Shown here: in pieces, positions 1-64,000 of the stretch
Numbering within the stretch: position 1 is the first letter of the stretch
Layout: each line of letters opens with the position of its first letter
Assembly (NCBI GenBank): GCA_903813345.2
Contig: CAIIXF020000809.1
Location: 1 to 64,000 of the forward strand
Source of the DNA: Owenia fusiformis
Taxonomy: Eukaryota; Annelida; Polychaeta; Sabellida; Oweniidae
Direction of reading: 5' to 3'
Length of the DNA: 64,000 nucleotides
Made by a program: the position numbers and the translations under genes
Notes under the pieces: generated by a model
What the model saw: the letters and a program-made list of their open reading frames with translations, nothing else
The model's database searches: none
Told to the model about the DNA's origin: nothing

Positions 1-160
1 AATTGAAAGAAAATCTTGCAAAAGGAGATTAAACTTCACAGAAGATACTGACACTCAACCTGTATTTGATAGCAAACAGAATCTTGTTAGTTCAACCAGT
101 CTGCAAATCAAACAGTCATATGTTCGTTTATGTAAATTAAAGGAAACATATGGTCAGGTA

Positions 161-3100
161 ATGGCTGGAAATTGTGATAAAACAAGACATGATTCAACTA
201 AATGTACCAAAGATGAGACCTGTTGTAGTAGCTCGATTAATGATGATTGTAAAAATGATGATATTTTCTCAGAAAGTGACAAGGCAAAGTTGAGAAAGAT
301 GTCAAGGTCAGATCAGAAGAAATACAAGCAGAAGATATATGAAAGACACAAGTACTCTACTGACAAGGTCTTCAGACACAGTAAGGTTGACCAAAGTAAG
401 CAACAAAGCAAGGAAAGATATGGAACTGATGAACTTTTCAAGCAGAGAAAGATAAAGCAGGGCACAAGAAAATATGAATCAGATCTACAACTTCAACAGA
501 AAGTGAGACAAAAAAGCAAAGAAAAGTATGAATCTGATCTACAATTTCAACAGAAAGTGAGACAACAAAGCAAAGTGAAGTACGAATCTGATATAGATTT
601 TCAACAGAAAGTGAGACAACAAAGCAAAGTAAAGTACGAATCTGATATAGATTTTCAACAGAAAGTGAGACAACAAAGCAAAGTAAAGTACGAATCTGAT
701 ACAGATTTTCAACAGAAAGTGAGACAGCAAAGCAAAGAAAAGTATAAATCTGATCTAGATTTTCAACAGAAAGTGAGACAAGAAAGCCAACAAAAGTATA
801 ACACTGATCAAGCCTTCAAGAAAAATAAGATCAACCAAGGTAAACAAAAATACATTACTAACAAGACTCAACGAGAAAACATTGAAAAAGTAATTCATGA
901 CTTCAAACAAACAATACATGATGGACTAAACTACATTTGTGTCGTTTGTCACAGATTGCTTTTTAAAAATCAAGTGCTTCTCTACAAAGAAAATTCTTAT
1001 TCAAAATTATCTCGTCAGGATGAACAAAAGAGTGTTTCAAAAATATATTTACATAAGAAAGAAATATCATGCAACCAAAATTGTACACTTTGCAATTCTC
1101 CTAAGAGCAAATCATGGATATGTCAGAACTGTCATGTTCACTTTAAAAAAGGTAAAATTCCAATGATGTCTTTTAGCAACAATATGTCTGTACCATCGAT
1201 TCCACCAGAACTGAAAGATTTGAATGTCCTTGAACAACATTTAGTCTCGTTACGTTTACCTTTTATGAAAATAGTACAATTGCCAAGAGGAGGACAATCT
1301 GGTATGAATGGTCCTGTTATATCTGTATCAAGTAATGCCGAAGAAACGATTAAAGTCTTACCAAGACCAATTAGTGATGAACAACTTTTCACAGTGAAAT
1401 TGAAGCGCAAACTTGAATATAAGGGTCATTACTTATATAACTTGGTGAATATTTCTAAAGTAAAAAAAGCACTTGAGTACCTTAAACAAAACAATGAGCA
1501 ATACAAAGATATTGAAATATTAGATGATTTTGTGAATTCAATACCTCCTGAAATTTTAAGTGAAGAAGATAAAAAAATATATGGAAGTAAATGTGACTTA
1601 AAACTTACTGAGACAGATTGTGATCAAGATCAACAAGAAACCAATGCAGAAATCCTGGATAAAGACACTCGTAGTGATATACAGAATATAGTATTTGATA
1701 CTTGTATGCAACCTGATGATATTGCTCAACACATTATTGACACACATCTTGACAAGATATACTGCATAGCACCAGGAGAAAGCAACAAGCCAATACGTAT
1801 TCTCGAAGAAAAGAACAATGAAGCACTTTCATTCCCAACTTTATTTCCAAATGGAAAAAATACAAATGCTGAAAAGAGAGGAAAAAAATTGTCAGCAACC
1901 AAATATTTTGGCAATAGGTTGTTATCTGCAGACTTAAGATTTGCTAAAAATACTCAATATATATTTTATGCCCAATATTTGACTGAACTTCAGAATATAA
2001 TTTCTAAAGTTAGTATCAGCCTCAGGAAAATAACAGAAAAGTCAACAAGTGGTGATGTAGTAACAGCCGATGATATCATAAGTAAAGATAAAAGTGAAAG
2101 ACTTTGCCGGAAAAATGTTGGTCATCACTATCTGCAACCAATCCGTGGCACACCACCATACTGGCAACATGTACAAAAAGATTTATTTGCAATGATACGG
2201 CAACTTGGACCACCAACATGGTTTTGTTCATTCTCATCAGCAGATTTGAAATGGAATGAGGTTATTGAAACAATCCTGAAACAAAATAATGACCCACGTT
2301 TGCCAGAAGATATAACAAAAACAGAACGATGTGAATTCATCAGAGATAATCCAGTTACTGTTGCAAGAATGTTTGATAACAGATGGAGAAGGTTTATGAA
2401 TGATGTGTTGAAATCACCTGCGGAACCAATTGGTAGAATAAAAGATATGTTTTACCGTGTTGAGTTTCAAATGAGAGGATCCCCCCATGTACACTGTTTA
2501 ATTTGGATTGAAGATGCTCCCATTTATGGCAAATCAAAAGAATCAGATGTTGAGGAATTCATTGATAGATACATCTCTTGTGAACTGCCAGATGAAACAA
2601 TTGATCCAGATTTGAACAGATTAGTCAATGAAGTTCAAACACACAGCAAAAACCATTCAAAAAGTTGTAAGAAAAATAAAAAAGCAAGTTGTAGATTTCA
2701 CTTCCCCAAACTTCCATCTGACAGAACCTTTATTGTTGATGACAACATTTCTGATGAACCAACAGAGATAATACCAATAAAAGTAGCTGAAGATATTATT
2801 CAGTCTCTTTGGGAGTTCTTTCTGTCAGAAGATTATGCTAAAATGACATTAACTGAAATTTTTGAGAAAGCATATCCAGGATTAACAATGGAGAAATATG
2901 AAAATGTTATTAGAGTTTTGACTAGTAAAAGAAAGAAAACCATATTCTTAAGGAGAAATGTTCAGGAAATGTGGATAAATAACTACAATCCAGACCTTCT
3001 GAAAGCATGGGAAGCTAACATGGATATACAATATGTTCTTGATGTATTTTCGTGTGTAGTGTATATTGTATCATACATTTCAAAACAAGAACGTGATATG

Positions 3101-6100
3101 AGTCAAAATCTAATAGATGCTGAACAAGAAGCTAAAGAGAAAAATGCATCTGCCTCAAAACTCATGAAAATGATCGGATACAAATATATGCAACATAGAG
3201 AAGTTAGTGCTCAAGAAGCTGTGTACAGAGCCACCAATCTTCATCTTAAAGAATGTTCAAGACAAACAGTATTTCTGCCAGTGGGTAACAACCCAATAAA
3301 GATGTCATTACCAATTTCACAAATCCGCAGACACAAAGAGAATGAACAAGATAAAATATGGGCAACAAGTATCATTGAAAGATATTTTGCAAGGCCATGT
3401 AATTTAGAATTTGATGAATTATGTTTGGCAGAGTTTGCATCAATGTACAGAGTTGTAACATATAATTATGATGATGAAGTATTTGAAAATCAAACAGAAA
3501 CATCAAAAAAGATACAACTGAGAAATGGCTTAGGATATATTCAGAAGAGATCAAAAAGTCAACCAGCTATTATAAGATATCCAAAATTCTCGAAGGACAC
3601 AAATCCTGATGAATACTATCATAGTATGCTCCAACTCTTCATACCACACAGAAGTGATCAAGAATTGCGACCTGCTCAATATGAAACATTTGAAGGCTAT
3701 TTCAAGTGTGGAAAAATAAAACATGGAGAAATATTTTTGAAAGTGTCTGAAATTGTGTCAAAATATAAATGTATTTATGATGTTACTGGCGATGATTTAG
3801 ATGCTGCGCAAGAACAATTAAATGAAGATGATACATATGAGAATGCATGGGCTCAGTTAGCACCAGAGCAAGAACTGGAAAGACAGGAGTGTATTTCTGA
3901 ATATGTTAAACCCAATTGTGATGAAATTGATGAAAACGATATGCCTGATATTGACCTTAAAACAAAAATTAAAGGAAATGTAAATTGTCTTGTAGAATTA
4001 CAGACAGATACAATACCTACAGAGGAAGCCATGAAGTTAATGAGAACCATGAATGCAAAGCAAAAACAAGTGTTTTACTTAATTAGGAAACGATGCTTAG
4101 AGTTATCGTGGCATAAAAAAGTTGAACCGTTATTTCTTCATATCTGTGGAAAAGCAGGGACAGGTAAAACACATTTGATTAAGTGCATCCATTATATTTC
4201 CACACATTTATTGCGAAATCTTTTAAAGAACCCAGATGACTTGAGTGTACTATTAACAAGTCCAACAGGAACAAGCGCATTCCAAATTAATGGTAATACG
4301 TTGCATTCGGCATTTAGAATCACTTCAAGATTTATACCTACAAAATATAAGCCACTTGAAGAAAAAGATATAGCTCCCTTAAAAATGAGACTAAAATCTC
4401 TAGAGAATCTGATAGTTGATGAGATTTCTATGGTTAGTGTCAGACTTTTTAACACAGTACGGGGAAGACTTAAGCAAATTAAACCTGGCAACCATCCAGA
4501 CTTTGGTAACACCTCAGTATTAGCATTTGGAGATTTCTATCAATTGCCCCCAGTTATGCAGAAAAGTCTATTGACCTCTGATGAGCCAGATTATAATCCT
4601 TGGGGAAAATTCAAGAAAATAGAGCTGACTGAAATTATGAGACAAAAAGATGATCTCAAATATGCCGAATTTTTAAACAGAATTAGAATTCTTAAAAAAG
4701 GAGAAAAATTATCAACTGAAGACGATGAATTCATTAGAGAAATAATGAAAAAACCAATTCCTGAAGATGTCATGAGGATATATTCGAAGCATGTCCAAGT
4801 GAATGAGTATAATCGGAAGAGAATATTGTCTTATGCAAAGTCAACTAATAATACACTATATAATGTAAAAGCAATTGATTACACCAAATTGAAAGGCCAA
4901 GAATGGAAAAAAACTGACAAACCACCAAATCATCGGGATGATACCCTTTCTCATGAAATACAAATTTGCGTTGGTGCACATGTTCTTCTGATAAAAAATA
5001 TATGTACTGCCGATGGACTGGCTAATGGTGCATTTGGTGTTGTTACTGCTATTGAATTTGAAAATGATACAGACAATATGCCAAAGGCCGTATGGGTTAA
5101 ATTTGATAATCCAAAAGTAGGTATAAAGAGCAGATATAAAAATAAGTCTAAATCTCACCCTGATTCTATATGTATTGAACCATATAATGATGAAGTCAAT
5201 GGCAAATTTATGAGACGTCAACTACCACTGATATTATCATATGGCTGCACTATACATAAATTGCAGGGGAAAACATGCGAAAGACTTGCCATATCTTGTG
5301 CAAACTTATTTACTGGTGGTCAAGCATATGTTGCTTTCAGTAGGGTAACATCAGCTGAAGGTCTTTATATAATTGATTACGACCCAAAGAAAATATATTG
5401 CGACGAAAAAACAGCAAAGGCTCTAGAAGAGATGACAGAGTTAGATATATCTCAATATTTACCTCACTTAGAAATAGCAACCGAAAATGACTTGACAATT
5501 ATTTATCATAATACACAGGGTTTGATAGGTCATATAGAAGATGTAAAGTGTAACACTGATTTGACCTCATGTGATATTATGTGTCTCACAGAAACATGGC
5601 TTAGACATGAAAATGTGTATGATATTCTAGAGATTGAAACATTTGATCCTCCACATATAGCGAATAGAAAAACAGAAATTGACGCAAGCCGTAAAGGTGG
5701 AATTGCCATTTATAAGAAGAATAGTTTAGGAAACTTGCAGACATCTAGCATAATATCACCGTTGGACAATGCTTTAACCATTGTCAAAGATATCGCAGTG
5801 ATAACATTATATAAGTCACCGAAAATAGTGAATACCAAATTCATTTTAGAAATGGAGAACATTTTACATCATGTTCACAAAAAGTATAAAAAAGTTCTTA
5901 TTGTTGGTGATTTAAATGAAAATTTGATTGATACAGAGAAGCACCCTATTCATGATTTCTTGATACGCCAAAGATACAGATTACTGTCAGACCCAGCTGT
6001 ACCAACGACTGAATTTGGAACATGTATCGATCATGTTTATGCTAGTCGAACATTACACAATGTAGATGTATGCGTTTTACCTATCTATTACAGCTATCAT

Positions 6101-6136
6101 GAAATGATCAAAGTAATTATTAGGAATGTTAAGTAA
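161..6136 (+). CDS. Helentron-type Helitron Rep/helicase/endonuclease polyprotein
   Basis: One open frame of 1,991 codons from the ATG at 161. The frame is also open from base 2 to 160, so the true N terminus probably lies outside the window. Order of parts, counted from M1: 18-residue basic repeats (104-229); cysteine pairs resembling zinc fingers (C260/C263, C304, C308/C311, C321/C324); a Helitron N-domain stretch (ALSFPTLFPNGKN); the Rep HUH motif as HVH (776-778) in RGSPHVHC; paired tyrosines Y968 and Y972; a PIF1-like helicase with Walker A GKAGTGKT (1330-1337), Walker B DE (1420-1421), GDFYQLPPV (from 1457) and QAYVAFSR (from 1721); then an exonuclease-endonuclease-phosphatase domain with N1784, CLTETW (E1811), GDLNEN (from 1916) and a late DHVY. 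Such proteins nick and unwind DNA for rolling-circle transposition; the C-terminal endonuclease marks Helentrons. No stop or frameshift is visible, so the copy looks young. Stop is TAA at 6134. Confidence 0.95.
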   Translation: MAGNCDKTRHDSTKCTKDETCCSSSINDDCKNDDIFSESDKAKLRKMSRSDQKKYKQKIYERHKYSTDKVFRHSKVDQSKQQSKERYGTDELFKQRKIKQGTRKYESDLQLQQKVRQKSKEKYESDLQFQQKVRQQSKVKYESDIDFQQKVRQQSKVKYESDIDFQQKVRQQSKVKYESDTDFQQKVRQQSKEKYKSDLDFQQKVRQESQQKYNTDQAFKKNKINQGKQKYITNKTQRENIEKVIHDFKQTIHDGLNYICVVCHRLLFKNQVLLYKENSYSKLSRQDEQKSVSKIYLHKKEISCNQNCTLCNSPKSKSWICQNCHVHFKKGKIPMMSFSNNMSVPSIPPELKDLNVLEQHLVSLRLPFMKIVQLPRGGQSGMNGPVISVSSNAEETIKVLPRPISDEQLFTVKLKRKLEYKGHYLYNLVNISKVKKALEYLKQNNEQYKDIEILDDFVNSIPPEILSEEDKKIYGSKCDLKLTETDCDQDQQETNAEILDKDTRSDIQNIVFDTCMQPDDIAQHIIDTHLDKIYCIAPGESNKPIRILEEKNNEALSFPTLFPNGKNTNAEKRGKKLSATKYFGNRLLSADLRFAKNTQYIFYAQYLTELQNIISKVSISLRKITEKSTSGDVVTADDIISKDKSERLCRKNVGHHYLQPIRGTPPYWQHVQKDLFAMIRQLGPPTWFCSFSSADLKWNEVIETILKQNNDPRLPEDITKTERCEFIRDNPVTVARMFDNRWRRFMNDVLKSPAEPIGRIKDMFYRVEFQMRGSPHVHCLIWIEDAPIYGKSKESDVEEFIDRYISCELPDETIDPDLNRLVNEVQTHSKNHSKSCKKNKKASCRFHFPKLPSDRTFIVDDNISDEPTEIIPIKVAEDIIQSLWEFFLSEDYAKMTLTEIFEKAYPGLTMEKYENVIRVLTSKRKKTIFLRRNVQEMWINNYNPDLLKAWEANMDIQYVLDVFSCVVYIVSYISKQERDMSQNLIDAEQEAKEKNASASKLMKMIGYKYMQHREVSAQEAVYRATNLHLKECSRQTVFLPVGNNPIKMSLPISQIRRHKENEQDKIWATSIIERYFARPCNLEFDELCLAEFASMYRVVTYNYDDEVFENQTETSKKIQLRNGLGYIQKRSKSQPAIIRYPKFSKDTNPDEYYHSMLQLFIPHRSDQELRPAQYETFEGYFKCGKIKHGEIFLKVSEIVSKYKCIYDVTGDDLDAAQEQLNEDDTYENAWAQLAPEQELERQECISEYVKPNCDEIDENDMPDIDLKTKIKGNVNCLVELQTDTIPTEEAMKLMRTMNAKQKQVFYLIRKRCLELSWHKKVEPLFLHICGKAGTGKTHLIKCIHYISTHLLRNLLKNPDDLSVLLTSPTGTSAFQINGNTLHSAFRITSRFIPTKYKPLEEKDIAPLKMRLKSLENLIVDEISMVSVRLFNTVRGRLKQIKPGNHPDFGNTSVLAFGDFYQLPPVMQKSLLTSDEPDYNPWGKFKKIELTEIMRQKDDLKYAEFLNRIRILKKGEKLSTEDDEFIREIMKKPIPEDVMRIYSKHVQVNEYNRKRILSYAKSTNNTLYNVKAIDYTKLKGQEWKKTDKPPNHRDDTLSHEIQICVGAHVLLIKNICTADGLANGAFGVVTAIEFENDTDNMPKAVWVKFDNPKVGIKSRYKNKSKSHPDSICIEPYNDEVNGKFMRRQLPLILSYGCTIHKLQGKTCERLAISCANLFTGGQAYVAFSRVTSAEGLYIIDYDPKKIYCDEKTAKALEEMTELDISQYLPHLEIATENDLTIIYHNTQGLIGHIEDVKCNTDLTSCDIMCLTETWLRHENVYDILEIETFDPPHIANRKTEIDASRKGGIAIYKKNSLGNLQTSSIISPLDNALTIVKDIAVITLYKSPKIVNTKFILEMENILHHVHKKYKKVLIVGDLNENLIDTEKHPIHDFLIRQRYRLLSDPAVPTTEFGTCIDHVYASRTLHNVDVCVLPIYYSYHEMIKVIIRNVK
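470..847 (+). repeat. 54-bp in-frame tandem repeat (7 units) inside the Helentron ORF
   Basis: Seven units of 18 codons, consensus KYESDxxFQQKVRQQSK, fill residues 104-229; more degenerate units lie on both sides. The central units are almost identical at DNA level, so the array has been recently expanded or homogenised. Basic, lysine/glutamine-rich repeats with a KY-x-D pattern are a recurrent N-terminal feature of Helitron-like proteins; their role is unknown, nucleic-acid binding being plausible. Confidence 0.85.
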
Positions 6137-6490
6137 TTGGTAAATAAACCATTTGGAAGATAGACATTGACTCCAAAAAGATAATAAAATACTGATGCTA
6201 CACAATGTGAAGTCCTTACAGTAACTTTTACCCAATCCAAGTTTAGTCTTTACGATACCCTTGTAGTCCTTGCTGTACTCTGTAGTCCTTACTGTACTCT
6301 AGTCCTTACTGTACTCTGTAGTTCTTACTGTACTCTGAGCTACCATGAAATGATCAAAGTGATTATTAGGAATGTTAAGTAATTATTAGATAACCATGTG
6401 CAAGGTGAACATTGACATTGAAGATAATAAATACTGACGGTACACAATATTAAATCCTTACAGTAACCTTTACTCGAACAAAGTTTATAT
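6090..6490 (+). repeat. Direct duplication of the ORF end plus 3' flank
   Basis: Bases 6090-6245 (last codons SYHEMIKVIIRNVK, the stop and about 110 bases of flank) recur at about 6340-6490 with substitutions and small indels. The second copy keeps the short coding stretch and its stop. Between them, 6262-6338 holds four units of a roughly 19-bp repeat (core AGTCCTTACTGTACTCT). Duplicated ends are common in Helentron 3' regions. Confidence 0.8.
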
Positions 6491-6604
6491 GTAAATGTCT
6501 CCTCCAGAAAATATACTATTTCAAACATACCACAGAAAGATACTACTAGAAAACAGTTCTATAAGAGACCATGGCAAAATGAAAAACAATACCTGAGAAA
6601 ACAA

Positions 6605-7255
6605 GATATATTGAACAGAAGAGGCCTTAATTTGATTGAATAAATTTATTTTGTGGTAAGATATATTTGTTGATCTTTTTAGATATAGTTGCCACAATTA
6701 GTCATATATGTATTTTATTTGTTACTAATAATGGAATGCAAAAATGAGGTTAGAAAAAGGAGTAAGAGGATGTCAACAACCAAAACCCCAAAATATCAAG
6801 ATAAGTTTAACACAATGAAACATTAAACAGAAGATAATCATTTAAAAGAAAACAAATATCTTTGAAAGCAGAACACAAGAATAGTATTATCATTTGATCA
6901 GGACAGACTAGTTAATATGATAATACACAGCAGGGAGGAAAACAATAAATGACCATTGAAAAAATGAAAAAAAGTATTTAACACAGAAAAGTGAACATAA
7001 GAGGAAAAATCAATTATTTAAAAAAACACAGATCTACAACAGACTAAACCAGAATAAACAACCGATTATGACAAGAAGAAATCATGAACAGAAGATATGA
7101 ATGATATGCTTTTATTTTGTTTTAAGATATATATGTATAGCTAAAGTAGATGTTGATCTTAGATATGGTTGCCACATTAAGTAAGATTGCTTAACAGTTA
7201 AGATTGCTTAACAGTTAAATGTATTCATTACTAATAATAGAATGTAAAAGGTACA
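6605..7255 (+). repeat. Second duplicated module in the Helentron 3' flank
   Basis: A stretch around 6610-6745 (AACAGAAGA, then AAGATATAT, GATATAGTTGCCACA and TTACTAATAATGGAATG) recurs at about 7085-7250. The later copy also carries a short tandem AGATTGCTTAACAGTTA twice (about 7182-7217). The A-rich DNA between, 6750-7080, shows no gene. Confidence 0.65.
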
Positions 7256-7345
7256 TCAGCAGTATAGACATACGTATATGAATTAGAATGAATTAGAGTG
7301 AATGAGAAAGAGCAAAATCTCTCCTAAGGTGAGTACTTTATTTAA

Positions 7346-7597
7346 AGGGATGGGCATTAAAATATGGATTTGATTGAGTGTATTGGGTTGGATTGGTTTT
7401 ATGTAAAAGCTGGATTGGGTTAGATTTCTAAAAAATTTGGAATCTCCTGAGTTTAAAACACTCACTTCACCTAGCTTGTTGTGTCTAACGCTTTATACCT
7501 CTCTACCAAGTACAACCTTCCCTGACCCAATCCAACTTTTACATTAAACCAGTCCAACCTAATCCTCTCAGTTCAATCCATATTATAATGCTTACCA
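7346..7597. mobile_element. TTAA-flanked foldback element (252 bp)
   Basis: Two arms fold on each other: ATATGGATTTGATTGAG to TGGATTGGGTTAGA (about 7363-7425) matches the reverse complement of about 7521-7588. The arms run out to TTAA at 7342-7345 and 7598-7601. The interior has no ORF. TTAA duplication is typical of piggyBac and Kolobok elements; the family is not determined. Confidence 0.65.
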
Positions 7598-7601
7598 TTA
7601 A

Positions 7602-8063
7602 AGGCAGGAACAGATCTAAAGACAGTATATGGGTTGACAAAATTGCAAGCAATATGTACATTGGAGTTCCAAATCAGTTCCTTATCACTTCAAACATATT
7701 ATGTTCCAAATGATTTAGGATATTCTATCAGTATTAACTCCTTCGCCTTATTTATATTAATATGTATTTGTCTTATCTAATATTTCCTTCTATTATGCCC
7801 AGGCAGGCGTTTGAAAGGATATATATTGTAAAATTTTGAAATGAAATAAATATATCTTAATAAAAAAATTATATCAAATGAAGAAGTTATTAAGATTCAA
7901 AGTGCAAACATGTAAAAATTCTCAAAAAATCAATGTTGATATCATTACAGAAAAATTAACACATAAAAATTGGGGATTATTAAGGAATAAATGTAATAAG
8001 GAATGATTTAAGACCAAAATGTTGTATAATTGAAACATTTTTTCTGTAGATCTGTTTCTCCTT
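7602..8063. mobile_element. TTAA-flanked MITE (462 bp), family shared with 12909-13281
   Basis: Ends are AGGCAGGAACAGATCTA and, inverted, AAGGAGAAACAGATCTA, flanked by TTAA at 7598-7601 and 8064-8067. The interior (ACAAAATTGCAAGCAA, GAAGTTATTAAGATTCAAAG, AAGGAATGA) matches the element at 12909-13281. It has no transposase frame. Its left TTAA is also the right TTAA of the foldback at 7346-7597. Confidence 0.75.
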
Positions 8064-8067
8064 TTAA

Positions 8068-8622
8068 ATTAACTCTCATTTCAATTTTTTTAAATACTGA
8101 TAATTAAACTAAGATAAATCACAACTGCCATTAAAATAATTTTTGACTTGTACATTTCCAAATATCTTTATGAATAAAGGAAATTACAAGAATATTGAAT
8201 CATAAATGGCAGGTCAATTTTGCTTCCATCATCACTGAAGAAGAAAACAGATGTCTGTTTTTTACAACTTGAAGTAATACATAAACCCTCATTTATATTT
8301 CAGATCTCTTTCAATCCTAGCCATCTTTTTATTGATTTAGATAGATTTTTGACAATTTAGTCCCAGCAATCTCATTTGCCAATGAAGATGCAGAGAGCCT
8401 AATCAGCCACCATCAAGTACATCTCGTCAGTGTGGCCCATGGACAGATGATTCATGCCTTCATTTTGAGAACTGATGGCTCATAACTTTGTGTGGCACTT
8501 AAAAAGGTGTTCGATGGGATTTGCTAAGCCACAGCATTGCTTTTTGTCTTGTTAAGCATAAAATTTATTTTGACTCAAATGGTCAATTTGGAGGACTGTT
8601 TATCACATAATTACTATTTCAG
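8068..8622. other. No gene recognised
   Basis: AT-rich spacer ahead of the first recognisable exon. A moderately GC-richer patch at 8360-8460 could be an eroded exon, but it has no cysteine pattern I can support. A 5' exon, signal peptide or promoter for the gene to the right was not found here. Confidence 0.5.
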
Positions 8623-8797
8623 GTTATAACTGTCCTGCTGGCACCCGCTTATCCAATGAGTATCCCCGTCCCAGTGAAACATTTGGCAATGAAACAGGGC
8701 TCCAGAATGAGGCAAATTGTACAGAGTGTCCCCATGGCTATTACTGTGATCAGACTGCCCAGACCGCATACATGTATTCAAAGATCTTCAATGCAGG
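8623..8797 (+). CDS. Exon A, GCC2/GCC3-like repeat
   Basis: Follows a good acceptor (TTACTATTTCAG) and starts in phase 1 with GYNCPAGTRL; later ECPHGYYCDQTAQ. The frame is open to a GTAGGT donor at 8798. Exon B needs the exon to end one base earlier, so there is a one-base mismatch at the GGG before the donor (frameshift or sequence error). Only copy 1 contains this exon. Confidence 0.6.
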
Positions 8798-9206
8798 GTA
8801 GGTTATACTGGTAAAACATAGTGGAACACCTCAAGAACCTCTAAATAAAGTGTTCCACTTGTGCTCTAAGCCAAATGAGTCACAAGAAAAGTGTTCTATT
8901 TGTATATCAGAGGTGTTTTACTTGACATTTTTTTACTGCATGTAATAATTAAGGAAAATATCTAGGCGTATTTTGAATGAAAAGTGTATTCTGAACGAAA
9001 ATCGAGTTGGTAGTCTTCAAAATACATTTTCATGTCACCAACAGAACTGGTGACAAATTGTTATAGTCTCTAACTTTTTGGTGGTGGCAGTCAGCAGTTT
9101 ATGTTTGGAATCTTTAACAAATGTAACAAATGGCAGTAGTTGACATTTGCATGTTAATGACTTGTCCTTCAGTTTTCAACATATCAAAAATATGCCTTTG
9201 TTTTAG

Positions 9207-9626
9207 GCTATTACTGTGGCAACCAACTGCCAAGTGGGGAATGTGACGCAGGGTATAACTGCCCCAGTAGCATTACAACCCCTGACTTCATCATCTGCCC
9301 AGAGGGTCAATACTGCACTGAAAGCACAGTAAACCAAATCCAGTGCCCAATTGGGACATACAGCAATGTAACTGGACTGAAGAATGATACAAAATGTTTC
9401 CCATGTCCTGGAAACTTTGAGACGGAGGGTTTTTTAAAACCAAGGTGTGATCCTGGATACTATTGTCCAATAGGCTCAATATGGAGTGGTGCCCGAGCGA
9501 CTGTCTGCCCAGTTGGACATTACTGCTCTGAGGGAACTTGCCCAGGTCCTATCCCCAGCAAAACCAACAACTATGTGAACTACACCCAGGATATGAAGTG
9601 CTACCTCTGCCCCCCAACACCTTCAG
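9207..9626 (+). CDS. Exon B, longest clean cysteine-rich exon
   Basis: 420 bases, phase 1 to phase 1, bounded by TTTTAG and GTAAAT. It is open throughout: YYCGNQLPSGEC, CPEGQYCTES, CPIGTYSNVTGL, CFPCPGNFE, CDPGYYCPIGS, CPVGHYCSEGTC and a final CYLCPPTPSG. It carries about three repeat modules and several N-x-T/S sites, fitting an extracellular protein. It occurs only in copy 1, because copy 3 ends at a gap just upstream of it. Confidence 0.8.
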
Positions 9627-10063
9627 GTAAATTCATTGAACCATATCTTACCTGGTCACTGTGATATGAAGAGATTGAAGCTCCATGATTCATTCCAGCT
9701 CTAAAACTTGGCCTGAGCATTTGTGTTTTAAGTCATTTCAAAAAACTGATTTTAAAAGAGAATTAAATCTTAAATGCTCTTAAACACTTATTTCTGAGTG
9801 CTCATGTTACAGGTGATTTTGCTGCAGGCAATTTGTGTAATTCTGGAGTCGATTGGGAGTTTCTACATGGTATCAATCAGTCAGTTCCTTTAAACAACAG
9901 TTACATGAGTTATTTATCTCTAAGTGACTAGGAGTTCCTTGTCTTTGGGTGATTTGCTTGGTGGTTCAACTTGTCTTTGGAAGCTTATCTTTGGATGGCT
10001 AGGGTTCGGAAGACTCCACCTTATTGGTTTTCAACATTCAACAGATGCTTTGTTTTACTGTAG

Positions 10064-10228
10064 GTTACTACTGCCCTAGTGGTGCTGTCAACTACACTTA
10101 CTATGAGTGTCTCAGTGGACACTACTGTCCAGATGGCACTGAGGCATGGAACCAGTACCCATGTGTAGCTTGGAAATACAACAACATATCTCATCGTACT
10201 AAAGTTGAAGACTGCTTAGATTGTCCAG
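10064..10228 (+). CDS. Exon C, cysteine-rich repeat
   Basis: 165 bases, phase 1-1, acceptor TTTTACTGTAG, donor GTTGGT. It reads GYYCPSGAVNY, CLSGHYCPDGTEAWNQYPC and ends DCLDCPG. The copy-3 equivalent (59353-59517) is also open with several amino-acid changes, one of which (copy 1 VAWKY, copy 3 VAGKY) restores the usual glycine in copy 3. Copy 2 lacks it because of the gap. Confidence 0.8.
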
Positions 10229-10464
10229 GTTGGTACTGTTTCTTTTATTAAATTATGTATTTTATTGAATCTGGGAAAACTCATCTTGTAAAAACTATGA
10301 ACGTGCAGTTTAAAAAATAATAAAATTGACAGTAGAGATATTTTGAGGAGGAAACAGTGATACAAATATTATTATCATATAAATTATAATCTCAATTGGA
10401 TATTTTCTCATTCTTCCTCTTCTGTCTTGCGTTTCTGTGATCATATTACTCCATTTTCATTCAG

Positions 10465-10687
10465 GTGGACAGTACTGTGAATAAACAGGCCTGACAACTT
10501 CAACTGGCCAATGTAAAGCAGTTTATTATTTTACTGGTAGGTCTGCAACTGCGTGACCAGAGAATACTGCCCTGAAGGATCCATTGTGCTACTGATTATT
10601 TAGGAGTAATGTCTGGTGAGTGTTTCGGAGGATATTACTGAACATCATTAGCTACTATGCCTAACCCCAGTAATGATGGTACCACTG
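10465..10687 (+). pseudogene. Exon D, broken
   Basis: Good acceptor (TTCATTCAG) and donor (GTATGA). It starts GGQYCE, then an in-frame TAA that copy 3 shares. Later NCVTREYCPEGS and ECFGGYY lie in other frames, so at least two frameshifts are present. In copy 1 the second YYC has become YY-stop (TGA); copy 3 keeps TGC there, so that lesion is private to copy 1. Confidence 0.65.
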
Positions 10688-10758
10688 GTATGAATAAATC
10701 AAAAATGTTTATGTCACAGAAAAATATAACTAGTGAGACCAATTGCATGACAGTTATA

Positions 10759-11426
10759 CGGGTTGTCAAATGGCGTTGTGCCCCCCCCCCCCCTTACACA
10801 GCATAAACTAGGAGAAGTACCTATCTAGGAGAAGTACCTATACATTCTGTATGTTATTGGAAATAGCAATGCTTGATAAAATGCTTAATAAAATAAACAG
10901 CAGATGACCAAGGTCAGGTATTGCTACATATTTTTTCACATATTTTTTCACAACTGAAGTATACTAGTATGGTGCTCTTTTTAATGATTTTGACGAATTC
11001 CTGCATAGACTTTTTCGGCATTGACATATACACAAGCAACAACTCCCTTAAATACTGCAGATCATATGAGGTCCATATTAATGGATAAAACAGAACACCT
11101 TATTGAAGCTACAGAGAACAGATATTCCAAAGCCACCCTTTACAAGGACCTCAAAAAAGTATTGAGATCTCTTCAGAAAGACATTGCTCTTCTCCATGGC
11201 TTTTATAACTCATATCCAGCTAGTCACAGCCATTTTCCGCTGCCCAATGTGATCATACTCACTTTCAAAAATTAGTTCAAAATTTGTCTTATTTTCTGTC
11301 ATACATTTTCATCTTTTCACACTTTAACAACAATTATATGCTCTTTCCAAAGGTATATAGTATGTATGTGTACTTCTCCTACTTTATGCTGTGGATGGGG
11401 GGGACACAACGCCATTTGACAACCTG
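10759..11426. mobile_element. TA-flanked inverted-repeat element (668 bp)
   Basis: Ends GGGTTGTCAAATGGCGTTGT and, inverted, AGGTTGTCAAATGGCGTTGT, followed by C-runs and AGCATAAA-TAGGAGAAGTAC; arms are about 100 bp. TA at 10757-10758 and 11427-11428 fits a Tc1/mariner-type target. The middle has an open stretch of about 84 codons (11021-11275, between stops) that I do not recognise. The same element is in copy 3 at 58166-58810, where the stretch is interrupted by a TAA. Confidence 0.7.
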
Positions 11427-11637
11427 TAAAATAACCTTTTTCACCACTTCAGTGTTCTCCCAAATTAATGATAATGTTTCAATAAGTAAATCATTATTGA
11501 AGTTGTTTTATTATTGACAATTTCTTTTATTATTATTTTACACTTGCAATCTGCTAGTACCTGCTGCACAATATGATTTATAGAACCTTCATGCAATTCA
11601 ACAGTATTACTCAAGTTTGTATAATTTATTATTTCAG

Positions 11638-11877
11638 GGGACATTTGTCCTCGTGTAGAATTCTGTCCAAATGGTAAAGCTGCTCCTCAACTCTGTCAGG
11701 CTGGTTACTACCTCAACAGCACTGGCAATGATGACGTCTCAGACTGTGAACTCTGCACTGCGGGCTTTTGTTGTGCTGGTAGTGGGAATGATGCCCCAAC
11801 TGGCCTTTGTTCTGCTGTATATTACTATCCTGGGGGTCAAGATGATGATTCCTCTACTGGGTATAACTGCAAGGAAG
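11638..11877 (+). CDS. Exon E, cysteine-rich repeat
   Basis: 240 bases, phase 1-1, acceptor TTATTTCAG, donor GTAAAT. Open: GDICPRVEFCPNGKAAP, LCQAGYYLNSTGNDD, CELCTAGFCCAGSGND, ending GYNCKEG. Copy 2 keeps only the last 63 bases (gap edge). Copy 3 has lost 7 bases after CEL and is frameshifted. Confidence 0.75.
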
Positions 11878-12060
11878 GTAAATGGCTCTTATGAGGAAAC
11901 ATTAATTTTGTAAACTTTTATGATGATCCAATTTGAATGATTTTAAATGGATTTTCATTTACTGCACATATATTTTGACTAGTTATTTGTATAAGGTCAC
12001 TGTTGTTCCACTTGAGTGATGTTCATAATTTCATATATTTATTAACTTGTTATGTTTAAG

Positions 12061-12238
12061 CCACTATTGCCCCACTGGAAGTGACGTTTCTCCCTATCTG
12101 ATGTCCCTCTGGCTCATACCAGGACAAACTGGGCATGGCATACTGCAAGGATTGTCCACAGGGTTTATACAGTGATATTACAATGGCACCAGTCATACTG
12201 TACAATACTTCATATACCATGGCTGAGTTAGTAAGCGA
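12061..12238 (+). pseudogene. Exon F, frameshifted
   Basis: HYCPTGSD opens the block and CPSGSYQDKLGMAYCKDC continues it in another frame; copy 3 is 4 bases shorter here and holds both in one frame, but with a TGA between them. The end is placed at a GTAAGT donor (12239); another GTAAGC lies 8 bases earlier. The acceptor TTTAAG is weak. Confidence 0.5.
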
Positions 12239-12269
12239 GTAAGTAGACTGACTGACTTTTTTTTACAGC

Positions 12270-12325
12270 AGCCCTCAGCTCAGGATTTCATTCTGTGTTT
12301 TAATTAACCAAATATTATCGTCAGT
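12270..12325 (+). repeat. Tail relic of the SINE-like repeat
   Basis: GCCCTCAGCTCAG and TTCTGTGTTTTAATTA resemble the tail of the tRNA-like repeat at 18550-18680 (GCCCTTAGTGCAG, TTCTGTGTTTTAATTA). The head is missing. Present also in copies 2 (about 31030-31085) and 3 (about 55968-56010, inverted). Confidence 0.5.
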
Positions 12326-12582
12326 AAGAACATGCAGTGATTGTGGTTGTGATTGAGTGGCATCCTTGTTATCCACTGATTCAGCCATTGATAGGACATG
12401 AGCAAAAACAAACCATTGCTTGCTTAGGTATGATTACAATGTAAATATTTTTGTCCCTTTCATCTCATTAAATGTGACATTATATGAAATGAAAATAATA
12501 GAGATTTCTTTACAGAATCCCTATAAATTAGAAGAATGACAGTTTTATAGACAGTTACTTTAGTCCTCCTTTTATTTCATAG

Positions 12583-12748
12583 GGTACTACTGTGAAGTAA
12601 ACGCAACATTTGCAACAGAGAATCCCTGTCCTGTAGGGACATTCAACGGCCAAACCCATGCATTGTATACAGTTCTGTCAGCCATGTACAGGAGGAATTT
12701 ACTGTGAGACACAAGGGCTGCCTGAGCCTACAGAGCCATGTGACTCTG
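12583..12748 (+). pseudogene. Exon G, 2-bp deletion
   Basis: GYYCEVNATFATENPCPVGTF is open, then the frame is lost at CATGCATTGTATAC; QPCTGGIYCETQGLPEPTE follows in a second frame to a good GTAAGT donor. Copy 3 has two extra bases at this point and keeps one frame across it, so copies 1 and 2 share a 2-bp deletion. Confidence 0.65.
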
Positions 12749-12908
12749 GTAAGTGATCCTTTACCCCTTGTTATACCTTTAACCTACAATTGAAACTTCT
12801 CTATTATATCTTCCCCAAGTGTATTCTACATACCAGGTATTTTCAGTATTGTAGTCATAAAACAGTTTTTTGCATGAAAAGCAATCTGTTTTTGTTCTTC
12901 TTTATTAA

Positions 12909-13281
12909 AGGCAGAATCAGATCTATAGGGAGTGACAAAATTACAAGCAACGTGCATAATTGGCCTACCAATTTATTCCTTACAATATCAAATACAATAT
13001 CTTCCAAAAGATTCACAATATGTTATAAATTGGTGAAGTTATTAATGATTCAAAGTGCAAAAATGTGTGAAAAATGTTTAAATTCTCCCAAATAATAAGA
13101 ATGGTAACCATTCTTATAGAAAAATAATACATTATTGTAAAAATCTTTCGTTTTCCTTGAATAAAGTATGCACTTTTGTAATTTTTAGAAAATAGACATG
13201 ACAAGGAATGACATGAGCCAAAAATATTCTAAAATTGAAACAATTTTTTGTTTAGCCTGCTTGCTATCTCTGATTCTCTCT
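12909..13281. mobile_element. TTAA MITE (373 bp), inserted only in copy 1
   Basis: Ends AGGCAGAATCAGATCTAT and, inverted, AGAGAGAATCAGAGATAG; TTAA at 12905-12908 and 13282-13285. Copies 2 (near 31670) and 3 (near 55375) show the empty site with a single TTAA. The coordinate offset between copies 1 and 2 changes by 377 bases here, exactly the element plus one TTAA. It is related to 7602-8063. No transposase; piggyBac or Kolobok class by target. Confidence 0.88.
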
Positions 13282-13387
13282 TTAAGTAGAAGCCATCATC
13301 AGGGCCTCATCAACCTCTTCGTAAATATGAGAGGATATTAAAGATAAATGGATAATTTGAATTGTAAACATGTATTTTACAATACAG

Positions 13388-13605
13388 GTTACTTCTGTGC
13401 ATTTGGATCAGATAGTACCATACCCTTCCTGGGAGTAAGTGCTGATGAGTGTCCCACGTGTCATTATTGCCCCCAACAGTTCTCTGCCCCACTAGCTTGT
13501 CCCCCAGGGACATAAAACTGTGCAACTTGGAGGACATCTGTAGGAAACTGTAAGAACTGCACTGGTGGGAATTACTGTCCCAAATGGAATATGACTGGGA
13601 TGCTG
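13388..13605 (+). pseudogene. Exon H, stop codon and 16-bp deletion
   Basis: GYFCAFGSDSTIPFLG, CPTCHYCPQQ and ACPPGT run into an in-frame TAA shared by all three copies, followed by NCATWRTSVGNCKNCTGG and NYCPKWNMTG. Compared with copy 3, 16 bases are missing just before the GTATGT donor, which puts the exon end out of phase. Confidence 0.65.
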
Positions 13606-13831
13606 GTATGTAGCTTGATGCAGTATGAGAGGGGATAGGCTGATTTCAATCAAAACTTTCTCTGTTCATTTTCATGACTTGGGTTTTACAAAAAGAACAT
13701 ACTGTCAGTTACTGCACTTGCCATTAGGAAAACACCCAACATTAGATATTAGACTGATTCATCGTGATTCATTAATGGTACTGTTCAAACATATCATTTT
13801 AGTTTCATTTTATTTTACTTTGTACTTACAG

Positions 13832-13888
13832 TTAACTGCAGTGCCAGTTTCTACTGCCCCCAAGGTGAGATTACTGAGAACCCTCAGC
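13832..13888 (+). pseudogene. Exon I, truncated by deletion
   Basis: NCSASFYCPQGEITENPQ is read from a good acceptor (TACTTACAG), then the sequence jumps at about 13888 to intron sequence (CATATCTACCTATATC). Copies 2 and 3 continue with the rest of the exon. The offset shift shows about 534 bases missing here. Confidence 0.75.
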
Positions 13889-14269
13889 CATATCTACCTA
13901 TATCTACATATCGTCCTATTATTTCCACATTGTTACAATTGCATTTTCGCTGATATTGAGAAATCAGAGGTTGAAATATAGGTCTTCATAACTTTTGAGT
14001 TGTAATTTTTGAAACCTATTTTTGGTATAGGTAATCATGTGTATATGTAGGCCTTGCAGAGCAAAAATCACTGATTAACATTTAAAACACATCTTTTTTA
14101 TGGTTTCTTGTTTTTGAAATATCAAAATAACCCTGTAAACTGAATTTTTATTCCCTTCCATTTTGTAATTGTATATTTATATCGTATATTTACCATTATT
14201 CTGCCCATCTAATTATAAAGAAAATGACTTGTGTTCCATTTTGACTGATAAGGTACTGGATGTTAATTA

Positions 14270-15360
14270 TGTGAAAAATATCATTATCCCATTGAACGAA
14301 GTTCCGAGGGATATAGGGAACCTGTATGTCCATCCGTCTGTCCGTCCATCCCTTTGTCTGGGCAATAACTCATATACTGTTGGCCCGATTTTGTTCATAT
14401 TTTGTACACATATACCCTATGGGGATAGAAGTTATTCTCGAAAGCCAATTTTCAAAATGGGGGCTCATAAAAAATGGCAGCCATTTTAGTGCCAATTTTA
14501 CAGTAATTTATGTTCAATATGTAAAACTGTAATAGCAATATGTTTTAAATAAAAAAAACTATAAAAGACATTATAAAGCTAGAAATGTAGATATTAAAGA
14601 AGCACATGGCACCCATCTTGAAAAATGGTGGCCTTTACTCGTTATTTTATGATTTTTGCTGTAACTCAAAAAGTGGTGGAGTGATTTTGTTCATATTTGG
14701 TATGTGAATACTATAAGCATGGCACACTGTTTAGTGACACTTTTGGTAGAAGGTGGCCATTTTGGAAAATTGTGGTCATTTTGAAAAATGAAAAATGGCT
14801 GCCATTTTAACATGTTTTACTATAACTCGAAAAGTAGTGGAGCGATTTTGTTCATATTTGTTATTATGTGAATACTATAAGCATGGCACACAGTCTAATG
14901 ACACTTTTGGTAGAAGGTGGCCATTTTGAAAAATGGCTGCCATTTTAACATATTTCATACTATAACTCGAAAAGTAGTGAAGCGATTTTGTTTATTTTTG
15001 GTGTGTGAATACTATAAGCATGGCACACTGTCTAATGACACTTTTGGTAGAAGGTGGCCATTTTGAAAAATGGCTGCCATTTTAACGTATTTTACTATAA
15101 CTCGAAAAGTAGTGAAGCAATTTTGTTCATATTTGGGATGTGAATACTGTAAGCATTGCACACTGTCTAATGACACTTTTGGTAGAAGGCAGCCATTTTG
15201 AAAAATGGCCACCATTTTAACTTATTTTACTATAATTCGAAAATTAGTGGAGCGGTTTTTTTCATATTTGGTATGTAAGTACTATAAGCATGGCACACTG
15301 TCTAATGTCACTTTTGGTAGAAGGTGGCCATTTTGAAAAATGGCTGCCATTTTTGCTATA
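14270..15360 (+). repeat. Minisatellite-carrying element in the intron (AAAATGGC type)
   Basis: A left part (CATTATCCCATTGAAC, GAGGGATATAGGGAA) is followed by a GTCC/ATCC microsatellite (about 14327-14352), then from about 14640 tandem units of roughly 135-165 bp with TATAACTCGAAAAGTAG, AGCATGGCACACTGTCTAAT and AAAATGGCTGCCATTTT. About five units. It is present in all copies (33190-34300; inverted 50516-51640), so it predates them. Short ORFs across it are repeat translations. Confidence 0.75.
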
Positions 15361-16159
15361 TACTTTGTTAGTAGATATGCCAGCCATGGCTGTTTGATGG
15401 GATTTGCTACGCTTTGGCGTTGCTGTTGTCTAGTTTCTCATTGGTTTTGAAAATGATAGGGTCTAGTTTTTCAGCATCTGCGAATTTTTGCCATTTATAC
15501 CCCCTGGCTACTTTTATGAAGGGGTACCATGATAATCATCAATAATTTCTGTTATATACCTTCAGCCGCATTCATATTTTGTTGCTATAACAAGTTTGAT
15601 CATTGTCAAGTGGCTGCCGTAACAACACAACTTAAGTGTGAAAAATTGTAAATGTTTTGGATAAATCTACCAGATCTTTAAAAGGTACATGACAAAGGTA
15701 AAAAGGCTATAACAGGGTAATTGATTAAATTCACAGAATGAACATTTTTTGTTACAAATAATGTCAAATCTGCTTTATTTTGTTTGTACTGCAGGCATGA
15801 TGTCATGATTTATGATCTCCTTTGTTAATTACCTACAAAGTATAATAGTAGGAGATCCTCCCATTATTTCCACTAGTTATAACTATTAGTCACATGATCA
15901 AAATTATGTGCCTGATTGGCTATGACAAGTTGGCATTAAATTTTTTTCCCCATTTTGTACTTATAACAATGTGGCACTGGATATCTCCAAAAGAAGATGA
16001 GATCCATTAAAATGGACCTCAGAAATGAATTCCTCGTGAAAAATTGGGAAACATGGTATTCTTATCTCAAAACCTGTAAAAAGTGAGTTATAACAATGTT
16101 GAAATAAAGGGACGATATATATATGACAAGACCTCAACCAACCCATCATGTATTTTAAG
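15361..16159. other. Intron, no gene recognised
   Basis: Intron DNA between the minisatellite element and exon J. It is shared by all copies with small indels (copy 2 has an extra short duplication TTGTTATAACTATT near 34805). I see no coding pattern or further element. Confidence 0.5.
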
Positions 16160-16389
16160 TATAAAAAAATCTGACAAATGGCCCTGTCCTTTTGGCACAT
16201 TTGGAAATGACACAGGATACAACAATACAGCTGTAGCTCCACCTGTACCCTATGTCTCGGGGAATGTACTGTTGGATTGTAAGGCAGACATGGTCTTCAG
16301 GATATTGCCAGGCTTGATATTTCTCCCATTGTTAGTCAGAGATCGCTTCACCTTAAACAAAACCACTGATGCTAACATTTGTCTAGAAG
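16160..16389 (+). pseudogene. Exon J, degenerate
   Basis: WPCPFGTFGNDTGYNNTAVA begins well and the GTAAAG donor at 16390 is good, but the second half does not read as a cysteine repeat in this frame. Copies 2 and 3 have one more G at 'CTCGGGG' and stop after ECTVGL. A piece resembling GYCQAGYF lies in a third frame. The start is a guess at a TTTTAAG acceptor. Confidence 0.45.
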
Positions 16390-17331
16390 GTAAAGATGAT
16401 CGAAATAAATTCTAAAAAATGTAGATATTGATTCTTGAATTCTATCATTACTGAATGAGATGTGAATTTGAAATGTATTGGGTAAAGGTTAGATTAGGTT
16501 CAGGGTGAAAGTTGATCACCAATGAGCAAACATGGTCTTCACAAAAACTGAACCAATTAACCCATTCTGGATTCTGGCAATCTGCAATCTACCAGTTTGA
16601 CAGGAACAACTGGTTTATTATGAGTGATACCCTGAATGAAACATCAACCACTTTACTTGGCATTTAAAGTACCTTTGCTTGATACTTTTGTTAAATGTAA
16701 TAACCTATGTCCACTACTGGATGATATATTTGTTAAATGATCGGTCCATGGAAAGAGTAAAAAGCATGCCTTATATATTGATAACTCCTTACATTAAGGC
16801 TCTTAGGGTTTGGAAGGCACAGACAGTCCTAGTCCCTGAAGTAGAAGGGTATTAGTTGTGCAATGACATCATGCTCCCAATTAGTGTTTTGTTCCTAAAA
16901 CTTTAAGTTGGGATTGGTAGTGAGACCCATGACTTGAGTTATAGCAGATTTATTATTATTTCCTCAAGTCTACTCAGATTTTCTTGTTCTCATCACAGAA
17001 TAGGTCAATCAATTTAACTCAGTTACAACATTTATAACATTTTTTTTACTGTAAATGGGTCTGTGATTGATCATGTGTAAAATTTTATATTAAAATGAAC
17101 AAGTGCTTTTAGATCATAAAAATGAAACAAGGTAAACCATAAAATCTTCAGAATTATTTCCATAAAATGGTTAACTCTAATATTGAGGTTTTATATTCCA
17201 TATACATGTGTACCTTATACATGTGGAAACTGGACATCACATTTCAAGTCAGAAATTGATGCAAAATTGATCCGATGTGTATGTTTGGTAATTCTGCAAG
17301 ATGTCTTACTTCTGAATATTTTTTCTCCAAG
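16390..17331. other. Intron, no gene recognised
   Basis: AT-rich intron conserved in the three copies. An open frame runs into exon K from 17183 in all copies (MRFYIPYTC...), but it lacks the family pattern and the domain starts at a CTCCAAG acceptor, so I treat it as intron. Confidence 0.5.
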
Positions 17332-17613
17332 CTATTACTGTGTACTCAAATCATCAACAGCTACACCCACTGACAACACAACAGGTGTAGAATGTCCCCT
17401 GGAGCATTACTGTCCTGAGGGATCCTCAAGTCCCACTCCCTGTCCCCCAGGCTACTTCCTTGATGCAACTCAACAAGATGAACCAAGAGATTGTGAACTA
17501 TGTACTGGAGGCATGTATTCTACTGGAATGGGGGATGAGACACCTGCTGCAAATTGTGACAATGGCTACTATTGTCCAGCGGGCCAGAATAATTCTGCTC
17601 CATATGAACTCAG
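17332..17613 (+). CDS. Exon K, clean double cysteine repeat
   Basis: 282 bases, phase 2 to phase 2, acceptor TTCTCCAAG, donor GTGAGT. Open: YYCVLKSSTATPTDN, CPLEHYCPEGSSSPTPCPPG, CELCTGGMYSTGMGDE, CDNGYYCPAGQNNSAPYE. Copy 2 differs by P to L (HYCLEG). Copy 3 lacks 12 bases in frame (DEPR). The frame survives in all three copies, unlike most of the gene. Confidence 0.8.
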
Positions 17614-17978
17614 GTGAGTGAAGAAATATCCTTAATTTCGTCCCTTTTTCACAAAATATCCACCAACATATATTGTTCCTTAAAAATATAAAGGGGGCAA
17701 AAAGTATGACACAGGACAATGAAAAAACCCAGTGTCTCTAACTGATTTTCTTTTGAAATTGATTCTTGAAGACAAACTGTTGTTATGTTTCTTCCAAGCA
17801 CAATTTAACACTGATTTTAGTCACGTGCTTTGTTATACATACTGTACTGTACTTGATTTTGAATTTTAATCCTACATGTATTTACTTTCAATTATACTTC
17901 TGTACTTTGTCTTGTAAAATAATGTGTATCTTCATTTAAATATGAGTGGTAAAATACAATACACAACTGTAATTCCAG

Positions 17979-18132
17979 ATATCCAATTGGCCACTACTAT
18001 CCCTCAAGCACTGAGGCCCCAATACATTGTGAGAATGGGACTTACCAGGATCAGGAGACCCAACGGACATGCCCAGCTGGCTATTTAACAATGAATTCCT
18101 TGCCCTATTGGAACATTCTAACAACCGCACGG
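17979..18132 (+). pseudogene. Exon L, 1-bp insertion
   Basis: Phase 2 start after AATTCCAG: YPIGHYYPSSTEAP, CENGTYQDQETQRTCPAGYL. Near the end CATTCTAACAACC has one base more than copy 3 (CATTCAACAACC), giving 154 rather than 153 bases and losing the phase-2 exit. Copy 2 has the same extra base. The donor GTAAGTG is good. Confidence 0.65.
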
Positions 18133-18381
18133 GTAAGTGTTTTGAATATGTCAAAATATTTCTAGTATCTTGATGATCTTCCAGATTAGCTTGTCACACA
18201 AGATTTCTATTGAGTATTTTGTCTCTAGTAATTGTATTACATGAATATTTAGGCTGCAATTGGAAATACTTAACCGGGCCATTCATTCATTTTCTGCTAT
18301 TTGGAGATTCTGATATTACTGATATTTATCTCATATTTCCAGATTTTAGATCCAGTTTACTAAATTCTGTTTGCCTTGTAG

Positions 18382-18512
18382 GACTCTCTGATAACAGCCA
18401 ATATAGTCCCTGTCCAGGTGGCTTTTACTGCCCTACTCTTGGTATGGTCACTCCAGCACTGCTGCAGTCTACTTCTGTAAGAACCTAGCTGAGACTGCCT
18501 CACCAAATCAAG
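18382..18512 (+). pseudogene. Exon M, 1-bp frameshift shared by all copies
   Basis: LSDNSQYSPCPGGFYCPTLG is read from GCCTTGTAG. After GMVTP the family pattern (VYFCKNLAETASPNQG) continues in another frame to the GTATGC donor. At 131 bases the exon is one short of phase 1-1. Copies 2 and 3 are the same, so the lesion is ancestral to the three. Confidence 0.6.
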
Positions 18513-18549
18513 GTATGCATTAGCATTGATTTTAAGTTTGAGTTTTTTG

Positions 18550-18680
18550 TTGACACCCGGAAAGTGAGGTGTCATGGGTTCAATCCCAACTAGGGAGGAC
18601 TGAATTTTTCACATCGGCCCTTAGTGCAGTATTTAATTCTGTGTTTTAATTAGCCAATATAGTAATATGAATTAAAGAAA
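18550..18680 (+). repeat. tRNA-derived SINE-like fragment
   Basis: GGTTCAATCC at 18577-18586 fits a polymerase III B box, within AGTGAGGTGTCATG and CCAACTAGGG; the tail is TTCTGTGTTTTAATTAGCC. No A box is visible in the short head, so it is truncated. Copies at about 37494-37624 and, inverted, 46800-46925. Confidence 0.5.
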
Positions 18681-18737
18681 TATGTTTTACTTAATGAATC
18701 CATTTTTCATGTTAATTTTGACACATGTCATCTACAG

Positions 18738-18920
18738 GTACTAATGCCAATATCAATGATGTGGGTCATTACTGTATATAGGGCACCACTGACCCTGCCC
18801 TGTGCCCCAAGGGAACTTACAACAATGAAACAGGTCTAGAGGCTGAGAGTGACGGAGTACAATGCTGGTAGTTATTGTGATCAAGTGGCACTGCGACAAC
18901 GCACTGGACTGCTCTGAAGA
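18738..18920 (+). pseudogene. Exon N, private nonsense mutation
   Basis: TNANINDVGHYCI is followed by TAG (18779-18781) where copies 2 and 3 have GAG. Then TTDPALCPKGTYNNETGLE, and AGSYCDQVALRQRTGL in a second frame. Acceptor CATCTACAG and donor GTATGT are good. Copy 3 lacks 13 bases (AATGATGTGGGTC). Confidence 0.6.
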
Positions 18921-19003
18921 GTATGTTTAATTTACATCATGCAGTTTATTAAGTTACTTAATGGTAAATCTGAAAATGTTATTTTCAAAACAACCTTACA
19001 GTA

Positions 19004-19420
19004 CATTGGCGTCGGAAGGGGGAGGGTGTGGGGGGCGACTGCCCTAGATTTGAAATTGAGCCTAGAAGTGCCTAGAGCTAATAAAAGTCAAAGTGTAAAA
19101 TAATAATGACAGAAATTATACTATGTCATTATCTAGTCTACATCAAGCATAGATCTCATTTCTCATATTATATGGAATTCTAATATACTATGTATAGTTT
19201 CTCAGGAACCCATACAGTATGTAAATACTTTGAAGAATGAGTGCAAAATGTTTATTTTATTTTAGTAAAAGTCAAGTTAAGTTTTCTAAAAACACATTTT
19301 TCTTGTTTATGGGTTATATACCCTGGATCTCCCAGATTGTGCTGTGTGGCACGCTTCACGCATGACTCATCCATACCCAAAAGTCGCCCCCTCCCTTGGC
19401 AAATCCTTCTGACGCCCCTG
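19004..19420. mobile_element. Inverted-repeat MITE (417 bp), CAKKGGCGTC ends
   Basis: Ends CATTGGCGTCGGAAGG and, inverted, CAGGGGCGTCAGAAGG, with G-rich then GGGGGCGAC on both arms. Flanks CAGTA and TAGTA may be an imperfect 5-bp target duplication. Ends of this kind occur in hAT-like MITEs; the family is unproven. No transposase. Copy 2 at 37948-38364; copy 3 contains only part, because its contig stops inside it. Confidence 0.6.
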
Positions 19421-19671
19421 TAGTATAATCCTCTAAAGTTTGCCAATTTTTTGGTGTTGAAAAAGTTATAAAATAAACTAATTTTAACTAAGAATTTGTC
19501 TTTGATTCATGAAGTCTTAAGTCCTTTTCAATTTATGATGTAAATATCCAGTAAATGTTGATAGTTCTGCATATTGTTTTGAATTTTATTCATTCATGTT
19601 CAAAGATTTAAACCATTCTAAATCCCAATGAAATACTGTTTGTTATAAAATGCCATATGTATTAATTGTAG

Positions 19672-19853
19672 ATACTACTGTGAGACAGCATCAGAGAATG
19701 CTACCTCCATTGTATGCCCTGTGGAGCACAAATGCGTAAAAGGATCCAATGAACCAGAGGCATGCCCTGCAGAAACCTATAGTAATAGTGTAGGCTACCC
19801 AAATGTAACTATGTGTAGACCATGTGATGCTGGAATGTACTACAGTGAAACAG
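19672..19853 (+). CDS. Exon O, clean cysteine repeat
   Basis: 182 bases, phase 2 in, phase 1 out; acceptor TTAATTGTAG, donor GTTACA. Open: YYCETASENATSIVCPVE, KCVKGSNEPEACPAETYS, CRPCDAGMYYSETG. Copy 2 is open too (38616-38797). Copy 3 does not reach it. Confidence 0.75.
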
Positions 19854-19928
19854 GTTACAATGTATACTTAATTTCTCAAATTGACACCAGTCATTAAATG
19901 TCATCCTAAATTACTGATATATATATTT

Positions 19929-20112
19929 AAGAAAGACCCTTTTTGTCAAAATGATATGCCATCCTGAATTATTTGTACAGTCATTTGTATGAGAAATATT
20001 TATACTTATATGTATATTTAAGAAAGACCCTTTTTGTCAAAATGATATGTCATCCTGAATTATTTGTACAGTCATTTGTATTAGAAATATATAGAAATAC
20101 ATAAATAAGATG
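19929..20112 (+). repeat. Two-copy 91-bp tandem repeat
   Basis: AAGAAAGACCCTTTTTGTC, then CATCCTGAATTATTTG and ACAGTCATTTGTAT, starts at 19929 and again at 20020. It lies in the intron between exons O and P and is the same in copy 2 (about 38873-39056). Confidence 0.8.
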
Positions 20113-20149
20113 AAAAAATACTCTTAAATTGTTATTTCATAAATTTCAG

Positions 20150-20364
20150 GAATGTCAGCACCAACTGGAAAGTATGACACTTGATTTTATTGCCCTGGTG
20201 AGAATTCAGTGGTGACCCCTGTTACAATACTCTCTGTACTTGATTGTCCACAAAGGACCCCCAGCCCAGTGCCATATGATCTTAAGGCACCTATATAAAT
20301 CTCACTCAGGCATCTGTATGTCTTGAATGCCCTGTTGGTTTCTACTGTGAGGAGGTTGTTGCAG
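20150..20364 (+). pseudogene. Exon P, stops and frameshift
   Basis: MSAPTGKYDT, then TGA, then FYCPGENSVVTP; a second stop (TAA) follows LKAPI, and SVCLECPVGFYCEEVVAG lies in another frame before the GTAATG donor. Copy 2 shares both stops. Confidence 0.6.
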
Positions 20365-20706
20365 GTAATGATGACTGCATTTAAATTCATCCTATGTTTT
20401 ACAATGAATTTTATGTGACACATTGACACAACGAAACTAAAAGTGGTGATATATTATTAGATATTTATAGAATTCATTTATTCAATATTTTTGATGTAGT
20501 GAATGTGATTTTTGAGTTGGCTATTAGGTGTAATAAGCCTGATTTTGATGAATGTAGTTTTGCAGTAATTGCCAAACTGAATAATGATGAATTTATGAAA
20601 TAGTGGTATATTAAAAATAAAGGTGGGCTACTTATGTAGTAATTAGAATTTAGATAATTGAGGTTAAACATCAAATTATTATTGTACCTGTTCTTATATA
20701 TTCTAG

Positions 20707-20837
20707 GAACCTGTTTCACAGTCAGACCTGAGTATGTCAGCTTTGGTTACATTGCTCTGGGGATATTTGACTTTGGCTGTAATGATGCTCTTACACATTT
20801 ACTTTACCATGTCTGGCTCCTGCCATTGAGGGGATGA
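20707..20837 (+). CDS. Exon Q, possible terminal exon
   Basis: From acceptor TATATTCTAG the phase-1 frame reads TCFTVRPEYVSFGYIALG, FDFGCNDALTHLLYHVW and ends at TGA 20835-20837. No cysteine repeat follows and no donor is obvious, so this may be the natural C terminus. It is the same in copy 2. Confidence 0.45.
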
Positions 20838-21470
20838 GGATTGGACGAGGGCCTTCTAGAGTACTGCAAAACATCACCCAGGTTAGCTATAATATTCCCT
20901 ACTACAGTACCAGTATAAATCAGTTTTCTATAGAAACATGTGATGAAGAAACTCGATTGAAGCGCCTTCTCTATGAATCCCTTTTTCCTCCTACAAATGA
21001 AAAAGCTATAAAGAATCACCCATTGTTGGGGATATAAAGTACACAGTTGTGTTCTTCTAATGCTTCGTCTTACTTTGATTTTAGTATTTCCCTAGCACTT
21101 TTGTAACCAATGCTTACACTTTTGTAACCTTTTCCAGGTTTGTGACCTTTATCTTGGTACTCCAGCCACAGAATAACAGATACACAGATACACAATTCAT
21201 GGACAATCATTGACAATTTATATGTCTACTGCTGATGCTTAGTCACTGTAGAGAAAATGTTCCATAAAGTAGAAGTTGAACTACATATACTTGGTAGAGT
21301 GCCTATATTTGTTAATAGCACAGTTTTATTTAAAAACTGACAATATATATATAATAGGAGAACGTATATTGAATTATATTAATGTATGAGACTCATGAAG
21401 CAACTTACTCAAGTTAGCATAATTTAGGTATTGAGTTTCATTCTTTTATCTTTTGGAATCAAAATGTACC
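20838..21470. other. 3' flank, no gene recognised
   Basis: AT-rich flank of the gene. A 67-codon frame at 20834-21037 overlaps the proposed terminal exon and has no recognisable domain. Confidence 0.4.
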
Positions 21471-23135
21471 ATACTCTTAATCAAGTTACTGTATGTGTAC
21501 CGTGAAAAGATCAAGCTTGGATATTTGGTCCAACAATTAAGTTTATGTGAATTTACAAATGGTTTGTTGCTTGATAAGATTTGGATATTTGATCCTTACA
21601 TATGATCAACATTGACCATCTGTCATTCACTTCTTAATGTTCCTTCTCAAAGATAAAAGGGTCATCATAGTAATGGTGATAGTATGTGACATAATAGCCA
21701 CATTTGCTATGGCAGTCATGCAATCTACTATTATTAGTAAACTCATAGACATGCTGTACACCTTGAGGCAATCATAATTTCTATGATTGCTGTAGAGACG
21801 ATCAAAGACTTCCTGTACATCGTCTCTAGTACTTTTCTTTATTGGGATAAGCTGCTTTGCAGCCTTGAAGCAACGGTAGATTTTCTATAGTTGCTGAAGG
21901 TGTTTCTCAATGTCGAGAAGTACACTTGAGGCATGAACATTCTACTTGAAGTTAAACTCTGGTAGACTGCCTCAAAGTTTTCAATACCACATATATGTGA
22001 TATTATGATACATATATGGTATAAGGGAGCCAAATGAAGAAACTGGTGTAAGTCCTTCTCTTGCATCTCTCACTGGAGTAAGTCTCTAAATATGTGTATA
22101 TATGATTATATTATTATAAACAAGCATTCAGACAGAGAGAAAGAAACAAGAGGTGAGAGAATTATTCCAGTTGTATATTAATGTGTGGACTTATGAAAGC
22201 AACTCTAGCAAGTCTCTCTCATTTTCTTTGTAAATGTACATCTCATCCCTAGCTTGAATAATTATCTCCTATATATGTATATACACAGAGAGTGAGAGAG
22301 AGTTGTGGGAGGGGAGCGACTTACCCCAGTTAATATCATTCAGTTATTGAGTTAACTAATTTAATATTTTAGGAACAAAATTTTAACTTAGGCCTAAGTC
22401 AAATGAAGTTGAAGTATAAAAATTGACTGATAATTACATGTAGCCCTTTAATTTTGTAAATGCCATGCCATTAATCAAGTTACTGTATGTGTACTGTGTT
22501 GAGATTAAGCTTGGATATTTGGTCCAACAATGTTTTTATTCATTTCAATTTATGTGAATTTACATATGGTTTTACATATGGTTTGTTGACTGATAAGATT
22601 TTGATATTTGATCCTTACACACTGGCGGATCTGGGGGGGGGGCCCAGGGGCCCGGGCCCCCCCCCCTTGGGTGGGCCCAGAAAAAAAAATTTGTGCCCAA
22701 AAAAAATTTTGAGCCAAAAAAGGCCTAAAGGCCCCAAAAAGTAGGCCTTTTTGGTCATAAATGGGCCTTCTAAGGCCTTATTTTTTAATTTTAGGCCAAA
22801 TTTTGAAGAAAATGGGCCTCAAAATTTCAAAATTTGGGCCCACTTTTGGGTTTTAGGGGTCCAAAATTTCATTTTCGCAGATCAGAAGTTTGGGCCCCCC
22901 CCTTGTTGGTTCCCAGATCCGCCCCTGTTACATATGATCAACATGGACAATCTGTCAGTCACTTTTTAACATTCCTTATCAGAGAAAAAAACAGAGTCAT
23001 CATTGTAATGGTGAAGATATGTGACATTATATTCATATTTGCTATTGCGGTCATGCAGTCTACTACTATTTGGAAACTCATAGACAGCTGTAAACCTTGA
23101 GACAATCATATATAATTTCTATGATTGCTATAGAG
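21471..23135 (+). repeat. Dispersed direct duplication (about 320 bp, two copies)
   Basis: About 21471-21800 and 22470-23135 are homologous: ATCAAGTTACTGTATGTGTAC, AAGCTTGGATATTTGGTCCA, TTGATCCTTACA, then TCATAGTAATGGTGA-type sequence and CAATCATA-ATTTCTATGATTGC. The second copy was later split by the 308-bp element at 22620. The stretch between (21800-22470) holds short AT and GA microsatellites (about 22090-22310). Confidence 0.7.
22620..22927. mobile_element. Inverted-repeat MITE (308 bp), inserted only in copy 1
   Basis: Ends CACTGGCGGATCTGGG and, inverted, CAGGGGCGGATCTGGG; TTACA at 22615-22619 and 22928-22932 is a 5-bp target duplication. Copy 2 has the empty site (CCTTACATATG), and the offset changes by 313 bases, exactly element plus target. 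It is rich in G/C runs and a self-complementary GGGGCCCGGGCCCC. A short-target hAT-like family is likely; no transposase is present. Confidence 0.88.
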
Positions 23136-23237
23136 ACGTTCATAGGCTACGTTAGTCATGGCATTGGTATTTTTTCTTGATTGGAATTCCCATCTTGCAC
23201 CTCAATTTTATTTTATAATATTTCTCACCTGTCAAAT

Positions 23238-24472
23238 CCCGATTTAAATTAGGAGAAATCCCGATTTTTTGTAAAATATCCCGATTTTAAGAAAATATTC
23301 CAACTTTTCGCATGTATTCCCGATTTTTTCCATAAAATATCCTGATTTTGTGTTCAAAACTCCCGATTTGTTAACGAGACATCCCGATTTTTCACTTGAA
23401 ACTCCCGATCTTTAAATGGTACCCTCCCGATTTTCGTTCAAAACTTCTGATTTGTCAATGAGATGCTCTCTCAGAAAATGAAATTATACGACAGGTTTTG
23501 TGATAAAACAAAATACAGTAGCTAACTACACATACAAAATACACTGGTAAAGCTCTTTCTTCTTCTTTTAACTACAGTATTCTAGACCAGAAATAAATCG
23601 AACGTTTTGGGACTGAAAAATTCCGACCAATTGAAACGAATATTGGAATATTGAAAACAAATATGCAAAAGCATTTTTGTGATGAAACGAAATACCCTAC
23701 TACACATACCGTTTGCTTATTTAATCTTCTTTAAACTATCGAAACCAGAATTTAATTTAATCGATCATTCTGACACTGAGATATTCAATACAACGTACTG
23801 AACGCATAGTTACGTTTTTATTGACAGTATTCCATGCTTTATCACAAATATAATTGATTGTGTGAGTACTAGATGTAGATTAGATAATTATTTCTGATAT
23901 TTGACTATTGCGAGTAATGTGCTGTGAGGTCCAAATGAATAATACGGAAACCATGATTAAAGTTTGGTTAAATTACAGGGTCATAACTAATAATAAGTTT
24001 TGAGGGTTTATTCACATTAATTTATTATGATGTGTTGCTTGGTTTAATGCAGATGATATCTCATGAATATATATTAATTCACAAAGATAGTAAACGGCCC
24101 AAATGCAATTCGAAAACGTATTTATCAATTTACCTCTGTTAACCACGATTTCCTCCCGATTTTTATTGTAAACTCCCGATTTTCTCCCGATTATTCTCAT
24201 CAATTCTGATTTTCTCCCGATTATTTTTGTAAACCCCAAATTCCTCCCGATTTTCATTGTAAACTCCCGATTTCTCCCGATTACCCTTATCAATCCCAAT
24301 TTTCTCCCGATTACTTTACCCTGATTGCTTCCCGATTTTCTTTGTAAACTCCCGATTATCCTTAACAATCCCGATTTTTTATAGAAATATCGATTTTCTC
24401 TCGATTTTTCTTAAAAACACCGATTTAACCCCGACTTTTCTTCAAAAATCCAGATTTTTATTTATTTTACTT
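23238..24472 (+). repeat. CCCGATTTT interspersed minisatellite, two clusters
   Basis: Cluster 1 (23238-23460) and cluster 2 (about 24140-24472) are irregular arrays of TCCCGATTTT with variable A/T spacers of roughly 10-20 bp, in the same orientation, separated by about 680 bp of non-repeated AT-rich DNA. The antisense ORF here (GRKSG-type) is a translation of the array. Copy 2: about 41918-43150. Confidence 0.75.
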
Positions 24473-24989
24473 GACAGGTATGATATTCATGACAGTTTTG
24501 CTTTATAGTTTTGTGATTTAATAATCCAACCTAAAGAACATGTTTAAGCATATTAAAATGCATTATCCTTGTTTGAATTCCTCTAAAGCTCACAAGAGTA
24601 ATCTTATTTTTGTCAACTGAATCAGTTACGATATTTCAGAAATTGATGATTATTAAATATATATATCGTATAATGTATTGTGTAATGTTATTAAAGGACA
24701 CATCTCGGTTTGGAGAACAGTCTCCTGAGCTAATATTTTTATGAAAAATATAGAAATATATCCCGAAGCAGGGATAACGGTGCAGTAGACCGATTCAATA
24801 AAATATTTTATTTTTTTATGAAAAATCTAGGAATATCACCCAAATTAAATGATGACTGTTCAAAAAAAATTCAAATCTATATTACATAAAGAAATTAAAT
24901 TTGTCCAAAGCAGTGGTAATGCTCACTTAAAGTGGTGAATTTCGTTTTCCAATTTGAGAATTGTCCTTTATAAAATGTATTGAATTGTC

Positions 24990-25345
24990 TGTTTTGTGAA
25001 TATGATGCTCAAACCTTCATCTATATTACTAAATGAAGGTTTGGGGATACACATTACAGACATTATCCAATTAATGATAATGCCTCTGTCATTCATTTAT
25101 CTTTGAGAACGTCTTTGATTTTTGAATAATGATGTTCAAACTTTAATTTTATTACTTAAATGAAAGTATGGGCATACATATTACAATATTACATATGTAA
25201 CCTAATTCATACATAATGTGCATTCTAGCATTACCCTTTTGTACAATGTTGTGAGAATTGTGTTGTTCAAACCTTCAACATTATTATTACTTAAATGAAG
25301 GTGTGAGCATACGCATTACAGAAATTATCCATTCATGGTGTTGAT
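24990..25345 (+). repeat. Three-unit tandem repeat of about 131 bp
   Basis: TTCAAACCTTCA/TTTAA, ATTACTTAAATGAAGGT, GGCATAC and ATTACAG recur at about 25001, 25132 and 25262, with substantial divergence. Copy 2 has it at about 43670-44025. Confidence 0.6.
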
Positions 25346-26255
25346 TCTTTTTATTTGTAAATATGTATCTGATTGTGTTTCGAGAAAGGGGAAAATCAAA
25401 TTATTCACATTATTGAATCACTCGAGTACATATGATCTGACCATTAACCTTACAAGCATGAAACAATTTATTTTATGATTTCCTTTATTGGTACAGATTG
25501 ATTTTTCGTCTTATTAAAAATTTTCAAAATTTCAACGTAAGGGGCGTGTCAGAGGTAGTTTGGGGAGATTGTTCTTGGTCTTACTTCACCAATTCATTTA
25601 TGTAAAAAAACAGTCCTTCAAAAATAAGCTTCCAGAGGCCCATATATATATTTTGCCATAGATCTAAGTAGTGTATCGCTCTTTCTACATTCTGCAACTG
25701 CTGTTTATCTATCAGAGAGGTATTCTCCAAAGACAAAAATTGATCTTGTGCTCGAGGAAGTAATATTGGAAACGAAACTCAATACAAATGCAACCATCAA
25801 CAAAACACTCAAAGTTGATGATTATTAAAAGATATGAAGTACTGTAAACATCGATGACAATGTTCCAATACTAAAGCTCCGATTGCATAGTTAATCTCAT
25901 GCTATACTAGTAATCTATTTCAAATAAACATAGTAACTGTATCTAGTTGTAGATAATTGTGGTCAGTTATGAAAAGTAGATAATTGTAGATATAGTACCA
26001 CAATGTGTATCTACAGTGTTAATGTTTACATGTAGCTACAACTGTAATGATAGTTTAATTCAGATATAAAATAATAACTTTGTATGCAAATCACATGTAC
26101 ATTCCTGTTGTTTGACTACTTCACATGATACTTTATATGATATAATATTATCATTTTGTGAATAATCTATAAGGAAATAAAAGAAATAATACAATATTAT
26201 GCTCTTGTCTAGCTATTTTCTATAAACATGTTAAATATTTATGCACTAACGTTTG
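25346..26255. other. No gene recognised
   Basis: AT-rich DNA with GTAGATAATTGT-type short repeats near 25940-26000. No coding pattern or element ends found. Confidence 0.4.
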
Positions 26256-26760
26256 CAATGCATTAGGAATGAGCATTTTTGCCATAATTTGCAAATAAAA
26301 AAAAATATCCACAAAATAGCAATGATGCAAATGGAATGCTTCTGTCCCAAATGAATTTGTAATTCAATAGTTTTTTTTCTACAGGTGATTTAGTTTTTGA
26401 AGCGAGAAAACAAAATTCAAATGAGAATTTAACATGGCACAATTTATTCAATTTTTCCGTCTGAAAATATTTCAGTGGGTGATTACCTATATACAAGGTG
26501 GTCAAAAATGGAAACCCTTACACCATTTTCCTCATATACATACTTACTCCCTGATTTGCATATTTTTGATTTTTGTTTACATCATGTTAAATTTTCATTG
26601 GAATTATATTTTCTAGCTTTAACAATTAGATCAACTGAAACAAAAATTGAGTCCCAAATTCATTTGGGACAGAGGCATTCCATTTGCAACATATTGCTGT
26701 TTTGTGGTTAATAATTTCTTATTGCAAACTATAGCAAACATGCTCATTTCTAATTCATTG
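26256..26760. mobile_element. Foldback element with about 180-bp arms (505 bp)
   Basis: The left arm (26256-26437) contains CAAATGGAATGCTTCTGTCC and the right arm (about 26582-26760) its inverse, GGACAGAGGCATTCCATTTG; the outer ends read CAATGCATTAG and, inverted, CAATGAATTAG. The loop contains ATACAAGGTGGTCAAAAATG, a mariner-like end motif (CAGGGTGGTC in copy 2). No ORF of note. Copy 2: 44936-45435. Confidence 0.7.
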
Positions 26761-27084
26761 ACATAGACTTTAGTACCAAATGCAGAGGACCAAAAGTTGT
26801 AACAGAATCCCCAAAAAACAAGAAAATGGCAACTCATGGAGTAACTAATCCAAAAGAACGGAATTTCTATTCTCTACGATCAGACAGACTCACCCCATGC
26901 AGTCTGACAGATCGCATAAAATTACATTTGTATGAAGTGAACCTCGACATTCACCAGGAAAGTAGAAACATTTTGTCACCCATGATGCAAATTAATATTT
27001 TTTTATTGCTTAATAAATGATGAATGACAGTCATAATAAGTTCCATAAGTATGAGAATACCATGTCGTCTTGATATTTCAAGGT

Positions 27085-27550
27085 CACCCCGGAATAGCCT
27101 GACAACGGTAAAGTCAGATACCGTTGTCACAAATGGCGGACATAACCGTCGCTTCAATTAGATTTTCATGAACTGTATGTTTAATAGAGCACTTAAACTT
27201 AATTCCTTTGGAACAACAATCAATCAAAGTGTCTTAATACTCATTGTACAGTTTATAATGTTCTACCATCGATATAACCAAAAAATGACCAAAATGAGAT
27301 ATGGGACAACAGACACTGTAATAACCATATGCCGCTGTCTTTTAAAATTACTCAAAATCAGATTCCGTTGTCACTGACGGTATCGAAGACGCTATATTGT
27401 AGCGATTCACGACCCAATTTGATACATTATCACAAGAGCTTAATACATGCACAGAATTAGCGACGATAAAATCCCATGAAATGAGGACCAAGTGATTAAA
27501 CAGTTGAAACAAAGGTTATGCCATTACCGTTGTCAAACTATTCCGGTGTG
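27085..27550. mobile_element. Inverted-repeat element (466 bp), AAGGT target duplication
   Basis: Ends CACCCCGGAATAGCCTGACA and, inverted, CACACCGGAATAGTTTGACA, continuing to ACGGTAA; AAGGT at 27080-27084 and 27551-27555. The interior has further CCGTTGTCAC copies. Superfamily not determined; it lies past the end of copy 2, so no empty site is available. Confidence 0.75.
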
Positions 27551-27555
27551 AAGGT

Positions 27556-28420
27556 AAGTCGTTAGAAAAATGATGACGATGATTTAAATGACGATGTAAA
27601 GATAAAACCGCAACGAAATATTTGTAGATTTCTTTGAAAAACTAAGAAATATACACCTCATATGTATTATGTGTAATATTTCTAATATACATTTACAATA
27701 TGCAATACAAATATATAAACAAGTATTTCATCTTATGTGTTTTACTAGTTGTTAAACACATTTATGTTTTACTGTACATACTTTACAGGACACGATCATG
27801 TTGACATATCTATGCTCATTTTTAAAACACGCAATTATGCAACAATGAATACACAGGGTATTAAGCAGATATGCACTCACCCTTGTAGAATATATCATGC
27901 CATCTATGGAACACATATAACTCTATACACATTATTGCATAAAATAGGGTATATCTAAATGTCGCTCTTGGTGACATCTTTTCATACACCTTACACTAAG
28001 GTCACGACCTATAAGGTATAAACGACAAATGGATTATCAGATAATACTTATCTCATTTAGATCATTTTTTTCTTTTTGGAGATCAGTTAATGTTTTCGAG
28101 CACGAAACTAATTAGAAATTGCTTACTTTTAGGTCGAAAATTCGGTCTAAAAATTTATTGTTTTCGGATTATCCTAATCCCAAAGTAATTAAGTTTTCCT
28201 TTTTAGAGGTAAATCATGTCTTACAGTAATTTGTAATTTTGCCATAAAAGCTGAAATAAAATGCTGCATTTTTGGTGAAAATTGCGTCAGAATTGGGGAA
28301 AATTGGTGAAGATGGGTGGATTAGGGACAGGTTAAGAAATAATGCAATCATCTTGATTATCATCCTAATGTCATTTATTTAAGATAAAACATGGATCTAA
28401 CAGAACCAATTTTTTTTGTG
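27556..28420. other. No gene recognised
   Basis: AT-rich DNA. A 69-codon frame at 27749-27958 has no pattern I recognise and no splice context that I can support. Confidence 0.4.
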
Positions 28421-28429
28421 GTTAAAGTA

Positions 28430-30075
28430 TTCTTCGAACTAGATATAGTTCTTTGAAAATGCTTGCCATATCATACGTGGATTTTTCGAAGAATATCATT
28501 TAAGTGTGTGTCAGAATCAAAAATAAGAAGAATTTGACCTAGGGAATTATATGCCCAAATTTTGAAGCAAAGCAGATATTGAGGTCCACTCCTATGAAGG
28601 CTTTCATTAGGTTTATTATTTGTATTCAGCCTTCATCTCGTATTTTTACAATTTATAATGTACTTCGTCCCCATTAAATAACATGGGGTTTTATGACAGC
28701 GATTTAAATTTTTTTCAAAACACCGTAATTTCTTAACCGGATATCAAATCAAGATTTTGTTTGCAGATTCGGACTTCTGAGAAAATTCTAAACTTGTTCC
28801 ATAACTCAAACAATTAAATTAGTAGAACTTTTTATTTTGACATACTTTTCGGACACCATATCTCAAAAGTGGGTCAAAATACTTTCTGATGGCAAAAGGT
28901 TAACACTATAAGCACACTCTTTGCTACCTGTATACAAAATTTCGAAGCAAATCATTAAAGTGTAATGTCAGAATCGCAAAAATAAGGAAAAACCATGAAT
29001 TTGACCTAGATTTTGACCTAGGCATTTTGGTGTCCACATTTTAAAGCTAGATAGCCTTCGAGGTCCATTCCTTTTATAGGTTTTCAGAATGTAAAGCTGT
29101 ACTCAGTCTATATTTGGTATTTTACACTTCAAAAAATATTCTTTCTCATTGACCTAACATGGGGCACCAAATTTAGCGATTTTTGAGCTTTCAAAACACC
29201 ATAACATCCGAACCGAGAGTCGGATTGAAATTTGGTTTAGATTCGGATTTCTGAGAAGATTCTACATTTAATTCATAACTCATACGTTAAATTTGGAGAA
29301 TTTTTTATTTTGACTTAGTTTTCGGACACTCCATAACTTTGAAACTGGAGGTCGGATCGAAATTTGGTTCGCAGATTCGGATTACTGAGAAAATTCAACC
29401 CTTAATTCATAACTCATACGTTAAATTTGGAGAACCTTTGTTTTGACCTACTTTTCGGACACCGTATCTCAAAAGTGGGACATACTCTCTGACGGCAAAA
29501 GGCTAACACTATTAGCACACTCTTTGCTACATGTATACAAAATTTTGAAGCAAATCCTAAAAGTGTAGTGCCAGAATCGCAAAAATAAGGAAAAACTATG
29601 AATTTGACCTAGATTTTGACCTAGGCATTTTGGTGTCCAAATATTGAAACTAGGTAGCTTTTGAGGTCCCCTTCTTTTATAGGAATTCATTATCTTAAGC
29701 TGTACTCAATCTATATCTCGTATTTTACACTTCAAAAAAATCTTTTTTCCTTGACTTTCTATCAGGATAACATCAGATCAATTTTTCTCGAAATTTCAAA
29801 ACGCCATAACTTTCAAACCGGAAGTCGGATCGAAATTTGATTTAAAGATTCGGATTCCTGACAAAATTCTACCCCTTATTCATAACTCATACGTTAAATT
29901 TGGCGAATTTTTATTTTGACCTACTTTTCGGACACGCCATAACTTTGGAACCGGAAGTCGGATCGAAATTTGGTTTGCAGATTCGGATTCCTGATAAAAT
30001 TCTACTCTTAATTCATAACTCATATGTAAAATTTGGAGATTTTTTTTATTTTGACCTACTTTTCGGACACCATAT
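28430..30075 (+). repeat. Higher-order tandem repeat, about 603-bp unit
   Basis: AGCACACTCTTTGCTAC lies at 28911 and 29514, and GACCTAGGCATTTTGGTGTCC recurs with the same spacing. An older, partial unit starts near 28430. Inside each unit a roughly 136-bp subunit (CATAACTCATACGTTAAATT, TTTTCGGACACC, GTCGGATCGAAATTTG) occurs in pairs. The array runs into the gap at 30076, which may explain the contig end. Confidence 0.8.
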
Positions 30076-30575
30076 NNNNNNNNNNNNNNNNNNNNNNNNN
30101 NNNNNNNNNNNNNNNNNNNNNNNNNNNNNNNNNNNNNNNNNNNNNNNNNNNNNNNNNNNNNNNNNNNNNNNNNNNNNNNNNNNNNNNNNNNNNNNNNNNN
30201 NNNNNNNNNNNNNNNNNNNNNNNNNNNNNNNNNNNNNNNNNNNNNNNNNNNNNNNNNNNNNNNNNNNNNNNNNNNNNNNNNNNNNNNNNNNNNNNNNNNN
30301 NNNNNNNNNNNNNNNNNNNNNNNNNNNNNNNNNNNNNNNNNNNNNNNNNNNNNNNNNNNNNNNNNNNNNNNNNNNNNNNNNNNNNNNNNNNNNNNNNNNN
30401 NNNNNNNNNNNNNNNNNNNNNNNNNNNNNNNNNNNNNNNNNNNNNNNNNNNNNNNNNNNNNNNNNNNNNNNNNNNNNNNNNNNNNNNNNNNNNNNNNNNN
30501 NNNNNNNNNNNNNNNNNNNNNNNNNNNNNNNNNNNNNNNNNNNNNNNNNNNNNNNNNNNNNNNNNNNNNNNNNNN
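30076..30575. other. Assembly gap, 500 N
   Basis: Exactly 500 N. It separates the 603-bp repeat from a contig that begins in the middle of exon E. Any ORF spanning it is an artefact. Confidence 1.
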
Positions 30576-30638
30576 CTGTATATTACCATCCTGGGGGTCA
30601 AGATGATGATTCCTCTACTGGGTATAACTGCAAGGAAG
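30576..30638 (+). CDS. Exon E, 3' part
   Basis: Last 63 bases of exon E to the GTAAAT donor: YYHPGGQDDDSSTGYNCKEG. One residue differs from copy 1 (H for Y). The 5' part is lost in the gap. Confidence 0.65.
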
Positions 30639-30821
30639 GTAAATGGCTCTTATGAGGAAACATTAATTTTGTAAACTTTTATGATGATCCAATTTGAATG
30701 ATTTCAAATGGATTTTCATTTACTGCACATATATTTTGACTAGTTATTTGTATAAGGTCACTGTTGTTCCACTTGAGTGATGTTCATAATTTCATATATT
30801 TATTAACTTGTTATGTTTAAG

Positions 30822-30999
30822 CCACTATTGCCCCACTGGAAGTGACGTTTCTCCCTATCTGATGTCCCTCTGGCTCATACCAGGACAAACTGGGCATGGC
30901 ATACTGCAAGGATTGTCCACAGGGTTTATACAGTGATATTACAATGGCACCAGTCATACTGTACAATACTTCATATACCATGGCTGAGTTAGTAAGCGA
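30822..30999 (+). pseudogene. Exon F, frameshifted (copy 2)
   Basis: Identical in structure to 12061-12238: HYCPTGSD and CPSGSYQDKLG lie in different frames. Confidence 0.5.
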
Positions 31000-31344
31000 G
31001 TAAGTAGACTGACTGACTTTTTTTTTACAGCAGCCCTCAGCTCAGGATTTCATTCTGTGTTTTAATTAACCAAATATTATCGTCAGTAAGAACATGCAGT
31101 GATTGTGGTTGTGATTGAGTGGCATCCTTGTTATCCACTGATTCAGCCATTGATAGGACATGAGCAAAAACAAACCATTGCTTGCTTAGGTATAATTACA
31201 ATGTAAATATTTTTGTCCCTTTCATCTCATTAAATGTGACATTATATGAAATGAAAATAATAGAGATTTCTTTACAGAATCACTATAAATTAGAAGAATG
31301 ACAGTTTTATAGACAGTTACTTTAGTCCTCCTTTTATTTCATAG

Positions 31345-31510
31345 GGTACTACTGTGAAGTAAACGCAACATTTGCAACAGAGAATCCCTGTCCTGTAGGG
31401 ACATTCAACGGCCAAACCCATGCATTGTATACAGTTCTGTCAGCCATGTACAGGAGGAATTTACTGTGAGACACAAGGGCTGCCTGAGCCTACAGAGCCA
31501 TGTGACTCTG
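31345..31510 (+). pseudogene. Exon G, 2-bp deletion (copy 2)
   Basis: Same 2-bp loss as copy 1 at CATGCATTGTATAC, acceptor CATAG and donor GTAAGT intact. The SINE tail relic lies upstream at about 31030-31085. Confidence 0.65.
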
Positions 31511-31772
31511 GTAAGTGATCCTTTACCCCTTGTTATACCTTTAACCTACAATTGAAACTTCTCTATTATATCTTCCCCAAGTGTATTCTACATACCAGGT
31601 ATTTTCAGTATTGTAGTCATAAAACAGTTTTTTGCATGAAAAGCAATCTGTTTTTGTTCTTCTTTATTAAGTAGAAGCCATCATCAGGGCCTCATCAACC
31701 TCTTCGTAAATATGAGAGGATATTGAAGATAAATGGATAATTTGAATTGTAAACATGTATTTTACAATACAG

Positions 31773-31990
31773 GTTACTTCTGTGCATTTGGATCAGATAG
31801 TACCATACCCTTCCTGGGAGTAAGTGCTGATGAGTGTCCCACGTGTCATTATTGCCCCCAACAGTTCTCTGCCCCACTAGCTTGTCCCCCAGGGACATAA
31901 AACTGTGCAACTTGGAGGACATCTGTAGGAAACTGTCAGAACTGCACTGGTGGGAATTACTGTCCCAAATGGAATATGACTGGGATGCTG
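31773..31990 (+). pseudogene. Exon H, stop and 16-bp deletion (copy 2)
   Basis: Same TAA after ACPPGT and same missing 16 bases as copy 1; one change (K to Q in VGNCQNC) relative to copy 1. The intron to the left shows the empty TTAA site near 31670. Confidence 0.65.
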
Positions 31991-32216
31991 GTATGTAGCT
32001 TGATGCAGTATGAGAGGGGATAGGCTGATTTCAATCAAAACTTTCTCTGGTCATTTTCATGACTTGGGTTTTACAAAAAGAACATACTGTCAGTTACTGC
32101 ACTTGCCATTAGGAAAACACCCAACATTAGATATTAGACTGATTCATTGTGATTCATTAATGGTACTGTTCAAACATATCATTTTAGTTTCATTTTATTT
32201 TACTTTGTACTTACAG

Positions 32217-32465
32217 TTAACTGCAGTGCCAGTTTCTACTGCCCCCAAGGTGAGATTACTGAGAACCCTCAGACATGCCCCATAGGCTACTACTGTCCTG
32301 AGGGCACATATGACTCATTCATCTACGACAGTGACGGATACCAAGGCAACATTGGTCAGAGTGAGTGAAAGTTATGTCCTGCAGGTTACTATTGTGATAA
32401 CAGTAATGGTGCTGTTGTGATTAATGAAACAGTGACATGTCCAGCTGGATACCACTGTTCCCCTG
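32217..32465 (+). CDS. Exon I, full length, with one TGA or a 24-nt mini-intron
   Basis: 249 bases, phase 1-1, acceptor TACTTACAG, donor GTGAGT. It reads NCSASFYCPQGEITENPQ, CPIGYYCPEGTYDSF, DSDGYQGNIGQ, then GTGAGTGAAAG...CTGCAG (32361-32384), then YYCDNSNGAVVINETVTCPA and GYHCSPG. Read through, the 24 bases hold a TGA. If they are spliced out, the frame stays open (phase 1 on both sides). Copy 3 is the same; copy 1 has lost this part. Confidence 0.65.
32361..32384 (+). other. Candidate 24-nt intron or intron remnant
   Basis: Begins GTGAGT, ends CCTGCAG, contains the only stop of exon I, and its removal joins two clean cysteine modules in phase 1. It is far shorter than ordinary animal introns, so a remnant left after internal deletion is the more cautious reading. 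The identical 24 bases occur in copy 3 at 54644-54667. Confidence 0.4.
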
Positions 32466-33189
32466 GTGAGTGAGAACTTAGCTTGCATAATCAAGTCTCA
32501 ACTAAATAATTGTTAAAATAGCATTTCTATTAGAGAGGTTTCGCACGTTTTTACTTAATTCACCAGATTTAGGCATAGCAGTTCGATCGGAATGAGATTG
32601 GGTTGCAGATGCGTTTTAGCTAATATCCTTTATGTGAAACCTCCCCAATAATTTAAGAACTTTACTTATTTTTAAAATAACTGATGATTCAAATCTTTAT
32701 ATTACATAAGGTGTCAAGCTACTGTCATTTTATGATGAAAAACTAAGTAAAAAGCATGCCATACTTCTAATCAAAACACAAAGAAGCAAAAATTACTATG
32801 CACCACCTATATCTACCTATATCTACATATCGTCCTATTATTTCCACATTGTTACAATTGCATTTTCGCTGATATTGAGAAATCAGAGGTTGAAATATAG
32901 GTCTTCATAACTTTTGAGTTGTAATTTTTGAAACCTATTTTTGGTATAGGTAATCATGTGTATATCTAGGCCTTGCAGAGCAAAAATCACTGATTAACAT
33001 TTAAAACACATCTTTTTTATGGTTTCTTGTTTTTGAAATATCAAAATAACCCTGTAAACTGAATTTTTATTCCCTTCCATTTTGTAATTGTATATTTATA
33101 TCGTATATTTACCATTATTCTGCCCATCTAATTATAAAGAAAATGACTTGTGTTCCATTTTGACTGATAAGGTACTGGATGTTAATTAT
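32466..33189. other. Intron, no gene recognised
   Basis: Intron after exon I, including the about 350 bases that copy 1 lost together with the exon end. No element ends seen. Confidence 0.5.
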
Positions 33190-34300
33190 GTGAAAAATAT
33201 CATTATCCCATTGAACGAAGTTCCGAGGGATATAGGGAACCTGTATGTCCATCCGTCCGTCCGTATGTACGTCTGTCCGTCCATCCCTTTGTCTGGGCAA
33301 TAACTCATATACTGTTGGCCCGATTTTGTTCATATTTTGTACACATATACCCTATGGGGATAGAAGTTATTCTCGAAAGCCAATTTTCAAAATGGGCGCT
33401 CATAAAAAATGGCAGCCATTTTAGTGCCAATTTTACAGTAATTTATGTTCAATATGTAAAACTGTAATAGCAATATGTTTTAAATAAAAAAAAACTATAA
33501 AAGACATTATAAAGCTAGAAATGTAGATATTAAAGAAGCACATGGCACCCATCTTGAAAAATGGTGGCCTTTACTCGTTATTTTATGATTTTTGCTGTAA
33601 CTCAAAAAGTGGTGGAGTGATTTTGTTCATATTTGGTATGTGAATACTATAAGCATGGCACACTGTTTAGTGACACTTTTGGTAGAAGGTGGCCATTTTG
33701 GAAAATTGTGGTCATTTTGAAAAATGAAAAATGGCTGCCATTTTAACATGTTTTACTATAACTCGAAAAGTAGTGGAGCGATTTTGTTCATATTTGTTAT
33801 TATGTGAATACTATAAGCATGGCACACAGTCTAATGACACTTTTGGTAGAAGGTGGCCATTTTGAAAAATGGCTGCCATTTTAACATATTTCATACTATA
33901 ACTCGAAAAGTAGTGAAGCGATTTTGTTCATTTTTGGTGTGTGAATACTATAAGCATGGCACACTGTCTAATGACACTTTTGGTAGAAGGTGGCCATTTT
34001 GAAAAATGGCTGCCATTTTAACGTATTTTACTATAACTCGAAAAGTAGTGAAGCAATTTTGTTCATATTTGGGATGTGAATACTGTAAGCATTGCACACT
34101 GTCTAATGACACTTTTGGTAGAAGGCAGCCATTTTGAAAAATGGCCACCATTTTAACTTATTTTACTATAATTCGAAAATTAGTGGAGCGATTTTGTTCA
34201 TATTTGGTATGTAAGTACTATAAGCATGGCACACTGTCTAATGTCACTTTTGGTAGAAGGTGGCCATTTTGAAAAATGGCTGCCATTTTTGCTATATACT
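33190..34300 (+). repeat. Minisatellite-carrying element (copy 2)
   Basis: Same element as 14270-15360, with a slightly longer GTCC/GTAC microsatellite (33247-33290) and about five tandem units containing AAAATGGCTGCCATTTT. Confidence 0.75.
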
Positions 34301-35103
34301 TTGTTAGTAGATATGCCAGCCATGGCTGTTTGATGGGATTTGCTACGCTTTGGCGTTGCTGTTGTCTAGTTTCTCATTGGTTTTGAAAATGATAGGGTCT
34401 AGTTTTTCAGCATCTGCGAATTTTTGCCATTTATACCCCCTGGCTACTTTTATGAAGGGGTACCATGATAATCATCAATAATTTCTGTTATATACCTTCA
34501 ACCGCATTCATATTTTGTTGCTATAACAAGTTTGTCAAGTGGCTGCCGTAACAACACAACTTAAGTGTGAAAAATTGTAAATGTTTTGGATAAATACACC
34601 AGATCTTTAAAAGGTACATGACAAAGGTAAAAAGGCTATAACAGGGTAATTGATTAAATTCACAGAATGAACATTTTTTGTTACAAATAATGTCAAATCT
34701 GCTTTATTTTGTTTGTACTGCAGGCATGATGTCATGATTTATGATCTCCTTTGTTAATTACCTACAAAGTATAATAGTAGGAGATCCTCCCATTATTTCC
34801 ACATTGTTATAACTATTTGTTATAACTATTAGTCACATGATCAAAATTATGTGCCTGATTGGCTATGACAAGTTGGCATTAAATTTTTTTCCTCATTTTG
34901 TACTTATAACAATGTGGCACTGGATATCTCCAAAAGAAGATGAGATCCATTAAAATGGACCTCAGAAATGAATTCCTTGTGAAAAATTGGGAAACATGGT
35001 ATACTTATCTCAAAACCTGTAAAAAGTGAGTTATAACAATGTTGAAATAAAGGGACGATATATATATGACAAGACCTCAACCAACCCATCATGTATTTTA
35101 AGT

Positions 35104-35333
35104 ATGAAAAAATCTGACAAATGGCCCTGTCCTTTTGGCACATTTGGAAATGACACAGGATACAACAATACAGCTGTAGCTCCACCTGTACCCTATGTCT
35201 CGGGGGAATGTACTGTTGGATTGTAAGGCAGACATGGTCTTCAGGATATTGCCAGGCTTGATATTTCTCCCATTGTTAGTCAGAGATCACTTCACCTTAA
35301 ACAAAACCACTGATGCTAACATTTGTCTAGAAG
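35104..35333 (+). pseudogene. Exon J, degenerate (copy 2)
   Basis: WPCPFGTFGNDTGYNNTAVA, then a stop after ECTVGL because of one more G than copy 1. GTAAAG donor intact. Confidence 0.45.
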
Positions 35334-36275
35334 GTAAAGATGATCGAAATAAATTCTAAAAAATGTAGATATTGATTCTTGAATTCTATCATTACTGAAT
35401 GAGATGTGAATTTGAAATGTATTGGGTAAAGGTTAGATTAGGTTCAGGGTGAAAGTTGATCACCAATGAGCAAACATGGTCTTCACAAAAACTGAACCAA
35501 TTAACCCATTCTGGATTCTGGCAATCTGCAATCTACCAGTTTGACAGGAACAACTGGTTTATTATGAGTGATACCCTGAATGAAACATCAACCACTTTAC
35601 TTGGCATTTAAAGTACCTTTGCTTGATACTTTTGTTAAATGTAATAACCTATGTCCACTACTGGATGATATATTTGTTAAATGATCGGTCCATGGAAAGA
35701 GTAAAAAGCATGCCTTATATATTGATAACTCCTTACATTAAGGCTCTTAGGGTTTGGAAGGCACAGACAGTCCTAGTCCCTGAAGTAGAAGGGTATTAGT
35801 TGTGCAATGACATCATGCTCCCAATTAGTGTTTTGTTCCTAAAACTTTAAGTTGGGATTGGTAGTGAGACCCATGACTTGAGTTATAGCAGATTTATTAT
35901 TATTTCCTCAAGTCTACTCAGATTTTCTTGTTCTCATCACAGAATAGGTCAATCAATTTAACTCAGTTACAACATTTATAACATTTTTTTTACTGTAAAT
36001 GGGTCTGTGATTGATCATGTGTAAAATTTTATATTAAAATGAACAAGTGCTTTTAGATCATAAAAATGAAACAAGGTAAACCATAAAATCTTCGTAATTA
36101 TTTCCATAAAATGGTTAATTCTAATATTGAGGTTTTATATTCCATATACATGTGTACCTTATACATGTGGAAACTGGACATCACATTTCAAGTCAGAAAT
36201 TGATGCAAAATTGATCCGATGTGTATGTTTGGTAATTCTGCAAGATGTCTTACTTCTGAATATTTTTTCTCCAAG

Positions 36276-36557
36276 CTATTACTGTGTACTCAAATCATCA
36301 ACAGCTACACCCACTGACAACACAACAGGTGTAGAATGTCCCCTGGAGCATTACTGTCTTGAGGGATCCTCAAGTCCCACTCCCTGTCCCCCAGGCTACT
36401 TCCTTGATGCAACTCAACAAGATGAACCAAGAGATTGTGAACTATGTACTGGAGGCATGTATTCTACTGGAATGGGGGATGAGACACCTGCTGCAAATTG
36501 TGACAATGGCTACTATTGTCCAGCGGGCCAGAATAATTCTGCTCCATATGAACTCAG
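36276..36557 (+). CDS. Exon K, clean (copy 2)
   Basis: Open over 282 bases with the same splice sites as copy 1; HYCLEG replaces HYCPEG. Confidence 0.8.
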
Positions 36558-36922
36558 GTGAGTGAAGAAATATCCTTAATTTCGTCCCTTTTTCACAAAA
36601 TATCCACCAACATATATTGTTCCTTAAAAATATAAAGGGGGCGCAAAGTATGACACAGGACAATGAAAAAACCCAGTGTCTCTAACTGATTTTCTTTTGA
36701 AATTGATTCTTGAAGACAAACTGTTGTTATGTTTCTTCCAAGCACAATTTAACACTGATTTTAGTCACGTGCTTTGTTATACATACTGTACTGTACTTGA
36801 TTTTGAATTTTAATCCTACATGTATTTACTTTCAATTATACTTCTGTACTTTGTCTTGTAAAATAATGTGTATCTTCATTTAAATATGAGTGGTAAAATA
36901 CAATACACAACTGTAATTCCAG

Positions 36923-37076
36923 ATATCCAATTGGCCACTACTATCCCTCAAGCACTGAGGCCCCAATACATTGTGAGAATGGGACTTACCAGGATCAGGA
37001 GACCCAACGGACATGCCCAGCTGGCTATTTAACAATGAATTCCTTGCCCTATTGGAACATTCTAACAACCGCACGG
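36923..37076 (+). pseudogene. Exon L, 1-bp insertion (copy 2)
   Basis: Same 154-base length and extra T as copy 1. Confidence 0.6.
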
Positions 37077-37325
37077 GTAAGTGTTTTGAATATGTCAAAA
37101 TATTTCTAGTATCTTGATGATCTTCCAGATTAGCTTGTCACACAAGATTTCTATTGAGTATTTTGTCTCTAGTAATTGTATTACATGAATATTTAGGCTG
37201 CAATTGGAAATACTTAACCGGGCCATTCATTCATTTTCTGCTATTTGGAGATTCTGATATTACTGATATTTATCACATATTTCCAGATTTTAGATCCAGT
37301 TTACTAAATTCTGTTTGCCTTGTAG

Positions 37326-37456
37326 GACTCTCTGATAACAGCCAATATAGTCCCTGTCCAGGTGGCTTTTACTGCCCTACTCTTGGTATGGTCACTCCAG
37401 CACTGCTGCAGTCTACTTCTGTAAGAACCTAGCTGAGACTGCCTCACCAAATCAAG
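37326..37456 (+). pseudogene. Exon M, frameshift (copy 2)
   Basis: Same lesion as copies 1 and 3 after GMVTP. The SINE-like fragment follows at about 37494-37624. Confidence 0.6.
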
Positions 37457-37681
37457 GTATGCATTAGCATTGATTTTAAGTTTGAGTTTTTTGTTGACAC
37501 CCGGAAAGTGAGGTGTCATGGGTTCAATCCCAACTAGGGAGGACTGAATTTTTCACATCGGCCCTTAGTGCAGTATTTAATTCTGTGTTTTAATTAGCTA
37601 ATATAGTAATATGAATTAAAGAAATATGTTTTACTTAATGAATCCATTTTTCATGTTAATTTTGACACATGTCATCTACAG

Positions 37682-37864
37682 GTACTAATGCCAATATCAA
37701 TGATGTGGGTCATTACTGTATAGAGGGCACCACTGACCCTGCCCTGTGCCCCAAGGGAACTTACAACAATGAAACAGGTCTAGAGGCTGAGAGTGACGGA
37801 GTACAATGCTGGTAGTTATTGTGATCAAGTGGCACTGCTACAACGCACTGGACTGCTCTGAAGA
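37682..37864 (+). pseudogene. Exon N (copy 2), no early stop but frameshifted
   Basis: GHYCIEGTTDPALCPKGTY is open here (GAG kept), then AGSYCDQVALLQRTGL is in a second frame. It shows that the TAG of copy 1 is a later change. Confidence 0.6.
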
Positions 37865-37947
37865 GTATGTTTAATTTACATCATGCAGTTTATTAAGTTA
37901 CTTAATGGTAAATCTGAAAATGTTATTTTCAAAACAACCTTACAGTA

Positions 37948-38364
37948 CATTGGCGTCGGAAGGGGGAGGGTGTGGGGGGCGACTGCCCTAGATTTGAAAT
38001 TGAGCCTAGAAGTGCCTAGAGCTAATAAAAGTCAAAGTGTAAAATAATAATGACAGAAATTATACTATGTCATTATCTAGTCTACATCAAGCATAGATCT
38101 CATTTCTCATATTATATGGAATTCTAATATACTATGTATAGTTTCTCAGGAACCCATACAGTATGTAAATACTTTGAAGAATGAGTGCAAAATGTTTATT
38201 TTATTTTAGTAAAAGTCAAGTTAAGTTTTCTAAAAACACATTTTTCTTGTTTATGGGTTATATACCCTGGATCTCCCAGATTGTGCTGTGTGGCACGCTT
38301 CACGCATGACTCATCCATACCCAAAAGTCGCCCCCTCCCTTGGCAAATCCTTCTGACACCCCTG
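37948..38364. mobile_element. CAKKGGCGTC-end MITE (copy 2)
   Basis: Same position and ends as 19004-19420; one change near the right end (GACACCCCTG). Confidence 0.6.
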
Positions 38365-38615
38365 TAGTATAATCCTCTAAAGTTTGCCAATTTTTTGGTG
38401 TTGAAAAAGTTATAAAATAAACTAATTTTAACTAAGAATTTGTCTTTGATTTATGAAGTCTTAAGTCCTTTTCAATTTATGATGTAAATATCCAGTAAAT
38501 GTTGATAGTTCTGCATATTGTTTTGAATTTTTTTCATTCATGTTCAAAGATTTAAACCATTCTAAATCCCAATGAAATACTGTTTGTTATAAAATGCCAT
38601 ATGTATTAATTGTAG

Positions 38616-38797
38616 GTACTACTGTGAGACAGCATCAGAGAATGCTACCTCCATTGTATGCCCTGTGGAGCACAAATGCGTAAAAGGATCCAATGAACCA
38701 GAGGCATGCCCTGCAGAAACCTATAGTAATAGTGTAGGCTACCCAAATGTAACTATGTGTAGACCATGTGATGCTGGAATGTACTACAGTGAAACAG
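38616..38797 (+). CDS. Exon O, clean (copy 2)
   Basis: Open as in copy 1; the first base after the acceptor is G instead of A. A 91-bp tandem duplication follows at about 38873-39056. Confidence 0.75.
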
Positions 38798-39093
38798 GTT
38801 ACAATGTATACTTAATTTCTCAAATTGACACCAGTCATTAAATGTCATCCTAAATTACTGATATATATATTTAAGAAAGACCCTTTTTGTCAAAATGATA
38901 TGCCATCCTGAATTATTTGTACAGTCATTTGTATGAGAAATATTTATACTTATATGTATATTTAAGAAAGACCCTTTTTGTCAAAATGATATGTCATCCT
39001 GAATTATTTGTACAGTCATTTGTATTAGAAATATATAGAAATACATAAATAAGATAAAAAAATACTCTTAAATTGTTATTTCATAAATTTCAG

Positions 39094-39308
39094 GAATGTC
39101 AGCACCAACTGGAAAGTATGACACTTGATTTTATTGCCCTGGTGAGAATTCAGTGGTGACCCCTGTTACAATACTCTCTGTACTTGATTGTCCACAAAGG
39201 ACCCCCAGCCCAGTGCCATATGATCTTGAGGCACCTATATAAATCTCACTCAGGCATCTGTATGTCTTGAATGCCCTGTTGGTTTCTACTGTGAGGAGGT
39301 TGTTGCAG
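39094..39308 (+). pseudogene. Exon P, stops and frameshift (copy 2)
   Basis: Same TGA after KYDT and same later TAA as copy 1; one residue differs (LEAP for LKAP). Confidence 0.6.
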
Positions 39309-39650
39309 GTAATGATGACTGCATTTAAATTCATCCTATGTTTTACAATGAATTTTATGTGACACATTGACACAACGAAAATAAAAGTGGTGATATATTA
39401 TTAGATATTTATAGAATTCATTTATTCAATATTTTTGATGTAGTGAATGTGATTTTTGAGTTGGCTATTAGGTGTAATAAGCCTGATTTTGATGAATGTA
39501 GTTTTGCAGTAATTGCCAAACTGAATAATGATGAATTTATGAAATAGTGGTATATTAAAAATAAAGGTGGGCTACTTATGTAGTAATTAGAATTTAGATA
39601 ATTGAGGTTAAACATCAAATTATTATTGTACCTGTTCTTATATATTCTAG

Positions 39651-39781
39651 GAACCTGTTTCACAGTCAGACCTGAGTATGTCAGCTTTGGTTACATTGCT
39701 CAGGGGATATTTGACTTTGGCTGTAATGATGCTCTTACACATTTACTTTACCATGTCTGGCTCCTGCCATTGAGGGGATGA
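39651..39781 (+). CDS. Exon Q, possible terminal exon (copy 2)
   Basis: Same frame and TGA as 20707-20837, with one residue changed (IAQGIFD). Confidence 0.45.
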
Positions 39782-40414
39782 GGATTGGACGAGGGCCTTC
39801 TAGAGTACTGCAAAACATCACCCAGGTTAGCTATAATATTCCCTACTACAGTACCAGTATAAATCAGTTTTCTATAGAAACATGTGATGAAGAAACTCGA
39901 TTGAAGCGCCTTCTCTATGAATCCCTTTTTCCTCCTACAAATGAAAAAGCTATAAAGAATCACCCATTGTTGGGGATATAAAGTACACAGTTGTGTTCTT
40001 CTAATGCCTCGTCTTACTTTGATTTTAGTATTTCCCTAGCACTTTTGTAACCAATGTTTTCACTTTTGTAACTTTTTCCAGGTTTGTGACCTTTATCTTG
40101 GTACTCCAGCCACAGAATAACAGATACACAGATACACAATTCATGGACAATCATTGACAATTTATATGTCTACTGCTGATGCTTAGTCACTGTAGAGAAA
40201 ATGTTCCATAAAGTAGAAGTTGAACTACATATACTTGGTAGAGTGCCTATATTTGTTAATAGCACAGTTTTATTTAAAAACTGACAATATATATATAATA
40301 GGAGAACATATATTGAATTATATTAATGTATGAGACTCATGAAGCAACTTACTCAAGTTAGCATAATTTAGGTATTGAGTTTCATTCTTTTATCTTTTGG
40401 AATCAAAATGTACC

Positions 40415-41815
40415 ATACTGTTAATCAAGTTACTGTATGTGTACCGTGAAAAGATCAAGCTTGGATATTTGGTCCAACAATTAAGTTTATGTGAATTTAC
40501 AAATGGTTTGTTGCTTGATAAGATTTGGATATTTGATCCTTACATATGATCAACATTGACCATCTGTCATTCACTTCTTAATGTTCCTTCTCAAAGATAA
40601 AAGGGTCATCATAGTAATGGTGATAGTATGTGACATAATAGCCACATTTGCTATGGCAGTCATGCAATCTACTATTATTAGTAAACTCATAGACATGCTG
40701 TACACCTTGAGGCAATCATAATTTCTATGATTGCTGTAGAGACGATCAAAGACTTCCTGTACATCGTCTCTAGTACTTTTCTTTATTGGGATAAGCTGCT
40801 TTGCAACCTTGAAGCAACGGTAGATTTTCTATAGTTGCTGAAGGTGTTTCTCAATGTCGAGAAGTACACTTGAGGCATGAACATTCTACTTGAAGTTAAA
40901 CTCTGGTAGACTGCCTCAAAGTTTTCAATACCACATATATGTGATATTATGATACATATATGGTATAAGGGAGCCAAATGAAGAAACTGGTGTAAGTCCT
41001 TCTCTTGCATCTCTCACTGGAGTAAGTCTCTAAATATGTGTATATATGATTATATTATTATAAACAAGCATACAGACAGAGAGAGAGAAACAAGAGGTGA
41101 GAGAATTATTCCAGTTGTATATTAATGTGTGGACTTATGAAAGCAACTCTAGCAAGTCTCTCTCATTTTCTTTGTAAATGTACATCTCATCCCTAGCTTG
41201 AATAATTATCTCCTATATATATATATATATGAGATAATTGAATATATAAATATTATATTGAATTTCATATTATATATATATACAGAGAGAGAGAGTTGTG
41301 GGAGGGGAGCGACTTACCCCAGTTAATATCATTCAGTTATTGAGTTAACTAATTTAATATTTTAGGAACAAAATTTTAACTTAGGCCTAAGTCAAATGAA
41401 GTTGAAGTATAAAAATTGACTGATAATTACATGTAGCCCTTTAATTTTGTAAATGCCATGCCATTAATCAAGTTACTGTATGTGTACTGTGTTGAGATTA
41501 AGCTTGGATATTTGGTCCAACAATGTTTTTATTCATTTCAATTTATGTGAATTTACATATGGTTTTACATATGGTTTGTTGACTGATAAGATTTTGATAT
41601 TTGATCCTTACATATGATCAACATGGACAATCTGTCAGTCACTTTTTAACATTCCTTATCAGAGAAAAAAACAGAGTCATCATTGTAATGGTGAAGATAT
41701 GTGACATAATATTCATATTTGCTATTGCGGTCATGCAGTCTACTACTATTTGGAAACTCATAGACAGCTGTAAACCTTGAGACAATCATATATAATTTCT
41801 ATGATTGCTATAGAG
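40415..41815 (+). repeat. Dispersed direct duplication (copy 2, uninterrupted)
   Basis: Same two homologous stretches as 21471-23135. The second keeps the intact CCTTACATATG site into which the copy-1 MITE inserted. Between them, 41213-41285 is a longer AT-rich, partly palindromic microsatellite than in copy 1. Confidence 0.65.
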
Positions 41816-41917
41816 ACGTTCATAGGCTACGTTAGTCATGGCATTGGTATTTTTTCTTGATTGGAATTCCCATCTTGCACCTCAATTTTATTTTATAATA
41901 TTTCTCACCTGTCAAAT

Positions 41918-43150
41918 CCCGATTTAAATTAGGAGAAATCCCGATTTTTTGTAAAATATCCCGATTTTAAGAAAATATTCCAACTTTTCGCATGTAATCC
42001 CGATTTTTTCCATAAAATATCCTGATTTTGTGTTCAAAACTCCCGATTTGTTAACGAGACATCCCGATTTTTCACTTGAAACTCCCGATCTTTAAATGGT
42101 ACCCTCCCGATTTTCGTTCAAAACTTCTGATTTGTCAATGAGATGCTCTCTCAGAAAATGAAATTATACGACAGGTTTTGTGATAAAACAAAATACAGTA
42201 GCTAACTACACATACAAAATACACTGGTAAAGCTCTTTCTTCTTCTTTTAACTACAGTATTCTAGACCAGAAATAAATCGAACGTTTTGGGACTGAAAAA
42301 TTCCGACCAATTGAAACGAATATTGGAATATTGAAAACAAATATGCAAAAGCATTTTTGTGATGAAACGAAATACCCTACTACACATACCGTTTGCTTAT
42401 TTAATCTTCTTTAAACTATCGAAACCAGAATTTAATTTAATCGATCATTCTGACACTGAGATATTCAATACAACGTACTGAACGCATAGTTACGTTTTTA
42501 TTGACAGTATTCCATGCTTTATCACAAATATAATTGATTGTGTGAGTACTAGATGTAGATTAGATAATTATTTCTGATATTTGACTATTGCGAGTAATGT
42601 GCTGTGAGGTCCAAATGAATAATACGGAAACCATGATTAAAGTTTGGTTAAATTACAGGGTCATAACTAATAATAAGTTTTGAGGGTTTATTCACATTAA
42701 TTTATTATGATGTGTTGCTTGGTTTAATGCAGATGATATCTCATGAATATATATTAATTCACAAAGATAGTAAACGGCCCAAATGCAATTCGAAAACGTA
42801 TTTATCAATTTACCTCTGTTAACCACGATTTCCTCCCGATTTTTATTGTAAACTCCCGATTTTCTCCCGATTATTCTCATCAATTCTGATTTTCTCCCGA
42901 TTATTTTTGTAAACCCCAAATTCCTCCCGATTTTCATTGTAAACTCCCGATTTCTCCCGATTACCCTTATCAATCCCAATTTTCTCCCGATTACTTTACC
43001 CTGATTGCTTCCCGATTTTCTTTGTAAACTCCCGATTATCCTTAACAATCCCGATTTTTTATAGAAATACAGATTTTCTCTCGATTTTTCTTAAAAAACA
43101 CCGATTTAAGCCCGACTTTTCTTCAAAAATCCAGATTTTTATTTATTTTA
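41918..43150 (+). repeat. CCCGATTTT minisatellite (copy 2)
   Basis: Two clusters in the same arrangement as copy 1, almost base for base. Confidence 0.75.
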
Positions 43151-44935
43151 CTTGACAGGTATGATATTCATGACAGTTTTGCTTTATAGTTTTGTGATTT
43201 AATAATCCAACCTAAAGAACATGTTTAAGCATATTAAAATGCATTATCCTTGTTTGAATTCCTCTAAAGCTCACAAGAGTAATCTTATTTTTGTCAACTG
43301 AATCAGTTACGATATTTCAGAAATTGATGATTATTAAATATATATATCGTATAATGTATTGTGTAATGTTATTAAAGGACACATCTCGGTTTGGAGAACA
43401 GTCTCCTGAGCTAATATTTTTATGAAAAATATAGAAATATATCCCGAAGCAGGGATAACGGTGCAGTAGACCGATTCAATAAAATATTTTATTTTTTTAT
43501 GAAAAATCTAGGAATATCACCCAAATTAAATGATGACTGTTCAAAAAAATTCAAATCTATATTACATAAAGAAATTAAATTTGTCCAAAGCAGTGGTAAT
43601 GCTCACTTAAAGTGGTGAATTTCGTTTTCCAATTTGAGAATTGTCCTTTATAAAATGTATTGAATTGTCTGTTTTGTGAATATGATGCTCAAACCTTCAT
43701 CTATATTACTAAATGAAGGTTTGGGGATACACATTACAGACATTATCCAATTAATGATAATGCCTCTGTCATTCATTTATCTTTGAGAACGTCTTTGATT
43801 TTTGAATAATGATGTTCAAACTTTAATTTTATTACTTAAATGAAAGTATGGGCATACATATTACAATATTACATATGTAACCTAATTCATACATAATGTG
43901 CATTCTAGCATTACCCTTTTGTACAATGTTGTGAGAATTGTGTTGTTCAAACCTTCAACATTATTATTACTTAAATGAAGGTGTGAGCATACGCATTACA
44001 GAAATTATCCATTCATGGTGTTGATTCTTTTTATTTGTAAATATGTATCTGATTGTGTTTCGAGAAAGGGGAAAATCAAATTATTCACATTATTGAATCA
44101 CTCGAGTACATATGATCTGACCATTAACCTTACAAGCATGAAACAATTTATTTTATGATTTCCTTTATTGGTACAGATTGATTTTTCGTCTTATTAAAAA
44201 TTTTCAAAATTTCAACGTAAGGGGCGTGTCAGAGGTAGTTTGGGGAGATTGTTCTTGGTCTTACTTCACCAATTCATTTATGTAAAAATACAGTCCTTCA
44301 AAAATAAGCTTCCAGAGGCCCATATATAGATTTTGCCATAGATCTAAGTAGTGTATCGCTCTTTCTACATTCTGCAACTGCTGTTTATCTATCAGAGAGG
44401 TATTCTCCAAAGACAAAAATTGATCTTGTGCTCGAGGAAGTAATATTGGAAACGAAACTCAATACAAATGCAACCATCAACAAAACACTCAAAGTTGATG
44501 ATTATTAAAAGATATGAAGTACTGTAAACATCGATGACAATGTTCCAATACTAAAGCTCCGATTGCATAGTTAATCTCATGCTATACTAGTAATCTATTT
44601 CAAATAAACATAGTAACTGTATCTAGTTGTAGATAATTGTGGTCAGTTATGAAAAGTAGATGATTGTAGATATAGTACCACAATGTGTATCTACAGGGTT
44701 AAAGTTTACATGTAGCTACCACTGAAATGATAGTTTAATTCAGATATAAAATAATAACTTTGTATGCAAATCACATGTACATTCCTGTTGTTTGACTACT
44801 TCACATGATACTTTATATGATATAATATTATCATTTTGTGAATAATCTATAAGGAAATAAAAGAAATAATACAATATTATGCTCTTGTCTAGCTATTTTC
44901 TATAAACATGTTAAATATTTATGCACTAACGTTTG
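43151..44935. other. 3' flank, no gene recognised
   Basis: AT-rich DNA with the three-unit 131-bp repeat at about 43670-44025; otherwise as copy 1. Confidence 0.45.
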
Positions 44936-45435
44936 CAATGCATTAGGAATGAGCATTTTTGCTATAATTTGCAAATAAAAAAAATTATCCACAAAATAGC
45001 AATGATGCAAATGGAATGCTTCTGTCCCAAATGAATTTGTAATTCAATAGTTTTTTTTCTACAGGTGATTTAGTTTTTAAAGCGAGAAAACAAAATTCCA
45101 ATGAGAATTTAACATGGCACAATTTATTCAATTTTTCCGTCTGAAAATATTTCAGTGGGTGATTACCTATATACAGGGTGGTCAAAAATGGAAACCCTTA
45201 CACCATTTTCCTCATATACATACTTACTCCCTGATTTGCATATTTTTGATTTTAGTTTACATCATGTTAAATTTTCATTGGAATTATATTTTCTAGCTTT
45301 AACAATTAGATCAACTGAAAATTGAATCCCAAATTCATTTGGGACAGAGGCATTCCATTTGCAACATATTGCTGTTTTGTGGTTAATAATTTCTTATTGC
45401 AAACTATAGCAAACATGCTCATTTCTAATTCATTG
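44936..45435. mobile_element. Foldback element (copy 2)
   Basis: Same arms as 26256-26760; loop reads ATACAGGGTGGTCAAAAATG. The contig ends 140 bases further on. Confidence 0.7.
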
Positions 45436-45575
45436 ACATAGACTTTAGTACCAAATGCAGAGGACCAAAAGTTGTAACAGAATCCCCAAAAAACAAGAAA
45501 ATGGCAACTCCTGGAGTAACTAATCCAAAAGAACGGAATTTCTATTCTCTACGATCAGACAGACTCACCCCATGC

Positions 45576-46075
45576 NNNNNNNNNNNNNNNNNNNNNNNNN
45601 NNNNNNNNNNNNNNNNNNNNNNNNNNNNNNNNNNNNNNNNNNNNNNNNNNNNNNNNNNNNNNNNNNNNNNNNNNNNNNNNNNNNNNNNNNNNNNNNNNNN
45701 NNNNNNNNNNNNNNNNNNNNNNNNNNNNNNNNNNNNNNNNNNNNNNNNNNNNNNNNNNNNNNNNNNNNNNNNNNNNNNNNNNNNNNNNNNNNNNNNNNNN
45801 NNNNNNNNNNNNNNNNNNNNNNNNNNNNNNNNNNNNNNNNNNNNNNNNNNNNNNNNNNNNNNNNNNNNNNNNNNNNNNNNNNNNNNNNNNNNNNNNNNNN
45901 NNNNNNNNNNNNNNNNNNNNNNNNNNNNNNNNNNNNNNNNNNNNNNNNNNNNNNNNNNNNNNNNNNNNNNNNNNNNNNNNNNNNNNNNNNNNNNNNNNNN
46001 NNNNNNNNNNNNNNNNNNNNNNNNNNNNNNNNNNNNNNNNNNNNNNNNNNNNNNNNNNNNNNNNNNNNNNNNNNN
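45576..46075. other. Assembly gap, 500 N
   Basis: Exactly 500 N between copy 2 and the inverted copy 3. Confidence 1.
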
Positions 46076-46480
46076 TTGCCAAGGGAGGGGGCGACTTTTG
46101 GATATGGATGAGTCATGCGTGTAGCGTGCCACACAGCACAATCTGGGAGATCCAGGGTATATAACCCATAAACAAGAAAAAATGTGTTTTTAGAAAACTT
46201 AACTTGACTTTTTCTAAAATAAAATAAACATTTTGCACTCATTCTTCAAAGTATTTACATACTGTATGGGTTCCTGAGAAACTATACATAGTATATTAGA
46301 ATTCCATATAATATGAGAAATGAGATCTTCTATGCTTGATGCAGACTAGATAATGACATAGTATAATTTCTGTCATTATTATTTTACACTTTGACTTTTA
46401 TTAGCTCTAGGCACTTCTAGGCTCAATTTCAAATCGAGGGCGGTCGCCCCCCCCCCACCCTCCCCCTTCCGACGCCAATG
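46076..46480. mobile_element. CAKKGGCGTC-end MITE, partial (copy 3)
   Basis: Inverted equivalent of 19004-19420 lacking its outer end at the gap; the inner end is CCTTCCGACGCCAATG. Confidence 0.6.
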
Positions 46481-46564
46481 TACTGTAAGGTTGTTTTGAA
46501 AATAACATTTTTCAGATTTACCATTAAGTAACTTAATAAACTGCATGATGTAAATTAAACATAC

Positions 46565-46737
46565 TCTTCAGAGCAGTCCAGTGCGTTGCGTTGTAGCAGT
46601 GCCACTTGATCACAATAACTACCAGCATTGTACAGTCACTCTCAGCCTCTAGACCCGTTTCATTGTTGTCAGTTCCCTTCGGGCACAGGGCAGGGTCAGT
46701 GGTGCCCTCTATACAGTAATGATATTGGCATTAGTAC
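46565..46737 (-). pseudogene. Exon N, 13-bp deletion (copy 3)
   Basis: Acceptor CTACAG and donor GTATGT present. AATATCATTAC lacks 13 bases of copies 1 and 2, which shifts the frame; CIEGTTDPALCP then follows in another frame. Confidence 0.55.
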
Positions 46738-46799
46738 CTGTAGATGACATGTGTCAAAATTAACATGAAAAATGGATTCATTAAGTAAAACATATTTCT

Positions 46800-46925
46800 T
46801 TAATTCATATTACTATATTGGCTAATTAAAACGCAGGATTAAATACTGCACTAAGGGCCGATGTGAAAAATTCAGTCCTCCCTAGTGGGGATTGAACCCA
46901 TGACACCTCACTTTCCGGGCGCCAA
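46800..46925 (-). repeat. SINE-like fragment (copy 3)
   Basis: Inverted counterpart of 18550-18680, with B-box-like GGTTCAATCC on the minus strand near 46889-46898. Confidence 0.5.
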
Positions 46926-46962
46926 CAAAAAACTCAAACTTAAAATCAATGCTAATGCATAC

Positions 46963-47093
46963 CTTGATTTGGTGAGGCAGTCTCAGCTAGGTTCTTACAG
47001 AAGTAGACTGCAGCAGTGCTGGAGTGACCATACCAAGGGTAGGGCAGTAAAAGCCACCTGGACAGGGACTATATTGGCTGTTATCAGAGAGTC
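46963..47093 (-). pseudogene. Exon M, frameshift (copy 3)
   Basis: 131 bases, same missing base as the other copies. Confidence 0.6.
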
Positions 47094-47343
47094 CTACAAG
47101 GCAAACAGAATTTAGTAAACTGGATCTAAAATCTGGAAATATGAGATAAATAGACAGTAATATCAGAATCTCCAAATAGCAGAAAATGAATGAATGGCCC
47201 GATTAAGTATTTCCAATTGCAGCCTAAATATTCATGTAATACAATTACTAGAGACAAAATACTCAATAGAAATCTTGTGTGACAAGCTAATCTGGAAGAT
47301 CATTAAGATACTAGAAATATTTTGACATATTCAAAACACTTAC

Positions 47344-47496
47344 CCTTGCGGTTGTTGAATGTTCCAATAGGGCAAGGAATTCATTGTTAAATAGCCAGCT
47401 GGGCATGTCTGTTGGGTCTCCTGATCCTGATAAGTCCCATTCTCACAATGTATTGGGGCCTCAGTGCTTGAGGGATAGTAGTGGCCAATTGGAAAT
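47344..47496 (-). CDS. Exon L, intact only in copy 3
   Basis: 153 bases, phase 2-2, fully open: FPIGHYYPSSTEAP, CENGTYQDQETQQTCPAGYL, ending IQQPQG at a GTAAGTG donor. It shows what the exon was before the extra base seen in copies 1 and 2, or a restored state. Confidence 0.7.
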
Positions 47497-47670
47497 CTGG
47501 AATTACAGTTGTGTATTGTATTTTACCACTCATATTTAAATGAAGATACACATTATTTTACAAGACAAAGGACAGAAGTAGAATTGAAAGTTAATACATG
47601 TAGGATTAAAATTCAAAATCAAGTACAGTACAGTATGTATAGCAAAGCACGTGACCAAAATCAGTGTTAA

Positions 47671-48062
47671 ATAACGCAGATGCGAGTAGGTAGTTACCAG
47701 ATTCACCACCAGGTGGCTCGTTCGGGTCAGATAGCATGGCGGGTATAGTAGAAAGTTCCCTTTAACTTAAATTACATCTATTTGCGTGGTTCAATTTTCA
47801 TATAACAAAGAAAATGTTGTCTGCCCAATACAAGAAAAGATAATTTACTTTTTTGTGATTTTTTAACATGGGGGTCTATGGGGAATCAACCCGAACAAGA
47901 AGTCACATTTTCAAAAAAATTAAATTTTCAAAGTTGATAGACAATTTTTGAAACCATATTTCTAGATGTACTTTTACATGCAGATTTCAAATTTGACATC
48001 ACTTTGACAGAATTTTAAATATTTAATGACGTAAATCAAGATTATTTCTACTCGCATCTAGC
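47671..48062. mobile_element. Insertion with short inverted ends, copy 3 only
   Basis: GCAGATGCGAGTAG (47676-47689) and CTACTCGCATCTAGC (48048-48062) are inverted; copies 1 and 2 read straight through (TTAACACTGATTTTAG) at about 17810. No ORF; target duplication unclear (TAA or so). Family not recognised. Confidence 0.65.
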
Positions 48063-48255
48063 TAATTGTGCTTGGAAGAAACATAACAACAGTTTGTCTT
48101 CAAGAATCAATTTCAAAAGAAAATCAGTTAGAGACACTGGGTTTTTTCATTGTCCTGTGTCATACTTTGCGCCCCCTTTATATTTTTAAGGAACAATATA
48201 TGTTGGTGGATATTTTGTGAAAAAGGGACGAAATTAAGGATATTTCTTCACTCAC

Positions 48256-48525
48256 CTGAGTTCATATGAAGCAGAATTATTCTGGCCCCCTGGACAATAG
48301 TAGTCATTGTCACAATTTGCAGCAGGTGTCTCATCCCCCATTCCAGTAGAATAAATGCCTCCAGTACATAGTTTACAATCTTGTTGAGTTGCATCAAGGA
48401 AGTAGCCTGGGGGAGAGGGAGTGGGACTTGAGGATCCCTCGGGACAGTAATGCTCCAGGGGACATTCTACACCTGTTGTGTTGTCAGTGGATATAGCTGT
48501 TGATGATTTGAGTACACAGTAATAG
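48256..48525 (-). CDS. Exon K, clean with 4-codon deletion (copy 3)
   Basis: 270 bases, same splice sites, open. It lacks DEPR after ATQQ; one cysteine is changed (PTPSPPG for PTPCPPG) and several other residues differ. Confidence 0.75.
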
Positions 48526-49468
48526 CTTGGAGAAAAAATATTCAGAAGTAAGACATCTTGCAGAATTACCAAACATACACATCGGATCAATTTTGCATCA
48601 ATTTCTGACTTGAAATGTGACGTCCAGTGTCCACATGTATAAGGTACACATGTATATGGAATATAAAACCTCAATATTAGAGTTAACCATTTTATGGAAA
48701 TAATTACGAAGATTTTATGGTTTACCTTGTTTCATTTTTATGATCTAAAAGCACTTGTTCATTTTAATGTAACATTTTACACATAATCAATCACAGACCC
48801 ATTTACAGTAAAAAATGTTATAAATGTTGTAACTGAATTAAATTGATTGACCTATTCTGTGATGAGAACAAGAAAATCTGAGTAGACTTGAGGAAATAAT
48901 AATAAATCTGCTATAACTTAAGTCATGGGTCTCACTACCAACCCCAACTTAAAGTTTTAGGAACAAAACACTAATTGGGAGTATGATGTCATTGCACAAC
49001 TAATACCCTTCTACTTCAGGGACTAGGACTGTCTGTGCCTTCCAAACCCTAAGAGCCTTAATGTAAGGAGTTATCAATATATAAGGCATGCTTTTTACTC
49101 TTTCCATGGACCGATCATTTAACAAATATATCATCCAGTAGTGGACATAGGTTATTACATTTAACAAAAGTATCAAGCAAAGGTACTTTAAATGCCAAGT
49201 AAACTGGTTGATGTTTCATTCAGGGTATCACTCATAATAAACCAGTTGTTCCTGTCCAACTGGTAGATTGCAGATTGCCAGAATCCAGAATGGGTTAATT
49301 GGTTCAGTTTTTGTGAAGACCATGTTTGCTCATTGGTGATGAACTTTCACCCTGAACCTAATCTGACCTTTACCCAATACATTTCAAATTCACATCTCAT
49401 TCAGTAATGACAGAATTCAAGAATCAATATCTACATTTTTTATTAGAATTTATTTCAATCATCTTTAC
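48526..49468. other. Intron, no gene recognised
   Basis: Inverted counterpart of 16390-17331, without private insertions. Confidence 0.5.
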
Positions 49469-49700
49469 CTTCTAGACAAATGTTAGCATCAGTGGTGTTG
49501 TTTAAGGTGAAGCGATCTCTGACTAACAATGGGAGAAATATCCAGCCTGGCAATATCCTGAAGACCATGTCTGCCTTACAATCCCACAGTACATTCCCCC
49601 GAGACATAGGGTACAGGTGGAGCTACAGCTGTATTGTTGTATCCTGTGTCATTTCCAAATGTGCCAAAAGGACAGGGCCATTTGTCAGATTTTTTTCATA
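49469..49700 (-). pseudogene. Exon J, degenerate (copy 3)
   Basis: CPFGTFGNDTGYNNTAVA, then stop after ECTVGL; GTAAAG donor intact. Confidence 0.45.
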
Positions 49701-50515
49701 CTTAAAATACATGATGGGTTGGTTGAGGTCTTGTCATATATATATCGTCCCATTATTTCAACATTGTTATAACTCACTTTTTACAGGTTTTGAGATAAGT
49801 ATACAATCTTTCCCAATTTTTCACGAGGAATTCATTTCTGAGGTCCATTTTAATGGATCTCATCTTCTTTTGGAGATATCCAGTGCCACATTGTTATAAG
49901 TACAAAATGAGGAAAAAAATTTAATGCCACCTTGTCATAGCCAATCAGCCACATAATTTTGATCATGTGACTAATAGTTACAACAAATAGTTATAACAAT
50001 GTGGAAATAATGGGAGGATCTCCTGCTATTATACTTTGTAGGTAATTAACAAAGCAGATCATAAATCATGACATCATGCCTGCAGTACAAACAAAATAAA
50101 GCAGATTTGACATTATTTGTGACAAAAAATGTTCATTCTGTGAATTTAATCAATTACCCTGTTATAGCCTTTTTACCTTTGTCATGTACCTCATGTTTAA
50201 AGATCTGGTAGATTTATCCAAAATATTTACAATTTTTCACACTTAAGTTGTGTTGTTACGGCAGCCACTTGACAATGATCAAACTTGTTATAGCAACAAA
50301 ATATGAATGCGATTGAAGGTATATAACAGAAATTATTGATGATTATCATAGTACCCCTTCATAAAAGTAGCCAGGGGGTATAAATGGCAAAAATTCGCAG
50401 ATGCTGAAAAACTAGACCCTATCATTTTCAAAACCAATGAGAAACTAGACAACAGCAACGCCAAAGCGTAGCAAATCCCATCAAACAGCCATGGCTGGCA
50501 TATCTACTAACAAAG
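49701..50515. other. Intron, no gene recognised
   Basis: Inverted counterpart of 15361-16159. Confidence 0.45.
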
Positions 50516-51640
50516 TATATAGCAAAAATGGCAGCCATTTTTCAAAATGGCCACCTTCTACCAAAAGTGACATTAGACAGTGTGCCATGCTTATAGTACT
50601 CACATACCAAAAATGAACAAAATTGCTCCACTAATTTTCGAATTATAGTAAAATAAGTTAAAATGGTGGCCATTTTTCAAAATGGCTGCCTTCTACCAAA
50701 AGTGTCATTAGACAGTGTGCCATGCTTACAGTATTCACATCCCAAATATGAACAAAATTGCTCCACTACTTTTGGAGTTATAGTAAAATACGTTAAAATG
50801 TTTGCCATTTTTCAAAATGGCCACCTTCTACCAAAAGTGTCATTAGACAGTGTGCCATGCTTATAGTATTCACATACCAAAAATGAACAAAATCGCTTCA
50901 CTACTTTTCGAGTTATAGTATGAAATATGTTAAAATGGCAGCCATTTTTCAAAATGGCAACCTTCTACCAAAAGTGTCATTAGACTGTGTGCCATGCTTA
51001 TAGTATTCACATAATAACAAATATGAACAAAATCGCTCCACTACTTTTCGAGTTATAGTAAAACATGTTAAAATGGCAGCCATTTCTCATTTTTCAAAAT
51101 GGCCACAATTTTCCAAAATGGCCACCTTCTACCAAAAGTGTCACTAAACAGTGTGCCATGCTTATAGTATTCACATACCAAATATGAACAAAACCACTCC
51201 ACCACTTTTTGAGTTACAGCAAAAATCGTAAAATAACGAGTAAAGGCCACCATTTTTCAAGATGGGTGCCATGTGCTTCTTAAATATCTATATTTCTAGC
51301 TTTATTAATGTCTTTTATAATTTTTTTACATTTAAAACATATTGCTATTACAGTTTTACATATTGGACATAAATTACTGTAAAATCGGCACTAAAATGGC
51401 TGCCATTTTTTATAAGCGCCCATTTTGAAAATTGGCTTTTGAGCAGAACTTCTATCCCCATAGGGTATATGTGTACAAAATATGAACAAAATCGGGCCAA
51501 CAGTATATGAGTTATTGCCCGGACAAAGGGATGGACGGACAGACGTACATACGGACGGACGGATGGACAGACGCGTTCCCTATATCCCTCGGAACTTCGT
51601 TCAATGGGATAATGATATTTTTCACATAATTAACATCCAG
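50516..51640 (-). repeat. Minisatellite-carrying element (copy 3)
   Basis: Inverted counterpart of 14270-15360 with tandem units (50516-51260) and a GGAC microsatellite (51528-51570). Divergence between units is clearer here. Confidence 0.75.
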
Positions 51641-51789
51641 TACCTTATCAGTCAAAATGGAACACGAGTCATTTTCTTTATAATTAGATGGGCAGAATAA
51701 TGGTAAATATATGATATAAATATACAATAACAAAATGGAAGGGAATAAAAATTCAGTTTACAGGGTTATTTTGATATTTCAAAAAAAAA

Positions 51790-53483
51790 AATTAGTACCG
51801 TGGGTACTGGGCTCACATGGTGACAGAAAAAAACGGATATAATTTTTTGCTGATTTTTTGTAACAAAATTATTTAAAGCCACTTGCCACTATTTTGGACT
51901 GACGGAGAGACAGATGGACAAATCGATGTTAAGTAAAATTGCTGAAAAAAACGGATATAATTTTTTTTCAATTATTTGGAACAAAATTATTTCATACAAC
52001 TACTCTTTACAGTGACATGGCTTTTTGCAATGCAAGACACCTGAAATTATTTGTAAAGCTAGAAAATGGGCCAAAATTGAATTTCGCGAGACAAAAATGA
52101 CGACCATTTTGAAATCAGGCAAGCTTTTGAACCAGGAGTCAAAGGGGAGTTTTTTTGTATTTATGTTGAACAAAAATAACGTGAAACTGGAATCCTATCG
52201 ACAGAGGTTTTAAGTAAATGGTCCAAAAGAGGATTTCGCGAGACAGATGAACAATGCAAATCAATGTTAACTAAAATGGCTGAAAAAAAACAGATATAAT
52301 ATTTTGCCGATTTTTTGTAACAAAATTATTTCATACAACTACTCTTTACAGTGACATGGCTTTTTACAATGCAGGACAGCTGAAATTATTTGTAAAGCTA
52401 GGAAATGGGCAAAAAGTGAATTTCGCGAAACAAGAATGGCGACCATTTTGAAAATAGGCGAGCTTTTGAACCAAGAGTCATAGGAGAGTTTTTTGTATTG
52501 ATGTTGAACAAAATTAACTTAAAACGAGAATCCTATCGACAGAGGGTTTAAGGTAAATGGTCCAAAAGTGGATTTTGCGAGACAGATAGACAAATCAATA
52601 TTAACTAAAATGGCTGAAAATAAAAAAATGGATATAATTTTTCGCTGATTTCTCGTAACAAAATTATTTCATACATCTTCTCTTTACATTGACATGGATT
52701 TTTACAATGTAGGACACTTGAAATTATTTGTAAAGCTAGGAAATGGGTCAAAAGTGAATTTCGCGAGACAAAAATGGCGGCCATTTTGAAAATAGGCGAG
52801 CTTTTGAACCAGGAGTCATAGGGGAGTTTTCTGTATTGATGTTGAACAGAAATATTTTAAAACAGGAATCCTATGGACAGAGGTTTTAAAACGTACCACT
52901 GTTATTGACGAAAAGTGGATTTCGCGAGTCAGATAGACAAATCAATGTTAACTAAAATGGCTGAAAATAAAAAAATGCATATAATTTTTCGCTGATTTTT
53001 TGTAACAATATTATAACATATATCTACCCTTTACATTGACATGGATTTCTACATTGTAGGACACCTGAAATTATTTGTAAAGCTAGGAAATGGGTCAAAA
53101 GTGAATTTCGCGAGACAAAAGTGACGGCCATTTTGAAAATAGGCGAGCTTTTGAACCAGGAGTCATAGGGGAGTTTTCTGTATTGATCTTGAACAGAAAT
53201 AATTTAAAACAGGAATCCTATCGACAGAGGTTTTAAAGGAAATGGGTCAAAAGTGAATTTCGCGAGACAAAAGTGACGGCCATTTTGAAAATAGGCGAGC
53301 TTTTGAACCAGGAGTCATAGGGGGGTTTTCTGTATTGATCTTGAACAGAAATAACTTAAAACAGGAATCTTATCGACAGAGGTTTTAAAACGTGCCACTA
53401 TTGTTGACGGACGGACGGACAGACGGATGGACAGACAGACGGACAAGTGAGTGATTGCAAAAGCTCACCATGTGAGCTAACAA
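51790..53483. mobile_element. 1.7-kb insertion with tandem core and ACGG microsatellite, copy 3 only
   Basis: GGGCTCACATGGTGA (about 51810-51823) and TCACCATGTGAGCTAACAAG (53466-53485) are inverted ends. The core has units of about 340-350 bp (GAATTTCGCGAGACAAAAAT, GGCGAGCTTTTGAACCAG, GAGTCATAGGGGAG) plus a shorter last unit, then GACGGACGGACAGACGG (about 53406-53440). Copies 1 and 2 have the empty site in a T-run (TTCTTGTTTTTGAAAT) without an obvious target duplication. The end-tandem-microsatellite-end layout is that of pearl-like minisatellite elements of molluscs, which have been linked to Helentrons. Confidence 0.75.
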
Positions 53484-53673
53484 GAAACCATAAAAAAGAT
53501 GTGTTTTAAATGTTAATCAGTGATTTTTGCTCTGCAAGGCCTACATATACACATGATTACCTATACCAAAAATAGGTTTCAAAAATTACAACTCAAAAGT
53601 TATGAAGACCTATATTTCAACCTCTGATTTCTCAATATCAGCAAAAATGCAATTGTAACAATGTGGAAAAATA

Positions 53674-54150
53674 CCGGATTTTCTCGCATATAAGCCCTGG
53701 GCGTATAACTGAAAGAAGGGGTAATTTCGTCTGTTATTTTACCTCTTATTTTTCGCCCATGGGCGTATAAGTGTACTACTTTCGAATTTTAGCCCAGTGG
53801 GCGTAAAGGTGAGAAGAGCTGATGAATACAAAGACTACCGTACCTACTGTTGTAGTCCTACCACATGTTTTGTAAGAATTATAAAGGAAATGTCACCTAC
53901 AACCTTGGACTTAATGTTGAAACAAAGTAACAACGGAACGATCCACCACTGCCACTTACGGCACAGCGTTGAACTTAATGTTGAAACAAAGTAACGACAG
54001 AACGATCTGGCAGTGAAAAATACTCTTGAATTTATTGAAAAAATCAATAAATAGTCATTTTTTATAGGCCCATGGGCGTATAAGCGTACTACATTCGATT
54101 TTTGGCCCATGGGCCTAAATTTAGTGGGGTGTATATGCGAGAAAATCCAG
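53674..54150. mobile_element. TA-flanked MITE (477 bp), copy 3 only
   Basis: Ends CCGGATTTTCTCGCATATA and, inverted, CTGGATTTTCTCGCATATAC; TA at 53672-53673 and 54151-54152. Copies 1 and 2 have the empty site (GTCCTATTATTTCC). Tc1/mariner/pogo-type target. It contains repeated CCCATGGGCGTATAAG; a short ORF (53797-53994) is not convincing. Confidence 0.85.
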
Positions 54151-54562
54151 TAATAGGACGATATGTAGATATAGGTAGATATGTAGATATAGGTGGTGCA
54201 TAGTAATTTTTGCTTCTTTGTGTTTTGATTAGAAGTATGGCATGCTTTTTACTCATGAAGATTAAAATGTAAAGAATATTTTTTAGTTTTTCATCATAAA
54301 ATGACAGTAGCTTGACACCTTGTGTAATATAAAGATTTGAATCATCAGTTATTTTAAACGTAAGTAAAATTCTTAAATTATTGGGGAGGTTTCACATAAA
54401 GGATATGGCTAAAACGCATCTGCAACCCTATCTCATTCCGATCGAACAGCTATGCCTAAATCTGGTGAATTAAGTAAAAATGTGCGAAACCTCTCTAATA
54501 GAAATGCTATTTTAACAATTATTTAGTTGAGACTTGATTATGCAAGCTAAGTTCTCACTCAC

Positions 54563-54811
54563 CATGGGAACAGTGGTATCCAGCTGGACATGTCACTGTT
54601 TCATTAATCACCACAGCACCATTACTGTTATCACAATAGTAACCTGCAGGACATAACTTTCACTCACTCTGACCAATGTTGCCTTGGTATCCGTCACTGT
54701 CGTAGATGAATGAGTCATATGTGCCCTCAGGACAGTAGTAGCCTATGGGGCATGGCTGAGGGTTCTCAGTGATCTCACCTTGGGGGCAGTAGAAACTGGC
54801 ACTGCAGTTAA
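54563..54811 (-). CDS. Exon I, full length (copy 3)
   Basis: 249 bases, phase 1-1, same modules as 32217-32465 and the same 24-base GTGAGT...CTGCAG segment with TGA (54644-54667). Confidence 0.65.
54644..54667 (-). other. Candidate 24-nt intron or remnant (copy 3)
   Basis: Same 24 bases as 32361-32384 on the minus strand, unchanged although copy 3 is otherwise diverged. Confidence 0.4.
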
Positions 54812-55037
54812 CTGTAAGTACAAAGTAAAATAAAATGAAATTAAAATGATATGTTTGAACAGTACCATTTATGAATCACAATGAATCAGTCTAATATCTA
54901 ATGTTGGGTGTTTTCCTAATGGCAAGTGCAGTAACTGACAGTATGTTCTTTTTGTAAAACCCAAGTCATGAAAATGACCAGAGAAAGTTTTGATTGAAAT
55001 CAGCCTATCCCCTCTCATACTGCATCAAGCTACATAC

Positions 55038-55271
55038 CAGCATCCCAGGGTGAACCCACTGCAGTCATATTCTATTTGGGACAGTAATTCCCACCAGTGC
55101 AGTTCTGACAGTTTCCTACAGATGTCCTCCTAGTTGCACAGTTTTATGTCCCTGGGGGACAAGCTAGTGGGGCAGAGAACTGTTGGGGGCAATAATGACC
55201 TGTGGGACACTCATCAGCACTTGCTCCAAGGAAGGGTATGGTAATTTCTGATCCAAATGCACAGAAGTAAC
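55038..55271 (-). pseudogene. Exon H, full length but with stops (copy 3)
   Basis: 234 bases, correct phase 1-1, including the 16 bases missing from copies 1 and 2. It has the common TAA after PPGT and a private TAG (CPK-stop) where the others have TGG. Confidence 0.65.
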
Positions 55272-55531
55272 CTGTATTGTAAAATACTGTTTACAATTCA
55301 AATTATCCATTTATCTTTAATATCCTCTCATATTTACGAAGAGGTTGATGAGGCCCTGATGATGGTTTCTACTTAATAAAGAAGAACAAAAACAGATTGC
55401 TTTTCATGCAAAAAGCTGTTTTTTAACTACAATACCGAAAATACCTGGTATGTAGAATACACTTGGGGAATATATAATAGAGAAGTTTCAATTATAGGTT
55501 AAAGGTTAACAAGGGGTAAAGGATCACTTAC

Positions 55532-55699
55532 CAGGGTCACATGGCTCTGTAAGCTCAGGCAGCCCTTATGTCTCACAGTAAATTCCTCCTGTACATGGCT
55601 GACAGAACTGTATACCATATGCATGGATTTGGCCGTTGAATGTCCCTACAGGACAGGGATTCTCTGTTGCAAATGTTGCGCTTACTTCACAGAAGTACC
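55532..55699 (-). pseudogene. Exon G, frame kept but TAA (copy 3)
   Basis: 168 bases, phase 1-1, with the two bases lost in copies 1 and 2. FCQPCTGGIYCET then meets TAA (CAA in the other copies). Confidence 0.65.
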
Positions 55700-56010
55700 C
55701 TATGAAATAAAAGGACTAAAGTAACTGTCCATAAAACTGTCATTCTTCTAATTTATAGTGATTCTGTAAAGAAATCTCTATTATTTTCATTTCATATAAT
55801 GTCACATTTAATGACATGAAAGGGACAAAAATATTTACATTGTAATTATACCTAAGCAAGCAATGGTTTGTTTTTGCTCATGTCCTATCAATGACTAAAT
55901 CAGTGGACAACAAGGATGTCACTCAATCACAACCACAATCACTGCATGTTCTTACTGACGATAATATTTGGTTAAGTAAAACACAGAATGAAATCCTGAG
56001 CTGAGGGCTG

Positions 56011-57335
56011 CTAACAAGGCACAGACATGAACAACATCGTACCTAAAACACAGCATTGTGGTCTTGTTGACCAAGAAAGCAAGATGGCCGCAGAAAAGTT
56101 AATCAGCTCTAGAACTTATCACTGTGTAACATATGTAAAAAATTTGAACGGTTTGGCTGGAAACCTGTAGACAAGCCTCGATAGACAAGATTTTAGGATG
56201 GAAAATCTAAAAACTTAACATTTACCCAGAATGCCCAAAAACTAATCAGTTCTAAACTTTCATGCGTAGAAACATCCCTGAAAATTTCAGATGAATCCCT
56301 CAAATGGTTTGGCTGGAAACCTGTAGACAAGTCTTGAAAGTGAAGATTTTAGGACGGAAAATCCAAAATGGCCACCTTAAAATTTACCCAGAATGCCCAA
56401 AAACCAATCAGTTCTTGACGTTGATATGTAGAAACATCCCTGAAAATTTCAGATGAATCCCTCAAATGGTTTGGCTAAAAATCTGTAGACAAGTCTTGAA
56501 ATTGAAGATTTTAGGACGGAAAATCCAAAATGGCCACCTTAAAATTTACTCACAATGGCCAAAAACTAATCAGTTCTTGACATTGATACGTAGAAACATC
56601 CCTGAAAATTTCAGATGAATCCCTCAAATGGTTTGGCTGGAATCCTGTAGGCAAGTCTTGAAAGTGAAGATTTTAGGACAGAAAATCCAAAATGGCCACC
56701 TTAAAATTTACCCAGAATGCCCAAAAACCAATCAGTTCTGACGTTGAGATGTAGAAACATCCCTGAAAATTTCAGATGAATCCCTCAAATGGTTTGGCTG
56801 AAAATCTGTAGACAAGTCTTGAGAGTGAAGATTTTAGGACAGAAAATCCAAAATGGCCACCTTAAAATTTAACCAGAATGCCCAAAAACTAATAAGTTCT
56901 TGATGTTGATATGTAGAAACATCCCTGAAAATTTCAGATGAATCCCTCAAAAGGTTTGGCTGGAAACCTGTAGACAAGTCTTGAAAGTAAAGATTTTAGG
57001 ACGGAAAATCCAAAATGGCCACCTTAAAATTTACCCAGAATGCCCAAAAACTAATCAGTTCTTGACGTTGATATGTAGAAACATCCCTGAAAATTTCAGA
57101 TGAACCCCTCAAATGGTTTGGCTGAAAACCTGTAGACAAGTCTTGAAAGTGAAGATTTTAGGATGGAAAATCCAAAATGGCCACCTTAAAATTTACCCAG
57201 AATGCCCAAAAACTAATCAGTTCTTGACGTTGATATGTAGAAACATTCCTGAAAATTTCAGATGAATCCCTCAAATTGTTTGGCTGGAAACCTGTAGACA
57301 AGCTGAAAAGTGAGACGCCTCTTGTTAGGTACGAT
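56011..57335. mobile_element. Insertion with 162-bp tandem array, copy 3 only
   Basis: GAAACATCCCTGAAAATTTC starts at 56269, 56431, 56593, 56754, 56916, 57078 and 57240: seven units of 162 (once 161) bp, plus a degenerate first unit. Ends: CTAACAAGGCAC with ATCGTACC on the left; CTTGTTAGGTACGAT on the right, so CTAACAAG and ATCGTACC are inverted. Copies 1 and 2 read straight through at the poly-T before CAGCAGCCC (12260, 31020). Confidence 0.75.
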
Positions 57336-57358
57336 AAAAAGTCAGTCAGTCTACTTAC

Positions 57359-57535
57359 TCGTTTACTAACTCAGCCATGGGGCAATATGAAGTATTGTAG
57401 AGTATGATTGGTGCCATTGTAATATCACTGTATAAATCCTGTGGACAATCCTTGCAGTATGCCACGCCCAGTTTGTCTTGGTATGAGCCAGAGGGACATC
57501 AGATAGGAGCTTCACTTCCAGTGGGGCAATAGTGA
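57359..57535 (-). pseudogene. Exon F (copy 3)
   Basis: HYCPTGSEAPI, TGA, CPSGSYQDKLGVAYCKDC in a single frame; donor GTAAGT. It shows that copies 1 and 2 have four extra bases. Confidence 0.5.
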
Positions 57536-57721
57536 CTTAAACATAACAAGTTAATAAATATATGAAATTATGAACATCACTCAAGTGGAACAACAGTGAC
57601 CTTATACAAATAACAAGTCAAAATATATGTGCAGTAAATAAAAATCCATTTGAAATCAGTTGAGAAATTGGATCATCATAAAAGTTTACAAAATCAATGT
57701 TTCCTCATAAGAGCCATTTAC

Positions 57722-57954
57722 CTTCCTTGCAGTTATACCCAGTAGAGGAATCATCATCTTGACCCCCAGGATAGAATTATACAGCAGAACAAAGGCCAAT
57801 TGGGGCATCATTCCCACTACCAGCACAACAAAAGCCCGCAGTTCACAGTCTGAGACGTCATCATTGCCAGTGCTGTTGAGGTAGTAACCAGCCTGACAGA
57901 GTTGAGGAGCAGCTGTACCATTTGGACAGAATTCTTCACGAGGACAAATTTCCC
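57722..57954 (-). pseudogene. Exon E, 7-bp deletion (copy 3)
   Basis: GEICPREEFCPNGTAAP and LCQAGYYLNSTGNDD are intact; after CEL seven bases are missing and the frame is lost. Confidence 0.65.
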
Positions 57955-58165
57955 CTGAAATAATAAATTATACAAACTTGAGTAATACTGTTGAATTGCA
58001 TGAATGTTCTATAAATCATATTGTGCAGCAGGTACTAGCAGATTGCAAGTGTAAAATAATAATAAAAGAAATTGTCAATACTAAAACAACTTCAATAATG
58101 ATTTACTTATTGAAACATTATCATTAATTTGGAAGAACACTGAAGTGGTGAAAAAGGTTATTTTA

Positions 58166-58810
58166 CAGGTTGTCAAATGGCGTTGTGTCCCCCCCCCATC
58201 CACAGCATAAAGTAGGAGAAGTACACATACATACTATATACCTTTGGAAAGAGCATGTAATTGTTGTTAAAGTGTGAAAAGATGAAAATTTATGACAGAA
58301 AATAAGACACATTTTGAACTAATTTTTGAAAGTGAGTATGATCACCTTGGGCAGCGGAAAATGGCTGTGACTAGCTGGACATGAGTTATAAAAGCCATGG
58401 AGAAAAGCAATGTCTTTCTCAAGAGATCTCAATACTTTTTAGAGGTCCTTGTGCAGGGTGGCTTTGGAATATCTGTTCTCTGTAGCTTCAATAAGGTGTT
58501 CTGTTTTATCCATTAATATGGACCTCATATGATCTGCAGTATTTAAGGGAGTTGTTGCTTGTGTATATGTCAATGCCGAAAAAGTCTATGCAGGAATTCG
58601 TCAAAATCATTAAAAAGAGCACCATACTAGTATACTTCAGTTGTGAAAAAATATGTGAAAAAATATGTAGCAATACCTGACCTTGGTCATCTGCTGTTTA
58701 TTTTATCACGCATTGAATGCTATTTCCAATAACATACAGAATGTATAGGTACTTCTAGTTTATGCTGTGCAAGGGGGAGGGGGGGGGGCACAATGCCATT
58801 TGACAACCTG
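58166..58810. mobile_element. TA-flanked inverted-repeat element (copy 3)
   Basis: Counterpart of 10759-11426, 645 bp, TA at 58164-58165 and 58811-58812. The central open stretch has a TAA. Confidence 0.7.
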
Positions 58811-58893
58811 TATAACTGTCATGCAATTGGTCTCACTAGTTTTTATTACATTTTTATTTTTCTGTGACATAAACATTTTTGCTTAATTCATAC

Positions 58894-59116
58894 CAGTGGT
58901 ACCATCATTACTGGGGTTAGGCATAGTAACTGATGATGTGCAGTAATATCCTCCGAAACACTCACCAGACATTACTCCTAAATAATAAGTAGCACAATGG
59001 ATCCTTCAGGGCAGTATTCTCTGGTCACGCAGTTGCAGACCTACCAGTATAATAATAAACTGCTTTACATAGGCCAGTTGAAGTTGTCAGGCCTGTTTAT
59101 TCACAGTACTGTCCAC
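58894..59116 (-). pseudogene. Exon D, broken (copy 3)
   Basis: Same TAA after GGQYCE. CFGGYYCTSSVTMPNPSN is intact near the donor, unlike copy 1. Confidence 0.6.
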
Positions 59117-59352
59117 CTGAATGAAAATGGAGTAATATGATCACAGAAACGCAAGACAGAAGAGGAAGAATGAGAAAATATCCAATTGAGATTACAATTT
59201 ATATGATAATAATATTTGTATCACTGTTTCCTCCTCAAAATATCTCTACTGTCAATTTTATTATTTTTTAAACTGCACGTTCATAGTTTTTACAAGATGA
59301 GTTTTCCCAGACTCAATAAAATACATAATTTAATAAAAGAAACAGTACCAAC

Positions 59353-59517
59353 CTGGACAATCTAAGCAGTCTTCAACTTTAGTACGATGAGATATGTTGT
59401 TGTATTTCCCAGCTACACATGGGTACTGGTTCCATGCCTCAGTGCCATCTGGACAGTAGTGTCCACTGAGACAATCATAGTTAGCGTAGTTCACATCACC
59501 ACTAGGGCAGTAGTAAC
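59353..59517 (-). CDS. Exon C, clean (copy 3)
   Basis: 165 bases, phase 1-1: GYYCPSGDVNY, CLSGHYCPDGTEAWNQYPC, AGKYNNISH, DCLDCPG. Open. Confidence 0.8.
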
Positions 59518-59872
59518 CTACAGTAAAACAAAGCATCTGTTGAATGTTGAAAACCAATAGGGTGGAGTCTTCCAAACCCTAGCCATCCAAAGATAAGCTT
59601 CCAAAGACAAATTGAACCACCGAGCAAATCACCCAGACAAGGAACTCCTAGTCACTTAGAGATAAATAACTCATGTAACTGTTGTTTAAAGGAACTGACT
59701 GATCAGATGCCATGTGGAAACTCCCAATCGACTCCAGAATTACACAAATTGCCTGCAGCAAAATCACCTGTAACATTAGCACTCAGAAATAAGTGTTTAA
59801 GAGCATTTAAGATTTAATTCTCTTTTAAAATCAGTTTTTTGAAATGACTTAAACACAAATGCTCAGGCCAAG

Positions 59873-60372
59873 NNNNNNNNNNNNNNNNNNNNNNNNNNNN
59901 NNNNNNNNNNNNNNNNNNNNNNNNNNNNNNNNNNNNNNNNNNNNNNNNNNNNNNNNNNNNNNNNNNNNNNNNNNNNNNNNNNNNNNNNNNNNNNNNNNNN
60001 NNNNNNNNNNNNNNNNNNNNNNNNNNNNNNNNNNNNNNNNNNNNNNNNNNNNNNNNNNNNNNNNNNNNNNNNNNNNNNNNNNNNNNNNNNNNNNNNNNNN
60101 NNNNNNNNNNNNNNNNNNNNNNNNNNNNNNNNNNNNNNNNNNNNNNNNNNNNNNNNNNNNNNNNNNNNNNNNNNNNNNNNNNNNNNNNNNNNNNNNNNNN
60201 NNNNNNNNNNNNNNNNNNNNNNNNNNNNNNNNNNNNNNNNNNNNNNNNNNNNNNNNNNNNNNNNNNNNNNNNNNNNNNNNNNNNNNNNNNNNNNNNNNNN
60301 NNNNNNNNNNNNNNNNNNNNNNNNNNNNNNNNNNNNNNNNNNNNNNNNNNNNNNNNNNNNNNNNNNNNNNNN
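59873..60372. other. Assembly gap, 500 N
   Basis: Exactly 500 N between copy 3 and the satellite contig. Confidence 1.
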
Positions 60373-60439
60373 ATTTTCTTTCATAAAATCTTTTCTGCAT
60401 GATTCATCAATATGTTCAGACCAATTTTTTCTGGATTAA

Positions 60440-61868
60440 TCTTCAATTTGAAGGGATGTTTCTTTTCATTATCCTACCGAACAATGTTCGGAAGGACCCA
60501 TCTGTTCACACATCCAGTTTTTATGTCCCCACTTCTTAGTGTGGGCCATATTGTCAGTCTAGGCTCTTATGTATGTATGTATGTATGTTAGTCTGTCTGT
60601 ATGGCCATCCATCTGTGCATCCCACAGTTTTATCCAAACCCACTACAGATATCACCTCCAAAATGTCATTAGCTCATAGAAGAAATTCGAAAGGGATATA
60701 GAGAAGCCACCTGTCTGCTGTTCATCTGTCAGTTTTTTATGTCTCCACCACATAGTATGGGTCCATATTGTCAGCCTAGACTTGTATACAATGTATGTAA
60801 GTGTGTCTGTATGTTCATCCATCCATCCGTCCCATAGTTTTTTCCAAACCCACTACAGATATCACCTCCAAAATTTTATTATCCCATGGAAGAAATTCAA
60901 GAGGGATATAGAAAAGCCACCCGTCTGTTCATCCGTATAGTATTTATGTCCCCACCACATAGTGTGGGGCCATATTGTCAGCCTTAGCTTGTATGTATGT
61001 ATGTTAGTGTGTCTGTCAGTCTGTCCATCCATCCATCCATCCGTACATTCCATAGTTTTTTCCAAACCCGCTACAGATATCACCTCCAAAATTTTATTAT
61101 CCCATGAAAGAAATTCAAGAGGGATATAGAAAAGCCACCCGTCTGTTCATCTGTATAGTATTTATGTCCCCACCACATAGTGTGGGGCCATATTGTCAGC
61201 CTTAGCTTGTATGTATGTATGTTAGTGTGTCTGTCAGTCTGTCCATCCATCCATCCATCCGTACATTCCATAGTTTTTTCCAAACCCGCTACAGATATCA
61301 CCTCCAAAATTTTATTATCCCATGAAAGAAATTCAAGAGTGATATAGAAAAGCCACCCGTCTGTTCATCTGTATAGTATTTATGTCCCCACCACATAGTG
61401 TGGGGCCATGTGTGGGGCCATATTGTCAACCTTAGCTTGTATGTATGTATGTTAGTGTGTCTGTCAGTCTGTCCATCCATCCATCCATCCGTACATTCCA
61501 TAGTTTTTTCCAAACCCGCTACAGATATCACCTCCAAAATTTTATTATCCCATGAAAGAAATTCAAGAGGGATATAGAAAAGCCACCCGTCTGTTCATTT
61601 GTATAGTATTTATGTCCCCACCACATAGTGTGGGGCCATATTGTCAGCCTTAGCTTGTATGTATGTATGTTAGTGTGTCTGTCAGTCTGTCCATCCGTAC
61701 ATCCCATAGTTATTTCCAAATCTGCTACAGATATCACCTCCAAAATTTTATTATCCCATGGAAGAAATTCAAGAGGGATATAGAAAAGCCACCCGTCTGT
61801 TCATCCGTATAGTATTTATGTCCCCACCACATAGTGTGGGGCCATATTGTCAGCCTAAGCTTGTATGT
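60440..61868 (+). repeat. Satellite array, about 218-bp unit
   Basis: ATCACCTCCAAAATTTTATT starts at 60651 (variant), 60861, 61079, 61297, 61527 and 61733: spacings 210, 218, 218, 230, 206. Central units are almost identical. Each unit has CCCCACCACATAGTGTGGGG, GTATGTATGTATG and CCATCCATCC. The series of 75-codon antisense ORFs is a translation of the unit. Confidence 0.9.
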
Positions 61869-61869
61869 A

Positions 61870-62914
61870 CAGGGTGTTCCAAAAGTAACAGGACCGGTGC
61901 TGGGATTTGGTTGAATATGCACCAATTGTCTTCAAAATAATATACTTTCATGTATTGTTATTACTAAAATTGCAAAGTTTCGATAAAAAATATGAAACTG
62001 GGGTAGAGTTATGGTTGCTATGGTAACATGACATCACAATACCCGGGGCAACATTCCACGCAGAAAGTTACAGAGAATTTAAGCATTTTGTACATGCCAT
62101 ATCAAAGTTAGAATCGAACAACTGGTGGGAATTACATCTTTGCTAAATACATCATTTGATATTCCTATGTATCCCCTACTTTGAAAAGTACAATCCTCTT
62201 GGGTTAGTACAAGAGTAGCACTCAGTATCCATGACTCAAACACATGAGTGAACCCATTTGATGACATGTCATGCAGGGTCGATAGGACTTGGAGAAGGTC
62301 ATTCTCATCTTTAACTATCTTACCGTGCTGATTAGCATTCCATTCTCCATATAAAAGTAAAAATTAGATATTGCATGATCAGAAGATTATGGTGCATCGT
62401 CTTAGACCTCAAGACCTAGCTCCACTATAATGCAGTGGTCTTTAACGCTGACTTGCAGGCAGGCGCCTTATCAAGTTGGATGACTCGCTTCAAATTAGGT
62501 CTTTTCAAAAACTCAACAGTGAATTGTGAAGACTGTCATACATAATGATATTTCAGGAAATTGAATAAATATTATTATTATGAAATCATACTTGAATCTG
62601 AGTTTTATACCAACATCATAACTATAAAGCAACTAATAAAACAAACAAGAAATGTTGTAATGTAATAGGTGAATTAGATACTTTCTTCAGTTATATAAAA
62701 ATGTTAGATACTACATTTTCATGAAAAAGTTGCCCCGGGTGTTGTGATGTCACGTTACTATAGTAACCATAACTTTACCCACATTTTATCATTTTTCTGA
62801 GACTTTACAATTTTAGTTGCACTGCGTCAAAGTACAATTTTTGAAAATTTGAACACACTCGGTGCAGAATTGACAAAATGCCAGCACCAGTCCTGTTACT
62901 TTTGGAACACCCCG
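61870..62914. mobile_element. Mariner-like element (1,045 bp) with long inverted repeats
   Basis: Ends CAGGGTGTTCCAAAAGTAAC and, inverted, CGGGGTGTTCCAAAAGTAAC; similarity continues for about 190 bp per arm (to CACCCGGGGCAAC). TA at 61868-61869 and 62915-62916. It sits in the GTATGTA tract of the satellite. The interior has no convincing transposase (a 62-codon antisense frame at 62079-62267 is unrecognised), so it is non-autonomous. Confidence 0.85.
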
Positions 62915-62916
62915 TA

Positions 62917-63330
62917 TGTATGTATGTGCGTGTGTGTGTATGTGCGTGTGCGCGTGTGCTTGCACGCCTGCATGTATGTATGTATGTTGGTATGTCCGTC
63001 CATCTGTATGTCCCACAGTTTTCTTCAAAATTGCCACAGATATCACCTTCCAAAATTTCATTATCCCACTGAACCAAGTTCGAGAAGCCACCCATCTGTT
63101 CATAACTCCAGTTTTTATGTCCCCACCACACAGTGTGTGGCCATATTGTCGACAAGTTCAAGAAGCCACCTGTCTGTTCATCACTCCAGTTTTTATGTTT
63201 CCACCACTCAGTGTGGGGCCATATTGTCAGCCTAGGATCGTATGTATGTATGTTACTCTGTATGTCCATCCATCCATACATACGTCCCACAGTTTTCTCC
63301 AAAACTGCTACAGACCACTTTCACATTTTC
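62917..63330 (+). repeat. Satellite array continues, diverged units
   Basis: After the mariner-like element: GTATGTATG and GTGTGTGC microsatellite, then TATCACCTTCCAAAATTTCA, a duplicated GAAGCCACC-CATCTGTTCA piece and CCACCACACAGTGTG. Units are older than those at 60861-61733. Confidence 0.8.
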
Positions 63331-63469
63331 AGGGAGTACATACAGATAGGGGAGAAAAATTTCAACTCCATACCTACTTCCTGCCAGTCATTTTGAAGAC
63401 AAATGCCAAAATTCTTATCGACAAACTACTAGAAGAATAGCTTTTTAAACGTTAACATTAATTCACTTA
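63331..63469. other. Spacer
   Basis: Short non-repeated spacer between the two arrays; nothing recognised. Confidence 0.4.
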
Positions 63470-64000
63470 AGTCATTCCAAGGTCAAAGGTCAATATCTTG
63501 GTAATTGGCGTTTTAATACATTTGGGCCTGTTGTGACCCTTTGAGGCCATGATTAGGTGACCTTGGGTCAAGTCATTCCCATGTCAATATCTAGGTATTT
63601 AGTGATTTATGGTTCTCGATGTCAAAGATTTGGGCATTTTAAGGACCTTAGGGCAACTGTGATCCTTGACGACACATGATTAGGTGACTTGAGGTCAAGG
63701 TCATTCCAAAGTCAAATGTCAATATCTAGGTATTTGGCATTTTGAGACCCTGGGGGCTGCTTTGACCATTGGCGACCCATGATTAGGTTACCTGAGGTCA
63801 AGGCCATTCTATGGTCAAAGGTCAATATCTAAGTTTGGCGTGTTAAGGCACTTGAAGGATACTTTGACCCTTGGCAACTTATTATTAGGGAACCTGAGGT
63901 CAAATTCAATTTTTATGGGCTATGGTCATCTCAAGGTCAAAGTAATATCTAGGTATTTGGCGTTTCAAGGCCTTTGCACAAGTTCACCTTGATCAATATA
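63470..64000 (+). repeat. Tandem repeat rich in GGTCA/TGACC, runs off the window
   Basis: CAATATCTAGGTATTTGGCG recurs about every 100-130 bases (near 63490, 63585, 63720, 63823, 63945) with CATGATTAGGTGACC, AAGGTCATTCCAAGGTCAAA and TTTGACCCTTGGCGACC between. At least four diverged units. Confidence 0.8.

What the first reader, a model, noticed from the sequence alone, without database searches (positions are those of the whole stretch)
11638..59517. Three copies in direct-direct-inverted order joined only by 500-N gaps
Copy 2 is exactly 15,000 bases long, and every junction between copies is a gap of exactly 500 N. Fixed gaps are what some Hi-C scaffolders insert, and round contig lengths suggest cutting during misjoin correction. 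Alleles placed in tandem would mimic a triplication with an inversion.
Basis: partly seen in the sequence, partly recalled or inferred. Interest (0 to 1): 0.7.

Follow-up and report, generated by a model that had tools for sequence, protein, structure and literature searches.

The report
Redundant contigs mis-scaffolded beside each other
What looks like a gene region copied three times, the last copy flipped, is most likely redundant versions of one region of an unidentified animal genome, assembled as separate pieces and laid in a row by scaffolding software; the region holds a dead gene and several transposon insertions that differ between the copies.

Summary
Three gaps of exactly 500 N separate four contigs. 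Contig 2 is exactly 15,000 bases. Contig 2 (direct) and contig 3 (inverted, 13,797 bases) align, apart from discrete insertions and deletions, over their whole length and to all four ends, inside contig 1 (11815-26900 and 9707-19402). No junction between copies exists as sequence, so order and inversion are only the scaffolder's statement. I judge the triplication an artefact of uncollapsed, redundant contigs.

'Alleles' needs amending. The copies are three haplotypes: 0.51% (1-2), 2.29% (1-3) and 2.20% (2-3) substitutions, with different transposon insertions. One diploid individual cannot supply three alleles of one locus. Contigs 1 and 2 look like an allele pair. Contig 3 is evenly 2.2% away: a homeologue or hybrid haplotype, another individual's haplotype, or a real second locus.

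The copied cysteine-rich gene is an unprocessed pseudogene in every copy, with four stop codons shared by every copy covering them, plus private lesions. Structural differences are mostly small DNA-transposon insertions, including Helentron-type ones; a 2,044-residue Helentron-like ORF lies upstream. Read depth is needed to decide what contig 3 is.

The parts
9707..26900 (+). Contig 1 segment to which contigs 2 and 3 align ('copy 1')
30076..30575 (.). 500-N scaffold gap
30576..45575 (+). Contig 2 ('copy 2'), exactly 15,000 bases, aligned end to end to 11815-26900; 73 of 14,394 aligned bases substituted
45576..46075 (.). 500-N scaffold gap
46076..59872 (-). Contig 3 ('copy 3'), 13,797 bases, aligned end to end, inverted, to 9707-19402; 211 of 9,220 aligned bases substituted
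59873..60372 (.). 500-N scaffold gap
12909..13281 (+). 373-bp insertion found in contig 1 only, flanked by TTAA (piggyBac-like MITE, inferred); a 72% partial relative lies at 7626-8049
   Evidence: its terminal repeat alone does not stand out (11 of 200 shuffles as good)
22620..22927 (+). 308-bp insertion present in contig 1, absent from contig 2 (contig 3 does not reach here); 12-bp inverted termini, flank repeat TTACA (hAT-like MITE, inferred)
32277..32808 (+). 532-bp stretch with the 3' part of an exon, present in contig 2 and in contig 3 (54191-54751), deleted in contig 1 at 13891
56013..57335 (-). I1: 1,323-bp insertion in contig 3 only; about seven 162-bp central repeats, 11-bp inverted repeats (terminal at the 5' end, subterminal at the 3' end), T-run target (HINE-like)
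   Evidence: contigs 1 and 2 have 5-6 bases at the site that contig 3 lacks
53674..54150 (-). I2: 477-bp insertion in contig 3 only; 17-bp near-terminal inverted repeats (MITE, inferred)
51786..53478 (-). I3: 1,693-bp insertion in contig 3 only; four 338-bp central repeats, 13-bp subterminal inverted repeats, 3' hairpin, T-rich target (HINE)
47673..48063 (-). I4: 391-bp insertion in contig 3 only; 12-bp near-terminal inverted repeats (MITE, inferred)
8619..19894 (+). Exons of a cysteine-rich-repeat gene, unprocessed pseudogene, in contig 1 (limits approximate); counterparts in contigs 2 and 3

Best explanation
The direct-direct-inverted triplication is an assembly artefact. The assembler produced redundant contigs for one sequence from different haplotypes. 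A Hi-C scaffolder (3D-DNA or one with the same gap convention) then placed them side by side with 500-N gaps, in an order and orientation for which the sequence holds no evidence. Contig 2 appears to have been cut at a rounded coordinate. Contigs 1 and 2 are most simply the two alleles of one locus (0.5% apart). Contig 3 is a third haplotype about 2.2% away, so it needs polyploidy or hybridity, more than one individual in the library, or a second locus (the first rival below, which overlaps with this one). Shown here: gap lengths, contig lengths, end-to-end containment, divergence, insertion differences, pseudogene lesions. Inferred: the software, the cutting, and the origin of each haplotype.
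For: Three of 3 gaps are exactly 500 N and 1 of the 2 complete contigs is exactly 15,000. Four of 4 ends of contigs 2 and 3 align to the interior of contig 1 up to the end, with no foreign flank and no duplication breakpoint in the window. The copies differ by substitutions, short indels, one 532-bp deletion and presence or absence of six short mobile-element-like insertions, as haplotypes do. Between contigs 1 and 2 there are 73 substitutions against 13 short indels, 6 of them of one base, which does not look like long-read sequencing noise. Two published 3D-DNA assemblies report 500 Ns between contigs; 15,000 is that program's default length cut-off. False duplications, among them separate haplotype contigs wrongly placed in one assembly, are described as one of the commonest assembly errors (PMC8081667, passages). 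The gene is dead in each copy, so there is no sign of selection for extra copies.
Against: Three distinct haplotypes do not fit a plain diploid. Contig 3 is evenly diverged, with variance/mean 0.81 to contig 1 over 18 blocks of 500 bases and 1.05 to contig 2 over 15 blocks. In my simple coalescent simulation evenness of 1.3 or less is rare for two alleles once rho/theta is 0.1 or more (0 of 495, 0 of 710 and 0.7% of 885 runs kept), but possible at low recombination (28% of 262 at 0.01, 7% of 341 at 0.03) (runs kept out of 1,000 each because their mean divergence resembled the observed one). This leaves room for a real second locus. A real duplication longer than these contigs would also make them look contained. 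Contig 3 is below the 15 kb default, so default 3D-DNA would not have placed it as an input contig.
Confidence: 0.8

Rival explanations
1. Mixed case (overlaps with the best explanation, which leaves it open): contigs 1 and 2 are alleles of one locus, and contig 3 is one copy of a genuine second locus (segmental or inverted duplication) that split off before those alleles did.
For: Two-tier divergence, 0.51% against 2.2-2.3%; at 7,138 sites aligned in all three copies 145 differences are private to contig 3, 19 to contig 1, 13 to contig 2 and none differ in all three; evenness of the contig 3 divergence; contig 3 alone carries four insertions.
Against: No duplication breakpoint: contig 3 stays homologous to contig 1 to both its ends. 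A diverged haplotype from a hybrid, polyploid or second individual would give the same numbers.
Confidence: 0.3
2. Simple diploid haplotigs: all redundancy is two alleles, with copies 1 and 2 derived from one haplotype and differing only through errors or haplotype switching during polishing.
For: At all 32 sites where contigs 1 and 2 differ in the three-way alignment of 7,138 sites, contig 3 agrees with one of them, as switching to the other allele would give.
Against: Contigs 1 and 2 differ structurally: 373-bp and 308-bp insertions in contig 1, a 532-bp deletion in contig 1, short indels of up to 43 bases. Contig 2 has neither the four contig 3 insertions nor the two contig 1 ones, which makes three structural haplotypes. 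Sites with three different bases are expected to be rare anyway.
Confidence: 0.07
3. A genuine direct-direct-inverted triplication on one chromosome, with the gaps merely unresolved.
For: Order in the scaffold: something put these pieces together.
Against: No sequenced junction, all limits of homology of contigs 2 and 3 coincide with contig ends, rounded contig length; Hi-C links cannot separate homologous copies from neighbours (general knowledge).
Confidence: 0.08

Closest known systems
Heterotype false duplication / uncollapsed haplotypes in genome assemblies (PMC8081667, passages seen; PMC8178825 and PMC10548655, start of abstract in a listing)
   Same: Separate haplotype contigs retained and placed in one assembly, mimicking segmental duplication; contained contigs joined by scaffold gaps.
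   Different: Three haplotypes instead of the two a diploid gives; one of them 2.2% away and the other pair 0.5%.
Helentron-associated interspersed elements (HINE, pearl-like) of invertebrates (PMC4067079, PMC7492417, passages seen)
   Same: I3 and I1: inverted repeats near both ends, central tandem repeats of 338 and 162 bp, insertion into T-runs; I3 has the 3' hairpin.
   Different: I1 has no 3' hairpin of 5 or more perfect pairs by my scan; the 3' inverted repeats lie 23-25 bases from the 3' end, not 38-60 as reported for mite elements.

Membership tests
Haplotypic (heterotype) false duplication | Extra contigs are wholly homologous to another contig, with no unique flank | tested here: met
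   Contigs 2 and 3 align, discrete insertions apart, over their full length and to all four ends inside contig 1
Haplotypic (heterotype) false duplication | Copies joined only by scaffold gaps, no sequenced junction | tested here: met
   3 of 3 gaps are 500 N
Haplotypic (heterotype) false duplication | Number of haplotypes no larger than the ploidy (two for a diploid) | tested here: inconclusive
   Three distinct haplotypes over 11815-19402; ploidy and number of individuals unknown
Haplotypic (heterotype) false duplication | Reduced read depth on each copy | not testable with these tools
   no reads held; no genome held for this window
3D-DNA scaffold | 500-N gaps between contigs | tested here: met
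   literature passages. Other programs use 500 N too (recalled: SALSA2)
3D-DNA scaffold | Placed contigs not shorter than the default 15 kb cut-off | tested here: not met
   contig 3 is 13,797 bases; default from PMC6952475. Pieces cut after input, or a changed threshold, escape this, so I do not assert which program was used
HINE (non-autonomous Helentron), element I3 | Subterminal inverted repeats, 3' palindrome, T-rich target | tested here: met
   13-bp repeats, 0 of 200 shuffles as good; 6-bp hairpin 8 bases from the end; empty site in contigs 1 and 2 within T-rich sequence; definition from PMC4067079 passages
HINE (non-autonomous Helentron), element I1 | Subterminal inverted repeats, 3' palindrome, T-rich target | tested here: inconclusive
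   11-bp repeats (0 of 200 shuffles as good) and T-run target met; perfect hairpin of 5 or more pairs not found in the last 50 bases
Helentron (autonomous) | Rep/helicase protein with C-terminal endonuclease domain | tested here: met
   ORF 2-6136: Helitron_like_N 4.3e-32, PIF1 4.7e-22, Exo_endo_phos 3e-10, in that order; termini not tested, the 5' end lies outside the window

The most novel reading that the evidence does not exclude
The three haplotypes record a 2+1 genome: a triploid, hybrid or clonal animal with two closely related homologues (0.5% apart) and one divergent homologue (2.2%) that no longer recombine, so that the locus shows single-age divergence and haplotype-private transposon insertions. 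The assembler resolved all three and the scaffolder laid them out in a row.
Probability: 0.15. Interest if true: 0.4.

Novelty: not a real feature. Interest (0 to 1): 0.15.

Why it matters
Read at face value, the scaffold would give a false triplication with inversion, spurious extra gene copies and a false copy-number or structural-variant call. It also marks the assembly as unpurged here. The three-haplotype pattern gives the owners of the data a quick check on ploidy, hybrid origin or sample pooling, and the empty sites in the other copies give direct evidence for Helentron-type and MITE-like insertions younger than the split of the haplotypes.

Tried and rejected
Whole-genome context: none is held for this window, so read depth, k-mer copy number and other copies could not be looked for. 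ARAGORN and Rfam (gathering thresholds): nothing. Pfam on nine exon-like ORFs of the cysteine-rich gene plus one contig 4 ORF: only sub-threshold hits (Ephrin_rec_like E=0.02, 15.1 bits against a cut-off of 23.1; DUF7495; Zn_ribbon_11), so the gene family is not named. Search for the organism by an exact 28-base piece of the contig 4 repeat: 0 matches in viral contigs and 0 in genome contigs; the organism stays unidentified. That it is an animal is inferred from intron-exon structure and from the Helentron and HINE elements; a mollusc is only a guess. A paper search for six terms together (triploid, androgenesis, haplotypes, bivalve, genome assembly, Hi-C) gave 0 papers. Passages on 3D-DNA settings in PMC8389630 and PMC10336049 concern changed settings and were not used; the grid on which that program cuts contigs was not found in print (search), so 'cut on a grid' is inference.

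Considered and rejected: stop-codon recoding in the cysteine-rich gene (stops of all three kinds, a frameshift and a partial exon deletion); sequencing error as the source of the contig 1-2 differences; mosaic ancestry of contig 2, since the 532-bp stretch it shares with contig 3 is simply a deletion private to contig 1.

Caveats: variance/mean for contigs 1-2 is 1.41 over 28 blocks of 500 bases, inside the simulated Poisson range 0.55-1.58, but 1.78 over 14 blocks of 1,000, for which I ran no null. The coalescent simulation is a plain constant-size model of my own. The counts use only the colinear HSPs of at least 190 bases (300 for contigs 1-2) and leave out the large insertions and deletions.
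Full report
OBSERVATION. The window holds three runs of N, each exactly 500 long, and four contigs: 1-30075 (entering from the left), 30576-45575 (15,000 bases), 46076-59872 (13,797) and 60373-64000 (leaving on the right). Contig 2 aligns directly to contig 1 from 11815 to 26900 and contig 3 aligns inverted to contig 1 from 9707 to 19402, each in order over its full length apart from discrete insertions and deletions. Contigs 2 and 3 match the interior of contig 1 up to their first and last bases: four of four ends. Contig 1 goes on for 3,175 bases after the homology to contig 2 ends. Contig 4 is not a copy, though its first 91 bases resemble the core repeat of insertion I1 at 67-72%.

WHAT THE GEOMETRY SAYS. 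A duplication leaves breakpoints, places where homology stops inside a sequenced molecule. For contigs 2 and 3 none is seen: their homology stops only where they stop. The order direct-direct-inverted and the adjacency rest wholly on the scaffolder. The 500-N gaps agree with two published assemblies made with 3D-DNA, which report 500 Ns between contigs (PMC10421919 and PMC10320752, passages seen); other Hi-C scaffolders use 500 too (recalled). A given contig length has a chance of about 1 in 1,000 of being a multiple of 1,000 (two complete contigs are in view), so a length of exactly 15,000 suggests cutting on a grid. 15,000 is also 3D-DNA's default input cut-off (PMC6952475; PMC6719893; passages seen). 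Against a simple default run, contig 3 is shorter than that cut-off, so I do not name the program with certainty.

THREE HAPLOTYPES, NOT TWO. Substitutions and short indels within the aligned blocks: contigs 1-2, 73 of 14,394 aligned bases (0.51%), 13 indels, 6 of one base; contigs 1-3, 211 of 9,220 (2.29%), 46 indels; contigs 2-3, 170 of 7,734 (2.20%), 31 indels. At 7,138 sites aligned in all three, 145 differences are private to contig 3, 19 to contig 1, 13 to contig 2, and none differ in all three. Transitions to transversions are 1.15 to 1.39. That substitutions far outnumber one-base indels argues against long-read error. Structurally, contig 1 alone has a 373-bp TTAA-flanked insertion (12909-13281) and a 532-bp deletion that removes the 3' part of an exon. 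Contig 1 has and contig 2 lacks a 308-bp insertion (22620-22927; contig 3 does not reach it). Contig 3 alone has four insertions of 1,323, 477, 1,693 and 391 bp. Three structural and sequence haplotypes over the same stretch cannot all be alleles of one locus in one diploid animal. The finding's 'alleles placed in tandem' therefore needs a third source: polyploidy or hybridity, pooled individuals, or a second locus.

EVENNESS OF DIVERGENCE. In blocks of 500 aligned bases the variance/mean of differences is 0.81 for contigs 1-3 (18 blocks), 1.05 for 2-3 (15 blocks) and 1.41 for 1-2 (28 blocks). Simulated Poisson ranges are 0.45-1.77 for 18 blocks of mean 11.4 and 0.55-1.58 for 28 blocks of mean 2.54. 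With 1,000-base blocks contigs 1-2 give 1.78 over 14 blocks, for which no null was run. In a plain two-allele coalescent with mean divergence 2.2%, evenness of 1.3 or less was seen in 28% of 262 runs at rho/theta 0.01, 7% of 341 at 0.03, 0 of 495 at 0.1, 0 of 710 at 0.3 and 0.7% of 885 at 1; each number is of the runs, out of 1,000, whose mean was near the observed one. Contig 3 thus looks like a copy that split from the other two at one time and did not recombine with them: a homeologue, a haplotype from a diverged lineage, or a paralogue; at very low recombination it could still be an ordinary allele. For contigs 1-2, two alleles drawn with mean divergence 0.5% gave evenness of 1.35 or less in 7% to 74% of runs kept, depending on recombination, so an ordinary allele pair at 0.5% is not excluded. 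Two alleles from a population of mean 2.2% had divergence as low as 0.56% in 730 of 4,000 runs at rho/theta 0.01, falling to 9 of 1,500 at 1. Simple demographic assumptions limit this argument.

WHAT IS IN THE COPIED REGION. Exons of a cysteine-rich-repeat protein lie on the + strand of contig 1 from about 8619 to 19894, with counterparts in step in the other two contigs. In none of the three is it intact. In-frame stops shared by every copy that covers the site lie at 13513 (TAA, 3 of 3), 12099 (TGA, 3 of 3), 10482 (TAA, 2 of 2) and at 32366 (TGA, 2 of 2, contigs 2 and 3; deleted in contig 1). One more, 16315 (TGA), is in contigs 1 and 2 and not 3, but lies close to the end of readable homology, so it may not be in an exon. 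Private lesions are a TAG at 18779 in contig 1, and in contig 3 a TAG at 55074, a TAA at 57779 and a small frameshifting deletion. The exons are spread over more than 10 kb with intervening non-coding sequence, so this is an unprocessed pseudogene, and the shared stops suggest that it was dead before the three copies separated. No Pfam family reached its threshold for the nine ORFs of it that were tested. There is no sign that extra copies of it are under selection.

THE STRUCTURAL DIFFERENCES ARE MOSTLY TRANSPOSONS. Five of the six insertions have inverted repeats near their ends that none of 200 shuffles matched; the sixth (373 bp) does not stand out on this test (11 of 200) but sits in a TTAA target and has a 72% partial relative at 7626-8049. 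Names of transposon classes for the short ones are inferred from recalled features. I3 fits the Helentron-associated HINE plan: 13-bp subterminal inverted repeats, four 338-bp central repeats, a 3' hairpin 8 bases from its end and a T-rich target. I1 fits except for the hairpin, and its site is not a perfect empty site, as contigs 1 and 2 have 5-6 bases there that contig 3 lacks (definition from PMC4067079 and bivalve examples from PMC7492417, passages seen). An open 2,044-residue reading frame at 2-6136 in contig 1, outside the copied part, has Helitron_like_N, PIF1 helicase and a C-terminal endonuclease domain, the Helentron arrangement. I1 and I3 found no match in the part of contig 1 downstream of it, and its 5' end lies outside the window, so nothing here links it to them.

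VERDICT. The triplication with inversion is an artefact of uncollapsed redundancy plus scaffolding (0.8). That the redundancy is plain diploid allelism is unlikely (0.07 as a rival). Whether contig 3 is a homeologue, another individual's haplotype or a real second locus (0.3) cannot be settled without reads. False duplications of this sort are well described (PMC8081667, passages; PMC8178825 and PMC10548655, start of abstract in the listing), so the finding is of low interest in itself.

Noticed in passing
window 2-6136 (+): An open reading frame of 2,044 residues (still open at the window's left edge) with Helitron_like_N, DUF6570, PIF1 helicase and C-terminal Exo_endo_phos domains, a Helentron-type protein without a stop in the part seen; it also carries an 18-residue repeat coded by the 54-bp tandem repeats at 466-799.
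   Followed up: partly
window 61868-62918: An element of roughly 1,050 bp with long inverted termini (beginning CAGGGTGTTCCAAAAGTAACAGGAC) flanked by TA, beside the contig 4 tandem array; looks like a Tc1/mariner-type non-autonomous element (read by eye, not tested).
   Followed up: no
window 60516-61869: Tandem array of a roughly 218-bp unit near the start of contig 4; the contig's first 91 bases (60373-60463) resemble the 162-bp core repeat of the contig 3 insertion I1 at 67-72%.
   Followed up: partly
window 29801-30070: Contig 1 ends just after a two-copy 133-bp tandem repeat, a usual sort of place for an assembler to stop.
   Followed up: no
window 14789-15353, 33725-34289, 50525-51089: A 135-bp tandem array of 4.1 copies, 565 bases long in each of the three contigs, so its length did not change over the 2.2% divergence.
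   Followed up: no
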